Made by a program: the position numbers and the translations under genes. The notes beneath the pieces were generated by a model. The model was not told the origin of the DNA. It saw nothing but the letters and a program-made list of their open reading frames with translations, and made no database searches. From Catellatospora sp. TT07R-123 (GTDB lineage Bacteria; Actinomycetota; Actinomycetes; Mycobacteriales; Micromonosporaceae), in assembly GCF_018327705.1 (NCBI RefSeq), contig NZ_BNEM01000002.1, forward strand, positions 1,674,001-1,738,000: a stretch of DNA of 64,000 nt, read 5' to 3'. Below, piece after piece: positions 1 through 64,000 of this stretch (positions within the stretch are counted from its first letter, which is position 1; every line of letters begins with the position of its first letter).

Positions 1-217
1 ACTCACTTGGCGCACCTTCGCGGGCTTCCTGCTTGTCGTCCACGACTTTCTCGGCGACCGGGTTCAAGCCCATGGAGGCAGAGTTCTGCTTGCGGCCCGA
101 GACGCGCTTCGAAACAAGCCCCCACGGGTCGAGCTTCCAGACCGCGACGCCAGCCGCCACGCCGACGGCACCCACAGCAACGCTGATCGCCACGCCCTTC
201 TTTAGTACGGCAGTCAC
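1..217 (-). CDS. Small membrane-anchored protein, C-terminus beyond window edge
   Basis: About 72 residues are visible before the frame runs off the left edge. A GTG start at 217 overlaps the TGA stop of the transposase gene as GTGA. Residues 3-25 form a hydrophobic, Val/Ala/Gly-rich segment with two lysines just before it, so a single membrane helix is likely. After it comes a short WKLDPWG motif and a charged tail rich in Lys, Glu and Asp. No family is recognised. The apparent coupling to an insertion-sequence gene may be fortuitous: the IS may simply have landed in or just upstream of this gene. The true start could therefore lie further downstream. Confidence 0.4.
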   Translation of the reverse strand, partial: MTAVLKKGVAISVAVGAVGVAAGVAVWKLDPWGLVSKRVSGRKQNSASMGLNPVAEKVVDDKQEAREGAPSE

Positions 218-1533
218 GTTTGGCTGCTGGGCTGCTGTAACTCGCGTCTGCGGTAATGACTGGTTCGGGCGAGGGCTTGGTGTCGGCGTCGCCAGTAGGA
301 CCAGCGCAGCAGATGGGCGATGTCGGGTGGTCGGTGGTACAGCGCGTTGATCAGGCGCCGGGTCTCGGCGACGGTCAGGGCGACCATCTCGCTCGTGGTG
401 GTGCTGGCCACGGCCAGGGTGGTGAGGGTCAGGACGGCCAGGGCCAGCATCGCCAAGATGGTGAAACGGTGCCAGGAAGTCCAGTTCCGGCACTGGTACT
501 GGTCCAGGCCGACCTGCCCCTTGGCGATCTGGAACGTCTCCTCGACCGTCCACCTGCTGCCGGCGACCCGGACCAGGGTTCTCAGCGGTGCCGGTCGCGG
601 GGTCCAGCAGCGGTAGAACGCGAGGTCGCCGTCGCTGTTGCGGCGGATGAGCAGGCTGTGCAGGCCAGGCCCGTCGTCGTGGACACCGACCCAAGCCCAG
701 TCGTAGAACCGCTCACCTTTGGACCCGGGTCCGCAGCTGCGCCGCTGCCAGGCCAGCTCCGACAGCCAGGACTCGGTCACGTCGACGCGTTCTCTGACCA
801 CGGTGGTGACCTGGGCGTAGTGGTTGCGGGCCACGGCCAGGACGTAGCCGATGCCCAGCTCACGCAGCCGTTGCCGTAGGGCCGGGTCACGGCCGTATGC
901 CTCATCAGCCGTGACGAAGCCAACCTGGACTCCGGCGGCGACCGCCGCGTCGATCATCTGCACGGCAAGGGCAGGCTTGGTCGCGAACTCCAGGTCGACC
1001 GGGATGCCCGCCTGCCGGCAGCGGTCGGGGTCGGCGGTCCACGACTTGGGCACGTACAACCTGCGGTCGACCAGCGCCCGACCGTGCGGCGAGGCGTAGG
1101 CCAGGAACACCGCGACCTGGCTGTTCTCGATCCGCCCGGCGGTTCCGCAGTACTGGCGCTGCACCCCGACCGAGCGCAAGCCTTTCTTCAAGAACCCGGT
1201 CTCGTCGACCACCAGGACCGCGTCCGGGTGCGCCAACCCGCCGACCACGACGCTGCGCAGATCAGCGGCCACCGCCTCGGCGTCCCACACCGCCTCCCGC
1301 AGCAGCCGCTGCATCCGCGAGGGCCGTTCGTGCCCGGCCGCCTCGGCCAACTGCCAGCAGTTCTTCCTGTCGACTCCTGCCATCAGCGCCCGCACGAAGT
1401 CCCTGGCCACCAGCCGCGGCTCGACCCGCGTGAACCGGACCGCGATCCGGCCCATCACCTCGTCGAACACCCGCGACGCGGCAGGCCCTACGCTATGCGC
1501 AGCGGCCACCGTCTTGCTTATTGACTTGTCCAC
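214..1533 (-). CDS. IS701-family DDE transposase
   Basis: This 439-aa protein has the full length and order of IS701-type transposases. The catalytic acidic residues are visible: Asp110 in VVDETGF, Asp209 in TADEAYG, and Glu330/331 in WTVEETFQ, followed by the family pattern of K, a GLDQY stretch and an aromatic W-x-R. It catalyses cut-and-paste transposition by binding element ends in the nucleus-free cytoplasm of the host cell. The start is GTG at 1533. The frame is intact, so the element may still be active. I could not match terminal inverted repeats or a target duplication on the two sides, so the element ends are unresolved. It sits at the left of an accessory region. Confidence 0.93.
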   Translation of the reverse strand: MDKSISKTVAAAHSVGPAASRVFDEVMGRIAVRFTRVEPRLVARDFVRALMAGVDRKNCWQLAEAAGHERPSRMQRLLREAVWDAEAVAADLRSVVVGGLAHPDAVLVVDETGFLKKGLRSVGVQRQYCGTAGRIENSQVAVFLAYASPHGRALVDRRLYVPKSWTADPDRCRQAGIPVDLEFATKPALAVQMIDAAVAAGVQVGFVTADEAYGRDPALRQRLRELGIGYVLAVARNHYAQVTTVVRERVDVTESWLSELAWQRRSCGPGSKGERFYDWAWVGVHDDGPGLHSLLIRRNSDGDLAFYRCWTPRPAPLRTLVRVAGSRWTVEETFQIAKGQVGLDQYQCRNWTSWHRFTILAMLALAVLTLTTLAVASTTTSEMVALTVAETRRLINALYHRPPDIAHLLRWSYWRRRHQALARTSHYRRRELQQPSSQT

Positions 1534-1579
1534 AACATTCGATGATCAGACGGTGGCCGCCCTCACGCATCCGGGCAGC

Positions 1580-1720
1580 TCAGAGCACGAACCGGCACTG
1601 CCGTATTAGGCCGCTCGCCTCGCCGATAGCTTCACCGATAGCTCGGCCGATTTCTTCGCCGAGGGCTAGGCCCTCCTCCAAGCCCGTGTTGTACCCAGCG
1701 CCCCACACCGTATTGCCCAT
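1580..1720 (-). CDS. 46-aa glycine-zipper micropeptide
   Basis: A 46-codon frame starts at ATG 1720 with a textbook AGGAGG ribosome binding site eight bases upstream, which is why this start is preferred over an upstream one. Glycines fall at residues 13, 17, 21, 25, 29, 33 and 37, exactly four apart, with Glu and Leu/Ile/Ala in between. On a helix this puts all glycines on one face and gives an amphipathic, tightly packing segment. Such heptad-free G-xxx-G series occur in small membrane-active or self-associating peptides; that role is inference. The C-terminus ends in a short basic-hydrophobic tail. It lies just upstream of the transposase on the same strand. No named family is recognised. 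Confidence 0.5.
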   Translation of the reverse strand: MGNTVWGAGYNTGLEEGLALGEEIGRAIGEAIGEASGLIRQCRFVL

Positions 1721-1922
1721 GCAATTCCCCTCCTGCGTTCCCCCTGGATCGCAGAGAAGCCTAGCTGCGGGCTGCAACGTACTCATTAGTTCTCGGCGAG
1801 TGTCAGCTCGTCGCAAGGCAGCGATGGCGCGGGAGCAAGCAGAGCTTGAGAGCTTACGACCGCCTTGGGCATACCGTCTGTCGGCAACATGTCAGCCCGA
1901 GACCAGGAGGGCCGCCCACTGA

Positions 1923-2111
1923 CGAGCAGGAGTCTCAGGTCAACTTGCCGGCAACCCAGTCACGTCGTGGGCGTCTGTCCCTTGGGCTGATCTTTCTGAG
2001 CTGGAGATGTGCGAGGACTTCCAGGTCGACATGCTGGAGAACTTCGGCGAGGAACCACAGCTTCCCAAGCCCGACGACAGTCACGAAGACTCGCGCTCGA
2101 CACCTAAGTGA
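1923..2111 (+). pseudogene. C-terminal remnant of an unidentified gene
   Basis: An open frame without a credible start runs from just after a TGA at 1920 to the TGA at 2109. Its last 45 codons look coding: acidic, with motifs such as WADLSELEMCEDF and a Pro/Asp/Ser-rich end. An ATG at 2007 would give only 34 residues. It is followed by a strong terminator hairpin, as expected for the 3' end of a transcribed gene. The best reading is the tail of a gene whose 5' part was lost in island rearrangements. Function unknown. Confidence 0.3.
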
Positions 2112-2152
2112 CTAAGTCGTAACCGTCATCGACGGGTGCGAGCCATGGGAAC

Positions 2153-2180
2153 GCCCCGTCTCCTTCAGCGGAGACAGGGC
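2153..2180 (+). terminator. Intrinsic terminator-like hairpin
   Basis: GTCTCC and GGAGAC pair around a short loop, extended outward by GCCC/GGGC. It follows the 3' end of the remnant frame and precedes the 640-aa gene. Confidence 0.6.
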
Positions 2181-2256
2181 ATCTCTTCAACCCCTCAATC
2201 AAAAGCCGATACGTGGTCGGACGAATGACACTTGGCTGCCTCCGGCATCAGTTGCG

Positions 2257-4179
2257 ATGATTCTCGCCGTGACGAGCTCCGGTGAGACGGTGAACCAAGC
2301 TGGCCCCGAGCACAAACTGAGCGAGCCCGATTTCCCGGTAACGGTCCGTCCGCGCAACGGCTCACACGAAGAACTTGTCGAGATGGGCCTTCGCTACTGG
2401 GATCTACTGGGGGTTGCGGAGGACGGGCGACCGGTTTGGGCTGTAACCACACGCCAGATCGGTCCAGACCCAGGCACGCAGCCCCACATGACCGCATTGG
2501 CTGGCGTCATCGCTGAGGTTCCTAATGTCGTATGCCGTACGTGCGCGACAACGCCGTGGCAGCCCGCTTCTCGTGCAGCCTTCGAGTCGCTGATTCGTGG
2601 TGGTGCTCCAGGGCGCACCTGCGCCGCGTGCGACGCCACAGTGCAACGCGCCGTCGCGTACATCCTCGATCCGTCGTGGGCTGGTCAGCGGAAATTCGAG
2701 GCCACCCAGCGCGCGCAAAGGGAGCAGGAGCGCCAGCAGCAACGGCTGGATCAGGCGGGAAACGCAAGGGTTAATCAACGCTGGGCTGAGCTACGCCGAG
2801 AGGCGATCGAGAATTTTGCTCCGCTCAAGCTGTCTGGCGCCCCCGAGTGGTCCGAGGTCACCGCCAACGTCGAAACGGAGGCGGTAGCGCTGGCGTGCAT
2901 CCGGCACGCGCCAGCCACAGATCCGATTCCGCCCATCGGGAGTTGGGCGATCTCACCGCTGACCCCGAATAATGACTGGTCCAACAGCGCAGCCGCTTCG
3001 TTCTGGCGCGCTGGTCTGCTGGCAGTCGACCCCAAGAGCGATGCTTCGTCATTCGGGCTGAAGTTCTCACTGAAGGAAGCATCGGAGGCGGCAGACCGCT
3101 CAACTTGGGAACAGATGGCAGCAACGCTACCGGACCCCATCATCACCGGGATCTACCCGCTTGAGACAAGTTGGTACAGCCCTCACGGTCCCACCATGCA
3201 AACCGCGGCCTCGTGGCTCGACAATCATCTTGCTGAGCGCCTGAACCCAGCCTCGATGGACGTTGGTCGGCAGCAGGCGCTACTTGACCTCGCCGCCAGG
3301 CTGATCGCTGCCGAGACGATCCGATACCTGGAATTTCAGCTCGACACGCTCAACCTGCCTCCCGTGGCTGACAACCATCGTCCACGCCTAGAGCAACTGG
3401 TCGAGCGCCTGTCGAAGCAGCGTTCTCTCGGAGAGACGTACCACATCGCATGGCAGTGTGCACGTGCAGCAGCGGCAGCAGCACAGACCAACCCCCGCGC
3501 GCCTCGGGAGAACATGACAACCCACGCGGTGAACCAGTTTGAACAGCGCGCTCAGGATGCCGTTGCAAATCCGGGCCAAGAACTGAAGCCTTGGCGTGAG
3601 GACAACCGACTCCCGCTCTCTGCGCTGACGAAGCTCGTCTTCTACGGGCTCCTCAACGTTCAGCCCATGCACGCCCGGCTTCCTGCCATCGCTGACACCC
3701 TCCCTGAGCCGATCGCCGACTTGCCGGATCCTCTCGACACAGGTCTCGATGAAGATGAGCAGGAGTCCCCTACCGGCCAAGAGGTGAAACTGCGTGATGC
3801 GGTCACCATTCCAGGGCTAGCGGTCTCGCCGATCGCATCTGCGGTCCAAGAGATCCTGGACAACATGGCGTTGATCGATCCCGAGGCCACCATGGTGAAG
3901 TTTCGGAGTATCGGTGACACCCTCGATGTACACGCTGACGGACCAGTTACACCGCTCAGAGGCGCGGTGGACGCAATGACCGCCGCGTGCCAGGACGTGG
4001 TTGCCGCGACTGGAGACGCTCTCCTTGGCCTTGTAGCTGCTTGCGCAACAGCGAACGCCTTTATGACGCCCTATACGGACAGCTCAGGCACTGAATGCAC
4101 GATGGGGGTATACCTTACGGAGCAGCTAGTCACTTTCGCATTTGATTCACAGCGAGAAAATGTCCAACCACGGCTGTGA
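2257..4179 (+). CDS. Hypothetical 640-aa protein with CxxC zinc pair
   Basis: No family is recognised. The protein is soluble, with no signal peptide or membrane helix. Two CxxC pairs at residues 93/96 and 122/125 suggest one bound zinc ion. Just after them (about residues 145-170) is a Gln/Arg/Glu-rich stretch that should be a charged coiled coil. The rest is mixed alpha/beta with an acidic, Asp/Glu-Pro-rich linker near residues 485-510. Codon use is less GC-biased than in the chromosome-like genes to the right, which fits acquisition by transfer. The first ATG at 2257 lacks a clear ribosome binding site; a GTG five codons later is an alternative. It is monocistronic, after a terminator and before a gap. 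Confidence 0.7.
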   Translation: MILAVTSSGETVNQAGPEHKLSEPDFPVTVRPRNGSHEELVEMGLRYWDLLGVAEDGRPVWAVTTRQIGPDPGTQPHMTALAGVIAEVPNVVCRTCATTPWQPASRAAFESLIRGGAPGRTCAACDATVQRAVAYILDPSWAGQRKFEATQRAQREQERQQQRLDQAGNARVNQRWAELRREAIENFAPLKLSGAPEWSEVTANVETEAVALACIRHAPATDPIPPIGSWAISPLTPNNDWSNSAAASFWRAGLLAVDPKSDASSFGLKFSLKEASEAADRSTWEQMAATLPDPIITGIYPLETSWYSPHGPTMQTAASWLDNHLAERLNPASMDVGRQQALLDLAARLIAAETIRYLEFQLDTLNLPPVADNHRPRLEQLVERLSKQRSLGETYHIAWQCARAAAAAAQTNPRAPRENMTTHAVNQFEQRAQDAVANPGQELKPWREDNRLPLSALTKLVFYGLLNVQPMHARLPAIADTLPEPIADLPDPLDTGLDEDEQESPTGQEVKLRDAVTIPGLAVSPIASAVQEILDNMALIDPEATMVKFRSIGDTLDVHADGPVTPLRGAVDAMTAACQDVVAATGDALLGLVAACATANAFMTPYTDSSGTECTMGVYLTEQLVTFAFDSQRENVQPRL

Positions 4180-4350
4180 TTGTTACATGTATTGCTGCGG
4201 CGTTACACGATCTGGACGTGCACCTTGCCTCACCCGTGGATATTTGCCGAGGTCAAGCGCGACGAACGGTACGAGCGAGTACTCCAGAAGCGGTTATATT
4301 TGCAGCTCACTCGACGGCGTTAAATTAACGGCACGGATGATGCTGCGTCG

Positions 4351-5079
4351 ATGACGGTCTTGCCTTCCCATCCCCCACGGCACCTCTTCCCCGCTGGCCG
4401 CGCCTCCTCTAACATCCACCCGGTGCCCCTTGACGATGCCCCGAACGTCACTGACTGGATCCAGGCCGTCAGCGGTCTGGTTGGGAGCTTCCTGGCGCTG
4501 CCTGCCGTGGCGCTTGCCGGATATCAGCTAGCGCAGGAACAACGGGCTCGCAGGGAAGACGAGCGCGAAAAGTTAGCTGCACAAGCACGTTTGGTGATCG
4601 GGAAGACTACGTCCTTATCACTGCCAAACCCGCCTTACGGTGACGCAGCGTCCTTATACAACCTGTCTTGGAAAGTTCGAAACTACAGCGAACACCACAT
4701 CGCGGAATTGCACGTGTCAATTTATGATGAGGTTAACGGCCAAGACTACCCATACGACAGAATGTGGGACGTGCTCAGCCCAAACGGCGAAGCCGCCGGC
4801 ACAAGCGTTATTCCACTTTTTCCGAACGAAGATCCTGATCAATCACAGTTTGCCGTCGAACTGATGTTCGTGGACTCCGCTGGCCGCTGGTGGCGCCGCT
4901 CCGGCCGCGAGATGCCCCTCTCACTGACACCACATCCAGACGGTAGCGGCTGGCTTAAACCCCATAAACCGGCCAAGGGACGGTTGGGCCGCTTTATATC
5001 CCTGATTCGCAAACACAGGCCTCAGCGATACGCCGACCGCGGCGATGACCGTGACCCGTTCTACCTGCGGGAGGACTGA
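4351..5079 (+). CDS. Membrane-anchored accessory protein, paralogue A
   Basis: This 242-aa protein has one membrane helix at about residues 37-58, then a charged coiled-coil-like segment (QLAQEQRARREDEREK), then a beta-rich cytoplasmic domain. That domain carries a KVRNYSEHHIAELHV strand pattern and ends with FVDSAGRWWRRSG. The same order and the same sequence blocks appear in the convergent gene at 5442-6077 (ARLISG, IRNASELPIYDV, FRDAAGRCWRRD), so the two are diverged paralogues. The C-terminus is basic. The start is uncertain because the first 30 residues are Pro/His-rich and not shared with the paralogue. Function is unknown; the location in an island beside a HEPN gene is suggestive only. 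Confidence 0.7.
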   Translation: MTVLPSHPPRHLFPAGRASSNIHPVPLDDAPNVTDWIQAVSGLVGSFLALPAVALAGYQLAQEQRARREDEREKLAAQARLVIGKTTSLSLPNPPYGDAASLYNLSWKVRNYSEHHIAELHVSIYDEVNGQDYPYDRMWDVLSPNGEAAGTSVIPLFPNEDPDQSQFAVELMFVDSAGRWWRRSGREMPLSLTPHPDGSGWLKPHKPAKGRLGRFISLIRKHRPQRYADRGDDRDPFYLRED

Positions 5080-5117
5080 TAGCGCGTCAGGCCCGCATCG
5101 TAAGCAGGCCCCCCACC

Positions 5118-5327
5118 TCACTCTGCTGGCGCTGACTCTCTCACCGCAGCTCCGTCTACTCGGATTTGGGCGCTCCGCAGCTCCGCTTGGAGGAACAACA
5201 CCTCATGCTGAAGTTGCTCCACGCCCACACTTAGCTTCACGTTCTCAGTCGTAAGCTGCGCGACGGTGCGTTCGTAATGCGCGATGAGGATGCCCGGGTC
5301 CAGGTTCATCGTCTGCATGATGGCCAT
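5118..5327 (-). CDS. Small coiled-coil protein
   Basis: About 70 residues. After LDPGILIAHYERTVAQL the protein runs as one long helix of alternating Leu/Val and polar residues (ENVKLSV, EVLFLQAEL), typical of a short coiled coil. Small proteins of this layout are common in actinophages and integrative elements, but no named family can be assigned. Three in-frame ATGs (5327, 5318, 5309) are possible starts and none has a strong ribosome binding site. It lies between the two convergent membrane-anchored paralogues. Confidence 0.45.
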   Translation of the reverse strand: MAIMQTMNLDPGILIAHYERTVAQLTTENVKLSVGVEQLQHEVLFLQAELRSAQIRVDGAAVRESAPAE

Positions 5328-5441
5328 CCGATTGTGGGCAACTGAATTATGTACACCCAATCATAAGAGTGATCATGGCCGTTCAACGAGAGCGAACTGG
5401 CGAAGAGTGGCTCTGTCTTTGCCGGTCGACGCCCCGCGGGA

Positions 5442-6077
5442 CTAACCGCCTAGAACGCCTACGGGTCGGGGCCTTCGAGCTTGAACCGGGGCCCAGCGGC
5501 GACGATCGGGGCGTTTCGTCTCGGTGACCGCGGATAGATCGCCGCCGTGGTCGCGCCGCCAGCACCTGCCCGCTGCATCCCTGAACTCAATCTCAACAGC
5601 GAGCTTGGGGTAACCCTCTCGCTCAAGCAGGTTGAAGAAGCTGTAGTTCGGCGCCCACATCTCCTGATAAAGAGGCTCTTTAGCAGGAGGCAATACCGGG
5701 ATCTCGATGTGGTAGATCCAGACATTTGCCCACGCAGCCTCGAAGGTTTGGTCATCCGTCATGACGCGACGCCAGAACACCTGAACGTCATAGATCGGGA
5801 GTTCCGATGCGTTCCGGATGAACGCTCCGTGCTCATAGACCTCCTCGGTGACGTCGTATCGAGTGCTGTGCCAACCAGAGATAAGCCGCGCCTGACGGGC
5901 CGACTCCTCGGCCTGCCTGCCTTGGCGATCTTGGGCGGTGATAGCGTCCCTGTCCGCCTCTCGACGTAACAGCCGGTAAGTCGCGATCAGCGCTCCCACT
6001 GTTCCGATCGAACCGATAACGGTGGCTACTGCTGAGATCCAGTTCGGGGCCTCGCTCACGTCCGAACGGTAGAACAC
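5442..6077 (-). CDS. Membrane-anchored accessory protein, paralogue B
   Basis: The 211-aa product has one membrane helix at about residues 13-34. A long, charged helical stretch follows (READRDAITAQDRQ and beyond), then a beta-rich domain. The blocks ARLISG, IRNASELPIYDVQV and EIEFRDAAGRCWRRD align with the protein at 4351-5079, marking the two as paralogues. It ends in an Arg/Pro-rich tail. The gene runs divergently from the ApeA-like gene that starts about 200 bases to the right, so the two could share a regulatory region. Function unknown. A tethered sensor or effector that self-associates through the coiled coil would fit, but that is inference. Confidence 0.7.
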   Translation of the reverse strand: MFYRSDVSEAPNWISAVATVIGSIGTVGALIATYRLLRREADRDAITAQDRQGRQAEESARQARLISGWHSTRYDVTEEVYEHGAFIRNASELPIYDVQVFWRRVMTDDQTFEAAWANVWIYHIEIPVLPPAKEPLYQEMWAPNYSFFNLLEREGYPKLAVEIEFRDAAGRCWRRDHGGDLSAVTETKRPDRRRWAPVQARRPRPVGVLGG

Positions 6078-6279
6078 GGGCGCCAGTGCTTGGAGGATGT
6101 TTCCGGGTGACCGGGCGGGCGGAAGTCGCGGTCTTCAGCGGCACAGCTTCCCGCTGAAACTCGGATGCGAAGTTGTCGGGCGGGGGTCACCGTTGAGAGT
6201 GGATCGAGGTGGCGTCGCTGACCGTGCTGGAAGTTCCGTCCGACTTCATCCCCTGAAACTCGTCTGGAGGCACCCGGAA

Positions 6280-7692
6280 TTGGAGAAGTACGAGAAGGTC
6301 GGAAGGTTCTGGGCCGTTGACGAAGACGGCAACGCCCTGGGTGAAGAGCAGCATGGGCAGCTGACATTCGACCCGACAGCAGGTGGAAGGCTCCATACAG
6401 GTGAGCCGCTGACGACTGCCGGTCCTTCCGGCCGGAGGCCGATGCTGATCTGGGGGTCGGTCGACCGCATCGGCCGCCGAGTGACCCTCCTCCACTGCTT
6501 CCACCTCGGGGGCGGAAGTTACATCGTGAACCAGGCCATGGATGCCGGGCACTTCCGCCACGAGGAGGTGTTCACCAAGGCGGTAGTGCGCATCAGCGAC
6601 CTGCCGGACTGGGTCGACAACGACACCATCGACATCGACTGGCACGAGCCGGCGGAGGGCGAGTCGCAGTGGAGCCTGAAGCTGAACCTCACTCGACCGG
6701 AACCTCAGACCGCGTCGTTTGGGCGCGGCACCGTGACGTTGCGGTTCGCGGCCGACTATGAGCGGATCGACAACGAGAGCGTAAAGGTCGTCCAGTGTCC
6801 ACAGTTCGAGATCGAGTACGCCGAGCCGACGAACTACTCCGCGATCCTCAACGACGTCCGGAACCTCCAAGACCTAGTGTCGCTGTGCGTCGACCGCACG
6901 TGCTTCACGGACCAGGTTCATGTGTTCCGTGAAGACCTGCCCGAGTTCTCCCTCGCCGCGACACCCTTCCCGGACACCATGCGAGCGGTTGAGATCTACG
7001 TGGCGAACCGTCATCACATCGCCGTACCCGAGCGCCAGAAGATGGATGCGATCGACATGCTGGCTTCCTACGGTGACGTCGGTGGGATCGACATGATCGC
7101 GAGGTGGCTGGACCAGGCCGCCGACCTTCATCCGGTCGTGGGGTTCCTCAACTCGATGAGGTACACGACGGAGATGTACCCGGAAAACCGGTTCCTGAAT
7201 GTCTGCTCGGCGGCGGAGGGTTTCCACCGGATTGCTAACCCTGACCAGAACTACATGGGCCGCCCCGAGTTCAACCTCCTGAAGAAGTCTCTGAAAGCCC
7301 TAGTACCGGGCGAACACCGCCGCTGGTTCGCCGAAGCGTTCAACGACCACTCCAACGCGCCGAACCTGGCGGCGCGTCTGACTGCCATGGCTACGGCTGT
7401 TGGAAACGTGAGTACGGCGCTGGTCGGCGATATCGATTCCTGGGTCAAGGTCGTCAAGAAGGCACGCAACGAGCTGACCCACCTTGACAACGGACGACCG
7501 GAGTACAGCGGGGCGGACCTCCTGTGGTTGGCGGAGAGCGTGTACACCGTCACCCGCGTCTGCCTGCTTCTTCATGCAGGCATGGGTCCTGCGTTGGCCC
7601 TCAAGATCGCGACACGCCGGCCGGTGTGGTCGACGCGGGAGCTTGTACAAGCGGCAGTGAAGACGATGGCCGAGCAACAAGGGGCGAAGTGA
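6280..7692 (+). CDS. ApeA-like HEPN ribonuclease (candidate anti-phage effector)
   Basis: The start is taken as TTG 6280, because GGAGG lies nine bases upstream and family similarity begins here. The 470-aa product opens with the ApeA N-terminal domain pattern: an aromatic GRFW stretch, then GQLTFDPTAGGRL near residues 26-37. A long middle region leads to a helical C-terminal domain with RNELTH at residues 396-401. This matches the R-x4-H signature of HEPN RNases, preceded by the usual basic helix (WVKVVKKA). ApeA proteins are known abortive-infection effectors that cleave RNA on phage infection. The gene overlaps its downstream partner by four bases (GTGA). ApeA family membership is inferred from these motifs. 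Confidence 0.78.
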   Translation: MEKYEKVGRFWAVDEDGNALGEEQHGQLTFDPTAGGRLHTGEPLTTAGPSGRRPMLIWGSVDRIGRRVTLLHCFHLGGGSYIVNQAMDAGHFRHEEVFTKAVVRISDLPDWVDNDTIDIDWHEPAEGESQWSLKLNLTRPEPQTASFGRGTVTLRFAADYERIDNESVKVVQCPQFEIEYAEPTNYSAILNDVRNLQDLVSLCVDRTCFTDQVHVFREDLPEFSLAATPFPDTMRAVEIYVANRHHIAVPERQKMDAIDMLASYGDVGGIDMIARWLDQAADLHPVVGFLNSMRYTTEMYPENRFLNVCSAAEGFHRIANPDQNYMGRPEFNLLKKSLKALVPGEHRRWFAEAFNDHSNAPNLAARLTAMATAVGNVSTALVGDIDSWVKVVKKARNELTHLDNGRPEYSGADLLWLAESVYTVTRVCLLLHAGMGPALALKIATRRPVWSTRELVQAAVKTMAEQQGAK

Positions 7693-8498
7693 CACCCGAA
7701 GAAGAGCAGATGCTCCAGAAGCTGGGGGGCGCACTCGGCATCGTTCGGCAGTGGGAGCAGATCATGGGTACGGATTCTGGCGCATGGGAGGCCGCGCCAG
7801 GAAGTGACCTCGAAGGCGATGATGGACTCAGCGATCCCATCCAGGTCAGCTCGGCAGCCTGGACCGCAGTTACCGCCGCGGTGAGCCACCTCGGGACCCT
7901 GCGCGACAGCCTGTTCCATCATGTTGGGCAAGATGAGGTCAAGGCATGGGTGCACATCTACGGGCAGCCGGCCCTCATCCGATGCGCGATCGAAAATGCA
8001 TCTCGGGCCTTGTGGCTACTCCAGCCCGAGCAGCGGGAAGAACGCATCCTGCGTCGGCTCAGGGCCGACTACGAGGAGCGCCGACAGCTCGTCGCCGTTG
8101 CACATGAGCTTGGGTCATCGCTCAAGGGCGGCGACATGAAGAGCTACGAAGATCGCATGAAGCCAGTGCTCATCAAGGCGGGCGTGAGCTTGTCGAAGCT
8201 GAGGAGATCTCCGAGCTACGGAGACATCGTCAAGGAGGCTGGCGCGCTGACTCCTGTTGGCGCAAAGACAGCTCTGGTGATCTGGAAGGCATGCAGTGCA
8301 CTCGCTCACGGCGAGTTGCGAGGAACGATCGCGTACCTGAGCCACCTCTCCCAAGGAGCGGCGAAGAGCGGCATGGCGCTCAGCCAGGTAACCGCGAGCG
8401 TAGAACTGCTGACCACCGGTGGCCTACTCGCGATCTCGACGACGCGCCTTGCGTTGGACACCTACGCGAAGCGGTCGGGTACGTCGATGGCGGTGTAA
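7689..8498 (+). CDS. Helical partner of the ApeA-like HEPN gene
   Basis: A GTG start at 7689 overlaps the TGA of the HEPN gene as GTGA, implying translational coupling and joint function. The 269-aa protein is almost entirely helical. Features include an aromatic helix with ENASRALWLLQPEQREERILRR near residues 102-123, written here in part, and a SALAHGEL motif at 203-210. That second motif resembles the C-terminal helix of HEPN-like or DUF5677-like folds, but the conserved Arg is not in the canonical place. It might be an inactive HEPN partner, an antitoxin-like regulator or a sensor. No family is assigned with confidence. The tail (KRSGTSMAV) is short and polar. Confidence 0.7.
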   Translation: MTPEEEQMLQKLGGALGIVRQWEQIMGTDSGAWEAAPGSDLEGDDGLSDPIQVSSAAWTAVTAAVSHLGTLRDSLFHHVGQDEVKAWVHIYGQPALIRCAIENASRALWLLQPEQREERILRRLRADYEERRQLVAVAHELGSSLKGGDMKSYEDRMKPVLIKAGVSLSKLRRSPSYGDIVKEAGALTPVGAKTALVIWKACSALAHGELRGTIAYLSHLSQGAAKSGMALSQVTASVELLTTGGLLAISTTRLALDTYAKRSGTSMAV

Positions 8499-8547
8499 CG
8501 AAACGCCGTTTCTCAACTACCTGTGCGCCCGACCGGCATCCCTGAGC

Positions 8548-8811
8548 CTATCCCGCCGTGACTGCCTGTACGACGATGGCAATGACCGAGACGAGGATGG
8601 CCGCGCCAGCGAGCACCATGTTCCACTTCGCTAGCGAGCGTGCCGCGCGAGCCTCTTCCAACGCGGCGGCACTGGACCGCTCGTACGTCCGCCGACTGAG
8701 TTCGTCAGTCCAGAAGTTCAGACCGACCGAGGTATTCGCGGCAGTCTTGTCGTACTCCGCCCGGATCTCGTCGTCGGACATTGCACGAAGTCGCTCGAAG
8801 GTCATGGCCAT
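8548..8811 (-). CDS. 87-aa tail-anchored membrane protein
   Basis: The preferred start is one of two adjacent ATGs (8811 or 8805), since the upstream extension is low-complexity and unlike coding sequence. The N-terminal half is acidic and helical (MSDDEIRAEYDK), followed by an aromatic FWTDELSRRTYER segment and an Ala/Glu helix. Residues about 63-83 form a single C-terminal membrane helix (VLAGAAILVSVIAIVV), leaving only a few residues outside. Small tail-anchored proteins of this type are widespread in actinomycetes with no known function. It faces the HEPN cassette convergently and lies just left of the CRISPR array. Confidence 0.6.
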   Translation of the reverse strand: MAMTFERLRAMSDDEIRAEYDKTAANTSVGLNFWTDELSRRTYERSSAAALEEARAARSLAKWNMVLAGAAILVSVIAIVVQAVTAG

Positions 8812-8862
8812 GGCAAGAGTGTGGCTGCCGCTGTCAACGTCCCTATGAGCTGCCGGATCTGA

Positions 8863-9312
8863 AGAAGGCCCCACGCGCGGGGGTGATCCCCCGTCAGGCT
8901 GCCACCTGGACACGAACTCGATCTGCTCCCCGCGCATGCGGGAGTGATCCCTCCATGCCCGCATTCGTCGCCGCCGTGGTCGGCTGCTCGCCGCGCACGC
9001 GGGGGTGATCCGAGGTCGGCGAGCAGGACGTCAGTCGGCGTGATCTACTCCCCGCACACACGGGGTGATCCCGAGTTTATCGCCGCTGTCCGCGCCGCCA
9101 TCAACTACTCCCTGCGCACGCGGGGGTGATCAGGACGCTGCCGCCCGCTCCCGCAAGGCCAAGCACTTGCTCCCCGCGCACGCGGGGTGATGCCAAGTAC
9201 GACTACGCGCCGCCATGGTCTGCCGCTCCTCGCGCACGCAAGGTGATCCCGTCATCCGGGTCGTCTAAGCCCAGTGTCCCGGCTGTTCTCCCTCATATGT
9301 GGAGGTAATCCG
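8863..9312 (+). CRISPR. Degenerate orphan type I-E CRISPR array, 8 repeats
   Basis: Repeats start near 8863, 8924, 8985, 9046, 9106, 9168, 9224 and 9284, each 27-29 bases, with spacers of about 29-33 bases. The period is 60-62 apart from one 56-base unit. The best copies contain CTCCCCGCGCACGCGGGG, a 7-bp palindromic stem, and end in GTGATCC. That is the actinomycete type I-E pattern. Almost every copy differs from the others by one or more bases, and the first and last two copies are heavily mutated. Spacers are unrelated to one another. No cas gene occurs within the window, so the array is probably an abandoned remnant or depends on Cas proteins encoded elsewhere. Confidence 0.85.
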
Positions 9313-9721
9313 CCAGTAGACAAACGCGATTCCGATGTCACGGTCAGTTCGCTACAAAGACGAGTGGTGGCCCTGTGATCACCTCGTCGACGATCAGGGG
9401 CGCGCGTCCTGCTCTTCGTGCACGCCTGGGTGGACCCACCGTGACGCTCGCGGTGTGTCGGTCATCTGGTCCGGATTTCCACGCGTCGCGGGTGGCTCGG
9501 CGCCAAAACCCGATGTAAGGCGGACTTCGCCACTCTCCCGCATGCGGAGCAATCCGAAGTCTCGCGACGTCACCGTACGGCCAATTGCCTGCTCTCCGCG
9601 CTGCCCTCTTGGCGCTGACCGGGAGTCACCTCCTCCACACCCGGGTGACTTCTCGGCGAGCTCGTCGCCGATCTTCGCCGTCACCTGGCACGACGTCAGC
9701 CGGCTGCCCGAAGCTCCATCC
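9313..9721. other. Gap with no supported gene
   Basis: No frame here has convincing coding character. A plus-strand frame from 9335 begins plausibly (KDEWWPCDHLVDDQ, then CSSC) but dissolves after about 50 codons and then runs antisense through the next gene. It may be a short gene scar at the island edge. No tRNA gene or direct repeat marking an attachment site was found. Confidence 0.4.
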
Positions 9722-10276
9722 TCAGGCGCGCCGCAGCTGGTCGGCCAAGTCCGTGGCGAAGGCCAGCACCTGGTCCGGCGAGCTCACCTCGTTGGGGAAC
9801 ACCATGATGCCGACGAACAGGTTGTCCACCTGGAGGAAGACGTCGCGGTCGCGGAGGTATGCCTCGTCGCCCACACCGGACAGCGGCCGCACCTGGTCGC
9901 CCATCTGCCGTACGGTGCCCATACCCTCCCCGGAGTCGTCGACGGCGAAGGCCACCGTGATCTTCGGCGCGTCGACATACCGGGGATCATCCGGCGACAA
10001 CCTGAGGTCACAGCTGTTGTTGGCGGTCTGCTGCGCGATGTAGTCGACACCGAGCAGGTGCAGGCTCGGCTCGACGGCAGTGCAGGCCGGTGGCTCCGCG
10101 TCGAACCGGTGTCCGCCGAAACCACCGGCGAAGTATGTGACCCCGACGGCAAGGAGCACGACGACCGCGATACCGATCAGCAGTGGCTTACGGCGCCACC
10201 ACGGCGCCCCCGATCCCCCGACGGGGCGGTCCTCGGATCCCAGGATGTCACTGTCATATGGCTGCTCAGCTGGCAC
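9722..10276 (-). CDS. Membrane-anchored exported protein, DUF3558-like
   Basis: This 184-aa protein has a short acidic cytoplasmic head, a basic RRK boundary and a membrane helix at about residues 31-50. The rest should be extracellular. The outer domain carries two cysteines spaced as in DUF3558-type lipoprotein-like proteins (ACTAVEPS and NSCDLRL) and the pattern GVGDEAYLRDRDVFLQV near its end, typical of that fold. It probably sits in the cell envelope; no substrate can be named. It is monocistronic, upstream of and codirectional with nothing obvious. It marks the return to chromosome-like coding statistics after the island. Confidence 0.65.
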   Translation of the reverse strand: MPAEQPYDSDILGSEDRPVGGSGAPWWRRKPLLIGIAVVVLLAVGVTYFAGGFGGHRFDAEPPACTAVEPSLHLLGVDYIAQQTANNSCDLRLSPDDPRYVDAPKITVAFAVDDSGEGMGTVRQMGDQVRPLSGVGDEAYLRDRDVFLQVDNLFVGIMVFPNEVSSPDQVLAFATDLADQLRRA

Positions 10277-10376
10277 GACTGTCCACTGTAGTCGTCAACC
10301 GACGTTCCCGATGTCCCTCTCGGAGCGTAGGAACAAAGCGGGAAACATCGGGAACGCCGCATCGCAGACTTCGACC

Positions 10377-11438
10377 TCAGGCTGGCGGTCCGAACGTCAG
10401 GGCCAGGCGCATGGTGAGGTCGCGGGCCGAGTGCCAGCGTCTGACCTGGGCCAGGCGGTTGACGATGAGCGAGGCCGCGGCCATGCGCCGGGTGGGCCTG
10501 CGGCGCTCGCGGTCGTACGCCCGCAGCCCGGCCTCCACTCCCCCACCCGCCAGGCACCTGGCCAGGGCTGCCCCGTCGATGATCGCCTGGCAGGCGCCCT
10601 GCCCCAGGTCGGGAGTCATCGCGTGCGCGGCGTCCCCGAGCAGCGCGACGTTGCCCCGCACGTAGGTCGGCAGGGCGGGCGCGAGGTGGTAGAGGTCGTG
10701 CCGGATGACGTCGGAGGTGGCGTACCGGTCGAGCACGGCGGGGATCGGGTCGTGCCAGTGCCCGAAACGGTGGCGCAGTTCGTCGGCGTCGGGCCGGGTC
10801 AGGCGGTGATTCTCGGGCACGGTCAGCACCGCGTACCAGTTGGTCTGTCCGGGGCCCTGCGGGGTGACGCCGAAGCGGGCCCCGGTGCCCCACGTCTCGC
10901 CGCCGCTGTCGATGTCGATGTCGGCGGTGCCGCGCCACGCGGTGGCACCGGTGTACCGCAGGCCGTACCGCTGCCCGAACAGCGTGGTGCGGACGCGGCT
11001 GCCGATGCCGTCGGCGCCGATCACGACGTCGTGCCCGGCCCGCAGCGCGGTGACGTCGTCGACCGGGACACCGAAGTGGACGGTTCCGGCAGGCAGGGCC
11101 CCATGCAGTACGCGCAGCAGCGCGGGACGCGGCACCAGGTGCACGGGTTCGCCGTGGCGGGCGCGGATCCGGTCCATGTCGAGCGCGACGATCGGCCGCC
11201 CGTCGGGGCGCCGGATCGCGCCGTTGCCCTGCGGCAGGCCGGCGGCCCGGACGGCGGCGCCGATGCCGAGGCTGTCGAGCGCGTGCAGGGCGGAGGGCCA
11301 GATGCCCAGGCCGGTGCCGGTGGTGGGCAGGGTCTGGCCGCGTTCGTACACGGTGACCTGCCAGCCCGCCGCCAGGAGTCCGATGGCGGCGGTGAGGCCG
11401 CCGATGCCGCCGCCCACTACGGCCGCTGTTCTCGTCAT
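10377..11438 (-). CDS. FAD-dependent monooxygenase (PHBH fold)
   Basis: The 353-aa protein opens with the Rossmann motif GGGIGG at residues 9-14, has an ERG dinucleotide-binding end near residue 33, the VVIGADGIGSRVR pattern of the DG motif, and GDAAHAMTPDLGQGACQ, which binds the FAD pyrophosphate and ribityl chain. This is the group A flavoprotein aromatic hydroxylase layout (NAD(P)H plus O2). The substrate is unknown. The gene runs divergently from a TetR gene 55 bases away, with a perfect inverted repeat between them. It is therefore probably repressed by that TetR and induced by its ligand, possibly the substrate itself. Confidence 0.9.
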   Translation of the reverse strand: MTRTAAVVGGGIGGLTAAIGLLAAGWQVTVYERGQTLPTTGTGLGIWPSALHALDSLGIGAAVRAAGLPQGNGAIRRPDGRPIVALDMDRIRARHGEPVHLVPRPALLRVLHGALPAGTVHFGVPVDDVTALRAGHDVVIGADGIGSRVRTTLFGQRYGLRYTGATAWRGTADIDIDSGGETWGTGARFGVTPQGPGQTNWYAVLTVPENHRLTRPDADELRHRFGHWHDPIPAVLDRYATSDVIRHDLYHLAPALPTYVRGNVALLGDAAHAMTPDLGQGACQAIIDGAALARCLAGGGVEAGLRAYDRERRRPTRRMAAASLIVNRLAQVRRWHSARDLTMRLALTFGPPA

Positions 11439-11449
11439 GCCGCGACCGT

Positions 11450-11484
11450 ACTACACCTGTAGTCGCCCTGACTACAGGTGTAGT
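11450..11484. promoter_or_regulatory. TetR operator, perfect 15-bp inverted repeat
   Basis: ACTACACCTGTAGTC is followed, after a five-base spacer, by its exact reverse complement. Each arm also contains CTACA and TGTAG flanking a CC or GG centre, so it can be read as two operator sites. The repeat lies between the monooxygenase and TetR starts. TAGTGT at 11481-11486 would be a -10 box (TAnnnT) placing transcription start at or next to the TetR ATG. Confidence 0.85.
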
Positions 11485-11493
11485 GTGACTCTC

Positions 11494-12093
11494 ATGTCCG
11501 ATCGCAGGCAGCAGATCCTCGACGCCGCCATCGCGGTGCTCGGCACGCGCGGGCTGCGAGCACTCACCCACCGCGCCGTCGATGCGCAGGCCGGGCTGCC
11601 CGAGGGATCGACCTCCAACGGGTATCGCACCCGTGACGCCCTGGTCGGCGCGGTGCTGGACCGCCTCGTCGAGATCGAGACGCAGGTATGGCAGCGCCTG
11701 GTCGCCGAGCGCACCGGGCCACCGGCCTCCCCCGACGAGCTGGCCCAACTCGTCGGCGCGATGGTCCTCCAGCTCACCGGCCCCGCCCGGCACCTGACCC
11801 TGGCCCGGCACGCGGCCTTCCACGAGGCCGCGTTCCAGCCGGAACTCCAGGACAGGATCCGCACCGCCCGGGACCGCCTGGCCGCGTGGGGTACGCCGTG
11901 GATCGCCGCCCTCAGCTCACCCGACCCGCGCACCGACTACCTGAGCATGCTCGCCCTGGTGGACGGCCTGGTCGCGATCCAGCTCGCCTGCCCCGACGCC
12001 GACTTCGACCCCGTACCGGCGATCCGCACCATGCTGGCCGGTCTGTCTGCGGGGTCATCCCAGAATGCGGCTTCGAGGAAACCGCGCCGGTGA
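11494..12093 (+). CDS. TetR-family repressor
   Basis: The 199-aa protein has the TetR helix-turn-helix in its first 60 residues (RQQILDAAIAVLGTRGLRAL, then HRAVDAQAGL and NGYRTRDALVGAV). A longer helical ligand-binding domain follows. The ATG at 11494 is chosen because it starts this domain and sits seven bases after a TAGTGT box, so the transcript is likely leaderless. Divergence from the flavin monooxygenase across a perfect palindrome suggests that it represses both genes. The C-terminal tail (SSQNAASRKPRR) is polar and may be dispensable. The ligand is unknown. Confidence 0.9.
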   Translation: MSDRRQQILDAAIAVLGTRGLRALTHRAVDAQAGLPEGSTSNGYRTRDALVGAVLDRLVEIETQVWQRLVAERTGPPASPDELAQLVGAMVLQLTGPARHLTLARHAAFHEAAFQPELQDRIRTARDRLAAWGTPWIAALSSPDPRTDYLSMLALVDGLVAIQLACPDADFDPVPAIRTMLAGLSAGSSQNAASRKPRR

Positions 12094-12152
12094 CCACCTG
12101 AACCGAGCACGTCGCGGGAGGGTCGAGGACGGCCGCCAGGCTACGCCTCCGA

Positions 12153-12202
12153 GGTTCGGTCATGTGGCTGGGACATCTCGCCACAACCACATGATCCGAA
12201 CC
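12153..12202. terminator. Bidirectional hairpin between convergent genes
   Basis: GGTTCGG-CATGTGG pairs with CCACATG-CCGAACC across a 19-base loop, with one bulged position. It lies between the TetR gene and the convergent secreted repeat protein. Confidence 0.5.
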
Positions 12203-12231
12203 CCGGACGGCTCCTCGGCCAGAAAGACCTG

Positions 12232-12927
12232 TCAGCTCTTCTTCAGGTGGTAGCGGGTCGTGAGGTTCCTCGGGTCGCAGGTGTAGTCGCGGCTGGTGCT
12301 GTCGTAGGTGTACCCGGCGGGCACACTGCAGGCCCAGATTCCGGCGGCCGGGGTGGCGAGGTGGTAGCGCGGCTGCGACGTGGCCTGCGGCTCGCAGACG
12401 GAGTCGCGGGCCATGGCGTCGTAGGTGAACCCGGCGTCGGTGTTGCACGCGTAGATTCCCGCCGCGGAGACCACGAGGTGGTAGCGGGGCTGCGACGTGG
12501 CCCGCGGGTCGCAGACGGAGTCGCGCGCCACGGCGTCGTAGTTGAAGCCGCTGGCGGGGTTGCAGACATAGATGCCCGCAACCGGCGTCACGAGGTGGTA
12601 GCGGGGCTGCGAGGTGGCCTGCGGGTCGCAGACGGAGTCGCGGGCCACGGCGTCGTAGCTGAAGCTCCCGACGGGGCTACAGGCGTAGATGCCCGCCACC
12701 GGCGTCACGATGTGGTAGTTCGCCGACAGGTAGGGCGGGTTGCAGGTGTAGTCCCGGCTGACCCGGTCGTAGGTGTAGCCGGCCGGGACGTAGCAGCCCC
12801 ACGTGTTGTTGAGGTCGGCGTGGGCGGGGGCGGGCAGACCCACCACCGCGAGGGCGGCGACCGCGAGGAATGCCAGGATTCTGCGTCTGATCGGGTGCAC
12901 TGCGTGTCTCCCGTATATCGACAACAT
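12232..12927 (-). CDS. Secreted protein of five 39-aa tandem repeats
   Basis: ATG 12927 has GAGGAG five bases upstream, so it is preferred to the longer frame. The 231-aa product has a basic start, a hydrophobic segment at about residues 18-32 and an AHA signal-peptidase site near residue 37. The mature protein is five units of about 39 residues. Each contains AG(I/Y)..C, a YD(A/S)..RD tract and a second Cys followed by D/N-P, then YHL. Cysteines fall at 45/62, 83/100, 122/139, 161/178 and 200/217, so each unit could hold one disulfide. The three inner units are nearly identical in DNA (117-bp period), indicating recent duplication. The function is unknown; a wall- or polymer-binding role is a guess. 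Confidence 0.75.
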   Translation of the reverse strand: MLSIYGRHAVHPIRRRILAFLAVAALAVVGLPAPAHADLNNTWGCYVPAGYTYDRVSRDYTCNPPYLSANYHIVTPVAGIYACSPVGSFSYDAVARDSVCDPQATSQPRYHLVTPVAGIYVCNPASGFNYDAVARDSVCDPRATSQPRYHLVVSAAGIYACNTDAGFTYDAMARDSVCEPQATSQPRYHLATPAAGIWACSVPAGYTYDSTSRDYTCDPRNLTTRYHLKKS

Positions 12928-13023
12928 TGACTCCTCTGCCGAGGGGATCGTATGCCGCGCACGGGAGGTGGCGCCCACCCCTGTCCTTGATCCGCCAGGC
13001 GTGAACCCGGCCGACGCCGCTGA

Positions 13024-13088
13024 AAGATCGCCGGTTGCGGTCTAGAAGTCGACCTGGAGGTCGGAAGGTGACCGCAACCAGCGATCTT
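13024..13088. repeat. Dispersed 65-nt hairpin element, copy 1
   Basis: Left arm AAGATCGCCGGTTGCGGTC (13024-13042), 27-base loop, right arm GACCGCAACCAGCGATCTT (13070-13088), one mismatch between arms. The loop itself contains CGACCT/AGGTCG. It lies between divergent genes. Confidence 0.85.
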
Positions 13089-13207
13089 GCCCAGCGCGGC
13101 CGCGCAGGCCGAGGCGCCGTGCTCGCGGCGTTCGGCATCGTGCGAGGTCGGGGCCCCGATCGGCCGACTGGCCCACGTTACGGTCGGCCGCGAATGCCCG
13201 TCGGCGA

Positions 13208-13834
13208 ATGCCAGGCACCATGGACCGCGTGAATGAGACGGTGACAGATACACAGGCAGGTCAGGCACCCACCCTGTTCCTGATGGTAGGCCTTCCCGCG
13301 TCCGGGAAGACCGTGCGAGCACGGAAACTGGCCGCGGAGCGCGGAGCCCTGCGGCTCACCGCTGACGACTGGGCGCTCTCCCTCCTCGGCCAGGAAGACC
13401 GTCACCAAGCCCGGCCCGACGGCAAGCGGTGGCTGCTGGAGGGCCGACTCATCGCACTGGCCGTCGATGCGCTGCGGCTGCGGCTCAGCGTCGTTCTCGA
13501 CTTCGGACTCTGGTCGCGCGATGAGCGCTCCGCCCTGCGTTGGATGGCCGCTTCGGTGGGGGCATCGTGTGAGATCGTGTACCTGGCGGTGGAACGCGAG
13601 GTGCAGTGGAACCGGATTCAGCACCGCTGGAAACACACGCCAGAGCAGACGTTCCCCATGGCCGAGGCGGAGCTCGACCCGTGGCGAGAGCAGTTCGAGG
13701 TCCCCGACGCAGACGAGCTCTCCGGTTCGTTTCTGCCCTCCCCGCCGCCCAGGGATGAGAGCTGGTTCGACTGGGCTCAGCGATTCTGGCCCTCCCTCGC
13801 GCAGAGCCTGAACGGGCGGCTCACCGAGAGATGA
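13208..13834 (+). CDS. P-loop kinase / AAA-type ATPase (zeta-toxin-like fold)
   Basis: The 208-aa protein starts its fold with a beta strand and the Walker A motif GLPASGKT at residues 28-35. LTADDW follows near residue 55, then VVLDFGLWSRDER, the pattern of small P-loop kinases that phosphorylate nucleotides, sugars or antibiotics. A C-terminal Trp-rich helix (DESWFDWAQRFW) is distinctive. It probably acts as a cytoplasmic ATP-dependent kinase; the substrate cannot be inferred. No antitoxin gene is adjacent, which argues against a zeta toxin module. The start may be 13208 or the ATG at 13220. Neither has a strong ribosome binding site. Confidence 0.75.
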   Translation: MPGTMDRVNETVTDTQAGQAPTLFLMVGLPASGKTVRARKLAAERGALRLTADDWALSLLGQEDRHQARPDGKRWLLEGRLIALAVDALRLRLSVVLDFGLWSRDERSALRWMAASVGASCEIVYLAVEREVQWNRIQHRWKHTPEQTFPMAEAELDPWREQFEVPDADELSGSFLPSPPPRDESWFDWAQRFWPSLAQSLNGRLTER

Positions 13835-13901
13835 CGGTCCGGCGTGATGCGTTCCGTGGCCGAACCCCTCGATGCGTCGGCTGATCGTCGACGACATCTT
13901 G

Positions 13902-13966
13902 TAGATCGCTGGTTGCGGTCGAGAAGTCGGCCTGAGGACCTGAAAGCGACCGCAAACAGCGATCTT
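13902..13966. repeat. Dispersed 65-nt hairpin element, copy 2
   Basis: Left arm ends in GATCGCTGGTTGCGGTC (to 13920), a 27-base loop follows, then GACCGCAAACAGCGATCTT (13948-13966). The loop resembles copy 1 (AGAAGTCG near its start). It lies between convergent genes. Confidence 0.85.
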
Positions 13967-13997
13967 GCTGAAGCACCCGCCGCGCCGGGCCGCGCGG

Positions 13998-14033
13998 CGC
14001 TCGCCGGGCCCGTCGCGGCGGGCCCGGCGAGCG
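13998..14033. terminator. Bidirectional terminator hairpin
   Basis: A perfect 15-bp stem, CGCTCGCCGGGCCCG and its complement, has a six-base loop. It lies immediately downstream of the serine protease stop and after the convergent kinase gene. Confidence 0.65.
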
Positions 14034-14040
14034 GACCCGG

Positions 14041-15333
14041 TCAGTGCAGGATGTTGACGTTCAGTTCGCGTTCGGCGGTGCGGATGCCCTGGTACACGAT
14101 CTCGCAGTCGTCCTCGTCGCCGCCGACCAGGATGCCGTAGCCGACGTGGCTGGCGTACATGGGTGCGCCGCTGTCACCGGGTTTGCCGCAGTTCTCGGTG
14201 AGGCCGAGGTTGCGCATGGTCAGCCCGCCCAGGTTCGCGGTCAGCCCGAGTTCCTCGACGTGGCTGCAGTTGCTGACCCGGGTGGCGGCGCCCGTGGTGC
14301 AGATACGCATCCCGACGACGCTCATCTTGTCGGAGGCGATGTGGTACGTCGTGTTCTCCGTGGTCCACGGGCTGAGGGTGACCAGCACCCACGGCTGCGG
14401 GTTCCAGCCGGTGGCCGACGAGTCGTTGATCCGGATGATCGCCATGTCCCCGATGTACGTGTCGAAGATCCAGTGGTGCACCGGTCCGATGTCGGTCGCG
14501 GTGAGCGCGGTGTCCTTGCTGCTCCAGGTGCCGAGGTGCTGGTAGGCGCAGTGCCCGGCCGTGACGACGTACTTGACGCTGTCGACCTTGCTCTGGGCGA
14601 TGAAGCCGGCGGTGCACCACGTCGACGGGTGGTTGATCTTCACGCCGCCACGCAGGGGCTTGTCGCAGTACGGCACGTCGCACGCGAACGTCTTGAACGC
14701 CCCCGACGAGGTGCCCATGACCAGGCCGTCGCCGAGCCGCGCCTGCGCGGTGGTGATCAGGTCCTTCTGCGCGGCGGTGAGGGTGCCGCGCACCGGCACG
14801 TGCAGCATCAGCGCGTTGAGGTCGGTGCGGATGCCCGCGCTCAGCGGCGCCTCCACCCCGGCGTTGGTGCGGATGATCTGCTCGGCCAGCCAGTCGTTGT
14901 CGGCCGAGAGCCTGGCCGCCGACCGCTTGACCGCGACGACGTCGTACCCGTCGGTGAGGCCGACCGCGGCGGCGGCCGCCTTCACCACGCCGCGGACCTG
15001 GTCGTCGACGGAGCCGGTGACCCCGGCCTTGACCCGGTCGCCGTCGCGTACGTCGATCCACACGTTGCCGTAGCGCTCGCCCAGCTCGCGTTGCAGCCGC
15101 TCGTCCAGGTCCGGCGCGACGAGCTGCCACGACATGCGCCTGCGGGCCTCGGCCTCGCTGATGCCGCGCTCCTTGGCGAACCCGGCCGCCTCCTCGGCGA
15201 ACGGGTCCTCCCCGGTGGTGGCCGCGGTCGCGGCCGCGGGCTGGCGGGCGGCCGTCGCGGCGCCGGGCGGCAGCACGGCAATGGCCAGGACCAGCGCACC
15301 GGCGCCGACCGCCAGCCGCTTCCATCGAGCCAT
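14041..15333 (-). CDS. Secreted trypsin-like (S1) serine protease
   Basis: The 430-aa preproprotein has a signal peptide (basic WKR, hydrophobic core, cleavage near AATA at residue 28). A propeptide of about 180 residues follows, including a FAKERGISEAEARRRM segment. The chymotrypsin-like domain comes last. The catalytic triad is visible: His261 in VVTAGHC, Asp296 in GDMAII, Ser388 in GKPGDSGAP. Paired cysteines (219/223, 240/262 and others) fit an extracellular enzyme. The protease is expected to be secreted, fold with the help of its propeptide and digest external protein. It is the last gene before a shared terminator; the secreted chitinase lies upstream in the same direction. Confidence 0.9.
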   Translation of the reverse strand: MARWKRLAVGAGALVLAIAVLPPGAATAARQPAAATAATTGEDPFAEEAAGFAKERGISEAEARRRMSWQLVAPDLDERLQRELGERYGNVWIDVRDGDRVKAGVTGSVDDQVRGVVKAAAAAVGLTDGYDVVAVKRSAARLSADNDWLAEQIIRTNAGVEAPLSAGIRTDLNALMLHVPVRGTLTAAQKDLITTAQARLGDGLVMGTSSGAFKTFACDVPYCDKPLRGGVKINHPSTWCTAGFIAQSKVDSVKYVVTAGHCAYQHLGTWSSKDTALTATDIGPVHHWIFDTYIGDMAIIRINDSSATGWNPQPWVLVTLSPWTTENTTYHIASDKMSVVGMRICTTGAATRVSNCSHVEELGLTANLGGLTMRNLGLTENCGKPGDSGAPMYASHVGYGILVGGDEDDCEIVYQGIRTAERELNVNILH

Positions 15334-15510
15334 CGTGATCTCCTCGTATCGGTGGGCGAAGTGCCCTCACGATGCGCGGATCCGGCGGCGGCACGCCACG
15401 CCACGTCGGCCTTGCGACTGTCGGGGATGGGCCTGCCGCTGCCCGAGCACCAGGCCCGGGGCGAGTTGGGGCGAGGTGGGACGGGGCGGGCCTGGGCCGG
15501 GCGGGACGGC

Positions 15511-15545
15511 GAGGGGCCGCCACCGGCGTCCGGTGGCGGCCCCTC
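15511..15545 (-). terminator. Terminator hairpin after the chitinase
   Basis: A perfect 16-bp stem, GAGGGGCCGCCACCGG with its complement, closes over a three-base loop 20 bases beyond the chitinase stop. Confidence 0.75.
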
Positions 15546-15564
15546 GGGTGTTGCGCGGCTGAGG

Positions 15565-17478
15565 TCAGCCGGTGAAGCCCGCCGTGATGGCGGTGAAGGC
15601 CCAGTCGGACTGGGCGATGCCCGAGCACGACTCCTGCAGGCCGCCGCCCGCGCAGCCACGGTCGCGGTTGACCGACCAGAAGGCCAGGCGCGCGATGTGG
15701 TTGGTGTTGGCCCAGTTGCGGATGCTGGTCCAGTGGGCGGTGGTGGTGATCTCCGACTGGTCGGAGTAGCCGTTCATGCCGGAGATGCCGACGTGGGCGT
15801 ACGCCTGGGCGTCGGTCCAGCCGAAGGCGGTCTTCAGCGCGTTCTTCAGGCCGGTCGCGGCGCTGATGGTGCTGGCGGACATGTCCGCGCCACCGCCGAA
15901 GTCGAACGGCATGATCGTGAACACGTCGATGTTGGCGCCGGTGGCGGCCGCCTGGGTGATCAGGCGGGTGCCGTAGTACGTCGGGCCGGTGGTCGCGGTG
16001 CCGAAGGTGAGGATCGTCTTGATGCCGGGGTTGTTCTGCTTGACGATCTTCAGGGCGCCGAGGATCCGGTCCTGCACGGCCTCGTTCTCGAACTCGTCCG
16101 TGTTCTCGATGTCGACGTCGATGTACTTGAGGTTGTAGGCGTTGATGACCTGCTGGTAGGCACCGGCCAGGGCCGAGGCCGAGGAGCAGTTCGGGCCGAG
16201 CTTGTTGCCCTGCCAGCCGCCGAAGGAGATCTCGACGTCACCGCCGTTGGCGCGGATGGTGTTGATGGTGGACTGGTCCACGCCGCCGGTCAGCGGACGG
16301 GTGCTGTCCCACATCGGCACGCAGCCGCCGCCGGAGAGCATGAACGCCATCGTGAACTGCTTGACGCCGGTCGCGCTCATGACGGTGGCGATGTTGGGCG
16401 GGCTGCCCCAGCCGTTGTAGTAGTACGGCGCGGCCATGGCGGTGCCGGTCGGGCAGCCGGTGGTGGTGCCGCCGGCCGAGGCCGACTTCGCCGACTCGCC
16501 CGTGCCGTTGTAGGCGGCCACGGTGTAGGTGTGGCTGCCACAGGCGGCCAGGCCGCTGATCGTCGCCGAGGTGCCGGTGACGGTCGCCTTGACCGTGGTG
16601 CCCTCGTACACGCGGTAGCCGGTCACGGTGCCGGTGGAGGCGTTCCAGGCCACCGAGATGCTGGACGCGGTCGAGCCGGTGACGTGGAAGTTGCCGGGCA
16701 CGCTCGGCACACCGCTGGTGCAGCCGGTGGTGGTCGCCGAGGCGGCGCCGGACTTCGCCGACTCACCCGAGCCGTTGTACGCCGCCACGGTGTAGCTGTG
16801 GCTGGTGCACGTGCCCAGGCTGCTGATCGTGGCCGAGGTGCCGGTCACGGTCGCGACGACGGTGCTGCCCTCGTACACCCGGTAGCCCGTGACCGTGCCG
16901 CTCGCGGCGGCCCAGGACAGGGCGATCGAGGTGTTGGTGATCGTGCCGACCGCCGGGGTGCCGGGGACGCCGGGCACGCCCGTGCCGCCGGGGCCGTCGA
17001 CCGAGACGTCGTCGACGTTGTACACCGGCTGGCCGTACCAGCCGTTGACGTACACCTCGAGCGAGGTCTGCGAGGCGCCGGTGGTGTAGCTGGTCGACAG
17101 CTGCACCCAGTTGGACGCCGCGTTCGGGTTCCAGGTCGAGGTGCCGCCGGTGATGCCCAGGTAGACGTAGCCGCCACCGCCGCGGACCCACGCGGTCGCG
17201 GTGTAGGTGGTGCTGGGCTGCACCGACACGGTCTGCTTGCACTGGGCGTAGTCGGACGCGCTGGGCGCGCCCTGCAACGCCTTGGTGCCGGCGTGGACCG
17301 GGGTGGACACGACGGAGCCGAGGCCCGCGCTACAGGTCCACGGCGACAGGGAGCCGGACTCGAAGCCCGGGTTGCTGAGCAGGTTCGCCGCCGAGGCGGG
17401 GCTGGCGGTCATGACGACCGCGGCGGCGACGGTCACCGCGGCGGAAGCCACTGCGGCGAGCTTGTGCCGGAAACGCAT
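15565..17478 (-). CDS. Secreted modular chitinase, GH18
   Basis: ATG 17478 is chosen for the AAGGAAGG site six bases upstream. The 637-aa protein has a signal peptide ending in ASPASA (residue 30). A carbohydrate-binding beta-sandwich of the CBM4/9/16 type follows (about 31-162, LLSNPGFESG at its start). Two fibronectin type III domains (about 170-252 and 258-341) are nearly alike. A GH18 catalytic barrel completes it (about 347-637). The active-site strand reads KYIDVDIE, with Glu458 as the acid/base. It hydrolyses chitin outside the cell. The two FnIII modules share long identical stretches, suggesting internal duplication. A LacI-like half-palindrome lies about 45 bases upstream. Confidence 0.92.
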   Translation of the reverse strand: MRFRHKLAAVASAAVTVAAAVVMTASPASAANLLSNPGFESGSLSPWTCSAGLGSVVSTPVHAGTKALQGAPSASDYAQCKQTVSVQPSTTYTATAWVRGGGGYVYLGITGGTSTWNPNAASNWVQLSTSYTTGASQTSLEVYVNGWYGQPVYNVDDVSVDGPGGTGVPGVPGTPAVGTITNTSIALSWAAASGTVTGYRVYEGSTVVATVTGTSATISSLGTCTSHSYTVAAYNGSGESAKSGAASATTTGCTSGVPSVPGNFHVTGSTASSISVAWNASTGTVTGYRVYEGTTVKATVTGTSATISGLAACGSHTYTVAAYNGTGESAKSASAGGTTTGCPTGTAMAAPYYYNGWGSPPNIATVMSATGVKQFTMAFMLSGGGCVPMWDSTRPLTGGVDQSTINTIRANGGDVEISFGGWQGNKLGPNCSSASALAGAYQQVINAYNLKYIDVDIENTDEFENEAVQDRILGALKIVKQNNPGIKTILTFGTATTGPTYYGTRLITQAAATGANIDVFTIMPFDFGGGADMSASTISAATGLKNALKTAFGWTDAQAYAHVGISGMNGYSDQSEITTTAHWTSIRNWANTNHIARLAFWSVNRDRGCAGGGLQESCSGIAQSDWAFTAITAGFTG

Positions 17479-17521
17479 GTCGACCTTCCTTTGGGGGGAA
17501 TGAAACATCGACTAACGGGAC

Positions 17522-17533
17522 AGAAGCGTTTCC
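17522..17533. promoter_or_regulatory. LacI-type operator candidate upstream of chitinase
   Basis: AGAAGCGTTTCC is an imperfect 12-bp palindrome (10 of 12 positions pair) of the type bound by LacI-family sugar regulators. It is 44 bases upstream of the chitinase ATG. Confidence 0.4.
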
Positions 17534-17640
17534 GTGAACATACAAGAAAGACAGTTAACAGTAAAGAAGCTTGCCAATACTGAAGGCAGGCGATCGCCAA
17601 GGTTGGCGGTCTTCCGCCACACCGGACATTCGGGTCCGCG

Positions 17641-18165
17641 TCAGGCGGGGCGTTCGGCGTCGGCGGAGCCGGTCTGCGCGAGCTCGGCGACGATGTCGAG
17701 GTGGCCCGCGTGGCGGGCGTACTCCTGCACCAGGTGCAGCATGATCCGCTCCAGCGTCGCGGGCTCGGCGCCGTCCCAGCGCGGGCCCGGCTGCCCCACC
17801 TCGGCCAGGTCGGCGGCGAGCACGACCTCGCGGGTGTGCTCGCCCTGGGCGCGCAGCGCGGCGACGAGGTCCTCCAGCGACTCGTCCGGGTCGACGTGCC
17901 AGCGCTCGTCGCGCCAGTCGCCCCACGGCTCGTCGAACGTACGCCCCTGGAAGCCCCACTCGATCCAGCGCAACTCGACGAAGCGCAGGTGCTTGAGCAT
18001 CTCGACCGGGGTCCAGCCGGAGGCCAGGCGGCTGCGCCGCTGCTCCTCGGGTGCCAGGTGGGTCACCTTGCCGATCACGATGGCGCGGAAGTCGTCGAGG
18101 TAGGCGGCGAGCACCTCGTTGCGGGAGGCGATCGGGTCGGTGGGGCTGAGCGGCGAATTCGTCAC
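17641..18165 (-). CDS. DinB-superfamily protein (DUF664-like)
   Basis: The 174-aa protein is a predicted four-helix bundle. The metal-binding histidines expected for the DinB/mycothiol-dependent enzyme superfamily are present: one in WTPVEMLKHLRFVELRW, and two in the C-terminal ARHAGHLD. Members use a divalent metal and often mycothiol as thiol cofactor in detoxification reactions, acting in the cytoplasm; the specific reaction here is unknown. It lies upstream of the chitinase on the same strand but is separated by about 160 bases with promoter-like sequence. It is probably a separate unit. Confidence 0.8.
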   Translation of the reverse strand: MTNSPLSPTDPIASRNEVLAAYLDDFRAIVIGKVTHLAPEEQRRSRLASGWTPVEMLKHLRFVELRWIEWGFQGRTFDEPWGDWRDERWHVDPDESLEDLVAALRAQGEHTREVVLAADLAEVGQPGPRWDGAEPATLERIMLHLVQEYARHAGHLDIVAELAQTGSADAERPA

Positions 18166-18210
18166 CCGCCGAGTATCGCCGACCGCCCATACCCCGATTC
18201 CCGCGCCAGC

Positions 18211-18227
18211 AGCTACTAAAAGTAGCT
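18211..18227. promoter_or_regulatory. Short palindrome upstream of the DUF11 gene
   Basis: AGCTACT and AGTAGCT flank an AAA centre about 75 bases upstream of the DUF11 protein start and just upstream of the divergent DinB gene. It could be an operator; there is no direct evidence. Confidence 0.35.
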
Positions 18228-18303
18228 CTGCGATTACCTAACGTGACTCCAGGCCGTTGGAGATGAGGGTGATTGGACCCAGATCAACCAGCTAGGAGGC
18301 ACG

Positions 18304-20487
18304 TTGTCACCCAGACGCCTACTCGCCGCGCAGGGAGCGCTCATGCTCGCCGGCGTCCTCGCGGCGGGCACCACACCGGAACCGGCCCGCGCCGCACCAG
18401 CCACCACTGCGGCCCTGCCGCTCGTCGACCTGTTCGTCACCAAGGCCGACGCCCCCGACCCGGTCCTCGCCGGACGGGTGCTGACCTACACCATCGAGGT
18501 CGGCAACAACGGGCCGGGCATCGCCCCGACCGCGACCCTCGTCGACCAGCTGCCGACCGGCTTCACACCCGTGAGCGTCCCGACCGGCTGCACCTTCGAC
18601 CCCATGCTGTTCACGGTCACCTGCAACCTCACCAACCTGCTGCCACTGCAGACCGTCCCGATCGCACTCCAGCTCGCGATCCCGTCGAGCCGGCCGCCCG
18701 GCATCCTCAGCAACACCGCCACCGTGACCACGGCGACCGCCACCGACCTGATCCCCGGCAACAACGCGGTCACGCAGACCACCACCGTGGAACGCGCCGC
18801 CGACCTGTCGGTGACCAAGGTGTGCAAGCCCGACCGGCCCGCACCGGCCGGAACGGGCGGCTACTGCACCATCTACGTCGACAACCTCGGCCCGTCCGAC
18901 GCCGACGGGGTGCTGCTGCGCGACAACCTCACCTCGGCCACGCCGTTCAGCCTGACCGGCCTGGTGAGCCAGCCTGAGGCGGGCTGCATGCCCAGCACCA
19001 GGGGACCGGCGACCGAGATCAGCATCCCGTGCAGCTTCGGCACCATCCCCGCAGGACGGCGCGCCACCCTGCGCGTCTCCGTCGACGCGCCCGACGTCAC
19101 CCAGATCAACGACGTCGCCCGGGTCAGCGCCACCACCGCCGACCCCGACCAGAGCAACAACGAGGCCACCGGCCGCGTCGAGTTCGTCGGATCGGCCGAC
19201 CTGACGCTCGACAAGACCGGACCGGAGACCGCACTGGCCTCCACCGAGCTGACGTACGAGATCACGGTGAAGAACAACGGGCCGTCCACGGCCCAGAACG
19301 TCACCGTACGCGACACCCTGCCCGGCGGCGTCAGCTTCGTCTCGGTCAGCTCCACCAAGGGCACCTGCACCAACGGCCAGCCGCCCGGCCGCGACCTGGT
19401 CTGCGGCCTGGGCAACCTCGCCAACGGCGACAGCGTCACCATCACCGTGGTCGGCAAGCTCGCCGACGACGCCGTCGCCGGGACGATCCTGTTCAACGAG
19501 GCCGTGGTCTCCAGCGACACCGCCGACCCGGACAACGACGACGTGCGCAAGAGCGTCAAGACCACCGTCACCGCCGACGCGAACCTGTCGGTGACCAAGG
19601 ACGACGACCCCGACCCGGTGCTCGCCGGCGAGGAGCTCGTCTACACCGTCACCGCCAGCAACGCCGGACCGTCGACCGCGCAGGCGGTCACACTCCAGGA
19701 CACGCTGCCCGACGGCACCACGTTCGTGTCGGGCGTCAACGGCGGCAACCAGCCGGTCTGCGCCTTCCAGCAGCCCGACCAGGTCGTGTGCCAGCTCGGC
19801 GACCTCGCCTCCGGCGCCTCCGAGACCGTACGCATCACGGTCGCGGTGGACTCGTCGGTCGAGGACGGCACCACGCTGCGCAACGAGGTGACGGTGTCGT
19901 CGTCGACGCCCGACTCCGACCCGAACAACAACACCGCCACCGCCGAGACCACCGTCGAGACCTCGGCGGACCTGTGGATCGACGCGGTCGGGCTCACCCC
20001 GGGCACGGAGGCCGCCCAGGTCAAGCCGGACAAGGACAAGGACAAGGACCAGCTCGTACTGCTGGTGACGGTGCACAACGACAAGGGGTGCCGGACCGAG
20101 GAGTCGGCCAAGCCGTCCGGCACCTGCGGTGAGGGCGGCCCGTCCGACGCGCAGAACGTGACCGTCGTGGACCGGCTGCCGCTCAGCCCGGACCAGCTGG
20201 AGGTGCAGTACGTCTCGCGCGACTGCGAGTACGACGAGCAGCGGCACGTCGTGACCTGCCATGTCGACACGGTCCCGGCGGGAGCCACGGCGCAGTTCGT
20301 CATCAAGGCGAAGCTCGTCGACAAGGACGACGATGACGACGCCCGGACCGAGGGCAAGAAGGACAAGGACAAGGAGAGGCTCGTGAACGTCGCGACCGTC
20401 TCCAGCTCCACGCCCGACCCGGACCCGAGCAACAACACCGCCGTCACGGTCATCGTCCTGAAGGACAAGGACAAGGACAAGGCCTGA
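18304..20487 (+). CDS. Secreted DUF11 repeat surface protein
   Basis: The start is TTG, with AGGAGG four bases upstream. The 727-aa protein has a signal peptide ending near ARAAPA (residue 33) and about five DUF11 beta-sandwich domains, each with the pattern DLSVTK..D.DPV.AG..L.Y...V.NNGPS.A followed by DTLP and NTATV. DUF11 domains build extended cell-surface stalks. No LPXTG motif or membrane anchor is present, so the protein is probably released or held non-covalently. The last domain is interrupted by Lys-Asp repeats (KDKDKDKD near residue 578, again near 685), and the protein ends in KDKDKDKDKA. These charged blocks are unusual for DUF11 proteins. Confidence 0.85.
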   Translation: MSPRRLLAAQGALMLAGVLAAGTTPEPARAAPATTAALPLVDLFVTKADAPDPVLAGRVLTYTIEVGNNGPGIAPTATLVDQLPTGFTPVSVPTGCTFDPMLFTVTCNLTNLLPLQTVPIALQLAIPSSRPPGILSNTATVTTATATDLIPGNNAVTQTTTVERAADLSVTKVCKPDRPAPAGTGGYCTIYVDNLGPSDADGVLLRDNLTSATPFSLTGLVSQPEAGCMPSTRGPATEISIPCSFGTIPAGRRATLRVSVDAPDVTQINDVARVSATTADPDQSNNEATGRVEFVGSADLTLDKTGPETALASTELTYEITVKNNGPSTAQNVTVRDTLPGGVSFVSVSSTKGTCTNGQPPGRDLVCGLGNLANGDSVTITVVGKLADDAVAGTILFNEAVVSSDTADPDNDDVRKSVKTTVTADANLSVTKDDDPDPVLAGEELVYTVTASNAGPSTAQAVTLQDTLPDGTTFVSGVNGGNQPVCAFQQPDQVVCQLGDLASGASETVRITVAVDSSVEDGTTLRNEVTVSSSTPDSDPNNNTATAETTVETSADLWIDAVGLTPGTEAAQVKPDKDKDKDQLVLLVTVHNDKGCRTEESAKPSGTCGEGGPSDAQNVTVVDRLPLSPDQLEVQYVSRDCEYDEQRHVVTCHVDTVPAGATAQFVIKAKLVDKDDDDDARTEGKKDKDKERLVNVATVSSSTPDPDPSNNTAVTVIVLKDKDKDKA

Positions 20488-20501
20488 CCGGTACGGGACA
20501 G

Positions 20502-20532
20502 CAGCGGCGCCGCGGTGATCGTGGCGCCGCTG
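20502..20532 (+). terminator. Terminator hairpin after the DUF11 gene
   Basis: CAGCGGCGCC and GGCGCCGCTG form a perfect 10-bp stem with an 11-base loop, 15 bases after the stop codon. Confidence 0.65.
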
Positions 20533-20663
20533 TTCTCGTACACCGTGCGGTCAAGCTCCGATCCCGGGCGGCGGCTGGGGAAATCCCTGGGGCGGCCGTC
20601 CCGCGGTGTCGCTGAGGCGGCAGAGCAGGGCGTCGGCCCGTCGGCGGTGCCAGCATTCGCCGC

Positions 20664-22067
20664 ATGAGAAACCCCTCCGTTGATCGTGGCGGCGCGTTGG
20701 CGCCCGCCCGCAGAGTGCTGGCCGTCGTGGCCGCGCTGACGCTGGTCGGCGTGGCCGCGCCCGCCGCCGCCGGCGAGGACCCGCCCCGCCGTCCGAAGCA
20801 TGAGCTGGTGGCCTGCGACCCGACCGCCTGCTACGCGGCCTGGTACGTGGTCGACTCCGACGGCGACGGCTACTGCGACGCCGACGAGCTGGCCGCTGGC
20901 ACCGACCCCGACGACAAGGCCAGCCACCCGCTGCTGCTGAAGCTCGTCGACCTGGCCATCGACCGCACGCTGCCGTCGTTCGAGGCGGGCGCGGGCGCCT
21001 TCTTCCTGCTGCCCGTCGAGCTGGTCCGGCAGCGGCAGGAGTATGCGCACGACTGGCTGGGCGCGTTCCCGATCGCCGGCCGCGCCGACGCCGTGGGCAA
21101 GTTCGGCGTCACCGGCGACCTGATGAAGAAGTTCGGTCTCGACCCGACGAAGGACCCGTTCAGCCTCGGCATCGACCTGCCCGGCACCAACGGCGGCACC
21201 AGCAGCGGCGGCCTGAAGCTGGCCGGGGTCAAGCCGGGCCGCGTCCAGACCTCGCTGCTCGGCATCGACGGCAGCGCCACCTACGGGGCCGATCGCGGCG
21301 GGGTCGTGGACAGCACCAAGGACTGGGGCGGCCTCGGCAGCGGCGACATCACCACGTACGGCGACGGCTCGGAGACGCACACCACGAGCAACAAGGAGGG
21401 CGGAACCAACGTCGAGTACACCAACCCCGGCGGCTCGGCGGGGCCGACCGTGACGACCACCCTCGACAGCCACTGGGAGGGCGACGTCCGGGTCGACGAG
21501 GAGCACGAGACCACGAAAGACCCTGACGGCAACATCATCAAGGACTCCACGACCGTCACGCTCAACTTCAAGGACGGGCACACCGAGAGCCAGACCGACA
21601 CGATCAGGTACAACCGCAATGCGAAGAACGAGGTCATCGACACGTCGGTGAGCCACACCGAGACGACTTCCACCGCTGACGGCAAGACCACCAGCAGCAC
21701 GGTCACCTACCGCTGCGACGCCAACGCCGAGAACTGCACCCAGACCGGCACCGGCACGGCCACCGGCGGCATGTTCGACCCCGACTACGGCCCGCCGGTC
21801 GTCACCGAAGAGGTGGTCAAGGGCACGCTTCGGCTACGCGGCGCGGCGATCACCGTGGTCGAGGGCTGGGAGCGGCCGGGTTCGGAGGAGCCGGACCTGC
21901 CCAACCTGGGAGCGCTGATCCTCGTCGACCCGAACGCAGACGACCTGTTCGTGCTGGTCGAACCGACCAACGCGGCGCGGGCGCACCCGGAGTCGCGCCC
22001 CGACCTGCCCAACCCGATGACCGGCGAGCCGGCGCCGACCGGCGGCTGCTCGGGCGGCCTCTGCTGA
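20664..22067 (+). CDS. Secreted protein with EF-hand-like calcium loop
   Basis: The 467-aa protein has a signal peptide (basic start, hydrophobic core, AAPAAAG near residue 37). Residues 64-75 read DSDGDGYCDADE, an excalibur/thrombospondin type 3 style calcium-binding loop, followed by GTDPDD. A helical part (about 88-160) follows. Next comes a long Thr/Ser/Asp-rich beta region (about 210-370) with YGDGSETHT-like strands that looks like a repetitive fibre. The C-terminus carries CSGGLC, which could form a small disulfide loop or be linked to another surface molecule. It is unrecognised beyond the calcium loop. It follows the DUF11 gene in the same direction, but a terminator separates them. 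Confidence 0.7.
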   Translation: MRNPSVDRGGALAPARRVLAVVAALTLVGVAAPAAAGEDPPRRPKHELVACDPTACYAAWYVVDSDGDGYCDADELAAGTDPDDKASHPLLLKLVDLAIDRTLPSFEAGAGAFFLLPVELVRQRQEYAHDWLGAFPIAGRADAVGKFGVTGDLMKKFGLDPTKDPFSLGIDLPGTNGGTSSGGLKLAGVKPGRVQTSLLGIDGSATYGADRGGVVDSTKDWGGLGSGDITTYGDGSETHTTSNKEGGTNVEYTNPGGSAGPTVTTTLDSHWEGDVRVDEEHETTKDPDGNIIKDSTTVTLNFKDGHTESQTDTIRYNRNAKNEVIDTSVSHTETTSTADGKTTSSTVTYRCDANAENCTQTGTGTATGGMFDPDYGPPVVTEEVVKGTLRLRGAAITVVEGWERPGSEEPDLPNLGALILVDPNADDLFVLVEPTNAARAHPESRPDLPNPMTGEPAPTGGCSGGLC

Positions 22068-22083
22068 ACTGACACCGTGAGCT

Positions 22084-22114
22084 GTGGTGGCCCGGCCTTC
22101 CGCCGGGCCACCAC
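22084..22114. terminator. Bidirectional terminator hairpin
   Basis: GTGGTGGCCCGGC and its exact complement form a 13-bp stem around CTTCC, between convergent genes. Confidence 0.8.
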
Positions 22115-22138
22115 GGGTGGTGGCCCGCCAGTGGTGGC

Positions 22139-22603
22139 TCAGCCGAGGTTCAGGACGTCGAGAAGTCGCGAGAAGGCCGGTACGACGATCCGCCATGAGC
22201 ACTGCCGCGGATCGGTCCAGAAGTCGCTGGCGACCACCCGGGGATCGTCGGAACCGGTACGGTAGTCCAGGGCCATCGCGACGTCGTCTCCGGGCCGGCG
22301 GTTGACGGCGATGAGGACCGCCTGCTCGACGTCGAGCCAGGGCAGCTTCACCGGACCGACGGCGGTGCTGCCACGGGCCTGCCTGAAGAGGTACGCAGAA
22401 CGCGGGTCCGCGGTGAGCCGGAGGAGCCCCGCGTTCTCCCGCCGCATCCAGTCGATGCCGGTGAGGAAGTCCAGCGGGTCTTCGAACCACGGCATGAGCT
22501 CGCGCATGACGTCATCGCCGGGGTTCCGCCAGCGGCCGTCGTCCATGAGACCGATCAGCGACCCGGGCAGCGGCAGACCGTTGACGCTCGATCCCTCATC
22601 CAC
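22139..22603 (-). CDS. SUKH (SMI1/KNR4)-like protein
   Basis: The 154-aa cytoplasmic protein has the order expected for the SUKH superfamily. It starts LPLPGSLIGLMDDGRWRNPGD, and near the end carries a strand-rich region with AMALDYRTGSDDPRVV and a final SRLLDVL helix. SUKH proteins often serve as immunity proteins against toxins from polymorphic-toxin systems, but free-standing housekeeping-like members are common. No toxin gene is adjacent. The gene is monocistronic, converges on the calcium-loop protein gene and diverges from the LRV repeat gene. Assignment rests on motif resemblance only. Confidence 0.6.
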   Translation of the reverse strand: MDEGSSVNGLPLPGSLIGLMDDGRWRNPGDDVMRELMPWFEDPLDFLTGIDWMRRENAGLLRLTADPRSAYLFRQARGSTAVGPVKLPWLDVEQAVLIAVNRRPGDDVAMALDYRTGSDDPRVVASDFWTDPRQCSWRIVVPAFSRLLDVLNLG

Positions 22604-22777
22604 ATCGGCTCCCCGCCGTCCGCGCTGCCGAGATCGCGGCGGACGGTGTGCGCCGACGGGACGGACACCCGGCCACGACCTCCTCAGTCCACATGGCGCC
22701 GAACGTTAGCAGCCGTGGACCCGCCGACCGCACCGCTCGGAACATCGGCGTTGGTCGGTGGCGGCTACGGTGGCGTC

Positions 22778-24130
22778 ATGCACCTCCGCCACCCGCAACT
22801 GTCCGGTCTGGGGCGAAACCTGTCGGCTCCGGAGGACGTACTGGTGCGCCTGGCTCGGCACCCGGCGGGCCGGCACGGCATGTCGATGCGGCAAGGGCAG
22901 CTTCCGGACATCGCGGTCGAGGCGCTGCTGGCACACAGCGACCCCGGGGACACGGTCCACCTGCACGGACGTCGGATCTCCGCAGTGATGCAGCGCAGAA
23001 TCGCCGCGCATCCCGATCCGGCGATCCGTGACGCCTTCCCGGCGTTCGTCCGCACCATGGTGGAGCGGCGGGTGAGGGTGAACATCGAGGACCTCGAGCA
23101 GGTGTACGGCCAGCCCCGTGCCGACCTGCTCGCCCATCCTGATCCGAGACTACGCGCGGCAGTGGCCGAGGCCTGGCGGGACCGGCCGCTCGAAGCGCTG
23201 ACACGCATGCTCGCCGATACCGAACCGGCCGTGCGCGAGGCGGCCACCAGGCACCGGCAGCCCGGCCTACCGGCGGAGGTCATAGCCGCCTGCCTGGCAG
23301 ATCCCGCGACGTGCGCCAACGTGGCCCGCTATGCCGAGCTCACTTCGGAGCAGGTTCTCCAGCTGATCCGTGACGGGGACGACGACCTGGTCGAGGCTGT
23401 GGCCGGCAATCCTCAGCTGCCCGCAGCGGCGATCGAGGCGATGGCGGACGTGCCGCACCTGGTGGTGCGGCTGGCTGTCGCGTGGAGCAGGCACGTCGAC
23501 GCCGATACCCGCGACCGGCTGTTCTCCCAGGCGGAGGCCGCCGCTGCCGCAGGCGACAGCGACGCCAGGATCGCGCTGGCCTGGAATGTCACCGAACCCT
23601 GGTGGCTGCTGGACGAACCGCTGGAGCGGAGGTTGTCGTTCCTCGACGCACCGCGAGCGGAGTTTCGCCGCGTACTGGCCGACTGCCGCGATCTGCCGGA
23701 ACACGCATGGCAGCGACTCGACAACGACCCGGACCTGAGAGTGCGGCGTGCCGCCGCGCGGCGGCCGGACACTCCCGCGGAGGTGCTGGAGCGGCTGGTC
23801 CGTGGGCACGGCGAGGCGCGGCGCATCCGGCCGACGCACGTGGAGCATCCCAACTTTCCGCGCGAGCAGCTGCGCACCTTCGTCGAAGATCCGAATCCGG
23901 CGGCCCGCCGTGCCGCGTTGCAGGACCCGACGCTGCCGGTGGATGCGTTGGAGAGGTTGGCAGCCGAACCGGGAATGCGGCAGGCGGTAGCCGCCCACCC
24001 CATGCTGGACGAGGCGCTGTTCAGCCGCCTTCTGGCAGACACCGACCCAGCGGTGGTGGAAACGGCGGCCGCCAACTCGATACTGCCGCCGGACCTGATG
24101 TACCGCATCCTGGCGGAACTCGACCTTTGA
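22778..24130 (+). CDS. Leucine-rich-variant / HEAT-like repeat protein
   Basis: The 450-aa protein is built of short helical repeats of the type L..HPDPAVR.A....LP...L, visible about ten times (AHPDPAIRDA, ADTEPAVREA, DNDPDLRVRRA, EDPNPAARRA and others). This matches the leucine-rich variant (LRV) or HEAT-like solenoid class and implies a scaffold or protein-binding role in the cytoplasm. ATG 22778 is chosen over an upstream frame. TACGGT at 22766-22771 provides a TAnnnT -10 box six bases upstream, so a leaderless transcript is likely. No enzyme motif is visible. Confidence 0.8.
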   Translation: MHLRHPQLSGLGRNLSAPEDVLVRLARHPAGRHGMSMRQGQLPDIAVEALLAHSDPGDTVHLHGRRISAVMQRRIAAHPDPAIRDAFPAFVRTMVERRVRVNIEDLEQVYGQPRADLLAHPDPRLRAAVAEAWRDRPLEALTRMLADTEPAVREAATRHRQPGLPAEVIAACLADPATCANVARYAELTSEQVLQLIRDGDDDLVEAVAGNPQLPAAAIEAMADVPHLVVRLAVAWSRHVDADTRDRLFSQAEAAAAAGDSDARIALAWNVTEPWWLLDEPLERRLSFLDAPRAEFRRVLADCRDLPEHAWQRLDNDPDLRVRRAAARRPDTPAEVLERLVRGHGEARRIRPTHVEHPNFPREQLRTFVEDPNPAARRAALQDPTLPVDALERLAAEPGMRQAVAAHPMLDEALFSRLLADTDPAVVETAAANSILPPDLMYRILAELDL

Positions 24131-24265
24131 CAGCACCTCGCGGTGGGCACAGCATCCGGGCCGCACCGCTCAGGATCGATCAACTGAGGGCCTCCTGGAA
24201 AGCATCACGCCAGCAGCAGGTAAAGCCTTCGTCCTGGACCCGCGGCAGCGTGCCAGAGTCGGCGA

Positions 24266-24775
24266 TCAGTAGTTGCCGCTCGCCACGGCCCAGGCGTACG
24301 GGCCGACCGAGAGAAGCAGCCCGAGCAGCGCGATCATCGCCACCCGGATCCGGCCCTTGGCCGTGTAGACGACAGCGCCGACGAGCCCGAGGATCGCGCC
24401 GGGCACGGCCACGGCGAGCATCGCGAGGCCGAGCACCTGCCCGACGTCGTCCGGATCGTCAGGTCCGACGGCAGGCAACAGGCTGCCGAAAGCGTAGATG
24501 GCGCAGCCGAGGGCACCGAGCAGTACGGCCAGGCTGGCCATGGGCCCGCGCCGGCTTCCGGCGGCAGGCGGCGACACGGCCAGGTCGGGTGTGGTGGTGG
24601 ACGGCTGCTGTGCCGGAGTGCGCCGTCGGGCCAGCTCGACCACGCCGACCACGGCACCAGCGGCGGCGGCCAGCGCACTGATGACTCCTGCCCCAGCCGA
24701 AAGAGAGTCTTCGATGCTCACCGGCGGAGTCTCGCAGACGGCAGCAGGCGGTGCAGTCGTCCCTTCAGCCATCAC
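24266..24775 (-). CDS. Integral membrane protein, four helices
   Basis: The 169-aa product has a hydrophobic segment at about residues 27-47, a Pro/Thr-rich loop, and three more helices toward the C-terminus (about 79-98, 114-136 and 142-163). There is no recognisable enzyme motif. A GTG at 24721 is an alternative start that removes the low-complexity leader. It is followed closely by nothing on the same strand and starts about 90 bases from a methyltransferase stop. A role in transport or stress adaptation cannot be decided. Confidence 0.65.
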   Translation of the reverse strand: MMAEGTTAPPAAVCETPPVSIEDSLSAGAGVISALAAAAGAVVGVVELARRRTPAQQPSTTTPDLAVSPPAAGSRRGPMASLAVLLGALGCAIYAFGSLLPAVGPDDPDDVGQVLGLAMLAVAVPGAILGLVGAVVYTAKGRIRVAMIALLGLLLSVGPYAWAVASGNY

Positions 24776-24862
24776 TGCCCGCCGAGAGCGCGAACACCCC
24801 GCCCCGGAAACGGTCCAGGAATGCTCCCTGAGGCCCCTCCGCCTCGGTTCCCCGGCTGGCGC

Positions 24863-25642
24863 TCAGACCGCCACGACCGTGTACGAGTCCAACGACATCA
24901 CGTCGCCGCTCTCCGCCATCGACCGGATCACGTCAAGCTGGCTGGCCACGAAGGAGGACCGGCCTGCTGACTCCTCCGCCCGGCACACGTCGACCTCCCA
25001 GCCGCCGTCCTGTAGACCACGCGAGTCCACCGACTCGTCGGCGACGATCCGCCACCCCGCCTCGGTCAGCGCGGCAGCCCGCGCCCGCGAGAGCGGCGTG
25101 CGGATGTTGCCCGCGTCGATCCCCAGCTGGGCCTGTGCCAGCACCGCCAGGTGGTGCGGAACCTGCGCGAGAGTGCGCGGCGTCAGGTCCCACTCGGAGA
25201 AGCACAGCGTCGCAGCCCAACCCTTCGCGGCGGCGAGCTGCTCGCGCAGCTGCCCGGCCGAGTCGAAGTACCAGGAGCAGTGCGCGAGCACGACGCAGTC
25301 GTAGGGCCCGTCGTCCACCGTGGCGCCGTCCCACTCGAACCGGAACTCGATCCTCGACCCGAGCGGCCCCTGGCGCAGATGATCGGCCGAGTCCCACACC
25401 GTGACGGGCGCGCCGTAATCGGACGGCGCCGGGTCGACCGCGGTGACGTGGCCGTCCGGCCCGACCGCGTGGGCGAGCGCGACCGTCGTCTCACCCTGCC
25501 CGCAGCCGATCTCCAGCACCCGCATGCCCGGCTTGATGCCCCACCGGCTGACGAGTTCGCAGCGGAACGCCGTCTGGGTCTCCTGGATCTGCGGGCCGGT
25601 GGAATAGCCGAGCATGAGCTGGGCGAGCTCGCGTGAGTCCAT
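24863..25642 (-). CDS. SAM-dependent class I methyltransferase
   Basis: The 259-aa protein carries motif I as VLEIGCGQGETTVALA (about residues 43-58), an acidic end of strand beta2 (TAVDPAPSD), and CVVLAHCSWYF as motif IV/post I. This layout is typical of small-molecule methyltransferases in the cytoplasm. The C-terminal third has a helix-strand extension that may form the substrate lid. The substrate is unknown and no biosynthetic partner is adjacent. The ATG at 25642 starts the conserved domain directly after a short helical cap (SRELAQLMLGYSTGPQ). Confidence 0.85.
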   Translation of the reverse strand: MDSRELAQLMLGYSTGPQIQETQTAFRCELVSRWGIKPGMRVLEIGCGQGETTVALAHAVGPDGHVTAVDPAPSDYGAPVTVWDSADHLRQGPLGSRIEFRFEWDGATVDDGPYDCVVLAHCSWYFDSAGQLREQLAAAKGWAATLCFSEWDLTPRTLAQVPHHLAVLAQAQLGIDAGNIRTPLSRARAAALTEAGWRIVADESVDSRGLQDGGWEVDVCRAEESAGRSSFVASQLDVIRSMAESGDVMSLDSYTVVAV

Positions 25643-25794
25643 CCCTGAACCCTACGGCCACGGGGCGGCCGGACGCCGGACACCCCGGCGAGGCTGGCGG
25701 TAGACGTGCCGGTCGTCGACCGTCCAGTTCCCACCGGTGGTCGCGGCGCAGGCACTCGCCGACGACCGCCGCACCGGCAGGGTCATGCCCGGCG

Positions 25795-28700
25795 TCAGCT
25801 CATGTCGACGGCGTACGCCTCCTCGCGCACGTCCGGGTCAGGGTGCTGCCGCAGCTCGACCAGCAGCTCCCGCCACGGCGTCTTCCAGCCGTAGCCGGCC
25901 CCGTAGCGGACCATCGTCACCGCGAACAGCCCGCCGGTGAGATCGCCGCGCCGGGCCAGCCCGGCGATGGTACGGGCGAGGTCGGCGGGGTCGGGCGACT
26001 CGCGCAGGCCCCGCAGGCGCGCCCCGACCCGTTCGGCGGTGCGGAAAGCGAGGACGGGCCGACCCGCGCACAGACCGGCGATCTCATCCAGATTGTCCAG
26101 TCTGCCGAGATCCACCAACAGGCCGATGGCCGTGGCGGCGTACGCGGGACGGCCCGCCAGCCACCGTGCCGCCGCGACCAGCGCAGTCCGGTCCGCATCA
26201 GCCTGCCGCGTCCCGGAGAGGACGACCGCGCCCCGGGTGAGCAGTTCGATGCGGCGGCGGGCCGGGCGGTCCGACTCAGGGCCGTCCGGCAGGTCGTCGC
26301 CCGCGTCGCGGTCCACGAGCCGGGCCAGCGCGTCGCCGAGCGCCGCGTCGCCGCCTGCCCGCAGCAGGTTCGCGACCTCCATCTGCACGACCGTCTCACC
26401 GAGGTCGGTGAGACGGTCCACGACCAGCCCGGCAGCGCCGGTCAGCCACGGCGACCACTGACCGAGCTGCCCGAACGCCGCGCGCCGGACCTCCCGGTCG
26501 GCGGATCCGCACGCCTCGACCACGAACGCCGCGTAGCGGGTGCGGTGCCGTTCCGGGATCAGGTACGGGTATGCGTTCAGGACCGCGCGCTGCTCCTCCC
26601 GGCTGCCGTCGACCGCGGTCCGCAGGATGGTCCAGCTCGCCTCGGTCTGCAACCGCTGGCGGGCGGCGGAGACGATCGCCGCGCGCACGTCGCGGTGCGC
26701 ATCCGGGTTCGCGTACGCGTCGAGCAGCACCGCCATCGCCTGCGGTGGTCCGTAGCGGGCCAGCAGCCGGGCCGCCTCCTTCCGGCTCGTGATCTTGACG
26801 GGGCCGGTCAGCACCTCGCCCAGCACCTCGAGCAGCCGGGACGGCCGGACGTGCCGGGCAGCCCGGCTCGCGGCGTACACCGCGACCCGCGCCCGGTCGC
26901 CGTCGGCGTATCGGAGCAGCACCGGCAATGCCTCGTCCGGCCGGTCGGTCCAGACCAGCGCACCCAGCGCCGCCTCGGCGAGCACCACCTCGGGGGCGTC
27001 GAGGTGGCGCAGCACCAGTTCACGCCCCGTAACGCCGACGCCGGCGGCGGCCCGGACCGCCGCCGCGCGCTGCTGCACGCCCTGCCCGGCGTCGGTGATG
27101 ACCAGCTCCTGCAGGTCCACGAAGCGGGCCTGGTGGCGGGGCAGCCAGTGCTCGGCGCGAAGCGCCCAGGCGGGCACCCATGCCGTCCCCGACTCCACGA
27201 ACCGGCCGCGCGGGCTGCGGTTGTCCAGCACCTGGTCGAGCAGATCGGTACGGCGGACGCAGACGGTCTCCCACACCTGGTGGATCGCCACCGCGGTCGC
27301 GTCGACCGCCAGCACCTCGGCGACCCGGTCCGTGCGGGTCCGCGGGTCGTCGAGCCAGAACTCGATCGCCGTACGGGCCACCGAGGGCAGCGTGTGCGGG
27401 TCGATCGCCCGGCGCAGCAGGTCCTGCAACTGCGGGAGCTGCCAGGCCCGCCTGCCGAGCGCGCGGGTGAGCGCGAACAGCGGACCGTAGCGGCTGCGGG
27501 CGATGCCCGCCTCGGCCCAGCCGCGCAGCCGTTCGAAGACCATCGCCTCCTGGCCCCGGCGCAGCACCGTGTCGAACCGGCGCAGCACCGGCACGTGCGC
27601 ACTGCCGCTGACCAGGTCGATCGTCAGCAGCGCCCACTCGCGAAGCTCAGGCACGGCGACGTGGTGCTGCAGGACGTCGACGGCGAGCCGGCTCAGCGCC
27701 GCCGAGGTGGCGGCGGACGCGTCACGCGCGTCGACCGCGTCGGTGGTCAGCTGCGTGAGCCCGGCGGCCGTATCCGCCGTGAGCAGCGGGGCCACCTTCG
27801 CGAGCGCGGTGAGCCCCGCCGCGCGTACCGGATCCTGCTCGTTGCGCAGCCGGCCGAGCCGCGCGACCACCTCGGCCACCACCTGCGGGTCGCGGGAGCG
27901 GCGGGCCGCTTCCACCAGCAGCGCGTAGCCCTGCGCCCGCTCGTCGGCGTCGCCGGAGCGCAGTGCTGAGCCCAGCGCCAGGGACGCGTCCGGCCAGGCC
28001 AGGTAGGCACTCCAGGTGCGCACGTCGGCTTCCCGCTCCTGAACCTTCGCCAGGCCCAGGACCCGGGTCGCCTCGCGGATCCGGACCGCGGCCGGCAGCA
28101 CCTCCATGAGCTCGGCAGCCGGGATCAGCGTCGCCGTGTCCGCCTCGGCCACGGCATGGTCGTACAGCTGTCCGCGCCGGGCCGGGACGACGGCGTCGAG
28201 CAGCGCTGCCAGCGCCCGGCCGTGCTCCCGGAACCGGGCGGCGAGCGGTGCCAGTTCGTCGTCGGGCAGTGCCGCGAGACGGCGCAGCAGGGCCGGCGGC
28301 AGCACGGTCCGCTTCAGCCAGGACGCGCGGCCCGGGGCGATGAGCAGGCGGGCGACGCGACTCGCGTCGTGTGCGGCGAGTTTCCCGTACGCGCTGAGCC
28401 GGCCGGGCAGCGATTCCTCGGGTGCGTACCGTTCGAGCAGGTCGAGGGCCTGAGCCGGGTCGCATCGCAGCAGCGCGTCGGCAGCGCCGGCCCAGATCCT
28501 CGGCCGCGTCTCGGGCAGGGCCGCGGCCAGCCGCTCGCGGATCCGGTCCAGCAGCGGGCCGGGATGCCACCGGACCAGCCGTTCGAGGTTGAACGCGTGC
28601 TCCAGGTCGGGCAGCAGCGCCCGTACCGTATCGGCGCCGCAGGCGGGCAGCAGCGCGGCCGCCTCCTCGTCACCGAACCGGGCCCGGACCTCGATGATCA

Positions 28701-29061
28701 GCGCGTCGGCGACGGCAGGGGCATGCGTACGGCGCAGGGCCTGGTACACGCGCCGCCGCTCCATGACCGGCCGGTCGGCGAGATCGCCGACCGTGATGCC
28801 GGTGCGCACCGCCGCCGTCAGGGCCAGGCCCCTGACCGACGGCTGCGGGTCGTTCGTCGCGGCGGCGATGCCGTCGGCATCCCGGACCACCAGCGCGGCG
28901 ACCAGGGCCAGCTGCCGCTCGTACGGGCCGTGCTCGCGCAGGTCGGCGCAGACCTGGGCACGGTCGGGCGCCAGGCGCGCCCATTGCGCCAGGTGGATCA
29001 TCCGCTGGCGGTACGGCAGCGGGTCGAGCGAGGTCAGCAGGGTGCGGGTGGCTGGGAGCAC
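25795..29061 (-). CDS. Giant HEAT-repeat solenoid protein, 1088 aa
   Basis: The protein is one long array of helical HEAT-like repeats with no catalytic motif and no membrane segment. Repeats are recognised by alternating helices rich in Leu/Ala/Arg and by motifs such as DPQPSVRGLAL, SADREVRRAAFGQLGQW and NPDAHRDVRAAIV. The start is GTG 29061. Such proteins act as scaffolds or sense multiple partners, and large actinomycete examples of this type are usually uncharacterised. It lies immediately downstream, on the same strand, of a DUF4253 gene (about 75 bases apart), so the two may share a transcript. Confidence 0.8.
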   Translation of the reverse strand: MLPATRTLLTSLDPLPYRQRMIHLAQWARLAPDRAQVCADLREHGPYERQLALVAALVVRDADGIAAATNDPQPSVRGLALTAAVRTGITVGDLADRPVMERRRVYQALRRTHAPAVADALIIEVRARFGDEEAAALLPACGADTVRALLPDLEHAFNLERLVRWHPGPLLDRIRERLAAALPETRPRIWAGAADALLRCDPAQALDLLERYAPEESLPGRLSAYGKLAAHDASRVARLLIAPGRASWLKRTVLPPALLRRLAALPDDELAPLAARFREHGRALAALLDAVVPARRGQLYDHAVAEADTATLIPAAELMEVLPAAVRIREATRVLGLAKVQEREADVRTWSAYLAWPDASLALGSALRSGDADERAQGYALLVEAARRSRDPQVVAEVVARLGRLRNEQDPVRAAGLTALAKVAPLLTADTAAGLTQLTTDAVDARDASAATSAALSRLAVDVLQHHVAVPELREWALLTIDLVSGSAHVPVLRRFDTVLRRGQEAMVFERLRGWAEAGIARSRYGPLFALTRALGRRAWQLPQLQDLLRRAIDPHTLPSVARTAIEFWLDDPRTRTDRVAEVLAVDATAVAIHQVWETVCVRRTDLLDQVLDNRSPRGRFVESGTAWVPAWALRAEHWLPRHQARFVDLQELVITDAGQGVQQRAAAVRAAAGVGVTGRELVLRHLDAPEVVLAEAALGALVWTDRPDEALPVLLRYADGDRARVAVYAASRAARHVRPSRLLEVLGEVLTGPVKITSRKEAARLLARYGPPQAMAVLLDAYANPDAHRDVRAAIVSAARQRLQTEASWTILRTAVDGSREEQRAVLNAYPYLIPERHRTRYAAFVVEACGSADREVRRAAFGQLGQWSPWLTGAAGLVVDRLTDLGETVVQMEVANLLRAGGDAALGDALARLVDRDAGDDLPDGPESDRPARRRIELLTRGAVVLSGTRQADADRTALVAAARWLAGRPAYAATAIGLLVDLGRLDNLDEIAGLCAGRPVLAFRTAERVGARLRGLRESPDPADLARTIAGLARRGDLTGGLFAVTMVRYGAGYGWKTPWRELLVELRQHPDPDVREEAYAVDMS

Positions 29062-29135
29062 GGCGTAGATTGTGCCCGCAGCCGCACCTCGGTGAGAGGC
29101 CGGGCCGGAGGATCAGCTCCGGTCGACGGATCCGT

Positions 29136-29939
29136 TCAGTCCCACCAGAAGTACCAGCGCCGGGCCGGGACCTGTTTCCTCGCCACCCACTCCGGATCGC
29201 CGAAGACCTGCCCGAGGTCCGGGCAGTACGCCCACTGCTCCTCGGTCACCTCGCTGATCTCCGCCGGTGTGATGGGCGGCCGGTGCACGACGAACTCCAC
29301 CGACGAATGGTCCAGGTGCAGCACCTCGGCGCCGAAGCGGTCCCGCCACGACGTCCAGACCGCGGCATGATCGGCGGAGGTCAGCCACGGGTGCGACGCG
29401 TCACCGCACCAGTTGTTCGCGTACGGCGCCCGCAGCGGCAGCGGCAGGTCGGTGCCGCCCGCCGCAGCCGGCAGCAACAGCAGCCAGGCAGTCGGGTTGA
29501 GCTCGCTCTCCAGGAACTTCGAGCCGGTGAACGGGGCCGGCTCCAGCCGGGGCACCACGGCCGACCAATTCCCCCACTTGGCCTCACGCAGCCAGTCCTC
29601 CCGCGTGGCCGCACGTAGCTGCGCGATCATCTGCGCCGGTGCGAGCGGGCTGGCCACCGCCCGTTCTCCGGCGTGCAACGCGAACTCGGCCGGGCGCAGC
29701 GGCGACACGAACGGCCACAGCCCCGTCTCGCCGTGCACGTCACGCAGCTGCTCCCAGACGGTGTGCCAGTCCCGGGGCGCGGGCGCACCGAACAGGTGCA
29801 GGTCGCCGACCGGCGCCGAGCACAGCCCGGGCAGAAATACCCCCCAGGTGTCCAGCAGCCGTTGCATAAGCGCATGCTCCCGCTCGCCTGCCGGCGGTTC
29901 CACCGGTTCCGGTCCGTTCACCTGCCTGCGACGCACCAT
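29136..29939 (-). CDS. DUF4253 family protein
   Basis: ATG 29939 has AAGGAGG seven bases upstream, which decides the start over a longer frame. The 267-aa soluble protein has the DUF4253 C-terminal pattern: WTSWRDRFGAEVLHLDHSSVEF, then a VHRPPIT strand and AYCPDLG. It ends in an aromatic KQVPARRWYFWWD tail. DUF4253 proteins are common in actinomycetes and in toxin-immunity neighbourhoods, but their biochemical role is not established. It is upstream of and codirectional with the HEAT-repeat protein. Confidence 0.8.
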   Translation of the reverse strand: MVRRRQVNGPEPVEPPAGEREHALMQRLLDTWGVFLPGLCSAPVGDLHLFGAPAPRDWHTVWEQLRDVHGETGLWPFVSPLRPAEFALHAGERAVASPLAPAQMIAQLRAATREDWLREAKWGNWSAVVPRLEPAPFTGSKFLESELNPTAWLLLLPAAAGGTDLPLPLRAPYANNWCGDASHPWLTSADHAAVWTSWRDRFGAEVLHLDHSSVEFVVHRPPITPAEISEVTEEQWAYCPDLGQVFGDPEWVARKQVPARRWYFWWD

Positions 29940-30227
29940 GCAGACCTCCTTGACGCGATCATCGTGCCCGACCCCGTATTCGTGGTGCCGAGCCGGTGCA
30001 GCCTGAGTCGATGTAGACACCGGACGACGCGCGAGTCGGCGAACATCGACACGTGGGCCCGTTGGCGTCTGCGGGCGGCCGAACACCGCGATGCCCAGGT
30101 CGGGGCCACTGCTCCTGCGTAGAGTGGAGACATGGCCGCGGAGCGCGGAACCGGGCGCTGACGGCAGCGGCATCGAGGTCGCCAGGACGCCCGCCGAGTT
30201 CGTCAGGCGGTTAGAGACAGGTCAGCC

Positions 30228-31298
30228 ATGCCTCACACCATGAGCGCGCTCGTCGCCGGAGAGGTCGGCGAGCCTGCCGATGTCCTGCGGCTGGAGTCGC
30301 GACCCGTTCCCACGCCGACAGCCGGCCAGGCGCTGATCCGGGTGAAGGCGACCCCGATCCACGCCAGCGACCTGCACGTTCTCCGCGGCCGATACGGCTT
30401 CTCCCCGGAGTTCCCCACCGTCGGGGGCCACATGGAATGCGTGGGCCGGGTAGAGGCCCTGGGCCCGGACGCCGAGGGGCTGGAGATCGGCCAGCGCGTG
30501 GTGGTCGCAGCCGTCCCCGCGGTGCCCGGCCCTCCCGTGTCCGGCACCTGGCAGGAATACCTCGTCGCCGATGTCCGACGGCTCCTGCCGGTCCCCGACG
30601 GCCTGAGCGATTCCAGCGCCGGCCAACTCGCCGTCAACCCGCTGACCGCGCTGCTGCTCGTGACCCGCGAACTCGACGTGCAGCCAGGTGAATGGCTGCT
30701 ACAGACGGCCGCGGGCTCCACCGTCGGCCGGCTCGTCATCCAGCTGTGCCGGCACCTGGGCGTCCGCACGATCAACATCGTGCGGCGGCGCGCCGCCGTC
30801 GCGGAGATCAGGGCGCTCGGCGGTGACGAGGTCGTCTGCACCGAGGACGAAGACCTGCTGCGACGGGTGGCCGAGATCGCAGGAGACGACGGCGTACGCA
30901 AAGCCGTCGACTGTGTCGCCGGGCCGGTCGGCGCCCAGGTGTCCCAGGCACTGGCCCCGGGAGGGCAGGTCGTCGTCTATGGAGCGCTGTCCACCCACCG
31001 GCAGACCGATCCGGCAGCGCTGACGATCCCCGTGCAGGCACGCTCGCTCATCTACGAGACCAAGGCGGTCCGCGGCTTCTGGCTGAACCGCTGGTTCGGC
31101 ACCACCCCGCCCGAAGAGGCGCTGCGCGCGCTGTCCCAGGTACGCAGCCTCGCCACCGACGGCGTGCTGACCATCCCCGAAGGCCAGCCGTTCCCGCTCG
31201 AACGCTTCGCCGAAGCCATCGCCCTGGCCGAAGCGCCCGCCCACGGCACCAAACCGCTCCTCGTCTTCGAGGACAACCACGGCAGTCACGCCGGGTGA
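30228..31298 (+). CDS. MDR-family zinc-binding-type dehydrogenase / reductase
   Basis: The 356-aa protein has the GroES-like N-terminal half (TPIHASDLHVLRGRYG, GHMECVGRVEALG) and a Rossmann half with TAAGSTVGRLVIQL. No structural zinc cysteine cluster is visible, and the catalytic site resembles quinone or enoyl reductases rather than classical alcohol dehydrogenases. It would reduce an unsaturated or carbonyl substrate with NADPH. The first two ATGs (30228, 30240) are both possible starts. It precedes an acyl-CoA dehydrogenase-like gene by about 40 bases in the same direction, so the pair probably acts together on one substrate. Confidence 0.8.
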   Translation: MPHTMSALVAGEVGEPADVLRLESRPVPTPTAGQALIRVKATPIHASDLHVLRGRYGFSPEFPTVGGHMECVGRVEALGPDAEGLEIGQRVVVAAVPAVPGPPVSGTWQEYLVADVRRLLPVPDGLSDSSAGQLAVNPLTALLLVTRELDVQPGEWLLQTAAGSTVGRLVIQLCRHLGVRTINIVRRRAAVAEIRALGGDEVVCTEDEDLLRRVAEIAGDDGVRKAVDCVAGPVGAQVSQALAPGGQVVVYGALSTHRQTDPAALTIPVQARSLIYETKAVRGFWLNRWFGTTPPEEALRALSQVRSLATDGVLTIPEGQPFPLERFAEAIALAEAPAHGTKPLLVFEDNHGSHAG

Positions 31299-31338
31299 CA
31301 GACGGCTGCGGGCGCGGAGCCGGCCGACCGTTACGGTG

Positions 31339-32502
31339 ATGGCCGTGACGTCACCCCTTTCGATCCTGTCCGATGTCTCGGCGCTGACCGAGCAGATCGC
31401 GGCGGCCGCCGCCCAGACCGAACACGACCGCGCAGTGCCCCGGCACCTCGTCTCCGGCCTGGCCGAGGCCGGAGTGTTCCGGATCGCGGCACCGGCGTCG
31501 GCCGGGGGCGCCGAGGCCTCCCCCGCCGCCATGTACGAGGTGTTCGAGCAGCTGGGCCGTGCCGACGGATCGACCGGATGGTGCGCGATGATCGCCGCGG
31601 CCACCAGCGCCGTCCTCGGGCGCCTCGACCCGGCCGTCGCCAAGGGCCTGCTCGCCGATCCGGGGTTCCTCATCGCCGGGGTGGCCGCCCCGTCGGGACG
31701 CGCCGTCCGGACCGACGGCGGCTACCGCGTCAGCGGGAGATGGACGTTCGCCAGCGCCTCCCGGCACGCGACCTGGCTGGTGGGCGGCTGCGTCGTCGTC
31801 GACGCGGGCGGTGTGGTGGTCGGGCCGCAGGGCCTGCCGGAGATGGTGCTCGCCGTGCTGCCCGCCGGGCAGGTGACCGTCCACGACACCTGGCACGCGG
31901 TCGGCCTGTGCGGCACGGGCAGCCACGACTTCACCGCCGAGGACGTCCTCGTACCGGCCGACCACACCTTCTCCCTGGCCGACCCGCCGGTCCACGACTC
32001 CCCGCTGTACGCGTTCCCGTTCCGCAGCCTGCTCGCCTTCGGCATCGCCGCGGTGGCGCTCGGGATCGCCGACGCCGCGCTCGCCGAGTTCAGCCGGCTC
32101 GCCGCCGCCAAGGCCAACCCGATGACCGGCCAGGTGCTCGCCGCGAAGCCGGCCGCGCAGGCGGCGTTCGCGCAGGCGACCGGGCTGCGCCACGCGGGAC
32201 GGGCCTACCTGCTCGACGAGATCGGCCGCTGCTGGGACCTGGCCGCCGCCGGGCAGCAGGCGACCGTCGAGGACCAGGCGCGGCTGCGGCTCGCGATCAC
32301 CCAGGCCACCGCGATGGCCGCGCAGGCGGTCGACCTGCTCTACCGTACCGCCGGGGGCTCCTCGGTCTTTCTGTCCAGCCCGCTGCAGCGGCACTTCCGC
32401 GACGTCCACACGGCGACCCAGCATGCCCTCGTCGGCGCCGACTCCCTCGAACTGGCCGGGGCGCTCCTGCTCCAGCAGCAGGTGAGCACGTTGCGGCTGT
32501 GA
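31339..32502 (+). CDS. Acyl-CoA dehydrogenase-fold flavoenzyme (HsaA/DszC-type)
   Basis: The 387-aa protein has the acyl-CoA dehydrogenase fold. The N-terminal helical domain reads RHLVSGLAEAGVFRIAAP and ends in GRADGSTGWCAMI. The middle beta domain has VSGRWTFASASRHATWLVGG. The C-terminal helical domain includes a TQHALVGADSLELAGALLL segment, which lacks the canonical catalytic Glu context and matches flavin-dependent monooxygenases of the HsaA/DszC group. These use reduced flavin and O2 to hydroxylate aromatic or steroid substrates. TACGGT just before ATG 31339 may be a -10 box, giving a short or absent leader. It is likely linked to the reductase upstream. Confidence 0.82.
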   Translation: MAVTSPLSILSDVSALTEQIAAAAAQTEHDRAVPRHLVSGLAEAGVFRIAAPASAGGAEASPAAMYEVFEQLGRADGSTGWCAMIAAATSAVLGRLDPAVAKGLLADPGFLIAGVAAPSGRAVRTDGGYRVSGRWTFASASRHATWLVGGCVVVDAGGVVVGPQGLPEMVLAVLPAGQVTVHDTWHAVGLCGTGSHDFTAEDVLVPADHTFSLADPPVHDSPLYAFPFRSLLAFGIAAVALGIADAALAEFSRLAAAKANPMTGQVLAAKPAAQAAFAQATGLRHAGRAYLLDEIGRCWDLAAAGQQATVEDQARLRLAITQATAMAAQAVDLLYRTAGGSSVFLSSPLQRHFRDVHTATQHALVGADSLELAGALLLQQQVSTLRL

Positions 32503-32536
32503 GCCGGGTGGATCCCCGGGCGCAATCCCGCAAGCC

Positions 32537-34720
32537 GTGCCCGTCGGCGATGCTGCCGCGCAAGACTTGTGGCGGGAGCAGGCGCGCACCTTGGGAGGCG
32601 CCACGGGGATCAGCCGAGCGCTGTGGCCGACCCGGCCGGGCGGTGAACCCGACCGGGTCGTGATGACAGCCGTGCTGGTCGGGGGCCTGTGGCTGGTCTT
32701 TTATGCCGTCCTGGTCTATTTGACCCATACATCGCGTCCTGCTGCTATTTTCGTCGGCAACGTCCTGTATCTGTTCCCGATCGCCGCGGCGGCGGGGCTG
32801 AGCGTCTTCGCCGCGGTTCGCACCAGCGGCCGGGTCCGTATCGCGTGGCGGCTGCTGGCCGCGTCGAACGTGCTGTGGCTCGCCGGAGAGACACTGTGGG
32901 CCGTGTCCGCCTACCGGTCGCCGGACGACGTTCCGGTCCCGTCGGTGTCCGACATCGGCTACTTCCTGTCCTACCTGCTGGCCGTTCCGGCGATCATCGT
33001 CGGTCTCGGGATGGGCCTGCTGGGACGTACCCGCAGACTGCTCGACGCCCTGCTCGTCGCCGCGGGCGGGGTGGCGCTGGGCTGGCAGCTGCTCATCGGC
33101 CCGCTGATGCCGAGCAGCTGGGACGCCGCGACGATCACCGCGTTCATCTACCCGGTGCTGTCGGTCGCGCTGGTCAGCGTCCTGGCGGCGGTGGTGTTCA
33201 GCGGCGGGCAGCGGGTTCCCCGGTCGATGATGATCGTCGGGGCGGCGTTCGGGCTGGCGGCGGTGACCGACGCCGCGTACGCCTACCTCACCCTCGAACA
33301 CGAGTACACCAACGCGAGCTGGCTCAACGTCGGCTGGCAGGCGGAGGCGGTGCTGCTGTGCATCGCCGCGCTGATCGCCGCGCGCTCGCGGGAGTCCGAC
33401 GAGCCGACGACCCTGGAACCGGACCTGTCGTCGCTGCCGGCGGTGGTCGCGGTGGTCGCGGTGTGCGGAGTGGCGCTGGCCGACCTGATCGTGGTCGGCC
33501 AGCTGTCGCGCGTCACGGTGGCGTTGACGCTGCTGCTGCTCGTGGGTCTGCTGGTGCGGCAGATCAGCCTGGCACGCGGGCGCTGGCGGGTGACGCAGCG
33601 GCTGCGTACGGATGCGCTCACCGATCCGCTGACCGGCCTGTACAACCGGCGCCACTTCGAGGAGTCGCTGCGGTTCGAGGCGGTGTCCGCGGCCCGGCAC
33701 GAGGCGCCGCTGAGCGTGGTCCTGGTGGATCTGGACCACTTCAAGGACGTCAACGACACGTACGGGCACGCGGCGGGGGACGCGGTGCTGGTAGAGGTGG
33801 CGCGGCTGCTGCGGCAGTCGGTGCGCAGCACCGATCTGATCTGCCGGTACGGCGGTGAGGAGTTCGCGTGCCTGCTGCCGGGCACCGACGCGCAGGCGGC
33901 GGTCGACCTGGCGGAGCGGATCCGCCAGAGCGTGTGCCGGACACCGGTGCCGGTGCCGGGCAGTTCTGACCATGTGCTGCTCACGGCCTCGTTCGGGGTC
34001 GCCACGGCCGAGCCTGGGCAGGTCGACACCGGCAAGCTGGTCGAGGTCGCCGACGAGGCGCTGTACCGGGCCAAGGCGCTCGGCCGCGACCGGGTCGTCG
34101 GTTCGGGGGTCGTGCCGGCTGCCGCCGACCCGGCAGGCGAGCTGCCGCCGGGGCTGATCTGGCTGGCGGACCGGGTCGACGAGGCACTCGGCCGGCGCGA
34201 CCGGGCGGCGCTGGTGTCGCGCTGGTCGGCGCATACTGCTGCGCGGCTGGGTCTCGATCCCGCCACGCAGGCCCGGATCGCCGCTGCCGCCCGGGTGGCG
34301 GACATCGGCCGGATCACCGCGGCGCTGGACTCGCCCTCGGCGGAGCAGATCCGCCGACACCCGGCCGAGGGCGCCCGGCTGCTGGTGGAGCTGGCCGGCC
34401 GGGCTGACCTGGGCGACCTGGTCGCGGCCTATCATGAGCGTGCCGACGGCTCCGGCTATCCGCTCGGCCTCAGTGCCGACGACATACCCGTCGGCGCACG
34501 GATCATCGCGGTGTGCGACACCTGGGCCACGATGCGCGCCGGCGGGTCGGCGGGGGCCGGCGAGGACCAGGCCAGGGCGGAGCTGAGCCGGGATACGCGG
34601 TTCGACCCCGCGGTCGTCGCCGCTTTCCTCAGCATCGTCGACGAGTGCGCGGCCGACCGGGGTTCATCACGCCGTGACGGTGCCGCCGTGCTGCCGGCGG
34701 CGGGCGAGCAGCCCAAGTGA
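32537..34720 (+). CDS. Membrane GGDEF diguanylate cyclase fused to degenerate HD-GYP
   Basis: The 727-aa protein has about ten membrane helices in residues 45-340. A GGDEF domain follows (about 355-525), with GGEEF intact at 439-443, and the inhibitory site RSTD at 430-433 lies exactly five residues before it. It should therefore make cyclic di-GMP and respond to product inhibition. The C-terminal part (about 545-700) is HD-GYP-like: it keeps RHPAEG at 607-612 and ADGSGYP at 636-642. The HD pair, however, is replaced by VADIG near 587-591, and only one His precedes the GYP segment. Phosphodiesterase activity is thus doubtful. The start is GTG 32537. Confidence 0.9.
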   Translation: MPVGDAAAQDLWREQARTLGGATGISRALWPTRPGGEPDRVVMTAVLVGGLWLVFYAVLVYLTHTSRPAAIFVGNVLYLFPIAAAAGLSVFAAVRTSGRVRIAWRLLAASNVLWLAGETLWAVSAYRSPDDVPVPSVSDIGYFLSYLLAVPAIIVGLGMGLLGRTRRLLDALLVAAGGVALGWQLLIGPLMPSSWDAATITAFIYPVLSVALVSVLAAVVFSGGQRVPRSMMIVGAAFGLAAVTDAAYAYLTLEHEYTNASWLNVGWQAEAVLLCIAALIAARSRESDEPTTLEPDLSSLPAVVAVVAVCGVALADLIVVGQLSRVTVALTLLLLVGLLVRQISLARGRWRVTQRLRTDALTDPLTGLYNRRHFEESLRFEAVSAARHEAPLSVVLVDLDHFKDVNDTYGHAAGDAVLVEVARLLRQSVRSTDLICRYGGEEFACLLPGTDAQAAVDLAERIRQSVCRTPVPVPGSSDHVLLTASFGVATAEPGQVDTGKLVEVADEALYRAKALGRDRVVGSGVVPAAADPAGELPPGLIWLADRVDEALGRRDRAALVSRWSAHTAARLGLDPATQARIAAAARVADIGRITAALDSPSAEQIRRHPAEGARLLVELAGRADLGDLVAAYHERADGSGYPLGLSADDIPVGARIIAVCDTWATMRAGGSAGAGEDQARAELSRDTRFDPAVVAAFLSIVDECAADRGSSRRDGAAVLPAAGEQPK

Positions 34721-34724
34721 CGAA

Positions 34725-34763
34725 CGTGCCGGGGCGCCCGCGTGGTGCGGGCGCCCCGGCACG
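34725..34763 (+). terminator. Terminator hairpin after the GGDEF gene
   Basis: A perfect 17-bp stem (CGTGCCGGGGCGCCCGC and complement) closes over a five-base loop just after the stop codon. Confidence 0.85.
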
Positions 34764-34810
34764 GGTCGGCTCGCCTGCCATTCCGGCCTCGAATCTCCTG
34801 CTCGCTCGGT

Positions 34811-34822
34811 GAGAGCGCTCTC
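34811..34822. promoter_or_regulatory. LacI-family operator, perfect 12-bp palindrome
   Basis: GAGAGCGCTCTC lies 60 bases upstream of the LacI regulator start. It has the central CG and GC-rich symmetry typical of LacI-family sites, so autoregulation of the LacI-MFS operon is likely. Confidence 0.75.
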
Positions 34823-34881
34823 GGGTCTATCGTTGCGCGAACGCGGCGGCGGGTGATCGCCGTGGAGAGTGCAGGCGCCCG

Positions 34882-35898
34882 ATGAGCAAGGCCAGGCCGA
34901 CGATCGAGGACGTCGCGCGGGTGGCAGGCGTGTCCCGTGCGACCGCGTCCCGCGTGATCAACGACGCCCCGGGCGCGTCGAGCCCCCTGCGGGCGCGGGT
35001 CCGAGCGGCCGTGACCGACCTGGGCTACCAGCCGAACGAGGCCGCCAGAGCGCTGGCCTCCGGTCGGCCGCGAGCGGTGGACGTCATCGCGGTGACCGAC
35101 GGCCCCGGTATCGAATGGCTCGGCGCCCATCCGTACTTCAGCCGGGTCCTGGCAGGCATGATGCCGGTCCTGAAAGACGCCGGCGCGCAGCTGCGGCTGC
35201 ACGCGATCAGCGGAGCGGCCGGGGACGCCATCGACCAGATCGCCGCCGACGCCACCGTCGGCGCGGTCCTGGCCTACGTCACGCCGGATCTCGCCGCCCG
35301 GTTCCACCGCAGGTGCCGCCGGGTGGTGTCGATGGTCCCGACCGCACCCTCGGTGCCCGCGATGCAGGCCGACAACGTCGGCGGGGCGTACGAGGCGGTC
35401 CGGGAACTCCACCGGCTCGGCCGACGCCGGATCGCCGCCGTCCACGGTCCCGCGCTCAACCCCTGCGCCATCGACCGGCGCACCGGCTACCGGCGAGCCG
35501 TCGAAGACCTCGGGCTGCCGCAGCTCAGCGCCGACGGCGACTTCTACCGCGACGGCGGCCACCACGCCGCACGGGAGCTCCTACGGCAATATCCGGACAT
35601 CGACGCGATGTTCGTCGCCTGCGACCTGATGGCCGCCGGAGCCGTACAGGCCATCACCGCCACCGGCCGGCGCGTGCCCGACGACGTCGCCATCATCGGC
35701 TTCGACGACAGCATCGCCGCCGTATGCAGCAACCCGCCGCTGACCACGATGCGGCTGCCCGTCGAGGAGATGGCCGCCGACGCCGTCCGGCTGCTCCTCG
35801 ACGGCATCCCGGCCACCGGCCACCGCCAGCGGTTCCCCGTCGAGCTCGTCACCCGGGACAGCACCCCCGCACCCGCCCATGAAAGGCGCGACCGATGA
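34882..35898 (+). CDS. LacI-family transcriptional regulator
   Basis: The 338-aa protein has the LacI helix-turn-helix (PTIEDVARVAGVSRATASRVIND), the hinge helix region with NEAARALASGR, and a periplasmic-binding-like sensor domain with VAIIGFDDSIAAVCSNPPLTT near the end, the signature of the sugar pocket. It normally represses carbohydrate genes until its ligand binds. Its stop overlaps the start of the MFS gene (ATGA), so the two are translationally coupled. A perfect palindrome upstream suggests autoregulation. The ligand probably relates to what the MFS transporter carries, but is unknown. Confidence 0.92.
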   Translation: MSKARPTIEDVARVAGVSRATASRVINDAPGASSPLRARVRAAVTDLGYQPNEAARALASGRPRAVDVIAVTDGPGIEWLGAHPYFSRVLAGMMPVLKDAGAQLRLHAISGAAGDAIDQIAADATVGAVLAYVTPDLAARFHRRCRRVVSMVPTAPSVPAMQADNVGGAYEAVRELHRLGRRRIAAVHGPALNPCAIDRRTGYRRAVEDLGLPQLSADGDFYRDGGHHAARELLRQYPDIDAMFVACDLMAAGAVQAITATGRRVPDDVAIIGFDDSIAAVCSNPPLTTMRLPVEEMAADAVRLLLDGIPATGHRQRFPVELVTRDSTPAPAHERRDR

Positions 35899-37142
35899 CG
35901 CTGACCGGCCAGGTCGAGACCACCGACCCGGCGCTGGACGGACCCGCCGCGCACCCGTCGGCGCTACGCCAGACGCTCACCTCGCCGCTCTACCGGGGCG
36001 CGTCCGCCGCGGTGCTGCTCGGATCCGCCGGATACGCCGCCGCCGCACCACAGCTCGCGTCATTCCTGGTCAACGACCTGGGTGCCTCGCTGCGCACCGC
36101 CGGCCTGTTCTACCTCACGAACCTGACCGCGCCCGTGGCCGGCTACCTCGTCGGCCGCAGGTCCGACCGCACCGGCCGCCGGCTCGGCCTGTTCCGGCTG
36201 TGCGCCGTGCTGGGCTTCGTCGGCTGGCTCGGCATCGCCTACTCGACGCAGCTGTGGATGCCGTTCCTCATCAGCGCCGTCATCGGCGCGTTCGCCGGCT
36301 CCGCCGTCTCGCAGCTGTTCGCCGCGATACACGACCAGCTCAAGACGCACCCCCACCCGAACGGCGACGGCGTCGTCGCCGTGGTGCGGATGGCCCTGAC
36401 CGCGGGCTGGGTGATCGGCCCCGTCACCGGGGCGTTCGTGGCCGCCCACAGCTCGCTGCGCACCCTGCTGGTCGCCGCGGCGTTCTGCACCCTCGCCCAG
36501 ATCATCCCGCTGGGAACGCTGCGCCTGGCACCTGCCGACCCCGGCGCGGCGCAGCCGTCCGAACCGCGACCAGGCGCTCCCACCACGGCGGAGATGCTGC
36601 CGCTGCTCGCGTTCACCGCGCTGTTCATCCTGATCTACGTCGGTGAGCCCATCAAATACGCCTTCCTGCCGATCTACATGACGAAGCAGCTGAACCTCCC
36701 GGCCGGGCTCAGCGGAGCGATCATCGGCATCCAGCCGCTGGTCGAGATCATCCTGATGCCGCTGGCCATCGTCGCCGCCCGCCGCATCGGCATGATGCGG
36801 CTCATGGTGATCGGCGCCGGTCTCGGCGTCGCCGCGAACATCTGCTTCGCCACCACCGGCACCGCCGCCGGGCTGTTCACCGGCCAGATCCTCATGGGCG
36901 CGGTATGGGGCGTGTTCGCCGCCCTGGGCATCCTGGTCGCGCAGAAGCTGCTCCCGGCGGCCGTCGCGACCGCCTCGGCCGTGTTCATCAGCTCCTCCGC
37001 CCTGGCCTCCGCGCTGGGCGGCGCGGCCGGCGGACTCGGGGCCGCGTCCATCGGCCTTCCCCACGTCTTCCTGATCCCCGCCGCCGCCGCGCTCCTCGCC
37101 GCCATCGGCCTCGCCGTGATGGCCCGCCGCAGCCCCCTCTGA
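35895..37142 (+). CDS. MFS transporter, sugar-efflux-like
   Basis: The 415-aa membrane protein has twelve helices and the MFS loop motif as GRRSDRTGRRLG near residue 90. The sequence VGEPIKYAFLPIYMTKQL in the second half resembles sugar efflux transporters of the SetA type. Being coupled to a LacI regulator through an ATGA overlap, it probably exports or exchanges a sugar or glycoside controlled by that regulator. It acts in the cytoplasmic membrane driven by the proton gradient. It converges on another MFS gene at its 3' end, separated by only about 60 bases. Confidence 0.88.
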   Translation: MTLTGQVETTDPALDGPAAHPSALRQTLTSPLYRGASAAVLLGSAGYAAAAPQLASFLVNDLGASLRTAGLFYLTNLTAPVAGYLVGRRSDRTGRRLGLFRLCAVLGFVGWLGIAYSTQLWMPFLISAVIGAFAGSAVSQLFAAIHDQLKTHPHPNGDGVVAVVRMALTAGWVIGPVTGAFVAAHSSLRTLLVAAAFCTLAQIIPLGTLRLAPADPGAAQPSEPRPGAPTTAEMLPLLAFTALFILIYVGEPIKYAFLPIYMTKQLNLPAGLSGAIIGIQPLVEIILMPLAIVAARRIGMMRLMVIGAGLGVAANICFATTGTAAGLFTGQILMGAVWGVFAALGILVAQKLLPAAVATASAVFISSSALASALGGAAGGLGAASIGLPHVFLIPAAAALLAAIGLAVMARRSPL

Positions 37143-37203
37143 ACGCGAAGACCGGCGGCCCGAACCCGCGCCGCCTGCCCGGCCTCCGCCGCCAGCACTG
37201 GGG

Positions 37204-38403
37204 TCAGCCTGCGGCCGGTGACGGCTGCGGCGGCGCGGGGCGCGGCTGGAGCACCGCCGCGGACGCGGCCACCAGCAGGGCGAGCACCGCGGGCACGGAC
37301 AGCGCGGCGGGCAGCCCGGTGACCTCGGCGGCGGCCCCGATGACGATCGGGCCGACGACGAAGCCGAGGAAGCCGAGGCTGGCCACGCGGGCGATCGCCT
37401 GCCCGGCACGGGCCGGGTCCTGGCTGCCCGCCGCCGAGAACACCTGCGGCGCGATGCAGGCCAGCCCCGCGCCGAGGCAGCCGAACCCGGCGACGGCTGC
37501 CACCGGGTGCCCGACCAGCAGCGCGGTGCCGAGCCCGAACGCGGCCAGCAGCCCGCTGGCGCGCACGAGGCGCACCGGGCCGAGGGTCCGGGTGAGGCGG
37601 TCGCCGACGAGCCGCCCGGCCATCATCATGATCGAGAAGGCGGCGTACGCGGTCGCGGCGAAGCCGGGCGTGCTGCCGAGGCTGTCGCGCAGGTAGACGG
37701 TGCTCCAGTCGGCGGCCGCACCCTCCCCCACCAGGCAGCAGAAGACCAGCACCCCGAGCAGCGTCACCCCGGGCAGGGGCGCCGGGCGGCCCGGCTGCGG
37801 CTGCGCATCGGCCGCGGCGGGGTCGGCGGCGAGCCGCCAGCGGCCGACCGGCACGGCGGTGACCAGGACCAGGCCGGTGACGGCCAGGAACGTGGTGGTG
37901 GCGCTCATTCCGGCGTACGCGCACAGCCCGCCGACCGCGGCGCCCAGGAACCCGCCGACGCTGTACACGGCGTGGAACGACGACATGATCGGTGCCTGCC
38001 AGGCCCGCTGCACCTCGACCGCCGCCGCGTTCATGGTGATGTTGAGCAGCCCGTGCGCCGTGCCGAACACCAGCAGCGCGCCGACCAGCAGGGCCAGGTT
38101 CCCCGCGAGCGCGGGCGCGACCAGCAGCACGCCGTCGGCGAGCAGGACCGGCACCAGCAGGCGCGCGGCGCCGACGCGGTCGACCAGGCGGCCCGCGGTC
38201 TGCATGCCGAGGATGGCCCCGGCGGCGAAGGCGAGCAGGCCGAGGCTGAGCTGCCCGTCGGTGAGCGCCAGGTGCTGTTTGACGGCCGGGATGCGGGCGG
38301 TCCAGGTGCCGAGGATGGTGCCGTACAGGGCGAACAGCAGGCTCACCGCGAGCCGGGCGCGCGGCAGCGGACCGCGCTCGGAGGGTGCCGGAGGCATGGT
38401 CAC
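37204..38403 (-). CDS. MFS transporter (YbjJ-like)
   Basis: The 399-aa protein has twelve predicted helices and the MFS pattern GMQTAGRLVDRVGAARLL between helices two and three. TWTARIPAVKQHLALTDGQL at the N-terminus and MNAAAVEVQRAW near residue 125 recall the YbjJ-like subfamily found near sugar and nucleoside genes. The substrate is unknown. It is convergent with the LacI-linked MFS gene. A LacI-type palindrome lies about 35 bases upstream of its start, in the region shared with the divergent sulfatase, so both may belong to the same regulon. Confidence 0.88.
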   Translation of the reverse strand: MTMPPAPSERGPLPRARLAVSLLFALYGTILGTWTARIPAVKQHLALTDGQLSLGLLAFAAGAILGMQTAGRLVDRVGAARLLVPVLLADGVLLVAPALAGNLALLVGALLVFGTAHGLLNITMNAAAVEVQRAWQAPIMSSFHAVYSVGGFLGAAVGGLCAYAGMSATTTFLAVTGLVLVTAVPVGRWRLAADPAAADAQPQPGRPAPLPGVTLLGVLVFCCLVGEGAAADWSTVYLRDSLGSTPGFAATAYAAFSIMMMAGRLVGDRLTRTLGPVRLVRASGLLAAFGLGTALLVGHPVAAVAGFGCLGAGLACIAPQVFSAAGSQDPARAGQAIARVASLGFLGFVVGPIVIGAAAEVTGLPAALSVPAVLALLVAASAAVLQPRPAPPQPSPAAG

Positions 38404-38437
38404 CGTCCACTGTGAGGGGTGGCTCGACGGTACCGCA

Positions 38438-38449
38438 GAGAGCGCTTCC
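38438..38449. promoter_or_regulatory. Second LacI-type operator candidate
   Basis: GAGAGCGCTTCC matches the left eight bases of the perfect palindrome at 34811 and lies between divergent MFS and sulfatase genes. Ten of twelve positions are symmetric. Confidence 0.55.
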
Positions 38450-38559
38450 AGCCGGGTGGTGCGGGCGGCGGGGATCGGCGAATGTCAGAGGAATGTAATT
38501 AACATTTCGCGACGAAGGATCTTCGCGACCGGTTGACATCCGCTGGCAAATATTTCCAC

Positions 38560-40071
38560 ATGCTTCGATTCAATCGTCGGCTGGCGGCAGGTCTCGCCGT
38601 CGCAGCCGCAACTGCGCTGGCAGCCTGGATCCCGGCCCCCGCCTCGGGCACCGACCTGGCCGGCTCCGGTGGCGAACTCGCGGCGGCCACGCCGCCCAAC
38701 ATCATCCTCATCCTCACCGACGACCTGGCGTGGAACCTGGTCCAGTACATGCCGCAGGTCCAGCGCCTCCAGCAGGACGGCGTCACGTTCACCAACTACA
38801 CCGTCACCGACTCGCTGTGCTGCCCGTCCCGGTCGTCGATCTTCACCGGCGAGTTCCCGCACGACACCGGCGTGTTCACCAACGGCGGCACCGACGGCGG
38901 GTTCGCGGTGTTCAAGGGCCGGGGCAACGAGTCGCGCACCTTCGCCACCGCACTGCAGGGCCAGGGCTACGCCACGGCGATGATGGGCAAGTACCTCAAC
39001 GGCTACCTGCCCGCCGACACCCAGGGCGGCAGCCAGCCGTACGTGCCGCCGGGCTGGTCGGACTGGCGCGTGGCCGGCAACGGCTACCCGGAGTACAACT
39101 ACGACCTCAACGAGAACCACACCGTCGTGCACTACGGCGGCTCCCCGGCCGACTACCTCACCGACGTCGTGTCCGGCAAGGGCCGGGCCTTCGTCCAGAA
39201 CTCGGTCGCGGCCGGCAAGCCGTTCCTGCTGGAGATCGCCACGTTCGCCCCGCACGGGCCGTTCACCCCGGCCGACGAGGATCTCAACGACTTCCCGGGC
39301 CTGACCGCCCCGCGCACCCCGGCCTTCAACAAGCTGCCCGCCAACGCGCCGTCGTGGCTGGCCGCCAACACGCCGCTGACCGCCGCGGAGAAGACCACCA
39401 TCGACACCAACTTCCGCAAGCGCGCCCAGGCCGTGCAGGCCGTCGACCGGCTCATCCGGGACCTGCGCAGCACGCTCGCGGCCAGCGGCGTCGCCGACAA
39501 CACCTACATCGTGTTCAGCTCCGACAACGGCTTCCACATGGGCGAGTACCGGCTCCTCCAGGGCAAGATGACCGCCTTCGACACCGACATCCGGGTGCCG
39601 CTGATCGTCTCCGGGCCCGGGATCACCCCGGGCAGCACCCGACCTGAGGTCGTGCAGAACATCGACCTGGCCCCGACGTTCCAGCGGATCGGCGGCGCGG
39701 ACGTCGACCCGAACATCAACGGCCGCAGCCTGCTGCCGCTACTCAACGGCGATGCCGCCCCCAACTGGCGCACCGCGTCACTGATCGAGCACCACGGCCC
39801 GAACCAGGCCGCCGACGACCCCGACGCGCAGACCGTCCGCAACGGCAATCCGGTCACCTACTCGGCGCTGCGGACGGCGACCTACACCTATGTGGAGTAC
39901 TCCAACGGGGAGCGGGAGTACTACGACCGGGTGGCTGACCCGTACCAGCTGAGCAACATCGCGGGCACGCTCACCGCGGCGCGCCTCGCGGCCCTGCACA
40001 CGGCCCTGGACGCGCTGGTGAACTGCCACAACCAGAACGCCTGCTGGACCGCCGGCCACGTGACGGCCTGA
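38560..40071 (+). CDS. Secreted type I sulfatase
   Basis: The ATG at 38560 is preferred to a TTG 27 bases earlier because the latter lies inside a TTGACA sequence. The 503-aa protein has a signal peptide (basic start, Ala-rich core, PAPASG near residue 29). The alkaline-phosphatase-fold sulfatase core has Asp54/Asp55 in LTDD as metal ligands, and CCPSR at 87-91 in which Cys87 is the C-x-P-x-R residue oxidised to formylglycine. Later motifs are GKYLNGY, FAPHGPF and SSDNGFHMGE. It should remove sulfate from sulfated polysaccharide or glycan fragments outside the cell. Its signal peptide and formylglycine enzyme need are normal for this group. Confidence 0.9.
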   Translation: MLRFNRRLAAGLAVAAATALAAWIPAPASGTDLAGSGGELAAATPPNIILILTDDLAWNLVQYMPQVQRLQQDGVTFTNYTVTDSLCCPSRSSIFTGEFPHDTGVFTNGGTDGGFAVFKGRGNESRTFATALQGQGYATAMMGKYLNGYLPADTQGGSQPYVPPGWSDWRVAGNGYPEYNYDLNENHTVVHYGGSPADYLTDVVSGKGRAFVQNSVAAGKPFLLEIATFAPHGPFTPADEDLNDFPGLTAPRTPAFNKLPANAPSWLAANTPLTAAEKTTIDTNFRKRAQAVQAVDRLIRDLRSTLAASGVADNTYIVFSSDNGFHMGEYRLLQGKMTAFDTDIRVPLIVSGPGITPGSTRPEVVQNIDLAPTFQRIGGADVDPNINGRSLLPLLNGDAAPNWRTASLIEHHGPNQAADDPDAQTVRNGNPVTYSALRTATYTYVEYSNGEREYYDRVADPYQLSNIAGTLTAARLAALHTALDALVNCHNQNACWTAGHVTA

Positions 40072-40080
40072 CCGGCCGAC

Positions 40081-40110
40081 GGCGCAGGACCGCCCCAGCG
40101 GTCCTGCGCC
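40081..40110 (+). terminator. Terminator hairpin after the sulfatase
   Basis: GGCGCAGGACCGC pairs perfectly with GCGGTCCTGCGCC (13 bp) over a four-base loop. Confidence 0.85.
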
Positions 40111-40132
40111 GTGACCGTCGCCAGTTCGCCGC

Positions 40133-40500
40133 TCACCCGTCGGCCGTGGCTGCGCGGCACCCGGCCGAAGCGCAGCGCCGCACCTCGAAGGGGACGTCCC
40201 TGATCGCGGTGAGGACCGGGCGCCATCGGCCCGCCAGTCGGTCGTGAACGTCCCGGTGCTGAACCTGCGAATGTGGCCCGGGTTGTTCCCGGCAGCAGGG
40301 ATGATCCGGTCACCGATTCCCAGGGTCTCGGCCAGGGGATGCTGCCCGAGACGTCGAGTGCTGGGAACGACCGCCAAATGCGTGATCTTGCCCTTGGCCG
40401 CGTCGGTGAGGCAGGCCAGGTGGTAATCCAGGAAGGACTTCACCGCGGCACGTAGCCGCGCTTTCGCCAGCGGGACGATCGGCGCGCTCGTACGGTGCCC
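40133..40500 (-). pseudogene. Decayed phosphoribosyltransferase-like gene
   Basis: No intact gene occurs here, but minus-strand coding traces are clear. One frame (about 40500-40223) reads SAPIVPLAKARLRAAVKSFL and then ITHLAVVPSTRRLGQHPLAE, the pattern of ComF-like/purine-type phosphoribosyltransferases before their PRPP site. The PRPP loop itself is missing. A second frame (about 40226-40133) reads RPVLTAIRDVPFEVRRCASA and ends at a normal TGA. The shift between the two frames and the lack of a start show a broken gene. It lies between the sulfatase terminator and the second monooxygenase. Confidence 0.5.
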
Positions 40501-40559
40501 TGTCGGGGTGCATCCAGTGCGTCCCTTTTCCAGTTCACGCTGAAGAAGGGACGGTCATC

Positions 40560-41747
40560 ATGACCGGTCTACGCGTCATCGTCGTCGGAGCCGGCATCGG
40601 CGGCCTCGCGCTGGCCCAGGGGCTGCGGCGGGCGGGCGTCGACGCCGTCGTGTTCGAGCGCGACACCACCGCCGAGCTGCGTCACCAGGGATATCGGGTG
40701 CGCATCGACGCCGACGGGATCACCGCGCTGCGGGCGTTGCTCACCCCGCAGGCGTACGAGCTGTTCGTCGCCACCGCCGGGACACCCGGCGCGGACCTGG
40801 ACACCTACGACGAGCAGCTGAACCTGCGCCACGCCCAGCGGCTCCCGGCGGTCGAGGGCCTGCCCGCGGGCGGGAACCTGGCGGTCAACCGCGCGACGCT
40901 GCGCCAGATTCTGCTGTCGGGCGCCGAGGTGCGGTTCGGGGCCCGGTTGACGCACTATTCGCTGGGGCCGGGCGGGGTCACCGCCCATTTCGCCGACGGC
41001 GCCCAGGCGACCGGCGACGTCCTCGTCGGCGCCGACGGGGTCGGTTCGCCCACCCGGGCCCAGTACCTGCCGCAGGCGCGGGTGGTGGACGCGGGGCTGC
41101 GGCTGCTGTACGGGAGGATCCCGCTCGCCCAGGTGCAGGACGTGGTGTCGCCGGAGCTGCTCGGGCTGTGGACGACCGTCACGGGGCCGGGCAGGCGCTT
41201 CGTCGGCCTGGCGCCCGTGCGCTACGCCGAGCCGCTGCCCGGGGCGGCGGCGCGCATCGCCCCCGGCATCGCCCTTGACCCCGACACCGACTACCTGACC
41301 TGCGTCTTCGGCGCGCGGGCGGAGCAGTTCGGCCGGACCGACCGGCAGCTGTTCGCCATGACCGGCGCCGAACTGCGCGAGCTGGCCACCGAGCTGACCG
41401 AGGGCTGGCATCCGGCCGTGCGCCAACTGCTCGCGCGGCAGGACCCGGCGACGGTGTTCCCGGTGTCAGTGCGCACCAGCGTCCCGCTGGCGGGCTGGGA
41501 GACAGCCGAGCCGGTGACGCTGCTGGGCGACGCGGTCCACGTGATGAGCCCGGCGATCGGCGTCGGCGCCAACACCGCGCTGCGCGACGCGCGCGTGCTG
41601 GCCGCCCGGCTGTCGTCCGGCGCCGCGGTCGACGACGCGCTGCGGGCCTACGAGGCCGAGATGATCGGGTACGGCTTCGACGCCGTACGCGCGTCGGCCC
41701 AGCGGGGGCAGCTGCTCGTGGGGCAGAACCCGCTGCCCGAAGCCTGA
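40560..41747 (+). CDS. FAD-dependent monooxygenase (second copy of the fold)
   Basis: The 395-aa protein has GAGIGG at residues 10-15 after the first strand, a FERD turn at the end of the second strand, VLVGADGVGSPTR as the DG motif, and LLGDAVHVMSPAIGVGANTAL as the GD motif. Group A aromatic or polyketide hydroxylases share this layout. A GACGG-containing ribosome binding site precedes ATG 40560. No regulator is adjacent. The protein is not particularly close in sequence to the monooxygenase at 10377-11438. Substrate unknown; tailoring of an aromatic natural product or antibiotic inactivation are typical roles for such stand-alone genes. Confidence 0.88.
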   Translation: MTGLRVIVVGAGIGGLALAQGLRRAGVDAVVFERDTTAELRHQGYRVRIDADGITALRALLTPQAYELFVATAGTPGADLDTYDEQLNLRHAQRLPAVEGLPAGGNLAVNRATLRQILLSGAEVRFGARLTHYSLGPGGVTAHFADGAQATGDVLVGADGVGSPTRAQYLPQARVVDAGLRLLYGRIPLAQVQDVVSPELLGLWTTVTGPGRRFVGLAPVRYAEPLPGAAARIAPGIALDPDTDYLTCVFGARAEQFGRTDRQLFAMTGAELRELATELTEGWHPAVRQLLARQDPATVFPVSVRTSVPLAGWETAEPVTLLGDAVHVMSPAIGVGANTALRDARVLAARLSSGAAVDDALRAYEAEMIGYGFDAVRASAQRGQLLVGQNPLPEA

Positions 41748-41878
41748 CCTGGGGCGGTGTCCGGCTCCCGGACGGTTCCGGGGCCGGGCACCGGCGGTCG
41801 GCAGAGGCCGTGGCAGCCGTCGTTCCGGCAGGTCCGCCTGGGCGTGCTGGGGATTTCCCGGGGTGTGGCAGCGGGCCA

Positions 41879-41884
41879 TAGAAT
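41879..41884 (+). promoter_or_regulatory. -10 box of a probable leaderless promoter
   Basis: TAGAAT (TAnnnT) ends nine bases before GTG 41893, which would place transcription start at or next to that codon. Confidence 0.45.
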
Positions 41885-41892
41885 CGGCGACC

Positions 41893-43236
41893 GTGCCGAC
41901 GGATTCCGGGACGGGCGAACGGATCGCGGCGGCACGGATCCTCACTGAGTCCTTTTTGGATGATGCCCGCACGGCCGACCCGGTGACGCTGCGGGCATCG
42001 GTGCGCCAGCTGGACGAGCTGCGCGGCGGCACACCGGTGGACGAGGTGGAGCTGCTGTTCCACACCGCGGCCGGGGTGGTCGGCGTGCGGACCCGGCAGC
42101 CGTACGCGAGCAGGCACCTCGACCTCGCCCTCGACCTGTTCGACCCGGACCGGTTCGGCGCCGACGAGCTCTACCTGGAGTGCGCGCTGCTGTGCGCGCT
42201 CAGCGCCATCCGGCCGCACGAGGCGCGCCCCCGGTTCGCGCACCTGGTGGAACGGCTGGCCGCGCCGCCCGCGCGCCGGGCCCGGCTGCTCACGATGATC
42301 GGGCTGGGTGACGCCTGGTCCGGCGGCCTGGTGCGGGGCCAGGCCGCGCTGGCGCAGGCGCGGCTGCTGGCGATCGAGGCGGGCCGGGTCGACATCCAGG
42401 CCGAGGCGACGTCGTTCCTGGCCAAGGTGGAGGCGCTGCGCGGCGACACGGCCGCGGCGGGCGCCTACCTGAGCGAGGCCCGCGACCTGGCCGCGCGGGC
42501 CGCGTCGAGCTGGGTGGCCGCGCACATCGCCGAGTGCGCCGCCCCGCTGCACCTGGTCAACGGCGACGTCCAGGCCTGGGTCGGGGTGCTGGAGTTCCTG
42601 GTCGGCACGGCCGTCGGCGCGAACTCGGGCCTGTTCTACGAGCACCGCTGGGAGCTGGCCACCCACCACGCCCTGACCGGGGACCGGGCCACGGCGCTGC
42701 GGCTGCTGACGGCCATCCCCGACCCGCCGCTGGGGTGGCCGGGCGCCCCGGCCCTGCCCGCGTGGCGGGAGTGGATCTCGGCGCCGGACGACCCCGAGGT
42801 CATGGCCCGGTTCGAGCGGTCGCTGACCGGCCTGAACCGGCCCGCCGAGCGGCTGTCGCGGGCCCGGATGGCGTGGCTGCTCGGCGAGCGGCACGCCCGG
42901 CTCGGGCGGCGCGTCGACGCGATCCGGCTGCTGGAGACCGCGGCCAGCGGGTACGCCGCGATGGGCGCGGGCGGACCGCTGGCCCGGGTCAGCGCCCTGC
43001 TCGACGCCGTCACCGGCCTGACCCCGGCCGCGCCGCGCCACGACCTGCCCCTCACGCCGACCGAGCTGCGGGTGGCGCGGGCGGTGGCGCTGGGCCGCAG
43101 CAACCGGGAGACCGCCGAGCAGCTCGGCGTCACCCCGAAGACCGTGGAGTTCCACCTGGCCAACATCTTCCGCAAGCTGGCGGTCCGCAACCGGACCGAG
43201 CTCGCGGCGTGCCTGACGCGGCCGGACGGGGCCTGA
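41893..43236 (+). CDS. Orphan LuxR-type regulator without ATPase domain
   Basis: GTG 41893 is preferred because of the -10 box just upstream; GTG 41863 is the longer alternative. The 447-aa protein ends in a clear LuxR helix-turn-helix (LPLTPTELRVARAVALGRSN, then QLGVTPKTVEFHLANIFRKL). The rest is helical, TPR-like (repeated RLLAIEAGRVDI, EARDLAARAAS, RVDAIRLLETAA). It resembles the C-terminal half of LAL regulators (about 900 residues in full) but lacks their Walker A/B ATPase. The TPR part probably binds a partner or inducer. Its stop TGA abuts the stop of the next convergent gene in a shared TGATCA. Confidence 0.85.
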   Translation: MPTDSGTGERIAAARILTESFLDDARTADPVTLRASVRQLDELRGGTPVDEVELLFHTAAGVVGVRTRQPYASRHLDLALDLFDPDRFGADELYLECALLCALSAIRPHEARPRFAHLVERLAAPPARRARLLTMIGLGDAWSGGLVRGQAALAQARLLAIEAGRVDIQAEATSFLAKVEALRGDTAAAGAYLSEARDLAARAASSWVAAHIAECAAPLHLVNGDVQAWVGVLEFLVGTAVGANSGLFYEHRWELATHHALTGDRATALRLLTAIPDPPLGWPGAPALPAWREWISAPDDPEVMARFERSLTGLNRPAERLSRARMAWLLGERHARLGRRVDAIRLLETAASGYAAMGAGGPLARVSALLDAVTGLTPAAPRHDLPLTPTELRVARAVALGRSNRETAEQLGVTPKTVEFHLANIFRKLAVRNRTELAACLTRPDGA

Positions 43237-43851
43237 TCAGTCGGGTTCGGATGCTGCGGGCGCCGACGGCAGAAAGCTGGTGCGGGCCCAGGTGAGCAGG
43301 CGTTCGTCGGCGAGCTCGGCGGCGAGTTCCTTGAGCGGGGTCACGTACTCCACCTGGTCGGCGGTGAGGTGCTCGCACATCAGGTGCCACCAGACGACGT
43401 GCCTGGCCAGCAGCTTGAACGCGAGGTCGCGATCCAGCAGGCCGCCGCGGTAGGAAGCCGCGATCCGCTCCAGGGCCCACAGGACCTTGTAGATGTCGCG
43501 CAGCGGCGTCTGGTCGCCCGACGCCTGCATGTCCGGCGGGTACAGCGACAGATCGGCCTGCCCGTCCGCCATGGACATGTACTGGCGCCCGACGAGTTCC
43601 TCCCAGCGGGGCTGGTGGTAGCGCTCCTCACCGCCCAGCGCCCGGCCCGTGCGCGCCATGTGGCGCGACAGCCGGCCGCGCGCGTCACCGGTCTCACCGG
43701 TGGTGAAGTCCCGCTGCATCTGGATGGTGCGTTCCACAGCCGTCAGCCGTCGCTGGACGCGTAGTTGGACGAGCCCGACGACCACGGCCGCGACGACGGC
43801 GATGACCGTACCGGCGGCACCGGTCCACGCCGCCCAGTCGCCACTGCTCAT
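43237..43851 (-). CDS. Single-helix membrane-anchored protein (DUF4760-like)
   Basis: ATG 43851 starts the conserved part. The 204-aa protein has a membrane helix at residues about 7-29 (TGAAGTVIAVVAAVVVGLVQ). A basic helix follows (RVQRRLTAVERTIQMQRDF), then a helical cytoplasmic domain with aromatic positions YKVLWALERIAASY and HVVWWHLMCEHL. This resembles DUF4760-type proteins, whose function is not known. The TM-plus-basic-helix layout is also that of the island paralogues at 4351 and 5442, but there is no matching domain sequence. It converges on the LuxR gene with no gap. Confidence 0.65.
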   Translation of the reverse strand: MSSGDWAAWTGAAGTVIAVVAAVVVGLVQLRVQRRLTAVERTIQMQRDFTTGETGDARGRLSRHMARTGRALGGEERYHQPRWEELVGRQYMSMADGQADLSLYPPDMQASGDQTPLRDIYKVLWALERIAASYRGGLLDRDLAFKLLARHVVWWHLMCEHLTADQVEYVTPLKELAAELADERLLTWARTSFLPSAPAASEPD

Positions 43852-44117
43852 GCGGCCTCGATCCTGATCGGCGCTACGAACCGGTGACAGCTGTTCGTAG
43901 CAGGGATGTCGGGGCGCCGCAACTCCCGGACCGCCGCCCTGCCGCGCGTGCGCGCCGCCGGGCGCTCGAAGACGCGTCGTGCCTGCTTGAGGACAGCGGG
44001 ATACCGGTGCCCCGCGCGGGTGAATACCGCGAACTGAGCACGATCGCGGAAGTCTGGGGTGCCGGGGTTCCCATAGATTCGGCCGGACGACCATACGACC
44101 CCCGGAGGCAGTCCCGC

Positions 44118-44690
44118 ATGTCCACCAGCAAGCTGATCGCCAGCGCCGCAGAGACCGTCACCGCGGTGGTGACGGCGCCGCAGATGTCGGCGGTGAGGAT
44201 GGAGTCGCCGACGCCGAGCGCGGACTGCGACGTGCACGGCCTGTGCCATCACCTGTTGAACTCGATCCACATCTGCCGGACTGCGGCCCGGAAGGAGACC
44301 TGGCCCGCCGACCGGGTGGTGACGATGGACCAGCCGCCATGGGTGACGTTTCCGCCGGAACTGCTGACGTTGAGCCAGGCCTGGGCTGCGCCCGGCGCGA
44401 CCGAGGGTGCGGTGGAGATCCACGGGCGGATGCTCCCCGCAGCGCTGGGCGCCGGGATCACGCTGATGGAACTGGTCGTCCACGGCTGGGAGCTGGCCCG
44501 TGCCAGCGGGCAGGACGTCACGTACGACGACGCGGTGCTGGAGGCGGCGCTCACGCAGGTCGAGCAGCTTGCCCCCGGGCTGCGCGGTATGCCGGACGGG
44601 TTCGGGCCGGAAGTACCGGTGCCCGCCACCGCAGGCGCGCTGGACCGGCTGCTCGGCCTCAGCGGCCGCGACCCTTATTGGAAGCCCTGA
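44118..44690 (+). CDS. Maleylpyruvate isomerase/DinB-type metal-binding protein (TIGR03086-like)
   Basis: ATG 44118 has GGAGG nine bases upstream. The 190-aa protein carries TPSADCDVHGLCHHLLN, the first metal-binding helix of the mycothiol-dependent maleylpyruvate isomerase N-terminal family. LMELVVHGWELARASGQDV is the second His helix and matches the TIGR03086 pattern. Together they bind one divalent metal. Members are cytoplasmic and either use mycothiol or act in detoxification; the substrate here is unknown. It is the only plus-strand gene between two minus-strand genes. Confidence 0.78.
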   Translation: MSTSKLIASAAETVTAVVTAPQMSAVRMESPTPSADCDVHGLCHHLLNSIHICRTAARKETWPADRVVTMDQPPWVTFPPELLTLSQAWAAPGATEGAVEIHGRMLPAALGAGITLMELVVHGWELARASGQDVTYDDAVLEAALTQVEQLAPGLRGMPDGFGPEVPVPATAGALDRLLGLSGRDPYWKP

Positions 44691-44803
44691 CCGGCATACC
44701 GCCCCGGAACGGTCGGTCCTCGCTGCGGGGATCGACCGCTCCGGTCCGAGGAACGGCGCGGGATGACGGGCCTCGACCCGCACGGCCCTGCCTCGCCCGG
44801 TGA

Positions 44804-45457
44804 TCAGCGTAGGCGGGCCAGGTAGACGACGTCGGGTTCGCCCCGGGGCACGGGCACGCGCAGCGTCTCGACCGGGCCGATCGAGGCGGCGAGCCGCTCG
44901 GCGTACGCGGGGGACTCGGCCGCGCTCCACACCGCCAGGACCCCGCCCGGGGCCAGGTGCGCGCGCAGCAGGTCGAGACCGTCGTGCTGGTAGAGGGCGG
45001 CGTTGGTGTCGAAGACGGTCCAGTCGGGACCGTTGTCGATGTCGAGGCAGATCGCGTCGAAGACCTCATCGGTGGTACGCAGCCACGTCGTGAGGTCGGC
45101 GGTGACCACCCGCACCCGGGGGTCGTCCACGGCTCCGGCGCTGAACCGGCCCAGCGGCCCGCGGTGCCAGCCGACGAGCACCGGTTCGATCTCGGCCACG
45201 GTGATCCGGGCAGGCCTGGCGCTGGCGGCCGCCTCGGCCAGAGAGAAGCCGACGCCGAGGCCGCCGATCAGCAGCCGGGCGCCGTCCGGCACGGCGTCGA
45301 GGGCGGCGCGTACGAGCAGGCGCTCGGACTGCCCGGCGCGGGTGTCCATGAGGAACACCCCGTTGCTGATCACCTCGTAGTGCCCGTCGAGTTCGCGGAG
45401 CACGAGCTCACCGCGTTCGGTGACGGCCCGTTCGACGGTGGCGGCTGCGCTGTTCAT
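44804..45457 (-). CDS. Spermidine-synthase-like methyltransferase-fold protein
   Basis: The 217-aa protein has the Rossmann motif LLIGGLGVGFSLAEA (about residues 62-76), an acidic AEIEPVLVGWH turn, and DAICLDIDNGPDW where polyamine synthases keep the catalytic Asp. The N-terminal beta domain (ELVLRELDGHYEVISNGVFLMD) is typical of spermidine synthase-like proteins. Many actinomycete members probably bind decarboxylated SAM or act as methyltransferases and do not make spermidine. The start at ATG 45457 begins just before this domain. It lies upstream of the GHL10 gene's terminator region on the opposite side. Confidence 0.8.
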   Translation of the reverse strand: MNSAAATVERAVTERGELVLRELDGHYEVISNGVFLMDTRAGQSERLLVRAALDAVPDGARLLIGGLGVGFSLAEAAASARPARITVAEIEPVLVGWHRGPLGRFSAGAVDDPRVRVVTADLTTWLRTTDEVFDAICLDIDNGPDWTVFDTNAALYQHDGLDLLRAHLAPGGVLAVWSAAESPAYAERLAASIGPVETLRVPVPRGEPDVVYLARLR

Positions 45458-45504
45458 CTCCCGAAGCTACCCGCGTCCACCCGATATGTCGCGTTCATTG
45501 CGGG

Positions 45505-45536
45505 CCGGGCCCGCCCGCAGGTGCGGACGGGTCCGG
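45505..45536 (-). terminator. Terminator hairpin after the GHL10 gene
   Basis: CCGGGCCCGCCCGC pairs with GCGGACGGGTCCGG (one mismatch, one G-U) over four bases, just beyond the glycoside hydrolase stop. Confidence 0.55.
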
Positions 45537-45545
45537 GTCCGGGTG

Positions 45546-47174
45546 TCAGGGCACCAGTCGCGGCGGGCTGGCCGCACTCTCGTTCCAGAGCCGGTCGACC
45601 GACGTCACGTAGTACGTGTAGCGCTGGCCGGCCACCGCGGTGGCGTCGGTGAACGACGTGCCGCGGGTGGTGGTGATCAGGTGGGTGGCGTCGGCGAGGT
45701 CGCAGGCGCCCAGGCGCGGGGTGAACCCGTCGAAGCGGTAGACCGCGTACGAGGCGGCCTGGCCGAACGGCCCGACGCCGTCGGCGATGGGCCGCCACGA
45801 CAGCTCGACGCCGGTGTCGCCGCGGTGGGCGCCGGTGACGACCGGGAACATCAGCGGCTTGGCGGGCAGTTGCGCCATCGTGGGCACGAGGGCGGGCTTG
45901 GAGTACTGCTCGGAGGCGACGATGTCGGTGGCGCCGAGCCGGTTGGCCTTGACGTCCTTGGCCGAGAAGTGGACGTTGCCGGAGACGTTGTAGTCCCGGT
46001 TGAACGTGATGTGCCTGCTCATCTCGTACGGGTCGAACCACGCCGCGGGCTGCCCCGCCAGGTTGATCTTGTAGTCGGCCTGACCGACGTAGAGCTGCGT
46101 GTTCGTGCCCGAGACCACGTCGGACCACCACGGCACGAGCTTGGCGTAGTCGGCCACGGCGAAGCCGATGCTCCAGTACACCTGCGGCACGATGTAGTCC
46201 AGCCAGCCCTCCTTGACCCACTTGCGGGTGTCCGCGAAGTTGGCGTCATAGGACTGGGTGCCGTTGGTCTCCGAGCCCAGCGGGTCGCTGGCCTTGTTGC
46301 GCCAGATCCCGAACGGGCTCACGCCGAACTTCACCCACGGCTTGCTGGCCTTGATCCGGCCGCTGACCTCCTGGACGAGCAGGTCGATGTTGTGGCGGCG
46401 CCAGTCGGCCTTGGTCGCGAAGCCCGCGCCGTACTGGGCGAAGGTGGCCTCGTCGGGGAAGTCCTGACCGGCCGCCGGGTACGGGTAGAAGTAGTCGTCG
46501 AAGTGCACGCCGTCGATGTCGTACTTGTCGACCGCGTCCATGATCGCGTTCTGCACGAACGCGCGCACGTCCGGGACGCCCGGGTTGTAGTACAGGCGGC
46601 TGCCCGCGGCGTTGACCGGGTAGGCCAGCGCCCACTCCGGGTGCTCGCGCACCGGGTGGTTGGGTGCGAGCTTGCTGATGTCGGCCCCGGCGCCCTGCGG
46701 CATCGAGATGCGGTACGGGTTGAACCAGGCGTGGAACTCCAGGTTGCGCGCGTGGGCCTCGGAGACCAGGAACGCCAGCGGGTCCCAGCCGGGGCCGTTG
46801 CCGTCACGGGCGCCGGTCAGCCACTCCGACCACGGCTCGTACGGCGACGGCCAGAACGCGTCCGCAGTGGGGCGGACCTGCACGATCACCGCGTTGTTGT
46901 TGAGCCGCTGGGCCAGGTCCAGCCACGCCCGGTACTCGGCCTTGAGCGTCTCCTCGTCGCGGCCCGGCGCGCCCGGCCAGTCGATGTTGACGACGCTGGC
47001 GATCCACATCGCCCGGAACTGGCGCTTGGGCAGCGCCGGGTTGAGCACGCAGTCGGCGGTGTCCTGGGCTGCCGGGGCACCGCCAGCAGCCGGGACGGCC
47101 TGCGCGCCACCAGGCAGCAGCAGGGCGCCGAGCAGCGCCGTGGTCACCGCTGCCGCGGTGATTCTCCTCCGCAT
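45546..47174 (-). CDS. Secreted GHL10 (DUF187)-family glycoside hydrolase with FnIII domain
   Basis: ATG 47174 has GGAGG seven bases upstream. The 542-aa protein has a signal peptide (MRRR start, hydrophobic core, GGAQAVPAAG site) and then the GHL10/DUF187 barrel. Its blocks are FRAMWIASVVNIDWPG, VIVQVRPTADAFWPS, YEPWSEWLTG, EFHAWFNPYRIS and YDIDGVHFDDYFYPYP. The last contains the conserved acidic residues believed to be catalytic. A fibronectin-III-like domain completes the C-terminus (about residues 430-540). YngK-type members act on cell-wall or amino-sugar polymers; the exact substrate is unknown. It should be secreted, joining the chitinase and sulfatase as external polysaccharide enzymes. 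Confidence 0.87.
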   Translation of the reverse strand: MRRRITAAAVTTALLGALLLPGGAQAVPAAGGAPAAQDTADCVLNPALPKRQFRAMWIASVVNIDWPGAPGRDEETLKAEYRAWLDLAQRLNNNAVIVQVRPTADAFWPSPYEPWSEWLTGARDGNGPGWDPLAFLVSEAHARNLEFHAWFNPYRISMPQGAGADISKLAPNHPVREHPEWALAYPVNAAGSRLYYNPGVPDVRAFVQNAIMDAVDKYDIDGVHFDDYFYPYPAAGQDFPDEATFAQYGAGFATKADWRRHNIDLLVQEVSGRIKASKPWVKFGVSPFGIWRNKASDPLGSETNGTQSYDANFADTRKWVKEGWLDYIVPQVYWSIGFAVADYAKLVPWWSDVVSGTNTQLYVGQADYKINLAGQPAAWFDPYEMSRHITFNRDYNVSGNVHFSAKDVKANRLGATDIVASEQYSKPALVPTMAQLPAKPLMFPVVTGAHRGDTGVELSWRPIADGVGPFGQAASYAVYRFDGFTPRLGACDLADATHLITTTRGTSFTDATAVAGQRYTYYVTSVDRLWNESAASPPRLVP

Positions 47175-47357
47175 GAGATTTCCTCCACATGAGTGGTCCA
47201 GTGCAAAGGAAAATTTCACCTACGAGCCAAGAACGCAAGTCTTTCGATCAACTGGATCGCCCAAGACGACGTCAGCCGACTGCTACAAACCCTTTCGGGC
47301 ATAAATGTCGCTTTCAGCTGCCGCAGGGAGTTCGGCTTCGCCACGCCGCCGGAAGTG

Positions 47358-48266
47358 TCAGAACTTCAGAAGGTCCTTCGGAAGCTCCTTGACCTCCACA
47401 ACCTCTGCCGCCTGGAACCACAGCTGAACCCAGGTGGTCGGTCCCCAAGGGACATGAGAGGGATAGGCGACAGGCGGAAGAGGGGGGCAGAGGGTTGCCA
47501 GGTCGGCCGTCTCGGCCGGATCGTATGCCAGCCAGTCCGACACGTCGGCCCAGCGCTCACGATCCAGCAAGGAGGAATCGCGAGAACTGAGCTGCCAGGC
47601 CAGCGGCGGAAAGTACACGTGTGCGAGCGAGGTCAGCGGCAACGGCCGGTCTACGCCCAGGTTTCCGAACCCGAAAGAGCCGCCGTTGGGACCCGCGATG
47701 CGCGCGGTGAGTCCGCGAGCCAGAGCGACTCTGAGTCGAACGTCCTCAGGCAGTCCCACCACGGGGGACTTGTCGATCAGCGCCTTCGCCAGAACTGGAT
47801 GGGCATCCCTGATCGTCGGGTTGATGCCCATCATCCCGATCAAGATCGATCGGGCCACAGAGCCGGGCCTGAACTCGGCGGACGGCATTGGACAACGCCA
47901 TTTGAGACGCATGCCCCAGTCCTGCACCCATAGGCTCTTCAGCGACCGGACGAGATCACCATAGGCCCCGTCGTAGGTCGATTGAAGACCATTACAGCCA
48001 GGGCACAGCCCGAATACGTAGAGGCCGCCGTCCCGAGGTCTTCCATGGACCATCTTCGGAATCCGGTCCTGCTCGGGTGTGTGGACAACCAGAGCCGAAC
48101 GGCCGACCTTGTGTGTGTTGCCAGCGCACTGCGGCGGCACATGGGTCTTGGTCAGACGGACCGTCTGCCCACATAGTCCGCATGGGGCCGGGTCGCGGCC
48201 ATTCCGCGCGGGCAGTATCTGCTGAAAGCCCCGAATCGGCTTATCTATGTCGCTCTTACGATCCAT
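47358..48266 (-). CDS. HNH-like zinc protein, accessory
   Basis: The 302-aa protein begins with a zinc cluster: PCGLCGQTVRLTKTHVPPQC at about residues 28-47, then CPGCN near residue 89. The spacing CxxC...H-x-P-P...CxxCN is that of HNH-type nuclease domains, whose conserved His and Asn bind metal and DNA. The remaining 200 residues form an uncharacterised helical and Trp-rich region with FGLCPGC, WADVSDWLAYDPAE and others. Codon choice is more relaxed than in neighbours. It stands alone between two chromosomal genes and may be a restriction, homing or defence nuclease acquired by transfer. It is not close to any family I can name. Confidence 0.6.
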   Translation of the reverse strand: MDRKSDIDKPIRGFQQILPARNGRDPAPCGLCGQTVRLTKTHVPPQCAGNTHKVGRSALVVHTPEQDRIPKMVHGRPRDGGLYVFGLCPGCNGLQSTYDGAYGDLVRSLKSLWVQDWGMRLKWRCPMPSAEFRPGSVARSILIGMMGINPTIRDAHPVLAKALIDKSPVVGLPEDVRLRVALARGLTARIAGPNGGSFGFGNLGVDRPLPLTSLAHVYFPPLAWQLSSRDSSLLDRERWADVSDWLAYDPAETADLATLCPPLPPVAYPSHVPWGPTTWVQLWFQAAEVVEVKELPKDLLKF

Positions 48267-48363
48267 CCGGCGAAACTAGCATCTTCATATCGATCATGTT
48301 GGAAATTTTGCCGTTGCCTGATGCTCTGCCACAGGCATGGGCAAAGGACAGATCCGGTGCAGT

Positions 48364-49176
48364 TCATGAAACCGCCAGCAGCCGCTGACCCACCTTCACG
48401 TGTCCTGGAGACAGCACTTGCGCGTACACCCCGAAGCAGGCGGCGCGGCCGAGTCTGGGCAGGTCCTGGCGGTGGTGGCGGGCCAGCGCGGCCAGCAGCC
48501 CCCGGTCGGTCGGCTGCCCGGCGGCGTCGAGTGCGGGCACGATGCAGCGCGGCGTGGGCAGCTGGACCCGCAGCAGCACCTCGCCCGCGCGCAGCTCGGC
48601 GCCGGGTTCCGGGTCGGCGGGCGCGTCGACGACGTGGTTGGGGCGAAACGGTGCTGCGGCAACGGTGTCACGGCCGGTCTCGGCGGCCAGGCGGGCCAGC
48701 GCGCCCGTGGTGACCACATGGATCGCGCCGAAGTCGACGAAGCGGCCGTCGCCGCCCCCGGCCACGCCGGTGACCAGGGCCTGCCCGGGGTCGGCGGCCA
48801 GCCAGTCGGGCACCATGCCCGCGTCGTCGGGCAGCAGCCGGTGCAGCCGCGCGTCGGCGGGCACGTCCCGGCTCAGCCGTACCGGGCGGCCGAGCACAGT
48901 ACTCAACGCATGGTCTGCCTCGGCGGTCCCGGCGAGCAGCTCGCGGCCGCCGACGTGGACGACGGTGTCCTGCCCGGACGGGATGGACGCGCGGACGGCG
49001 TGCAGGCCCGCCCAGCGGTGCGGGTGCTTGAGGCTGGCGATCGTGCCGTCGGTCTGGTCCAGGCAGGCCCAGCGCCGGTCCCCGCGCAGGCCGCCCGGCT
49101 CCACGTCCACCTCGGGCAGCGCCTCACCGGCGGCGCTCTTCACCGGGTACCGGTAGATCGCGGTTATCGGACCCAC
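48364..49176 (-). CDS. MOSC domain protein
   Basis: The 270-aa protein starts with the N-terminal beta-barrel segment of MOSC proteins (IYRYPVKSAAGE). After a variable linker it has the MOSC core with APFRPNHVVDAP and the conserved cysteine in TPRCIVPALDA. MOSC proteins bind a molybdenum cofactor and carry a sulfur relay cysteine; free-standing ones are amidoxime reductase or sulfur-carrier related. It is cytoplasmic. The ATG at 49176 is just upstream of the multicopper oxidase stop region, which is on the same strand. The two could be one transcript but have no known shared chemistry. Confidence 0.9.
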   Translation of the reverse strand: MGPITAIYRYPVKSAAGEALPEVDVEPGGLRGDRRWACLDQTDGTIASLKHPHRWAGLHAVRASIPSGQDTVVHVGGRELLAGTAEADHALSTVLGRPVRLSRDVPADARLHRLLPDDAGMVPDWLAADPGQALVTGVAGGGDGRFVDFGAIHVVTTGALARLAAETGRDTVAAAPFRPNHVVDAPADPEPGAELRAGEVLLRVQLPTPRCIVPALDAAGQPTDRGLLAALARHHRQDLPRLGRAACFGVYAQVLSPGHVKVGQRLLAVS

Positions 49177-49200
49177 TGCTGCTCCACCCGCGTGTCCACG

Positions 49201-50694
49201 TCAGCTCCCCGGATCGATGACGGCGTACTGGCCCATCATGCCGGAGTCCTCGTGATACAGCAGGTGGCAGTGGAACATGTAGACGCCGGGCCCGGGATGG
49301 CGCGGGAACTGCATGATCAGCTCCACCGGCCGGCCGGGCGGCAGGAACACCGTGTCCTTCCAGCCGCGCAGCTGCGGCGGTGGGGCCGCCCCGGCGACGG
49401 TCAGCACCTGGAACTGCACACCGTGCACGTGGAAGTTGTGCGGGATGCCGTCGTCGTTGACGACCCGCCAGATCTCGGTGCTGCCCGCGATCGGGCGCGC
49501 GTCGACGCGGTCCATGTCCATCGGCAGCCCGTTGATCGCGTCGTCGTCCAGGTGGAACTCGCGGGTCCGGGCGGCCCGGTCCCGGGTCAGCAGAGGCAGC
49601 GGCGCGAGCACCGCGGGCAGGTCCGGGCCGGGCCGCAGCACCGGCGCGGGCCGCAGTTGCAGGATGTCGAGGGTGTCGTCGCCGCCGACGAACCGATCGC
49701 CGAGCCGGCCCGCGCCCAGCGGGTGCGGGAAGCTGCGCAGCACCTCGGTCCGGCCGGGGTCGAGGTCCACCACGATCTCGGCCCGCTCCCCCGGCGACAG
49801 CATGATCCGGCGCAGCCGCACCGGGGCCTCCAGCAGACCGCCGTCGGTGCCGACCAGCGCGAACCGGCGCCCGTCGGTGAGCCCGAAGTCGTAGGTGCGC
49901 GCGTTCGACGCGTTCAGCAGCCGCAGCCGCACCCGCCGGGTCACCACCGGCAGGAACGGGCCGGTCACCCCGTTGACCGCGACGGTGTCGCCGAGCAGGC
50001 CGATCCCCGCCAGGGGCGCGTTGGCGGCGTCGAGCCGCCCGTCGGCGGTGAACCGCTTGTCCTGCACGATCACGGGGATGTCGTCGACGCCGTACTCGTG
50101 CGGCAGCGCGGGCGAGCCGGTCGCCGGGTCGTCGACGATGATCATCCCGGCGAGGCCTCGGTAGACCTGCTGCGCGGTCGCGCCGTGCGGATGCGGATGG
50201 TACCAGAGGGTCGCGGCGGGCTGGTCAACCCGCCAGGACGCCGACCACGAGCTGCCCGGGGCGATGAGCTGGTGCGGGCCGCCGTCTGCGGCGGCGGGCA
50301 CGCGCATGCCGTGCCAGTGCACGCTGGTCGGTTCGGGCAGATCATCGTGTACGTCGACGAGCACCTGCTCGCCCCGGGCCATCCGCAGGGTCGGGCCGAG
50401 GTAGCTGCCGTCGAAGCCCTCGGTGCGCACCGGACCCGCGCCGAAGTCGTGCTCGCCGGCCTGGGCGCGCAGGTCGTACACGCGGCGGCCGTGGCGGTCG
50501 CGGTGCGACGGTGCCAGCGGCGGGATCGGCAGCGGCCGGTCGAAGCCGGCTCCCGCCGTCGAGATCATCGCTGGGGCCCACACCCACCGGTCGACCGCGA
50601 ACCCGCTGCCCGCGAGCAGCGTCAGCACGGCGGCAAGGTACGCCAGCCGCCGCCGTACCGCCACCCTGCCGCTTCCTCGCCCGCTCGCCCTCAC
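49201..50694 (-). CDS. Exported multicopper oxidase (CueO-like)
   Basis: The 497-aa protein has a basic start and a membrane or signal helix at about residues 17-34, then three cupredoxin domains. All copper motifs are present. HWHG is at 126-129 and HPHPHG near 166-171 (type 2/3 sites). HNFHVHG lies in the third domain, and HCHLLYHEDSGMM at the end carries the type 1 and 3 ligands. The axial Met of the type 1 site is kept. It oxidises copper(I) or phenols using O2 outside the membrane and could protect against copper. Length and spacing are normal for CueO-like enzymes. A hairpin element (50784-50848) lies upstream. Confidence 0.93.
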   Translation of the reverse strand: MRASGRGSGRVAVRRRLAYLAAVLTLLAGSGFAVDRWVWAPAMISTAGAGFDRPLPIPPLAPSHRDRHGRRVYDLRAQAGEHDFGAGPVRTEGFDGSYLGPTLRMARGEQVLVDVHDDLPEPTSVHWHGMRVPAAADGGPHQLIAPGSSWSASWRVDQPAATLWYHPHPHGATAQQVYRGLAGMIIVDDPATGSPALPHEYGVDDIPVIVQDKRFTADGRLDAANAPLAGIGLLGDTVAVNGVTGPFLPVVTRRVRLRLLNASNARTYDFGLTDGRRFALVGTDGGLLEAPVRLRRIMLSPGERAEIVVDLDPGRTEVLRSFPHPLGAGRLGDRFVGGDDTLDILQLRPAPVLRPGPDLPAVLAPLPLLTRDRAARTREFHLDDDAINGLPMDMDRVDARPIAGSTEIWRVVNDDGIPHNFHVHGVQFQVLTVAGAAPPPQLRGWKDTVFLPPGRPVELIMQFPRHPGPGVYMFHCHLLYHEDSGMMGQYAVIDPGS

Positions 50695-50783
50695 CCGGGG
50701 ACTAACGGCGGCGCCGCCACCACGGCGCGCACCTCACCCGGCCGGGCGAGGACGGGCGGGCGGGCCGCGGCGGCGGCGGCGGC

Positions 50784-50848
50784 AAGATCGCTGTTTCCGG
50801 TCGTGCCGCTCACTCAGCACCAATGATCTGACCGCAAACGCCGATCTT
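50784..50848. repeat. Dispersed 65-nt hairpin element, copy 3
   Basis: Left arm AAGATCGCTGTTTCCGGTC (50784-50802), 27-base loop, right arm GACCGCAAACGCCGATCTT (50830-50848), a few arm mismatches. It lies between two genes of the same direction. Confidence 0.8.
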
Positions 50849-50864
50849 CGCCGCGTCAGCGGCG

Positions 50865-51287
50865 TCAGGGGGTGGGTGGCGGGGTGGTGGGGAGGGTGCG
50901 GGGGCGGCCGAGCAGGCGCTCCATCAGGTGCGGGTCGCCGGGCCAGGCGGCCAGCAGCACGTCGCGGGGCACCTGGCGGCCGGCGTAGCGCAGCGCCAGG
51001 GCGACCACGATGATGTCGTCGAGCGGGCCGATGACCGGCAGGAACTCCGGGATCAGGTCGATCGGGCTGGCGACCCAGATCCCGGCGGCGATGATCGCGA
51101 TCTTGGCGCGGCGGGGCACGCGCGGGTCCTTGCGCAGGCGGCGCACGGTGGTGACGCAGTCGGGCACGAACGCCGCGAGGTCGCGCAGGATGCCGGGCGG
51201 CAGCAGGCGGGCCGCGGCGATGAGCAGCGCCCACGACAGCACCAGCAGTGCGAACCCGGTGCCGAGCCAGATCAGCCAGTCGCGCAC
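50865..51287 (-). CDS. DUF1232 (YkvA-type) membrane protein
   Basis: The 140-aa protein has an N-terminal membrane helix (about residues 5-27). Then comes the DUF1232 core: DCVTTVRRLRKDPRVPRRAK, then a hydrophobic helix and SPIDLIPEFLPVIGPLDDIIVV, the hallmark of the family (YkvA in Bacillus). The Pro-rich tail (RTLPTTPPPTP) is cytoplasmic. The role of DUF1232 proteins is not established; they are membrane proteins often found near transporters or stress genes. It is monocistronic, next to the divergent MMPL exporter gene about 150 bases away. Confidence 0.9.
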   Translation of the reverse strand: MRDWLIWLGTGFALLVLSWALLIAAARLLPPGILRDLAAFVPDCVTTVRRLRKDPRVPRRAKIAIIAAGIWVASPIDLIPEFLPVIGPLDDIIVVALALRYAGRQVPRDVLLAAWPGDPHLMERLLGRPRTLPTTPPPTP

Positions 51288-51439
51288 GTACCGTCACCGC
51301 ATTCCGGCAGCTGGTCGAGGAGCACTGCATCTGCCACCTCACCGATGGTAACGGTCAAGCTCGCGGCTGCTCAGAACTGCATCGAGCTGCGACGATACCG
51401 GGGCTACGCGCGGCGGCGAGAACGGCGATACTGTCACCC

Positions 51440-53638
51440 GTGTCCGAATCGAAGGCCCGCCCAGGGTCGCTGCTGCGGATCGGGCGGTTCTGCGCCAGGC
51501 ACGCCGGTCTGGTCGTCGTCGCATGGATCGTCGCCGTCGTGGCCCTGATGGCAGCCGACCGCGCCGCGGGCGGCGAGTTCGCCGACGACTACAACCTGCC
51601 CGGCACCTCCGCCCAGCAGGGCGCCGACCTGCTCGCGGCCCACCAGCCCGCCACCGGCGGCTTCACCAGCCGGATCGTGTTCACCGCCGCAGCCGGGTCC
51701 ACCGTGGCCGCCGCCGGGGACGCGCTGGCCGCGACGGTCTCCCGCCTCGGCGCGCTGCCGAACGTGCGCGCCGTCGCCGATCCGCTGCGGCCCGGCACCG
51801 TCTCCCCCGACGGGCGGACCGCCCTGGCCGCCGTCACCTTCGCCGGCAACCCCGCGGGCTACGGCCGCCCGTACCTGGACCAGGTCGACGCCGCCGTAGC
51901 CCCGGCCCGCGCCGCCGGGCTCACCGTCGAATACGGCGGGCAGCTGGGCACCGCCGCCCGGCCCAAGGCCAACGACCTGCGCTCCGAACTCATCGGCGTG
52001 GCCGTCGCGCTCGTGGTGCTGCTGCTCGGCTTCGGCAGCGTCCTGGCCGCGGGCATCCCGCTGCTGTCGGCGCTGCTCGGCGTCGCCGCCGGGACCGGGG
52101 TGCTCGGCCTGGCCGCCGCGGCGGTCACGCTCGGCTCGGTGTCGCCGACCCTCGGGGTGATGATGGGCCTCGGCGTCGGCATCGACTACGCCCTGCTGCT
52201 GGCCACCCGATACCGCCGGTTCGTCGCCGACGGCATGGCGCCGGTCGACGCGGCCGCGGCGGCTGTCGCGCGCAGCGGCCGGGCGGTGGTGGTCGCGGCG
52301 GTCACGGTCGTGGTCGCCCTGCTCGGCCTGTACGGCTCGGGCCTTCAGTTCGTCGGCCGCCTCGGCCTGGCCGGCGGCATCGCCGTGGCCGTCGCCGCAG
52401 TCGCCGCCCTGACCCTCACCCCCGCGCTGCTGGGCCTGGCCGGGCGGCGCATCGACCGCTGGCGGGTGCGCCCGCCGGTCAGCGAGCCCACCGGCACCGC
52501 CGACTCGTGGCAGCGCTACGCCACCCTGGTCGGCCGCCGCCCGTGGCTGTTCCTGCTCGGCGGCCTGCTCGTGCTCGGCGTGCTGGCCCTGCCCGCCCTG
52601 TCGCTGCGCCTGGGCCAGGTCGACTCCCGTGCCTACCCGACCAGCTACACCGACCGCCGCGCCTTCGACGCGGTCACCGACGCGTTCGGGGCCGGGGCCA
52701 ACGCGCCGCTCACCGTCGTGGTCGAACTTCCCGCGACCGCCACGGACCGCGACCTGCTGGCCGCCCGGCTGCGCACCGCCCTGGCCGAACTGCCCGAGGT
52801 GCGGGCCGTCGGCCCGTTCGCGCCCAGCCCCGACGGCGCGCTGCTGGTCGCGCAGCTCACCCCGCGGACCGGGCCGCAGGACGAGGCCACCGGCGAGCTG
52901 ATGGACCGTCTCATCGACCGCACGCTGCCCGGCATGCTGGCCGGGTCCGGCGCGCACGGCTACGTGACCGGGGTGACCGCGTCGCAGTTGCAGTTCCGCG
53001 ACCTGCTCGCCGAGCGGCTGCCGCTCATCGTGGCCGCCGTCGTGGCGGCGGCGTTCCTGCTGCTGCTGGCCGTGTTCCGCGGGCTGCTCGTGGCGGCCAA
53101 GGCGGCGGTGCTGAACCTGCTGTCCATCGCCGCGTCGTACGGGGTGCTGGTCGCGGTGTTCCAGTGGGGCTGGGGGTCGGCCGCGCTCGGGCTCGCCGAC
53201 GCGGTCCCGATCCAGTCCTACGTGCCGACGATGATGTTCGCGATCGTCTTCGGACTGTCCATGGACTACGAGATCTTCCTGCTGTCGCGCATCCGCGAGG
53301 CGTGGCTGGCCACCGGCGACAACCGGCACAGCGTCGCGGCCGGACTGTCCGCCACCGGCCGGGTCATCACCTGCGCCGCACTGATCATGACCAGCGTCTT
53401 CGCCGCGTTCCTGCTGTCGACCAACGTGGTGGTCAAGATGATCGCGCTCGGCCTGACCGCCAGCGTGATCGTCGACGCCACCGTGGTCCGCCTGATCCTC
53501 GTCCCCGCCTCGATGTACGTCTTCGGCCGCGCCAACTGGTGGCTGCCCCGCTGGCTGGACCGTGTCCTGCCCCACCTCGATCCCGAGGCGCCCGAACCGG
53601 CCGTGCCCGCCGCCGTCGCGGTCCCGGTGCACGCGTAG
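51440..53638 (+). CDS. MMPL/RND-family exporter
   Basis: GTG 51440 is preferred; TACTGT at 51429-51434 could be its -10 box, giving a leaderless transcript. The 732-aa protein has the actinomycete MMPL layout. A first helix (residues about 24-42) precedes a large extracellular domain. Helices 2-6 include the GLGVGIDYALLLATRYR proton-relay segment. A second periplasmic domain and another six helices follow, with GLSMDYEIFLLSRIREAW near the end. These proteins export lipids, siderophores or antibiotics using the proton gradient. Both transmembrane motifs are intact, so it is likely functional. Substrate unknown. A terminator shared with the next gene follows. Confidence 0.92.
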   Translation: MSESKARPGSLLRIGRFCARHAGLVVVAWIVAVVALMAADRAAGGEFADDYNLPGTSAQQGADLLAAHQPATGGFTSRIVFTAAAGSTVAAAGDALAATVSRLGALPNVRAVADPLRPGTVSPDGRTALAAVTFAGNPAGYGRPYLDQVDAAVAPARAAGLTVEYGGQLGTAARPKANDLRSELIGVAVALVVLLLGFGSVLAAGIPLLSALLGVAAGTGVLGLAAAAVTLGSVSPTLGVMMGLGVGIDYALLLATRYRRFVADGMAPVDAAAAAVARSGRAVVVAAVTVVVALLGLYGSGLQFVGRLGLAGGIAVAVAAVAALTLTPALLGLAGRRIDRWRVRPPVSEPTGTADSWQRYATLVGRRPWLFLLGGLLVLGVLALPALSLRLGQVDSRAYPTSYTDRRAFDAVTDAFGAGANAPLTVVVELPATATDRDLLAARLRTALAELPEVRAVGPFAPSPDGALLVAQLTPRTGPQDEATGELMDRLIDRTLPGMLAGSGAHGYVTGVTASQLQFRDLLAERLPLIVAAVVAAAFLLLLAVFRGLLVAAKAAVLNLLSIAASYGVLVAVFQWGWGSAALGLADAVPIQSYVPTMMFAIVFGLSMDYEIFLLSRIREAWLATGDNRHSVAAGLSATGRVITCAALIMTSVFAAFLLSTNVVVKMIALGLTASVIVDATVVRLILVPASMYVFGRANWWLPRWLDRVLPHLDPEAPEPAVPAAVAVPVHA

Positions 53639-53653
53639 GGCCTGAGCGCGCGA

Positions 53654-53688
53654 AACGGGTGGCCGGAGTCGTGCTCCGGCCACCCGTT
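53654..53688. terminator. Bidirectional terminator hairpin
   Basis: A perfect 15-bp stem (AACGGGTGGCCGGAG and complement) over TCGTG lies between the convergent exporter and hydrolase genes. Confidence 0.9.
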
Positions 53689-53705
53689 GCCGATCAGGGC
53701 CCTGA

Positions 53706-54599
53706 TCAGGCGACGGCGAGCGCCTTGCGGGCGTTCGCGTCGATCGCGTCGAGGACCCGCGGGCGCAGGCTCTGCGGCAGGTCGTGCCCCATCGTGTCGA
53801 GCACGAGCAGTTCCGAGCCCGGGATGGCGTTGTGCGTCGCCCGGCCGCCGCTGATGTTGATCAGCGAGTCCTCGCCGCCGTGCACCACCAGGACGGGGAT
53901 CTCGCGCTCGGCGAACTCGCCGAGGGCGGCGGTGCGGTTGGGCGCCGCGGCGATGGCGCCGAACTGGCGCTTGGTGCCCGCCGGGTAGAACATCCGGTCG
54001 TAGGCGGCGGTCGCCCCGGCGAGCCGGGCCTCGCGCTCCTCGGACTCCAGCGTGCGGGAGCCGATGATCCGCATGACGTTGGCGATGTGCGCGATCGCCG
54101 CCTCGCGCTCGGCGGGCGTCTCGGCGAGCACGGCCGCGGCCGCCTCCAGCGTCGGCAGCCCGATGAACGGCGCCCCGGTGGTGCTCATGATCGAGCACAG
54201 GGTGCGCACCCGCTCGGGGTGGTGGATGGCGATGGTCTGCGCGATCATCCCGCCCATCGAGGCGCCCACGATGTGCGCGCGGTCGATGCCGAGGTGGTCC
54301 AGCAGGCCGACCGTGTCAGCGGCCATGTCGGTGAGCTGGTACACGGCGTTGAGCGTCGCGTCGGTCCCGGCGGCGTCCGCCGATTCGATCTTCTCCGACA
54401 GGCCGCTGTCGCGGTTGTCGAAGCGGATGACGCGGTAGCCCCGTCCGGTGAGGTCGTCCACGAAGTCCTGCGGCCAGGCGATGAGCTGCGAGCCCAGGCC
54501 CATGATCAGCAGGATCGGTTCACCGGTCTCGGGACCCTCGTCCCGGAACCAGATCTGAATGTTGTTGCAGGTCGCATATGCTCCGGGTTCGCCAGGCAC
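53706..54599 (-). CDS. Alpha/beta hydrolase
   Basis: The 297-aa protein has the alpha/beta hydrolase order. The oxyanion strand is PILLIMGLGSQLIAW, and VIRFDNRDSGLSEK follows near residue 58. The nucleophile elbow GASMGGMI (Ser at about residue 112) comes next. VLVVHGGEDSLI near 235 supplies the acid, and DTMGHDLPQSL the catalytic His. This matches esterases and lactonases of the haloalkane dehalogenase/epoxide hydrolase branch. It is cytoplasmic, substrate unknown. It converges on the MMPL exporter and diverges from the PfkB gene. The start at 54599 precedes the domain directly. Confidence 0.9.
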   Translation of the reverse strand: MPGEPGAYATCNNIQIWFRDEGPETGEPILLIMGLGSQLIAWPQDFVDDLTGRGYRVIRFDNRDSGLSEKIESADAAGTDATLNAVYQLTDMAADTVGLLDHLGIDRAHIVGASMGGMIAQTIAIHHPERVRTLCSIMSTTGAPFIGLPTLEAAAAVLAETPAEREAAIAHIANVMRIIGSRTLESEEREARLAGATAAYDRMFYPAGTKRQFGAIAAAPNRTAALGEFAEREIPVLVVHGGEDSLINISGGRATHNAIPGSELLVLDTMGHDLPQSLRPRVLDAIDANARKALAVA

Positions 54600-54812
54600 G
54601 CTGATCCCCTTTCGGACGGTGGAAGCAGGTATGCCGTCACCTTAGTTGTCAAACCCCTCTCTACCTGTGCATATGTCTCGGGGCTGGCGGCGTGTTGAGT
54701 GGAGTCGCACTCCGTCGACGCCCGCGCGGGGACAGCAGCGTCGCGGCCGCGACGGTAGCCTGGGGCCGCCCACCGCTCAGGGCTGACTCGATCCCTGCCC
54801 GGAAGGCGACCC

Positions 54813-55730
54813 ATGCGCGATCTCGACGTCCTGGTCCTCGGCGGTGTCGGCATCGACACGATCGTGCGGGTGCCGACCCTGTCCGTGCCGCCGGGCGACT
54901 TCCTGCCGGTGGCGCCGATCCACGACTACGTCGCCCACTCCGGCAACGGCGTCGCGCTCGGGTTCCACGCGCTGGGGCTGCGCACCCTGCTCGCCGACTT
55001 CCTCGGCGACGACCCGATGGGCGAGCTCGTGCTGCGCCGGTACGCCGCGGTCGGCCTCGACTTCACCCATCTGCCCGCACCCGGCGGCACCCCGCGCGCG
55101 GTCAACCTGGTCGACGCGCAGGGCCGCCGCTTCTCCTTCTTCGACGGCCGCCACCCGCACGGCCTGGCCCTGCCGCCGGAGTTCTACCTGCCGCTGCTGG
55201 AACGGACCCGGCACGTCCACATCGCCGCCACGCACGCGGTCGGCGCGTTCGCCGAGGCCCGGCGCCTGGGCGTGACGGCCTCGGCCGACATCCACGCGTG
55301 GGACGGCGAGAACCCGTGGGCGCTGCCCTTCCTGCGCGACGCCGACCTGGTGTTCTTCAGCGCCCAGGCCGCCCCGGACCGGGTCGACGAGATCATGCGG
55401 CGCGTCCTGGAACTGGGCCGGGCCCGGGTGGTCGTGGCCACCGAGGGCGCCGCCGGCTCCCGCGTGCTGACCCGCGAGCAGCCGCAGGTGAGGCGCTTCC
55501 CAGTGGCGGCGCCCCAGCGGCCGGTCGTCGACAGCAACGGCGCGGGCGACGCGTTCAGCACCGCGTTCATGAGCCGCTGGCTGGCCGGGGACCCGGTCGA
55601 GGAGTGCATGCGGGCCGGGGCGGTGTCGGGCGCGTACGCGTGCGGGGCGGCCGGAACCCACGAGGACCTGATCACGGCAGCGGCACTGGACACCGCGATC
55701 GCCGGGACCAGGGCCGGTGCTGCTGCATAG
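54813..55730 (+). CDS. PfkB-family sugar or nucleoside kinase
   Basis: The 305-aa protein has PfkB motif 1 near residues 40-50 (AHSGNGVALGFHALG) and motif 2 DSNGAGDAF near residue 246, where the second Asp is the catalytic base. GGAAGG precedes the ATG. The enzyme phosphorylates a sugar or nucleoside with ATP in the cytoplasm; the substrate is not evident from sequence. It is followed nine bases later by an aldo/keto reductase gene in the same direction, so both probably belong to one carbohydrate or polyol pathway. The protein lacks the N-terminal extension seen in ribokinases. Confidence 0.9.
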   Translation: MRDLDVLVLGGVGIDTIVRVPTLSVPPGDFLPVAPIHDYVAHSGNGVALGFHALGLRTLLADFLGDDPMGELVLRRYAAVGLDFTHLPAPGGTPRAVNLVDAQGRRFSFFDGRHPHGLALPPEFYLPLLERTRHVHIAATHAVGAFAEARRLGVTASADIHAWDGENPWALPFLRDADLVFFSAQAAPDRVDEIMRRVLELGRARVVVATEGAAGSRVLTREQPQVRRFPVAAPQRPVVDSNGAGDAFSTAFMSRWLAGDPVEECMRAGAVSGAYACGAAGTHEDLITAAALDTAIAGTRAGAAA

Positions 55731-55739
55731 AGTGAGGTA

Positions 55740-56597
55740 ATGACCGTTGCCGGAGGTAGCCTCGCCCTCGCCGACGACCTCGTCCTCAGCCGGATGGGAT
55801 ACGGCGCCATGCAGCTCGCGGGCCCGGGGGTATGGGGGCCGCCGCGCGATCGCGCCGAGGCCGCGGCGGTGCTGCGCGAAGTGGTCGCGCAGGGCGTCAC
55901 CCACCTCGACACCAGCGACTACTACGGGCCGTACACGGTGAACGAGCTGATCCACAAGGTGCTGCACCCGTATCCGCCGCAGCTGCGGATCGTGACCAAG
56001 GTCGGGGCGCGGCGCGGCCCGGACAAGTCGTGGCCGCCCGCGCTGTCGCGCGACGACCTGGTCGGCGCGGTGCACGACAACCTGCGCCGCCTGGGCGTGG
56101 ACGCCCTGGACGTGGTGAACCTGCGCGTCGGCGGGGTGGAGCGGCCCACGCCCGGCTCGATCGCCGAGCCGTTCTCGGTGCTGGCCGAGCTGCGCGAGCA
56201 GGGGCTGATCCGGCACCTGGGCGTGAGCGGGGTATCGGACGAGCAGCTCACCGAGGCGCAGTCGATCGCGCCGGTGGTGTGCGTGCAGAACCTGTACAAC
56301 ATCGTGCGCCGCGATGACGACGCGCTGGTCGACCGGTGCGCGCGGGAGGGCTTGGCCTACACGCCGTTCTTCCCGCTGGGCGGGTTCAGCCCGTTGCAGT
56401 CGCAGGAGCTCGACGAGATCGCCGCCGGGCTGGGCGCCACGGCACGCCAGGTCGCGCTGGCCTGGCTGCTCCAGCGGTCACCGACGATGCTGCTGATCCC
56501 GGGCACGTCCTCGCTGAAGCACCTGCGCGAGAACCTCGCCGCCGCCGACCTGGCGCTGCCCGCCGACGCGGTCGCGGCCCTGGACGCGCTGACGTGA
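55740..56597 (+). CDS. Aldo/keto reductase
   Basis: The 285-aa protein has the AKR (beta/alpha)8 barrel motifs. LSRMGYGAMQLAGPGVWGPP lies at the N-terminus, with LDTSDYYGPYTVNELI holding catalytic Asp and Tyr. KVGARRGP holds the Lys, and AREGLAYTPFFPLGGFSP precedes the cofactor-binding C-terminus with IPGTSSLKHLRENL. It reduces carbonyls with NADPH in the cytoplasm. It follows the PfkB kinase by nine bases and should be cotranscribed. A terminator hairpin follows immediately after its stop. Confidence 0.9.
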   Translation: MTVAGGSLALADDLVLSRMGYGAMQLAGPGVWGPPRDRAEAAAVLREVVAQGVTHLDTSDYYGPYTVNELIHKVLHPYPPQLRIVTKVGARRGPDKSWPPALSRDDLVGAVHDNLRRLGVDALDVVNLRVGGVERPTPGSIAEPFSVLAELREQGLIRHLGVSGVSDEQLTEAQSIAPVVCVQNLYNIVRRDDDALVDRCAREGLAYTPFFPLGGFSPLQSQELDEIAAGLGATARQVALAWLLQRSPTMLLIPGTSSLKHLRENLAAADLALPADAVAALDALT

Positions 56598-56599
56598 CG

Positions 56600-56633
56600 G
56601 CGGATGCTCCCGGCGGGCGCCGGAAGCATCCGC
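56600..56633. terminator. Bidirectional terminator hairpin
   Basis: GCGGATGCTCCCGG pairs with CCGGAAGCATCCGC (one mismatch) over six bases, between the convergent reductase and secreted-protein genes. Confidence 0.75.
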
Positions 56634-56638
56634 GCGCA

Positions 56639-57028
56639 TCAGACGATGACCCAGAGCTTGACGTACGCCGTGTTGTCGAACCGGCACTGGTAGGTGGTGA
56701 TGGTGCCGTTGGCGACCAGCGCGTTGCCCGCGTTGCCACAGGCGGTGCCGTAGACGTCGTTGTTGTAGTACTGGCTGTGGTAGGTCCAGGTGCCGCTCAC
56801 CGTGTAAAGGTCCCAGTAGCCGGTGCCGGAGTTGAGGTTGCAGCGGTAGTCGGCGATGGTGTGCGCCGCCAGCAGCTGGGCGCCCTTGTCCTGGCACGGG
56901 TTGTGGAAGAAGATGTCGTCGTCGTATCCACCACTGTGGAACGTCCAACCGGTCGCGGCGGCGGCAGGAGCGGCACCGAGCAGCAACATCGCGGCGACGG
57001 CCGCGAACACGAGGCTAATCTTACGCAT
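56639..57028 (-). CDS. Small secreted protein
   Basis: The ATG at 57028 (MRKIS) is chosen because it gives a compact signal peptide: basic start, hydrophobic core, AAPAAAAT site near residue 25. The mature part of about 100 residues is rich in Tyr, Asn, Gly and Trp (GWTFHSGGYDDDIFF, TWTYHSQYYNNDVYG) with four cysteines, likely two disulfides. It resembles a small secreted beta-sandwich but has no assignable family. Just upstream lies a palindrome, TCTATGCATAGA (57038-57049), which may be an operator or part of the promoter. Confidence 0.65.
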   Translation of the reverse strand: MRKISLVFAAVAAMLLLGAAPAAAATGWTFHSGGYDDDIFFHNPCQDKGAQLLAAHTIADYRCNLNSGTGYWDLYTVSGTWTYHSQYYNNDVYGTACGNAGNALVANGTITTYQCRFDNTAYVKLWVIV

Positions 57029-57037
57029 AGATTGCAG

Positions 57038-57049
57038 TCTATGCATAGA
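57038..57049. promoter_or_regulatory. Perfect 12-bp palindrome upstream of secreted protein
   Basis: TCTATGCATAGA is self-complementary and ends 10 bases before the start codon of the secreted protein; GCATAGA/TCTATGC (57025-57044) forms a second inverted pair across the start. It is a likely operator. Confidence 0.5.
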
Positions 57050-57108
57050 TCACACCTCGACGAAAGCTCGGAGCCAGCTGATCGCGGCCCGTGCGCGGGA
57101 GCCTCGGC

Positions 57109-57864
57109 TCAGGCGGCGCCAAGGGCGGTCTCCAGCGCCAGACGTACGACCGCCGCCTGGTCGGCGTCGAGCAGGTGCGCCACGCGTTGGGCCGCGACCG
57201 CGTAGAGCTCGATCGCCGCCCTCAGCATCTCGGCGCCGCCGCCGGGAGTGATCCCCAGCGCCGTGTCCTGAGCCTCCGACCAGCGGGGGCCTTCGGCCGC
57301 GGCGACCAGGTCCCACAGGCGGTTCTCGGTGTCGTGGAGGATCCGGTGGTGCACGGCCAGGACCGTGGCCAGGCGGACCGCGAGCAGGCTGCGCATCACG
57401 GCGGCGGCGCGGGGGCTGCCGCCGGTGGACTGGCCGACGAGGCGGTGCACCTCCTCGGCGTACCCGGTGATCTGCTCGGCCACCCACTCGTCGGGGGCGC
57501 CGCCCAGCAGCGGCCAGTCCCAGGCGCGGGCTTCGGCCTGCAACCGGGCCGCCTCGCCGGTCGGGTCGGCCAGGATCAGCGCGCCGCGCCAGGCCGGGAC
57601 CGCGCCGCCCGCGCCGGCCGGATGCGCGAACCCGGCCCGGACCTGCTCGACCGTACGCCACGACTGCGACACCTGCCACCCGTCGCAGACCGCCAACCGG
57701 TATTCGGGCCCGTCGCCGAGCGCCACCAGGTCGATGTCGGACGTGGGCCGGGCGTCGCCCCGCGCCACGCTGCCGACCAGCACCACCGCCCGTGCCCCGT
57801 TCGCGGTCAGCTCGCGGGCGAACCGATCCGCGACCGCCCTCGCCCCTTGCCGATCGAACACCAC
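57109..57864 (-). CDS. MNT-type nucleotidyltransferase-fold protein
   Basis: The 251-aa protein begins with the pol beta-type NTase motif VLVGSVARGDARPTSDIDLV (about residues 28-47), whose GS and two Asp residues bind Mg-ATP. The remaining helical part includes HRLVGQSTGGSPRAA and AVRLATVLAVHHRIL, somewhat like the HEPN-adjacent region of larger fused forms. MNT-like proteins may adenylylate a partner toxin, and fused forms inactivate aminoglycosides. No HEPN toxin gene is adjacent, so a single-gene resistance or unknown role is equally likely. It diverges from the TetM-like gene. Confidence 0.8.
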   Translation of the reverse strand: MVFDRQGARAVADRFARELTANGARAVVLVGSVARGDARPTSDIDLVALGDGPEYRLAVCDGWQVSQSWRTVEQVRAGFAHPAGAGGAVPAWRGALILADPTGEAARLQAEARAWDWPLLGGAPDEWVAEQITGYAEEVHRLVGQSTGGSPRAAAVMRSLLAVRLATVLAVHHRILHDTENRLWDLVAAAEGPRWSEAQDTALGITPGGGAEMLRAAIELYAVAAQRVAHLLDADQAAVVRLALETALGAA

Positions 57865-57923
57865 GCCGCGGACCCTACCGAGCCGCGTGCCCGCCCAGCG
57901 ACCCGGTTCCGCACGCTGGTCTT

Positions 57924-57942
57924 GACCGGAAGCGGCGATCTT
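57924..57942. repeat. Lone half of the hairpin element
   Basis: GACCGGAAGCGGCGATCTT matches the right arm of the 65-nt elements but has no left arm nearby. It lies 16 bases from copy 4 and may be the scar of a second copy. Confidence 0.55.
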
Positions 57943-57958
57943 CGAGGCAGCGGCCGCG

Positions 57959-58023
57959 GTGATCGCTGTCTGCGGTCACTCGGCGCGCCCCAGGCCCACC
58001 TTCTGACCGCAAGCAGCGATCAC
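57959..58023. repeat. Dispersed 65-nt hairpin element, copy 4
   Basis: Left arm GTGATCGCTGTCTGCGGTC (57959-57977), 27-base loop, right arm GACCGCAAGCAGCGATCAC (58005-58023), two mismatched positions. It lies between divergent genes. Confidence 0.8.
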
Positions 58024-58145
58024 CGCGCCAGCCCCACGCCGCCAGGGCCGCCGCTCACGCCGCAGAACCGGACAAACCCGGTTGCGGCCCGGCGCGGCCG
58101 CTGATGTACTGCCGAAAGTTCTGTCCGTGAACCGAGGAGAGTCCG

Positions 58146-58256
58146 ATGCGAGCTGCGTACATGTCCACCCGCCTGCTCGCCATCACTCTCCAAAAGGACA
58201 TGACGCATCTTGCCTTCGCTGAATCTGGGAATCCTGGCGCACGTCGACGCCGGTAA
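58146..58256 (+). CDS. 36-aa upstream ORF overlapping the TetM-like gene
   Basis: ATG 58146 has a strong GAGGAG site six bases upstream and the frame ends at TAA 58254, 47 bases inside the TetM-like gene, which starts at TTG 58210 in another frame. The predicted peptide begins MRAAYMSTRLLAITLQKD. Ribosome-protection and other antibiotic-resistance genes are often controlled by short upstream ORFs through attenuation or translational coupling. The strong site here, contrasted with the weak TTG start downstream, fits a coupled regulatory leader. Its sequence is not one I recognise. Confidence 0.55.
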   Translation: MRAAYMSTRLLAITLQKDMTHLAFAESGNPGARRRR

Positions 58257-60168
58257 GACAAGCCTGACCGAGCGGCTGCTGCACGCCGCCGGTGTCATCG
58301 ACGACCTCGGCAGTGTCGACGAGGGCAGCACGCAGACCGACACGCTGGCGCTGGAACGCGAGCGCGGCATCACCATCAAGTCGGCTGTCGTGTCGTTCGC
58401 CGTGGGCGGGACCACCGTCAACCTGATCGACACCCCGGGCCATCCGGACTTCATCGCCGAGGTGGAGCGGGTGCTGGGCGTGCTCGACGGCGCCGTACTG
58501 GTGGTGTCGGCCGTGGAGGGGGTGCAGGCGCAGACCCGCGTGCTGATGCGGGTGCTGCGGCGGCTGCGCATCCCGACCCTGCTGTTCGTCAACAAGATCG
58601 ACCGGGGCGGGGCGCGCTACGGCAGCCTGCTCGACGAGCTGCGTTCCCGGCTGACCCCGGCGCTCGCCCCGATGGGGACCGTGTCGGGGCTCGGCGGGAA
58701 GGACGCGGCGTTCCACCCGTACCCCCATGGTGTCGCAGGTTTGGTCGAGCTGCTGGCCGAGCAGGACGACGACCTGCTCGGGGCCTATCTCGACGACCGC
58801 CCGGTGCCGGGGCCGCGGCTGCGCGACGCGCTGGCCGGGCAGACCGGGCGGGCGCTGGTGCACCCGGTGTACTTCGGGTCCGCGATGACCGGCGCGGGCG
58901 TCGACGAGCTGATCGGCGGCATCACCGGCCTGCTGCCCGCGACCGGCGGCGACCCGGCGGCGCCGGTGTCGGGCACGGTGTTCAAGGTGGAGCGCGGCGG
59001 CGCCGGCGATCTGGTCGCCTACCTGCGCCTGTACGCCGGGACCGTCCGCCTGCGCGACCGGCTGGCGTTCGGCGAGGGCCGGACCGGCAAGGTCACCGGC
59101 ATCAGCGTCTTCGACCGGGGCGGCGCCGAGCGGGCCCCGTCCGTCGACGCGGGCCGCATCGCCAAGGTCACCGGCCTGGCCGAGGTGCGCATCGGCGACA
59201 CGGTGGGCGCGCCGCCGCCGCACGCCGCCGACCGCGGGCAGTTCGCCCCGCCGACGCTGGAGACGGTGGTGCTGCCCCGCCGCCCGGGTGAGCGCGGCGC
59301 GCTGCACGCGGCGCTGGCGCAGCTCGCCGAGCAGGATCCGCTGATCGGCCTGCGCCACGACGGGCCGGGCGGCGACCTGGCCGTGTCGCTCTACGGCGAG
59401 GTGCAGAAGGAGGTCATCGAGGCGACCCTGGCCCGCGATTACGGCATCGAGGTGGCGTTCGAGCAGACCACGACGGTGTACATCGAACGGCCGGTCGGGA
59501 TCGGGGCGGCCGCCGAGCCGATGGGCGGGGCGAACCCGTTCCGGGCCGGGGTCGGGCTGCGGCTGGAACCGGCCGCGCCGGGCACCGGGGTGCGGTTCGG
59601 CCTGGGCATCGAGCCGGGTTCGCTGCCGGCGGCTTTCATCAGGGCGGTCGAGGAGACCGCGCGGCGGACCCTGCGGCAGGGGCTGCACGGCTGGCAGGTG
59701 ACCGACTGCGTGGTGACGCTGACGTACTCGTCCTACACCCCGCCGCCGCCGTACGGGTGGAGCAGGTGGTCCAGTTCGGCGGGCGACTTCCGCGACCTGA
59801 CGCCGCTGGTGCTGATGGCCGCGCTGCGGCAGGCGGGCACCGGGGTGCACGAGCCGGTGCACCGGGTGCACCTGGAGGTGCCCGCCGACGCGCTGGCCGC
59901 GGTCGTGCCGGTGGTGGGTCGGCTGGGCGGGGTCACGCAGGCCACCACGGTCGGCGGGGCGGCCTGCGAGTTGGAGGCCGACCTGCCCGCCGTACGGGTG
60001 CACGAGCTGCGCCGGGAGCTGCCGTCGCTGACCCAGGGTGAGGGAGTGCTGGTCAGCGTGTTCGACCACTACCGGCCGGTACGCGGGGCGGCGCCGGGGC
60101 GGGCCCGGACCGACTTCAACCCGCTGGACCGTAAGGAGTACCTGCTGCACGTGTCCCGGCGTGCCTGA
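58210..60168 (+). CDS. TetM/OtrA-type ribosomal protection GTPase
   Basis: The 652-aa protein has the EF-G-like GTPase domain: G1 as AHVDAGKT at residues 10-17, RGITIK near 55 (switch I), G3 DTPGH and G4 NKID. It then has domains II-V of ribosomal protection proteins, ending in YLLHVSRR. It releases tetracycline-type drugs from the 30S subunit; in actinomycetes it may confer self-resistance. TTG 58210 is a weak start with AAAGGA 12 bases upstream. A 36-codon upstream ORF overlaps the start. Length (about 640-650 in the family) is normal. No antibiotic pathway genes are adjacent. Confidence 0.92.
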   Translation: MPSLNLGILAHVDAGKTSLTERLLHAAGVIDDLGSVDEGSTQTDTLALERERGITIKSAVVSFAVGGTTVNLIDTPGHPDFIAEVERVLGVLDGAVLVVSAVEGVQAQTRVLMRVLRRLRIPTLLFVNKIDRGGARYGSLLDELRSRLTPALAPMGTVSGLGGKDAAFHPYPHGVAGLVELLAEQDDDLLGAYLDDRPVPGPRLRDALAGQTGRALVHPVYFGSAMTGAGVDELIGGITGLLPATGGDPAAPVSGTVFKVERGGAGDLVAYLRLYAGTVRLRDRLAFGEGRTGKVTGISVFDRGGAERAPSVDAGRIAKVTGLAEVRIGDTVGAPPPHAADRGQFAPPTLETVVLPRRPGERGALHAALAQLAEQDPLIGLRHDGPGGDLAVSLYGEVQKEVIEATLARDYGIEVAFEQTTTVYIERPVGIGAAAEPMGGANPFRAGVGLRLEPAAPGTGVRFGLGIEPGSLPAAFIRAVEETARRTLRQGLHGWQVTDCVVTLTYSSYTPPPPYGWSRWSSSAGDFRDLTPLVLMAALRQAGTGVHEPVHRVHLEVPADALAAVVPVVGRLGGVTQATTVGGAACELEADLPAVRVHELRRELPSLTQGEGVLVSVFDHYRPVRGAAPGRARTDFNPLDRKEYLLHVSRRA

Positions 60169-60173
60169 GCGAA

Positions 60174-60209
60174 GGCGCCCGGGTCCGGTGCGAACCGGAC
60201 CCGGGCGCC
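60174..60209. terminator. Bidirectional terminator hairpin
   Basis: GGCGCCCGGGTCCGG pairs perfectly with its complement (15 bp) over six bases, between the convergent TetM-like and permease genes. Confidence 0.9.
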
Positions 60210-60214
60210 GCCGG

Positions 60215-62767
60215 TCATTCGTCGGAGCCGAGCGCCGCCACCGGGCTGACCTTCGAGGCACGGCGGGCGGGCAGCACCCCGGCCAGCGCAGTCAGCACGA
60301 CCAGCGCCGCGAACAGTCCGGCCAGCGCGGGCACCGGCACCGTCGGCGGGGCGTCGACGCCCAGTGCCCGCACCGACAACCACGCGTACGGGATGCCGAG
60401 CAGCAGCCCGAGGGTGGCGCCGAGGACGCCGTACAGGCCGGACTCGGTCGTGAGCATCGCCGCGAGCGCGGCCCGGGACAGCCCGACCGCGCGCAGCAGC
60501 CCGGACTCGCGGATCCGCTCGACCACCGACAGGGCGGTGGTCGAGCCGACCCCCACGACGGCGATCAGGACGGTGATGCCGATCAGGCCGATCGCGGTCC
60601 AGAGCAGCGCGACGAGCACCTGCTCGTTCTCGTCGCGCATGTCGGCGAGCACGACGACGTGGTACCGGCCGGCTTCGGCGACGGCCTGCATGGCCTGCTG
60701 CCCGGCGGTGCGGCCGTCCTCGCCGGGCGCGGCGGCGTCGGCGAGCAGGCCGGTCAGCCCGGCGGGCGCGCCGAGCCGGTCGAGGTCGGTGCGGTCGAGG
60801 ATCAGCGACGAGTGCAGCGGAGCGGCACCCGGCACGATCGCGGCCACCCGCACCTGCACGGTCTTGTCGCCCCGGGTCACGGTGAGCTGGTCGCCGACGT
60901 GGCGGCCGAGGACGTCGGCGACGTACCCGGCGAGCACGGCCTGCCCGGGTCCGGCGTCGGCCAGCGACCCGGCCTCGACGTCGATCTTGCCCAGCGCGGG
61001 CAGGGCCGACAGGTCCAGGTCGTTGGCGTCCCAGTTGCTCTCGGTGCCGATGTGCAGCTCGTCCAGCCGCCGGTAGCCGGCGGTGTGGGCGAGTTCGGGC
61101 CGGGACCGCAGCTGATCGGCGACGGCGGCCGGGATCGGGTCGCTGTCGGCGGTCATCTCGAAGTCGGCCGGGGCCGAGATGGCCAGCTCCCGGTCGGCCA
61201 GGACCTGCACCGACGCACCGCCGACGAGGACCCCCGTGATGAGGGTGACGCCGAGGGCGACGACGGCCGAGATCGCGGCGGCGCGGCGCGGCGCCCCGCC
61301 GATGCCGCCGACGGCCAGCCGCCCGACCGGCCCGAGGCGCCGCAGCGGCCAGCCGACCACCCACAGCAGCGGCCGGACCACCAGCGGGCCCAGCAGCATC
61401 AGGGCGCCGAACGCGAGCACGCCGGAGCCGACGATGCCCAGCAGCATCGGCCTCGGGTCGTAGTTCTCCGGGTCGCGGCCGGGCAGGCGGCTGGCGACCA
61501 GCAGCGCCGCTCCCAGCGCCGCGACCGCGAGCAGGCCGCCCGCGACCAGGCGGACCACACCGATGTCGCGGCGCGCGGTCTCGGTCTGGGCGGTACGCAG
61601 CGCGGCCAGCGGCGCGACCCGGGCGGCGGTGTACGCCGGAGCGAGCACCGCCCCGACGGTCAGCATGACCGCGCCGACGAGGACGGCGGCGAGCGCCGCC
61701 AACGGCGGGGTGCCCGGCCCGAGGATGTGGACCCCGAGCAGGTCCAGCAGCGGCGGCAGGCCGTAGCCGACCGCGAACGCGGCCAGCAGCCCGGTCACGC
61801 CCGCGACCAGCCCCGTCAGCGCCCCCTCCACGGCCAGCGCGCGGGCGATGCCGCCCCGGCCCGCGCCGACCGCGCGCAGCAGGGCCAGCTGCCGGGTGCG
61901 CTGGGCGAACACGATCCGGAAGGTCGACGCGACGACCAGCAGCGCGGCGGCCGCGGCGACCGCGATGAACACCCCGACGACCACGAAGACGGCCTGCACC
62001 TGCTCCAGCGCCCGCTGCGCCTCGGCGGTGCGCACCTCGGCCCCGGTGCGTACGCCGGGGACCTGCGGCTGCTCGCCGTCCGGCGCGGTCCGGGGCGCGG
62101 CGTCGACGGTCTGCTGGATCCGGTCGCGCAGCTCGGGTGCCGCCGTGCCGTCGGCCGAGCGCACCTCGATCCGCCCGGTCGGGCCGCCGGGGCTCAGCGC
62201 CACGACGGTGTCCTCCAGCGTGTAGGCCTGGCTGCCGAAGTCGTACTGGGCCTCGACGACGCCGGTGATGGTCAGGTCGACCGGCGGGGTGTCCTGGGCG
62301 ATGCGGCCGTGCAGCACCGTGCCGACGGCCAGGCCCATCCGGTCGGCGGTGCGCCGCGTGATCGCGATCTCGTTGCGGGCCTGCGGGTAGCGGCCCGACA
62401 CGGCGTGGGCCAGCGCCAGCACGCCCGTGCCCGGGTCGGCGCTGAGCTGGAGGTATTCCCCGCCCGTGCCCGTCCCGAGCTGCACCCCGGTGTCGAACCG
62501 GCCCACCGCCTCGGCCACCCCGGGCAGCGCCCGGATGCGCGCCAGGTCGGTGCCGGTCGCCGGGACCGAGTCGTCGCCGACGACGAAGGCGACCTGCTCG
62601 GGGGTGCCGCTGAGCCGGTCCAGCATGGTCCGCTCGGTGATCTGCTGGGACAGCATCGCCGCGCCCACCACGAACGAGGCGACCAGCACGGCCAGGCCGG
62701 TGAGCAGCAGCCGGGCGGGGCGGCGGGCCACCCCGGACAGCTGGGTGCGCAGCACCACCGCGCTCAT
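60215..62767 (-). CDS. ABC transporter permease, MacB/FtsX family
   Basis: The 850-aa protein has the FtsX-like double unit of actinomycetes. Residues about 18-40 form helix 1, and a large extracellular domain follows. Three helices with a WFRI-like segment ((V/A)STFRIVFAQRTRQLALLRAVGA) come next. A second extracellular domain and a second FtsX-type helix set (VVERIRESGLLRAVGLSRA) complete the unit. Together with the ATPase it forms a mechanotransmitting exporter, which typically moves antimicrobial peptides, lipoproteins or lipids. The start ATG overlaps the ATPase stop (ATGA), showing one operon. A divergent gene just beyond may encode its sensor. Confidence 0.93.
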   Translation of the reverse strand: MSAVVLRTQLSGVARRPARLLLTGLAVLVASFVVGAAMLSQQITERTMLDRLSGTPEQVAFVVGDDSVPATGTDLARIRALPGVAEAVGRFDTGVQLGTGTGGEYLQLSADPGTGVLALAHAVSGRYPQARNEIAITRRTADRMGLAVGTVLHGRIAQDTPPVDLTITGVVEAQYDFGSQAYTLEDTVVALSPGGPTGRIEVRSADGTAAPELRDRIQQTVDAAPRTAPDGEQPQVPGVRTGAEVRTAEAQRALEQVQAVFVVVGVFIAVAAAAALLVVASTFRIVFAQRTRQLALLRAVGAGRGGIARALAVEGALTGLVAGVTGLLAAFAVGYGLPPLLDLLGVHILGPGTPPLAALAAVLVGAVMLTVGAVLAPAYTAARVAPLAALRTAQTETARRDIGVVRLVAGGLLAVAALGAALLVASRLPGRDPENYDPRPMLLGIVGSGVLAFGALMLLGPLVVRPLLWVVGWPLRRLGPVGRLAVGGIGGAPRRAAAISAVVALGVTLITGVLVGGASVQVLADRELAISAPADFEMTADSDPIPAAVADQLRSRPELAHTAGYRRLDELHIGTESNWDANDLDLSALPALGKIDVEAGSLADAGPGQAVLAGYVADVLGRHVGDQLTVTRGDKTVQVRVAAIVPGAAPLHSSLILDRTDLDRLGAPAGLTGLLADAAAPGEDGRTAGQQAMQAVAEAGRYHVVVLADMRDENEQVLVALLWTAIGLIGITVLIAVVGVGSTTALSVVERIRESGLLRAVGLSRAALAAMLTTESGLYGVLGATLGLLLGIPYAWLSVRALGVDAPPTVPVPALAGLFAALVVLTALAGVLPARRASKVSPVAALGSDE

Positions 62768-63522
62768 CGGGCCACCGCCTGCTGCGCCAGCGCGTCGGCG
62801 ATCGTCGCCCGGTCAGGCTGGTGCAGGTCACCGGCGACGCGGCCGTCGGCCAGCAGCACGACGCGGTCGGCGTACGCGGCGGCGTTCGGGTCGTGGGTCA
62901 CCATGACCACGGTCTGGCCCAGGTCACGGGCCGCGTCGCGCAGCAGGGTCAGCACCTGCGCCCCGGCGGCCGAGTCCAGGTTGCCGGTCGGCTCGTCGGC
63001 GAAGACCACCTCGGGCCGCGACACCAGCGCCCGCGCCAGCGCCACGCGCTGCTGCTGGCCGCCGGACAGCTCGCTGGGCCGGTGGTTCAGCCGATCGGCC
63101 AGGCCCAGCGTGGTGACCAGGTGGTCGAACAGGTCCGGCTCCGGCCGCCGCCCCGCCAGGTCCAGCGGCAGGGTGATGTTGCGCACCGCGCTCAGCTGCG
63201 GCAGCAGGTTGAACGACTGGAACACGAACCCGATCCGCTCGCGCCGCACCTTGGTCAGCACCCGGTCGCTCAACCGGGTCAGGTCCGTCCCGCCGAGCAG
63301 CGCCCGGCCCGACGTCGCGGTGTCCAGGCCCGCCAGGCAGTGCATCAGGGTCGACTTGCCCGACCCGGACGGGCCCATGATCGCGGTGAACTCGGCGCGG
63401 GTGAACCCGACCGTGACGCCGTCCAGGGCGCGCACCGCGGCGTCGCCGCTGCCGTACACCTTGACCAGGTCGACCGCGGCCACCGCGTAGAGCGGGTCGG
63501 CGCCGGGTTGCTGCGTAGTCAC
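62764..63522 (-). CDS. ABC transporter ATPase, MacB type
   Basis: GTG 63522 has GGAGGAG just upstream, deciding the start. The 252-aa protein has Walker A GPSGSGKST at residues 50-58, signature LSGGQQQRVALARAL and Walker B VVFADEPTG, followed by the H-loop MVTHDPNAA. It energises the adjacent FtsX/MacB-type permease through ATP hydrolysis at the cytoplasmic face. It is the first gene of the two-gene operon and overlaps the permease by four bases. Confidence 0.95.
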   Translation of the reverse strand: MTTQQPGADPLYAVAAVDLVKVYGSGDAAVRALDGVTVGFTRAEFTAIMGPSGSGKSTLMHCLAGLDTATSGRALLGGTDLTRLSDRVLTKVRRERIGFVFQSFNLLPQLSAVRNITLPLDLAGRRPEPDLFDHLVTTLGLADRLNHRPSELSGGQQQRVALARALVSRPEVVFADEPTGNLDSAAGAQVLTLLRDAARDLGQTVVMVTHDPNAAAYADRVVLLADGRVAGDLHQPDRATIADALAQQAVAR

Positions 63523-63667
63523 ATCTCCTCCAGGGGTATGTCTGCGCTGAGGAGCCTGCCGCAGCGGGCACCGGCGGCACATCGGCCGCCGGAAAGGTTG
63601 TCGGCGCGGCCGCTATGACTTTCGGCCGATCCGGCCCCGCCGCGGCACTGGTTACTGTTGACCGGCC

Positions 63668-64000
63668 ATGATGACGTCCCCCCTGCGCCCCTGGTTGCTG
63701 GTGTTCGGCCGGCTGGCCGCCCTGGTCGGCCTGGCCGTGCTCGGCATCACCGACCTGCGCTTCGGCCTGATCTACGTCGGCTCCACGATGACGATGGGCC
63801 GCGTGCTGCTGGCGATGGTGGCCGGCGCGGTGTGGCTGCTGCCGTACCGGGCCGGTTCGAAGGCGCTGACCCCGCTCGCGCTGCTGCTGGCGGCCGCGTC
63901 GCTGACGGCGACCGGCGCGGTGTACCTGCTGGGCACCTACGACCACCCCATCGGCTCCTGGGGCCTGGCCGAGAGCGCGAGCATGCTGGGCCTGCTGTAC
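63668..64000 (+). CDS. N-terminus of a polytopic membrane protein, possibly a sensor kinase
   Basis: The frame runs off the right edge; 111 residues are visible. ATG 63668 is followed at once by a second ATG. Four hydrophobic segments occur (LLVFGRLAALVGLAVLG, RVLLAMVAGAVWLLPY, LALLLAAASLTATGAVYLL and others). MacB/FtsX-type exporters are often paired with a divergent two-component sensor kinase, and the divergent placement here fits that. No kinase motif lies within the visible part, so this is a guess from context. Confidence 0.6.
   Translation, partial: MMTSPLRPWLLVFGRLAALVGLAVLGITDLRFGLIYVGSTMTMGRVLLAMVAGAVWLLPYRAGSKALTPLALLLAAASLTATGAVYLLGTYDHPIGSWGLAESASMLGLLY

Follow-up and report, generated by a model that had tools for sequence, protein, structure and literature searches.

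A fixed-length 65-bp palindrome dispersed through Catellatospora genomes: a candidate REPIN-like repeat biased towards gene 3' ends

The window analysed here, a 64-kb stretch of the Catellatospora sp. TT07R-123 genome, contains four copies of a 65-bp palindrome and one single arm. The gene context of the four copies was taken from open reading frames and Pfam matches, and the RNA fold of each copy was predicted, as listed below.

13024..13088, no strand: palindrome copy 1, in a divergent gap; fold -40.6 kcal/mol, z -7.1; left neighbour an ORF at 12232-12978 (-) with uncertain start codon and no Pfam match, its 5' end 45 nt away; right neighbour an AAA_33 kinase-like gene at 13208-13834 (+), 119 nt away
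13902..13966, no strand: palindrome copy 2, in a convergent gap between the AAA_33 kinase-like gene (+) and a trypsin-like gene (-); fold -35.4, z -5.8
50784..50848, no strand: palindrome copy 3, in a tandem gap, 16 nt past the stop of a DUF1232 gene (50865-51287, -) and upstream of a multicopper oxidase gene (49201-50694, -); fold -21.6, z -3.3
57924..57942, minus strand: half copy consisting of a single arm, 16 nt left of copy 4
57959..58023, no strand: palindrome copy 4, in a divergent gap; fold -40.5, z -7.4; left neighbour a nucleotidyltransferase gene (57109-57864, -), right neighbour an EF-G-like gene (58210-60168, +)

The positions, the 19-nt arms and the 27-nt interval that an earlier note on this DNA had given for the four copies were all borne out, and the half copy it had placed at 57924 is real, with a 17-nt arm core (57924-57940, minus strand) carrying 1 mismatch. 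Copy 3 has the weakest fold of the four, and in copy 4 the pairing extends outward past the 65 bp. No Rfam family matched the 64-kb window at the gathering score. Model R1 recovered all four copies, but it was built partly from those same copies; because R1 counts stop at 150 scored candidates, the copy numbers given below were taken from pattern counts.

Each 19-nt arm reads WWGATCGCnGnnT, followed by a lineage-specific block and GTC, and the two arms are inverted, leaving WWGATCGC at both ends in most copies. The earlier note described the interval as a 27-nt loop. Its fixed length was confirmed, but it is not a simple unpaired loop: the interval is the degenerate inner part of the palindrome, so the whole 65 bp can fold into a hairpin with as many as 31 bp, and the best copies form a single 31-bp hairpin with a 3-nt loop.

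A search of the own genome (G000, 9.17 Mb), with up to 3 mismatches over 28 specified bases and a spacing of exactly 27 nt, returned 159 copies, while the reversed-pattern control returned none; a type-free pattern raised the count to 206. The genome thus holds some two hundred copies, far beyond chance, and the palindrome was present in all 11 Catellatospora genomes searched, with 37-275 copies each. Outside Catellatospora, low-copy relatives of the palindrome were found in two genera; the model matches in G027 were rejected as family members, the palindrome being absent at the two loci inspected. When gaps of 0-120 nt were allowed in samples picked mostly around known copies, the gap was 27 nt in 59 of 65 arm pairs with at most 2 mismatches in G000 (1.243 Mb; 41 of 44 at most 1) and in 71 of 73 in the congener G051 (0.773 Mb; 58 of 59 at most 1), with a gap of 26 once per sample and no pairs in the reversed controls. 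In orthologous gaps, where 63-67 nt were allowed, 28 of 29 copies measured 65 nt and one 64, indicating that the length stays put while the interval sequence drifts. The 65-mer is the unit, since half arms with at most 1 mismatch lay mostly inside whole copies (131 of 144 in G000, 148 of 150 in G051). Few other copies or freely varying loop lengths, which the earlier note had named as signs of chance among GC-rich palindromes, were not what we found, and the reversed control together with the near-constant gap makes the probability of a chance origin of the four copies practically nil. No paper on this repeat was found in the open-access literature among the matches listed, and PMC12306157 and PMC13155455 gave no word match to Micromonosporaceae.

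The arm block differs between lineages. The TGCGGTC type accounted for 159 copies in G000 and none in G051 or G071, while the CGTGTC type accounted for 6, 265 and 260 copies, respectively. In five genomes in which the block varies between copies, positions 14-17 showed an identical 4-mer in both arms in 25 of the 51 listed copies (of 418 counted), against 10.1 expected, a value reached in 0 of 5000 shuffles. Covariation over 34 copies was 0.212 versus 0.126, and pairs with a change on each side numbered 16 versus 14.3 after shuffling (reached by 93 of 500 shuffles). All these shuffles leave the relatedness among copies in place. In the inner stem within G051, no covariation beyond the shared consensus was found (z 0.2). 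These results showed that the arm co-variation is real, but not overwhelming.

According to the earlier note, the copies occur in all three kinds of gap, divergent, convergent and tandem, and terminator function was discounted on that ground. The description holds for the window's four copies (two in divergent gaps, one in a convergent and one in a tandem gap), but not for the family. In two genomes convergent gaps were enriched 2.4-2.6 times (36 of 80 versus 19% expected; 31 of 73 versus 16%) and divergent gaps were depleted (10 of 80 versus 31%; 5 of 73 versus 25%), so the exclusion of a terminator-like role at 3' ends by gene context was not upheld. In tandem gaps the upstream stop was nearer to the copy in 24 of 34 and 31 of 37 cases. 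Other strong hairpins in copy-free gaps showed the same gap-class bias (G000: convergent 69/115, tandem 99/377, divergent 13/194; G051: convergent 29/56, tandem 59/257, divergent 4/108), and among shuffled gaps a strong hairpin was found in 1 of 308. By position and predicted folding, the copies are stable hairpins at gene 3' ends, as intrinsic terminators require. A U-tract after the copies was not found, with at least 3 T in the following 8 nt in 3% and 6% of cases versus 15% at random intergenic sites, and for this reason they are not classical intrinsic terminators. In tandem copies read along the sense strand, G-U exceeded A-C mismatches weakly (85:59 in G000, 74:65 in G051); the classes without a defined sense strand scattered equally (convergent 86:87 and 59:40; divergent 34:14 and 5:8), so that we did not accept G-U polarity as proof of transcription.

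The occupancy of orthologous gaps is uneven. One convergent gap holds a copy in all 9 genomes compared, and two gaps hold a copy in G000 only (eight and six relatives compared). At C1:4048909, the copies of G100, G109, G087 and G129 sit at the opposite end of the gene. At convergent loci, the empty gaps of relatives contain another strong hairpin in 17 of 41 cases and no replacement hairpin in 24 of 41; at one locus none of 8 has one. Empty and filled gaps differ by more than the element, and the divergence of the empty ones precludes an exact footprint. Such uneven occupancy suggests that the palindrome may be mobile.

The earlier note proposed a check for a nearby transposase such as TnpA-REP, and no TnpA-REP was detected. 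The Y1/RAYT transposase family PF01797 had no match at E <= 0.001 in five of the 11 genomes, namely the own genome and four of its 10 congeners (G016, G051, G100 and G133). The other six congeners had 1-3 matches each, those of full length and without a break lying in frames of 150-157 aa, and as a control the search gave matches in 5 of 14 named genomes. Six genomes carry more than 100 copies, and four of these had no Y1 match (G000 206, G051 275, G016 186 and G100 151 copies). As described in PMC8049555, E. coli genomes without RAYT retain at least 69 REPINs, and the absence of a RAYT match here is therefore compatible with past copying.

According to a report on Pseudomonas fluorescens SBW25 (PMC3116915), REPINs there have inverted conserved ends and a less conserved spacer in which length and the capacity to form a hairpin are what counts, with compensatory changes common. 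The Catellatospora repeat resembles them in its inverted conserved ends, its less conserved spacer of set length with hairpin capacity, its compensatory changes, its extragenic position and its hundreds of copies. It differs in being near-palindromic over the whole 65 bp and, whereas the SBW25 REP ends are tied to a RAYT gene, in lacking a Y1/RAYT match in five of 11 genomes, its own included (PMC3116915). REPs, as described in PMC3733652, are 20-40 bp long, carry a GTAG/CGTC tag on one of their ends, and are high in copy number, intergenic and found mainly in convergent and unidirectional gaps; the copy number, intergenic position and gap preference are shared here, but the unit is 65 bp long and symmetric, with GATCGC ends. 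Streptomyces clavuligerus HS-U-lack ends, described in PMC8269248 as structured and U-less and compared there with I-shaped terminators, are likewise stable stem-loops without a U-tract after genes in a high-GC actinobacterium; they are individual mapped 3' ends, whereas the Catellatospora hairpins are predicted ones, formed by copies of one repeat.

Two further systems with gene-end hairpins were considered and set aside. An integron attC site seems not to fit, as the ends GATCGC do not resemble the attC core. Neisseria DNA uptake sequences are a lineage-specific motif, and their inverted pairs form hairpins at 3' ends, features which the palindrome shares; uptake sequences are, however, mostly single motifs and also occur within genes, and single half arms are rare here (13 of 144 in G000 and 2 of 150 in G051 outside whole copies).

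Taken together, we consider it reasonably probable that the palindrome is a REPIN-like non-autonomous repeat, copied via its arms and kept at gene 3' ends as a hairpin. A trans-acting enzyme, to which no known Y1/RAYT enzyme was matched, would recognise the arms and would give rise to rare new copies at new sites, accompanied by local multiplication. Copies would survive where the hairpin is harmless or useful, that is at the 3' ends of genes and most of all in convergent gaps, and are probably retained there as U-less hairpins. Once transcribed, as we infer, the hairpin would most likely block 3' exonucleases or stop transcription both ways without a U-tract. Of the earlier reading, the dispersed, fixed-length, REP/MITE-like family stands, to which co-varying arms can be added; the context-based exclusion of a terminator role and a nearby TnpA-REP found no support. 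A more specific version, which we offer only tentatively, is a REPIN-like population run by an enzyme other than Y1/RAYT, in which arm recognition drifts between species as "arm dialects", with hundreds of dispersed copies changing their block on both sides together, and in which the host lets either these copies or other palindromes serve as hairpins at 3' ends. REPINs are understood as wards of RAYT transposases, and high-copy populations occur here in genomes without a Y1 match; whether something else copies them, or whether they persist after enzyme loss through usefulness at gene ends, thus becomes testable, and the lineage-specific arm blocks offer a way to find the protein that recognises them.

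In a DNA-level site, each arm would be a binding place for gyrase or a dimeric chromosome protein that acts on supercoiling between convergent genes, and the hairpin would not need to form. Such a site would account for inverted sites held at fixed spacing while the interval drifts, for the weak strand polarity, and for an arm block that has changed in step across the genome, as would be expected had a binding protein changed specificity. The spacing of 17 pairs of neighbouring copies in G051 is 94-115, 157 or 159 nt, with 94, 104-106 and 115 making up most cases; these values fall near multiples of 10.5 (R 0.72), and the linkers appear for the most part unrelated. The phasing was non-significant once like spacings were collapsed (p about 0.09), and G000 did not show it (13 pairs, R 0.29). 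Nor would a double-stranded site be expected to show arm co-variation at variable positions, and we regard this alternative as unlikely.

Resident U-less terminators under selection, spread by descent and local duplication without a mobile element, would share the 3'-end bias of other hairpins and would suit the gap filled in all nine genomes. In a list of arm and interval differences that leaves out pairs differing at more than 10 interval positions, and whose G000-G109 pair at C1:4048909 is not the same gap, G000 and G016 at C2:3310449 differ at 2 of 34 arm and 9 of 27 interval positions, as such terminators might, but G000 and G133 at C1:2742436 differ at 11 of 34 and 3 of 27. Terminators would not need a shared sequence, yet about two hundred copies have GATCGC and the lineage-specific block, and the two gaps filled only in G000 also argue against this explanation, which appears improbable.

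The copies are short, non-coding and numerous with inverted ends, as a classical MITE derived from a DDE transposon, with terminal inverted repeats of 19 bp, would be; but the interval is palindromic too, no direct target duplication was seen by eye at the ends (with empty gaps too diverged for base-exact comparison), and Pfam revealed no transposase in 20 scanned of the 23 genes between copies 0.4-3.6 kb apart (13 from the own genome, of which three short ones were left out, and 10 from G051; two of the 20 had no Pfam match), which makes a MITE very improbable.

Element-bounded gene cassettes were rejected as a general rule: filled and empty gaps elsewhere have the same flanking genes, and the AAA_33 orthologues in G087, G125 and G100 have no copy in the 6.3 kb of sequence compared. 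In the window, three copy-holding stretches are missing in a close relative.

12042..14021, no strand: stretch with copies 1 and 2 and two genes; no BLAST match in the orthologous stretches of G016 and G133
49246..50900, no strand: stretch with the multicopper oxidase gene and copy 3; unmatched by BLAST in the orthologous stretch of G016, which has only 48 nt between the flanks
57033..58063, no strand: stretch with the nucleotidyltransferase gene, the half copy and copy 4; unmatched by BLAST in the orthologous stretch of G133, which has only 88 nt between the flanks

At the first of these stretches, G016 and G133 match 10377-12041 and then continue with the trypsin gene after 87 and 148 nt, respectively.

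The four 65-nt copies that the earlier note had placed in the window, together with the half copy at 57924, were confirmed:

13024-13088, copy
13902-13966, copy
50784-50848, copy
57959-58023, copy

The whole-genome search that it had proposed, allowing at most 3 mismatches over 28 specified bases, found 159 copies with 27-nt spacing in the own genome and none of the reversed pattern. When gaps of 0-120 nt were allowed, the gap was 27 nt in 59 of 65 arm pairs with at most 2 mismatches in a 1.243-Mb sample from the own genome, and in 71 of 73 in a 0.773-Mb sample from the congener G051; both samples were mostly picked around known copies and thus inform on shape and context but not on density. 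Few half arms lay outside a whole copy (13/144 in the own genome, 2/150 in G051).

To characterize the structure, six copies were folded, and the best two, both from congeners, formed a stem of 31 bp closed by a 3-nt loop, one with a single mismatch and the other with none; the 27-nt interval is thus an inner stem, which in the own genome has drifted. Across 34 copies (17 own, 17 congener), the 31-pair structure exceeded all 500 shuffles in standard pairs (83.0% vs 77.3), cells altered on both sides (95 vs 53.0) and covariation (0.212 vs 0.126), while the number of pairs altered on both sides was 16 vs 14.3, reached by 93/500. Inside a single genome, pairing came mainly from the shared consensus plus a modest excess: z 4.1 in the own genome (74 copies, near-duplicates removed from 80) and z 2.5 in G051 (40 from 74), with inner-stem z of 1.8 and 0.2. 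In five block-variable congeners, positions 14-17 were paired in 170 of 204 cells vs 138.7 for shuffled arms, and the same 4-mer stood in both arms of 25/51 copies vs 10.1 (each 0/5000); this test covered 51 of 418 counted copies. The shuffles used in these tests leave the copies' shared descent in.

REPINs are copied by the enzyme RAYT. A search for the Y1/RAYT family PF01797 came up empty in five of the 11 genus genomes (the own one, G016, G051, G100 and G133), and copy number did not track its presence across the 11. The element behaves like a REPIN population, yet it is not classed as a RAYT-dependent REPIN, since a search for RAYT gave no match in the own genome. An excerpt of PMC3116915 describes REPINs as a pair of conserved ends in inverted orientation around a spacer critical in length and hairpin capacity, with compensatory changes; the element is like them in its inverted conserved ends, length-fixed hairpin spacer and compensatory changes. 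E. coli genomes without RAYT retain REPINs (PMC8049555, in excerpt), so the Catellatospora copies may have outlived a copying enzyme since lost. No publication on this repeat was found in searches of open-access text.

Gene context was assigned with a purpose-written codon-usage caller, which missed the window's AAA_33 gene, so individual assignments may be wrong. The 80 own-genome copies lay in 36 convergent, 34 tandem and 10 divergent gaps and never in genes; expectation by number of gaps of at least 65 nt was 19%, 50% and 31% (convergent excess p 1.5e-7, divergent deficit p 2.3e-4). The 74 copies in G051 were 31 convergent, 37 tandem, 5 divergent (three in a single cluster) and 1 within a gene call, against 16%, 59% and 25% (p 8.5e-8 and 7.2e-5). 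In tandem gaps the upstream stop was closer to the copy in 24/34 and 31/37. A preference for convergent and unidirectional gaps is likewise reported for REPs in the extract of PMC3733652. Other strong hairpins, found in 1/308 shuffled gaps, had the same bias in copy-free convergent, tandem and divergent gaps (69/115, 99/377 and 13/194 in the own genome; 29/56, 59/257 and 4/108 in G051). T-runs 3' of copies were less frequent than background. The predicted hairpin at gene ends resembles the U-less transcript ends of S. clavuligerus, termed HS-U-lack in the excerpt of PMC8269248. The copies would most likely serve as transcribed U-less hairpins at gene ends; the leading alternative is that they act at the DNA level, as a site between convergent genes.

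For 14 own-genome copies, the flanking gene segment was searched in eight congeners. One of the 14 gave no match, and 80 of 93 matches were retrieved, with only the gap side scored. A copy was present in 29/80 orthologous gaps; 28 of these copies are 65 nt long and one is 64 nt.

Table. Relatives with a copy in the orthologous gap (own-genome positions).
C2:3310449; 8/8
C1:3356581; 6/8
C1:2742436; 4/8
C1:2634889; 3/6
C2:3809428; 2/8
C1:3166677; 2/2
C1:3610804; 1/5
C1:4048909; 1/8
C2:3428273; 1/3
C1:4531570; 1/8 (weak)
C2:834251; 0/2
C1:1901281; 0/8
C1:1171226; 0/6

The empty gaps are too diverged for an exact insertion footprint to be visible. At convergent loci, 17 of 41 relatives' gaps without the element carried a different hairpin, matched by at most 1 of 100 shuffles; such replacements filled 6/6 empty gaps at C2:3809428, with three unrelated palindromes in different species, and 0/8 at C1:1901281. 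Orthologous copies showed pairs changed on both sides with pairing preserved (three, G100 vs G071, C1:3356581), beside broken ones. For the window's own loci, a scan of 20 retrieved stretches found no copy at orthologous places and one weak match, in G087, at a different place. The AAA_33 (zeta-toxin-like) kinase gene at window 13208-13834 is matched at 91-92% identity in G087, G125 and G100, whereas the closest congeners, G016 and G133, lack a match at E <= 1e-15, a patchy distribution perhaps reflecting horizontal transfer.

The second arm block varied with lineage.

Table. Copies with the second block unconstrained (reversed controls 0 in all 11 genus genomes), and types from two separate patterns.
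Genome; copies; TGCGGTC type; CGTGTC type
Own (G000); 206; 159; 6
G051; 275; 0; 265
G129; 99; 9; 61
G118; 37; 16; 7
G109; 242; 86; 106
G087; 59; 11; 32
G125; 52; 10; 39
G071; 271; 0; 260
G016; 186; 87; 3
G133; 67; 36; 2
G100; 151; 41; 98

An exact-pattern scan of a species genome collection, possibly lacking the own genome, gave 17 stretches, all in four Catellatospora species, and the TGCGG-type pattern was positive in 9/300 family genomes (44 genera), all Catellatospora. With outer ends only and at most 1 mismatch, 63/250 family genomes were positive: 27-217 places in each of 11 genus members and 1-4 in the other 52, where the matches listed resemble ordinary coding sequence. Search model R1, built partly from the window's copies, gave ten matches in G055 and five in G041, all exactly 65 nt long; three inspected in each were palindromes that share the GATCGC ends and have a different second block. 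True relatives of the element are present in these two other genera.

Within the own genome, none of 41 places with at most 1 mismatch fell in C1:1-1171000 or C2:1-834000 (2.0 Mb; borders set after inspection), where C1:248779 has 2 mismatches; with dnaA at C1:4572347, these regions may be far from the origin.

The genus has further long palindromes at gene 3' ends, at loci L140 (G133), L141 (G109), L152-L157 (G071, G087, G129, G118, G100 and G109), L161, L162 and L163, with cores such as GAAGGGCACCTTC, GACGYTGGCCTATCT, CTCTTAAAGACTTGCGGCC and GTTTCGGGGAAAGTGC. Hairpins resembling the first also cluster together in the own-genome sample and in that of G051, and three of these palindromes substitute for one another between species at C2:3809428.

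Neighbouring copies in G051 (L193, L194, L197, L201-L203, L205, L209-L211, L220, L221) were spaced 94, 104-106, 108, 110, 115, 157 and 159 nt apart, near multiples of 10.5, with apparently mostly unrelated linkers; this spacing was not found in the own genome. The two adjacent copies at L197 are identical, which points to local duplication.
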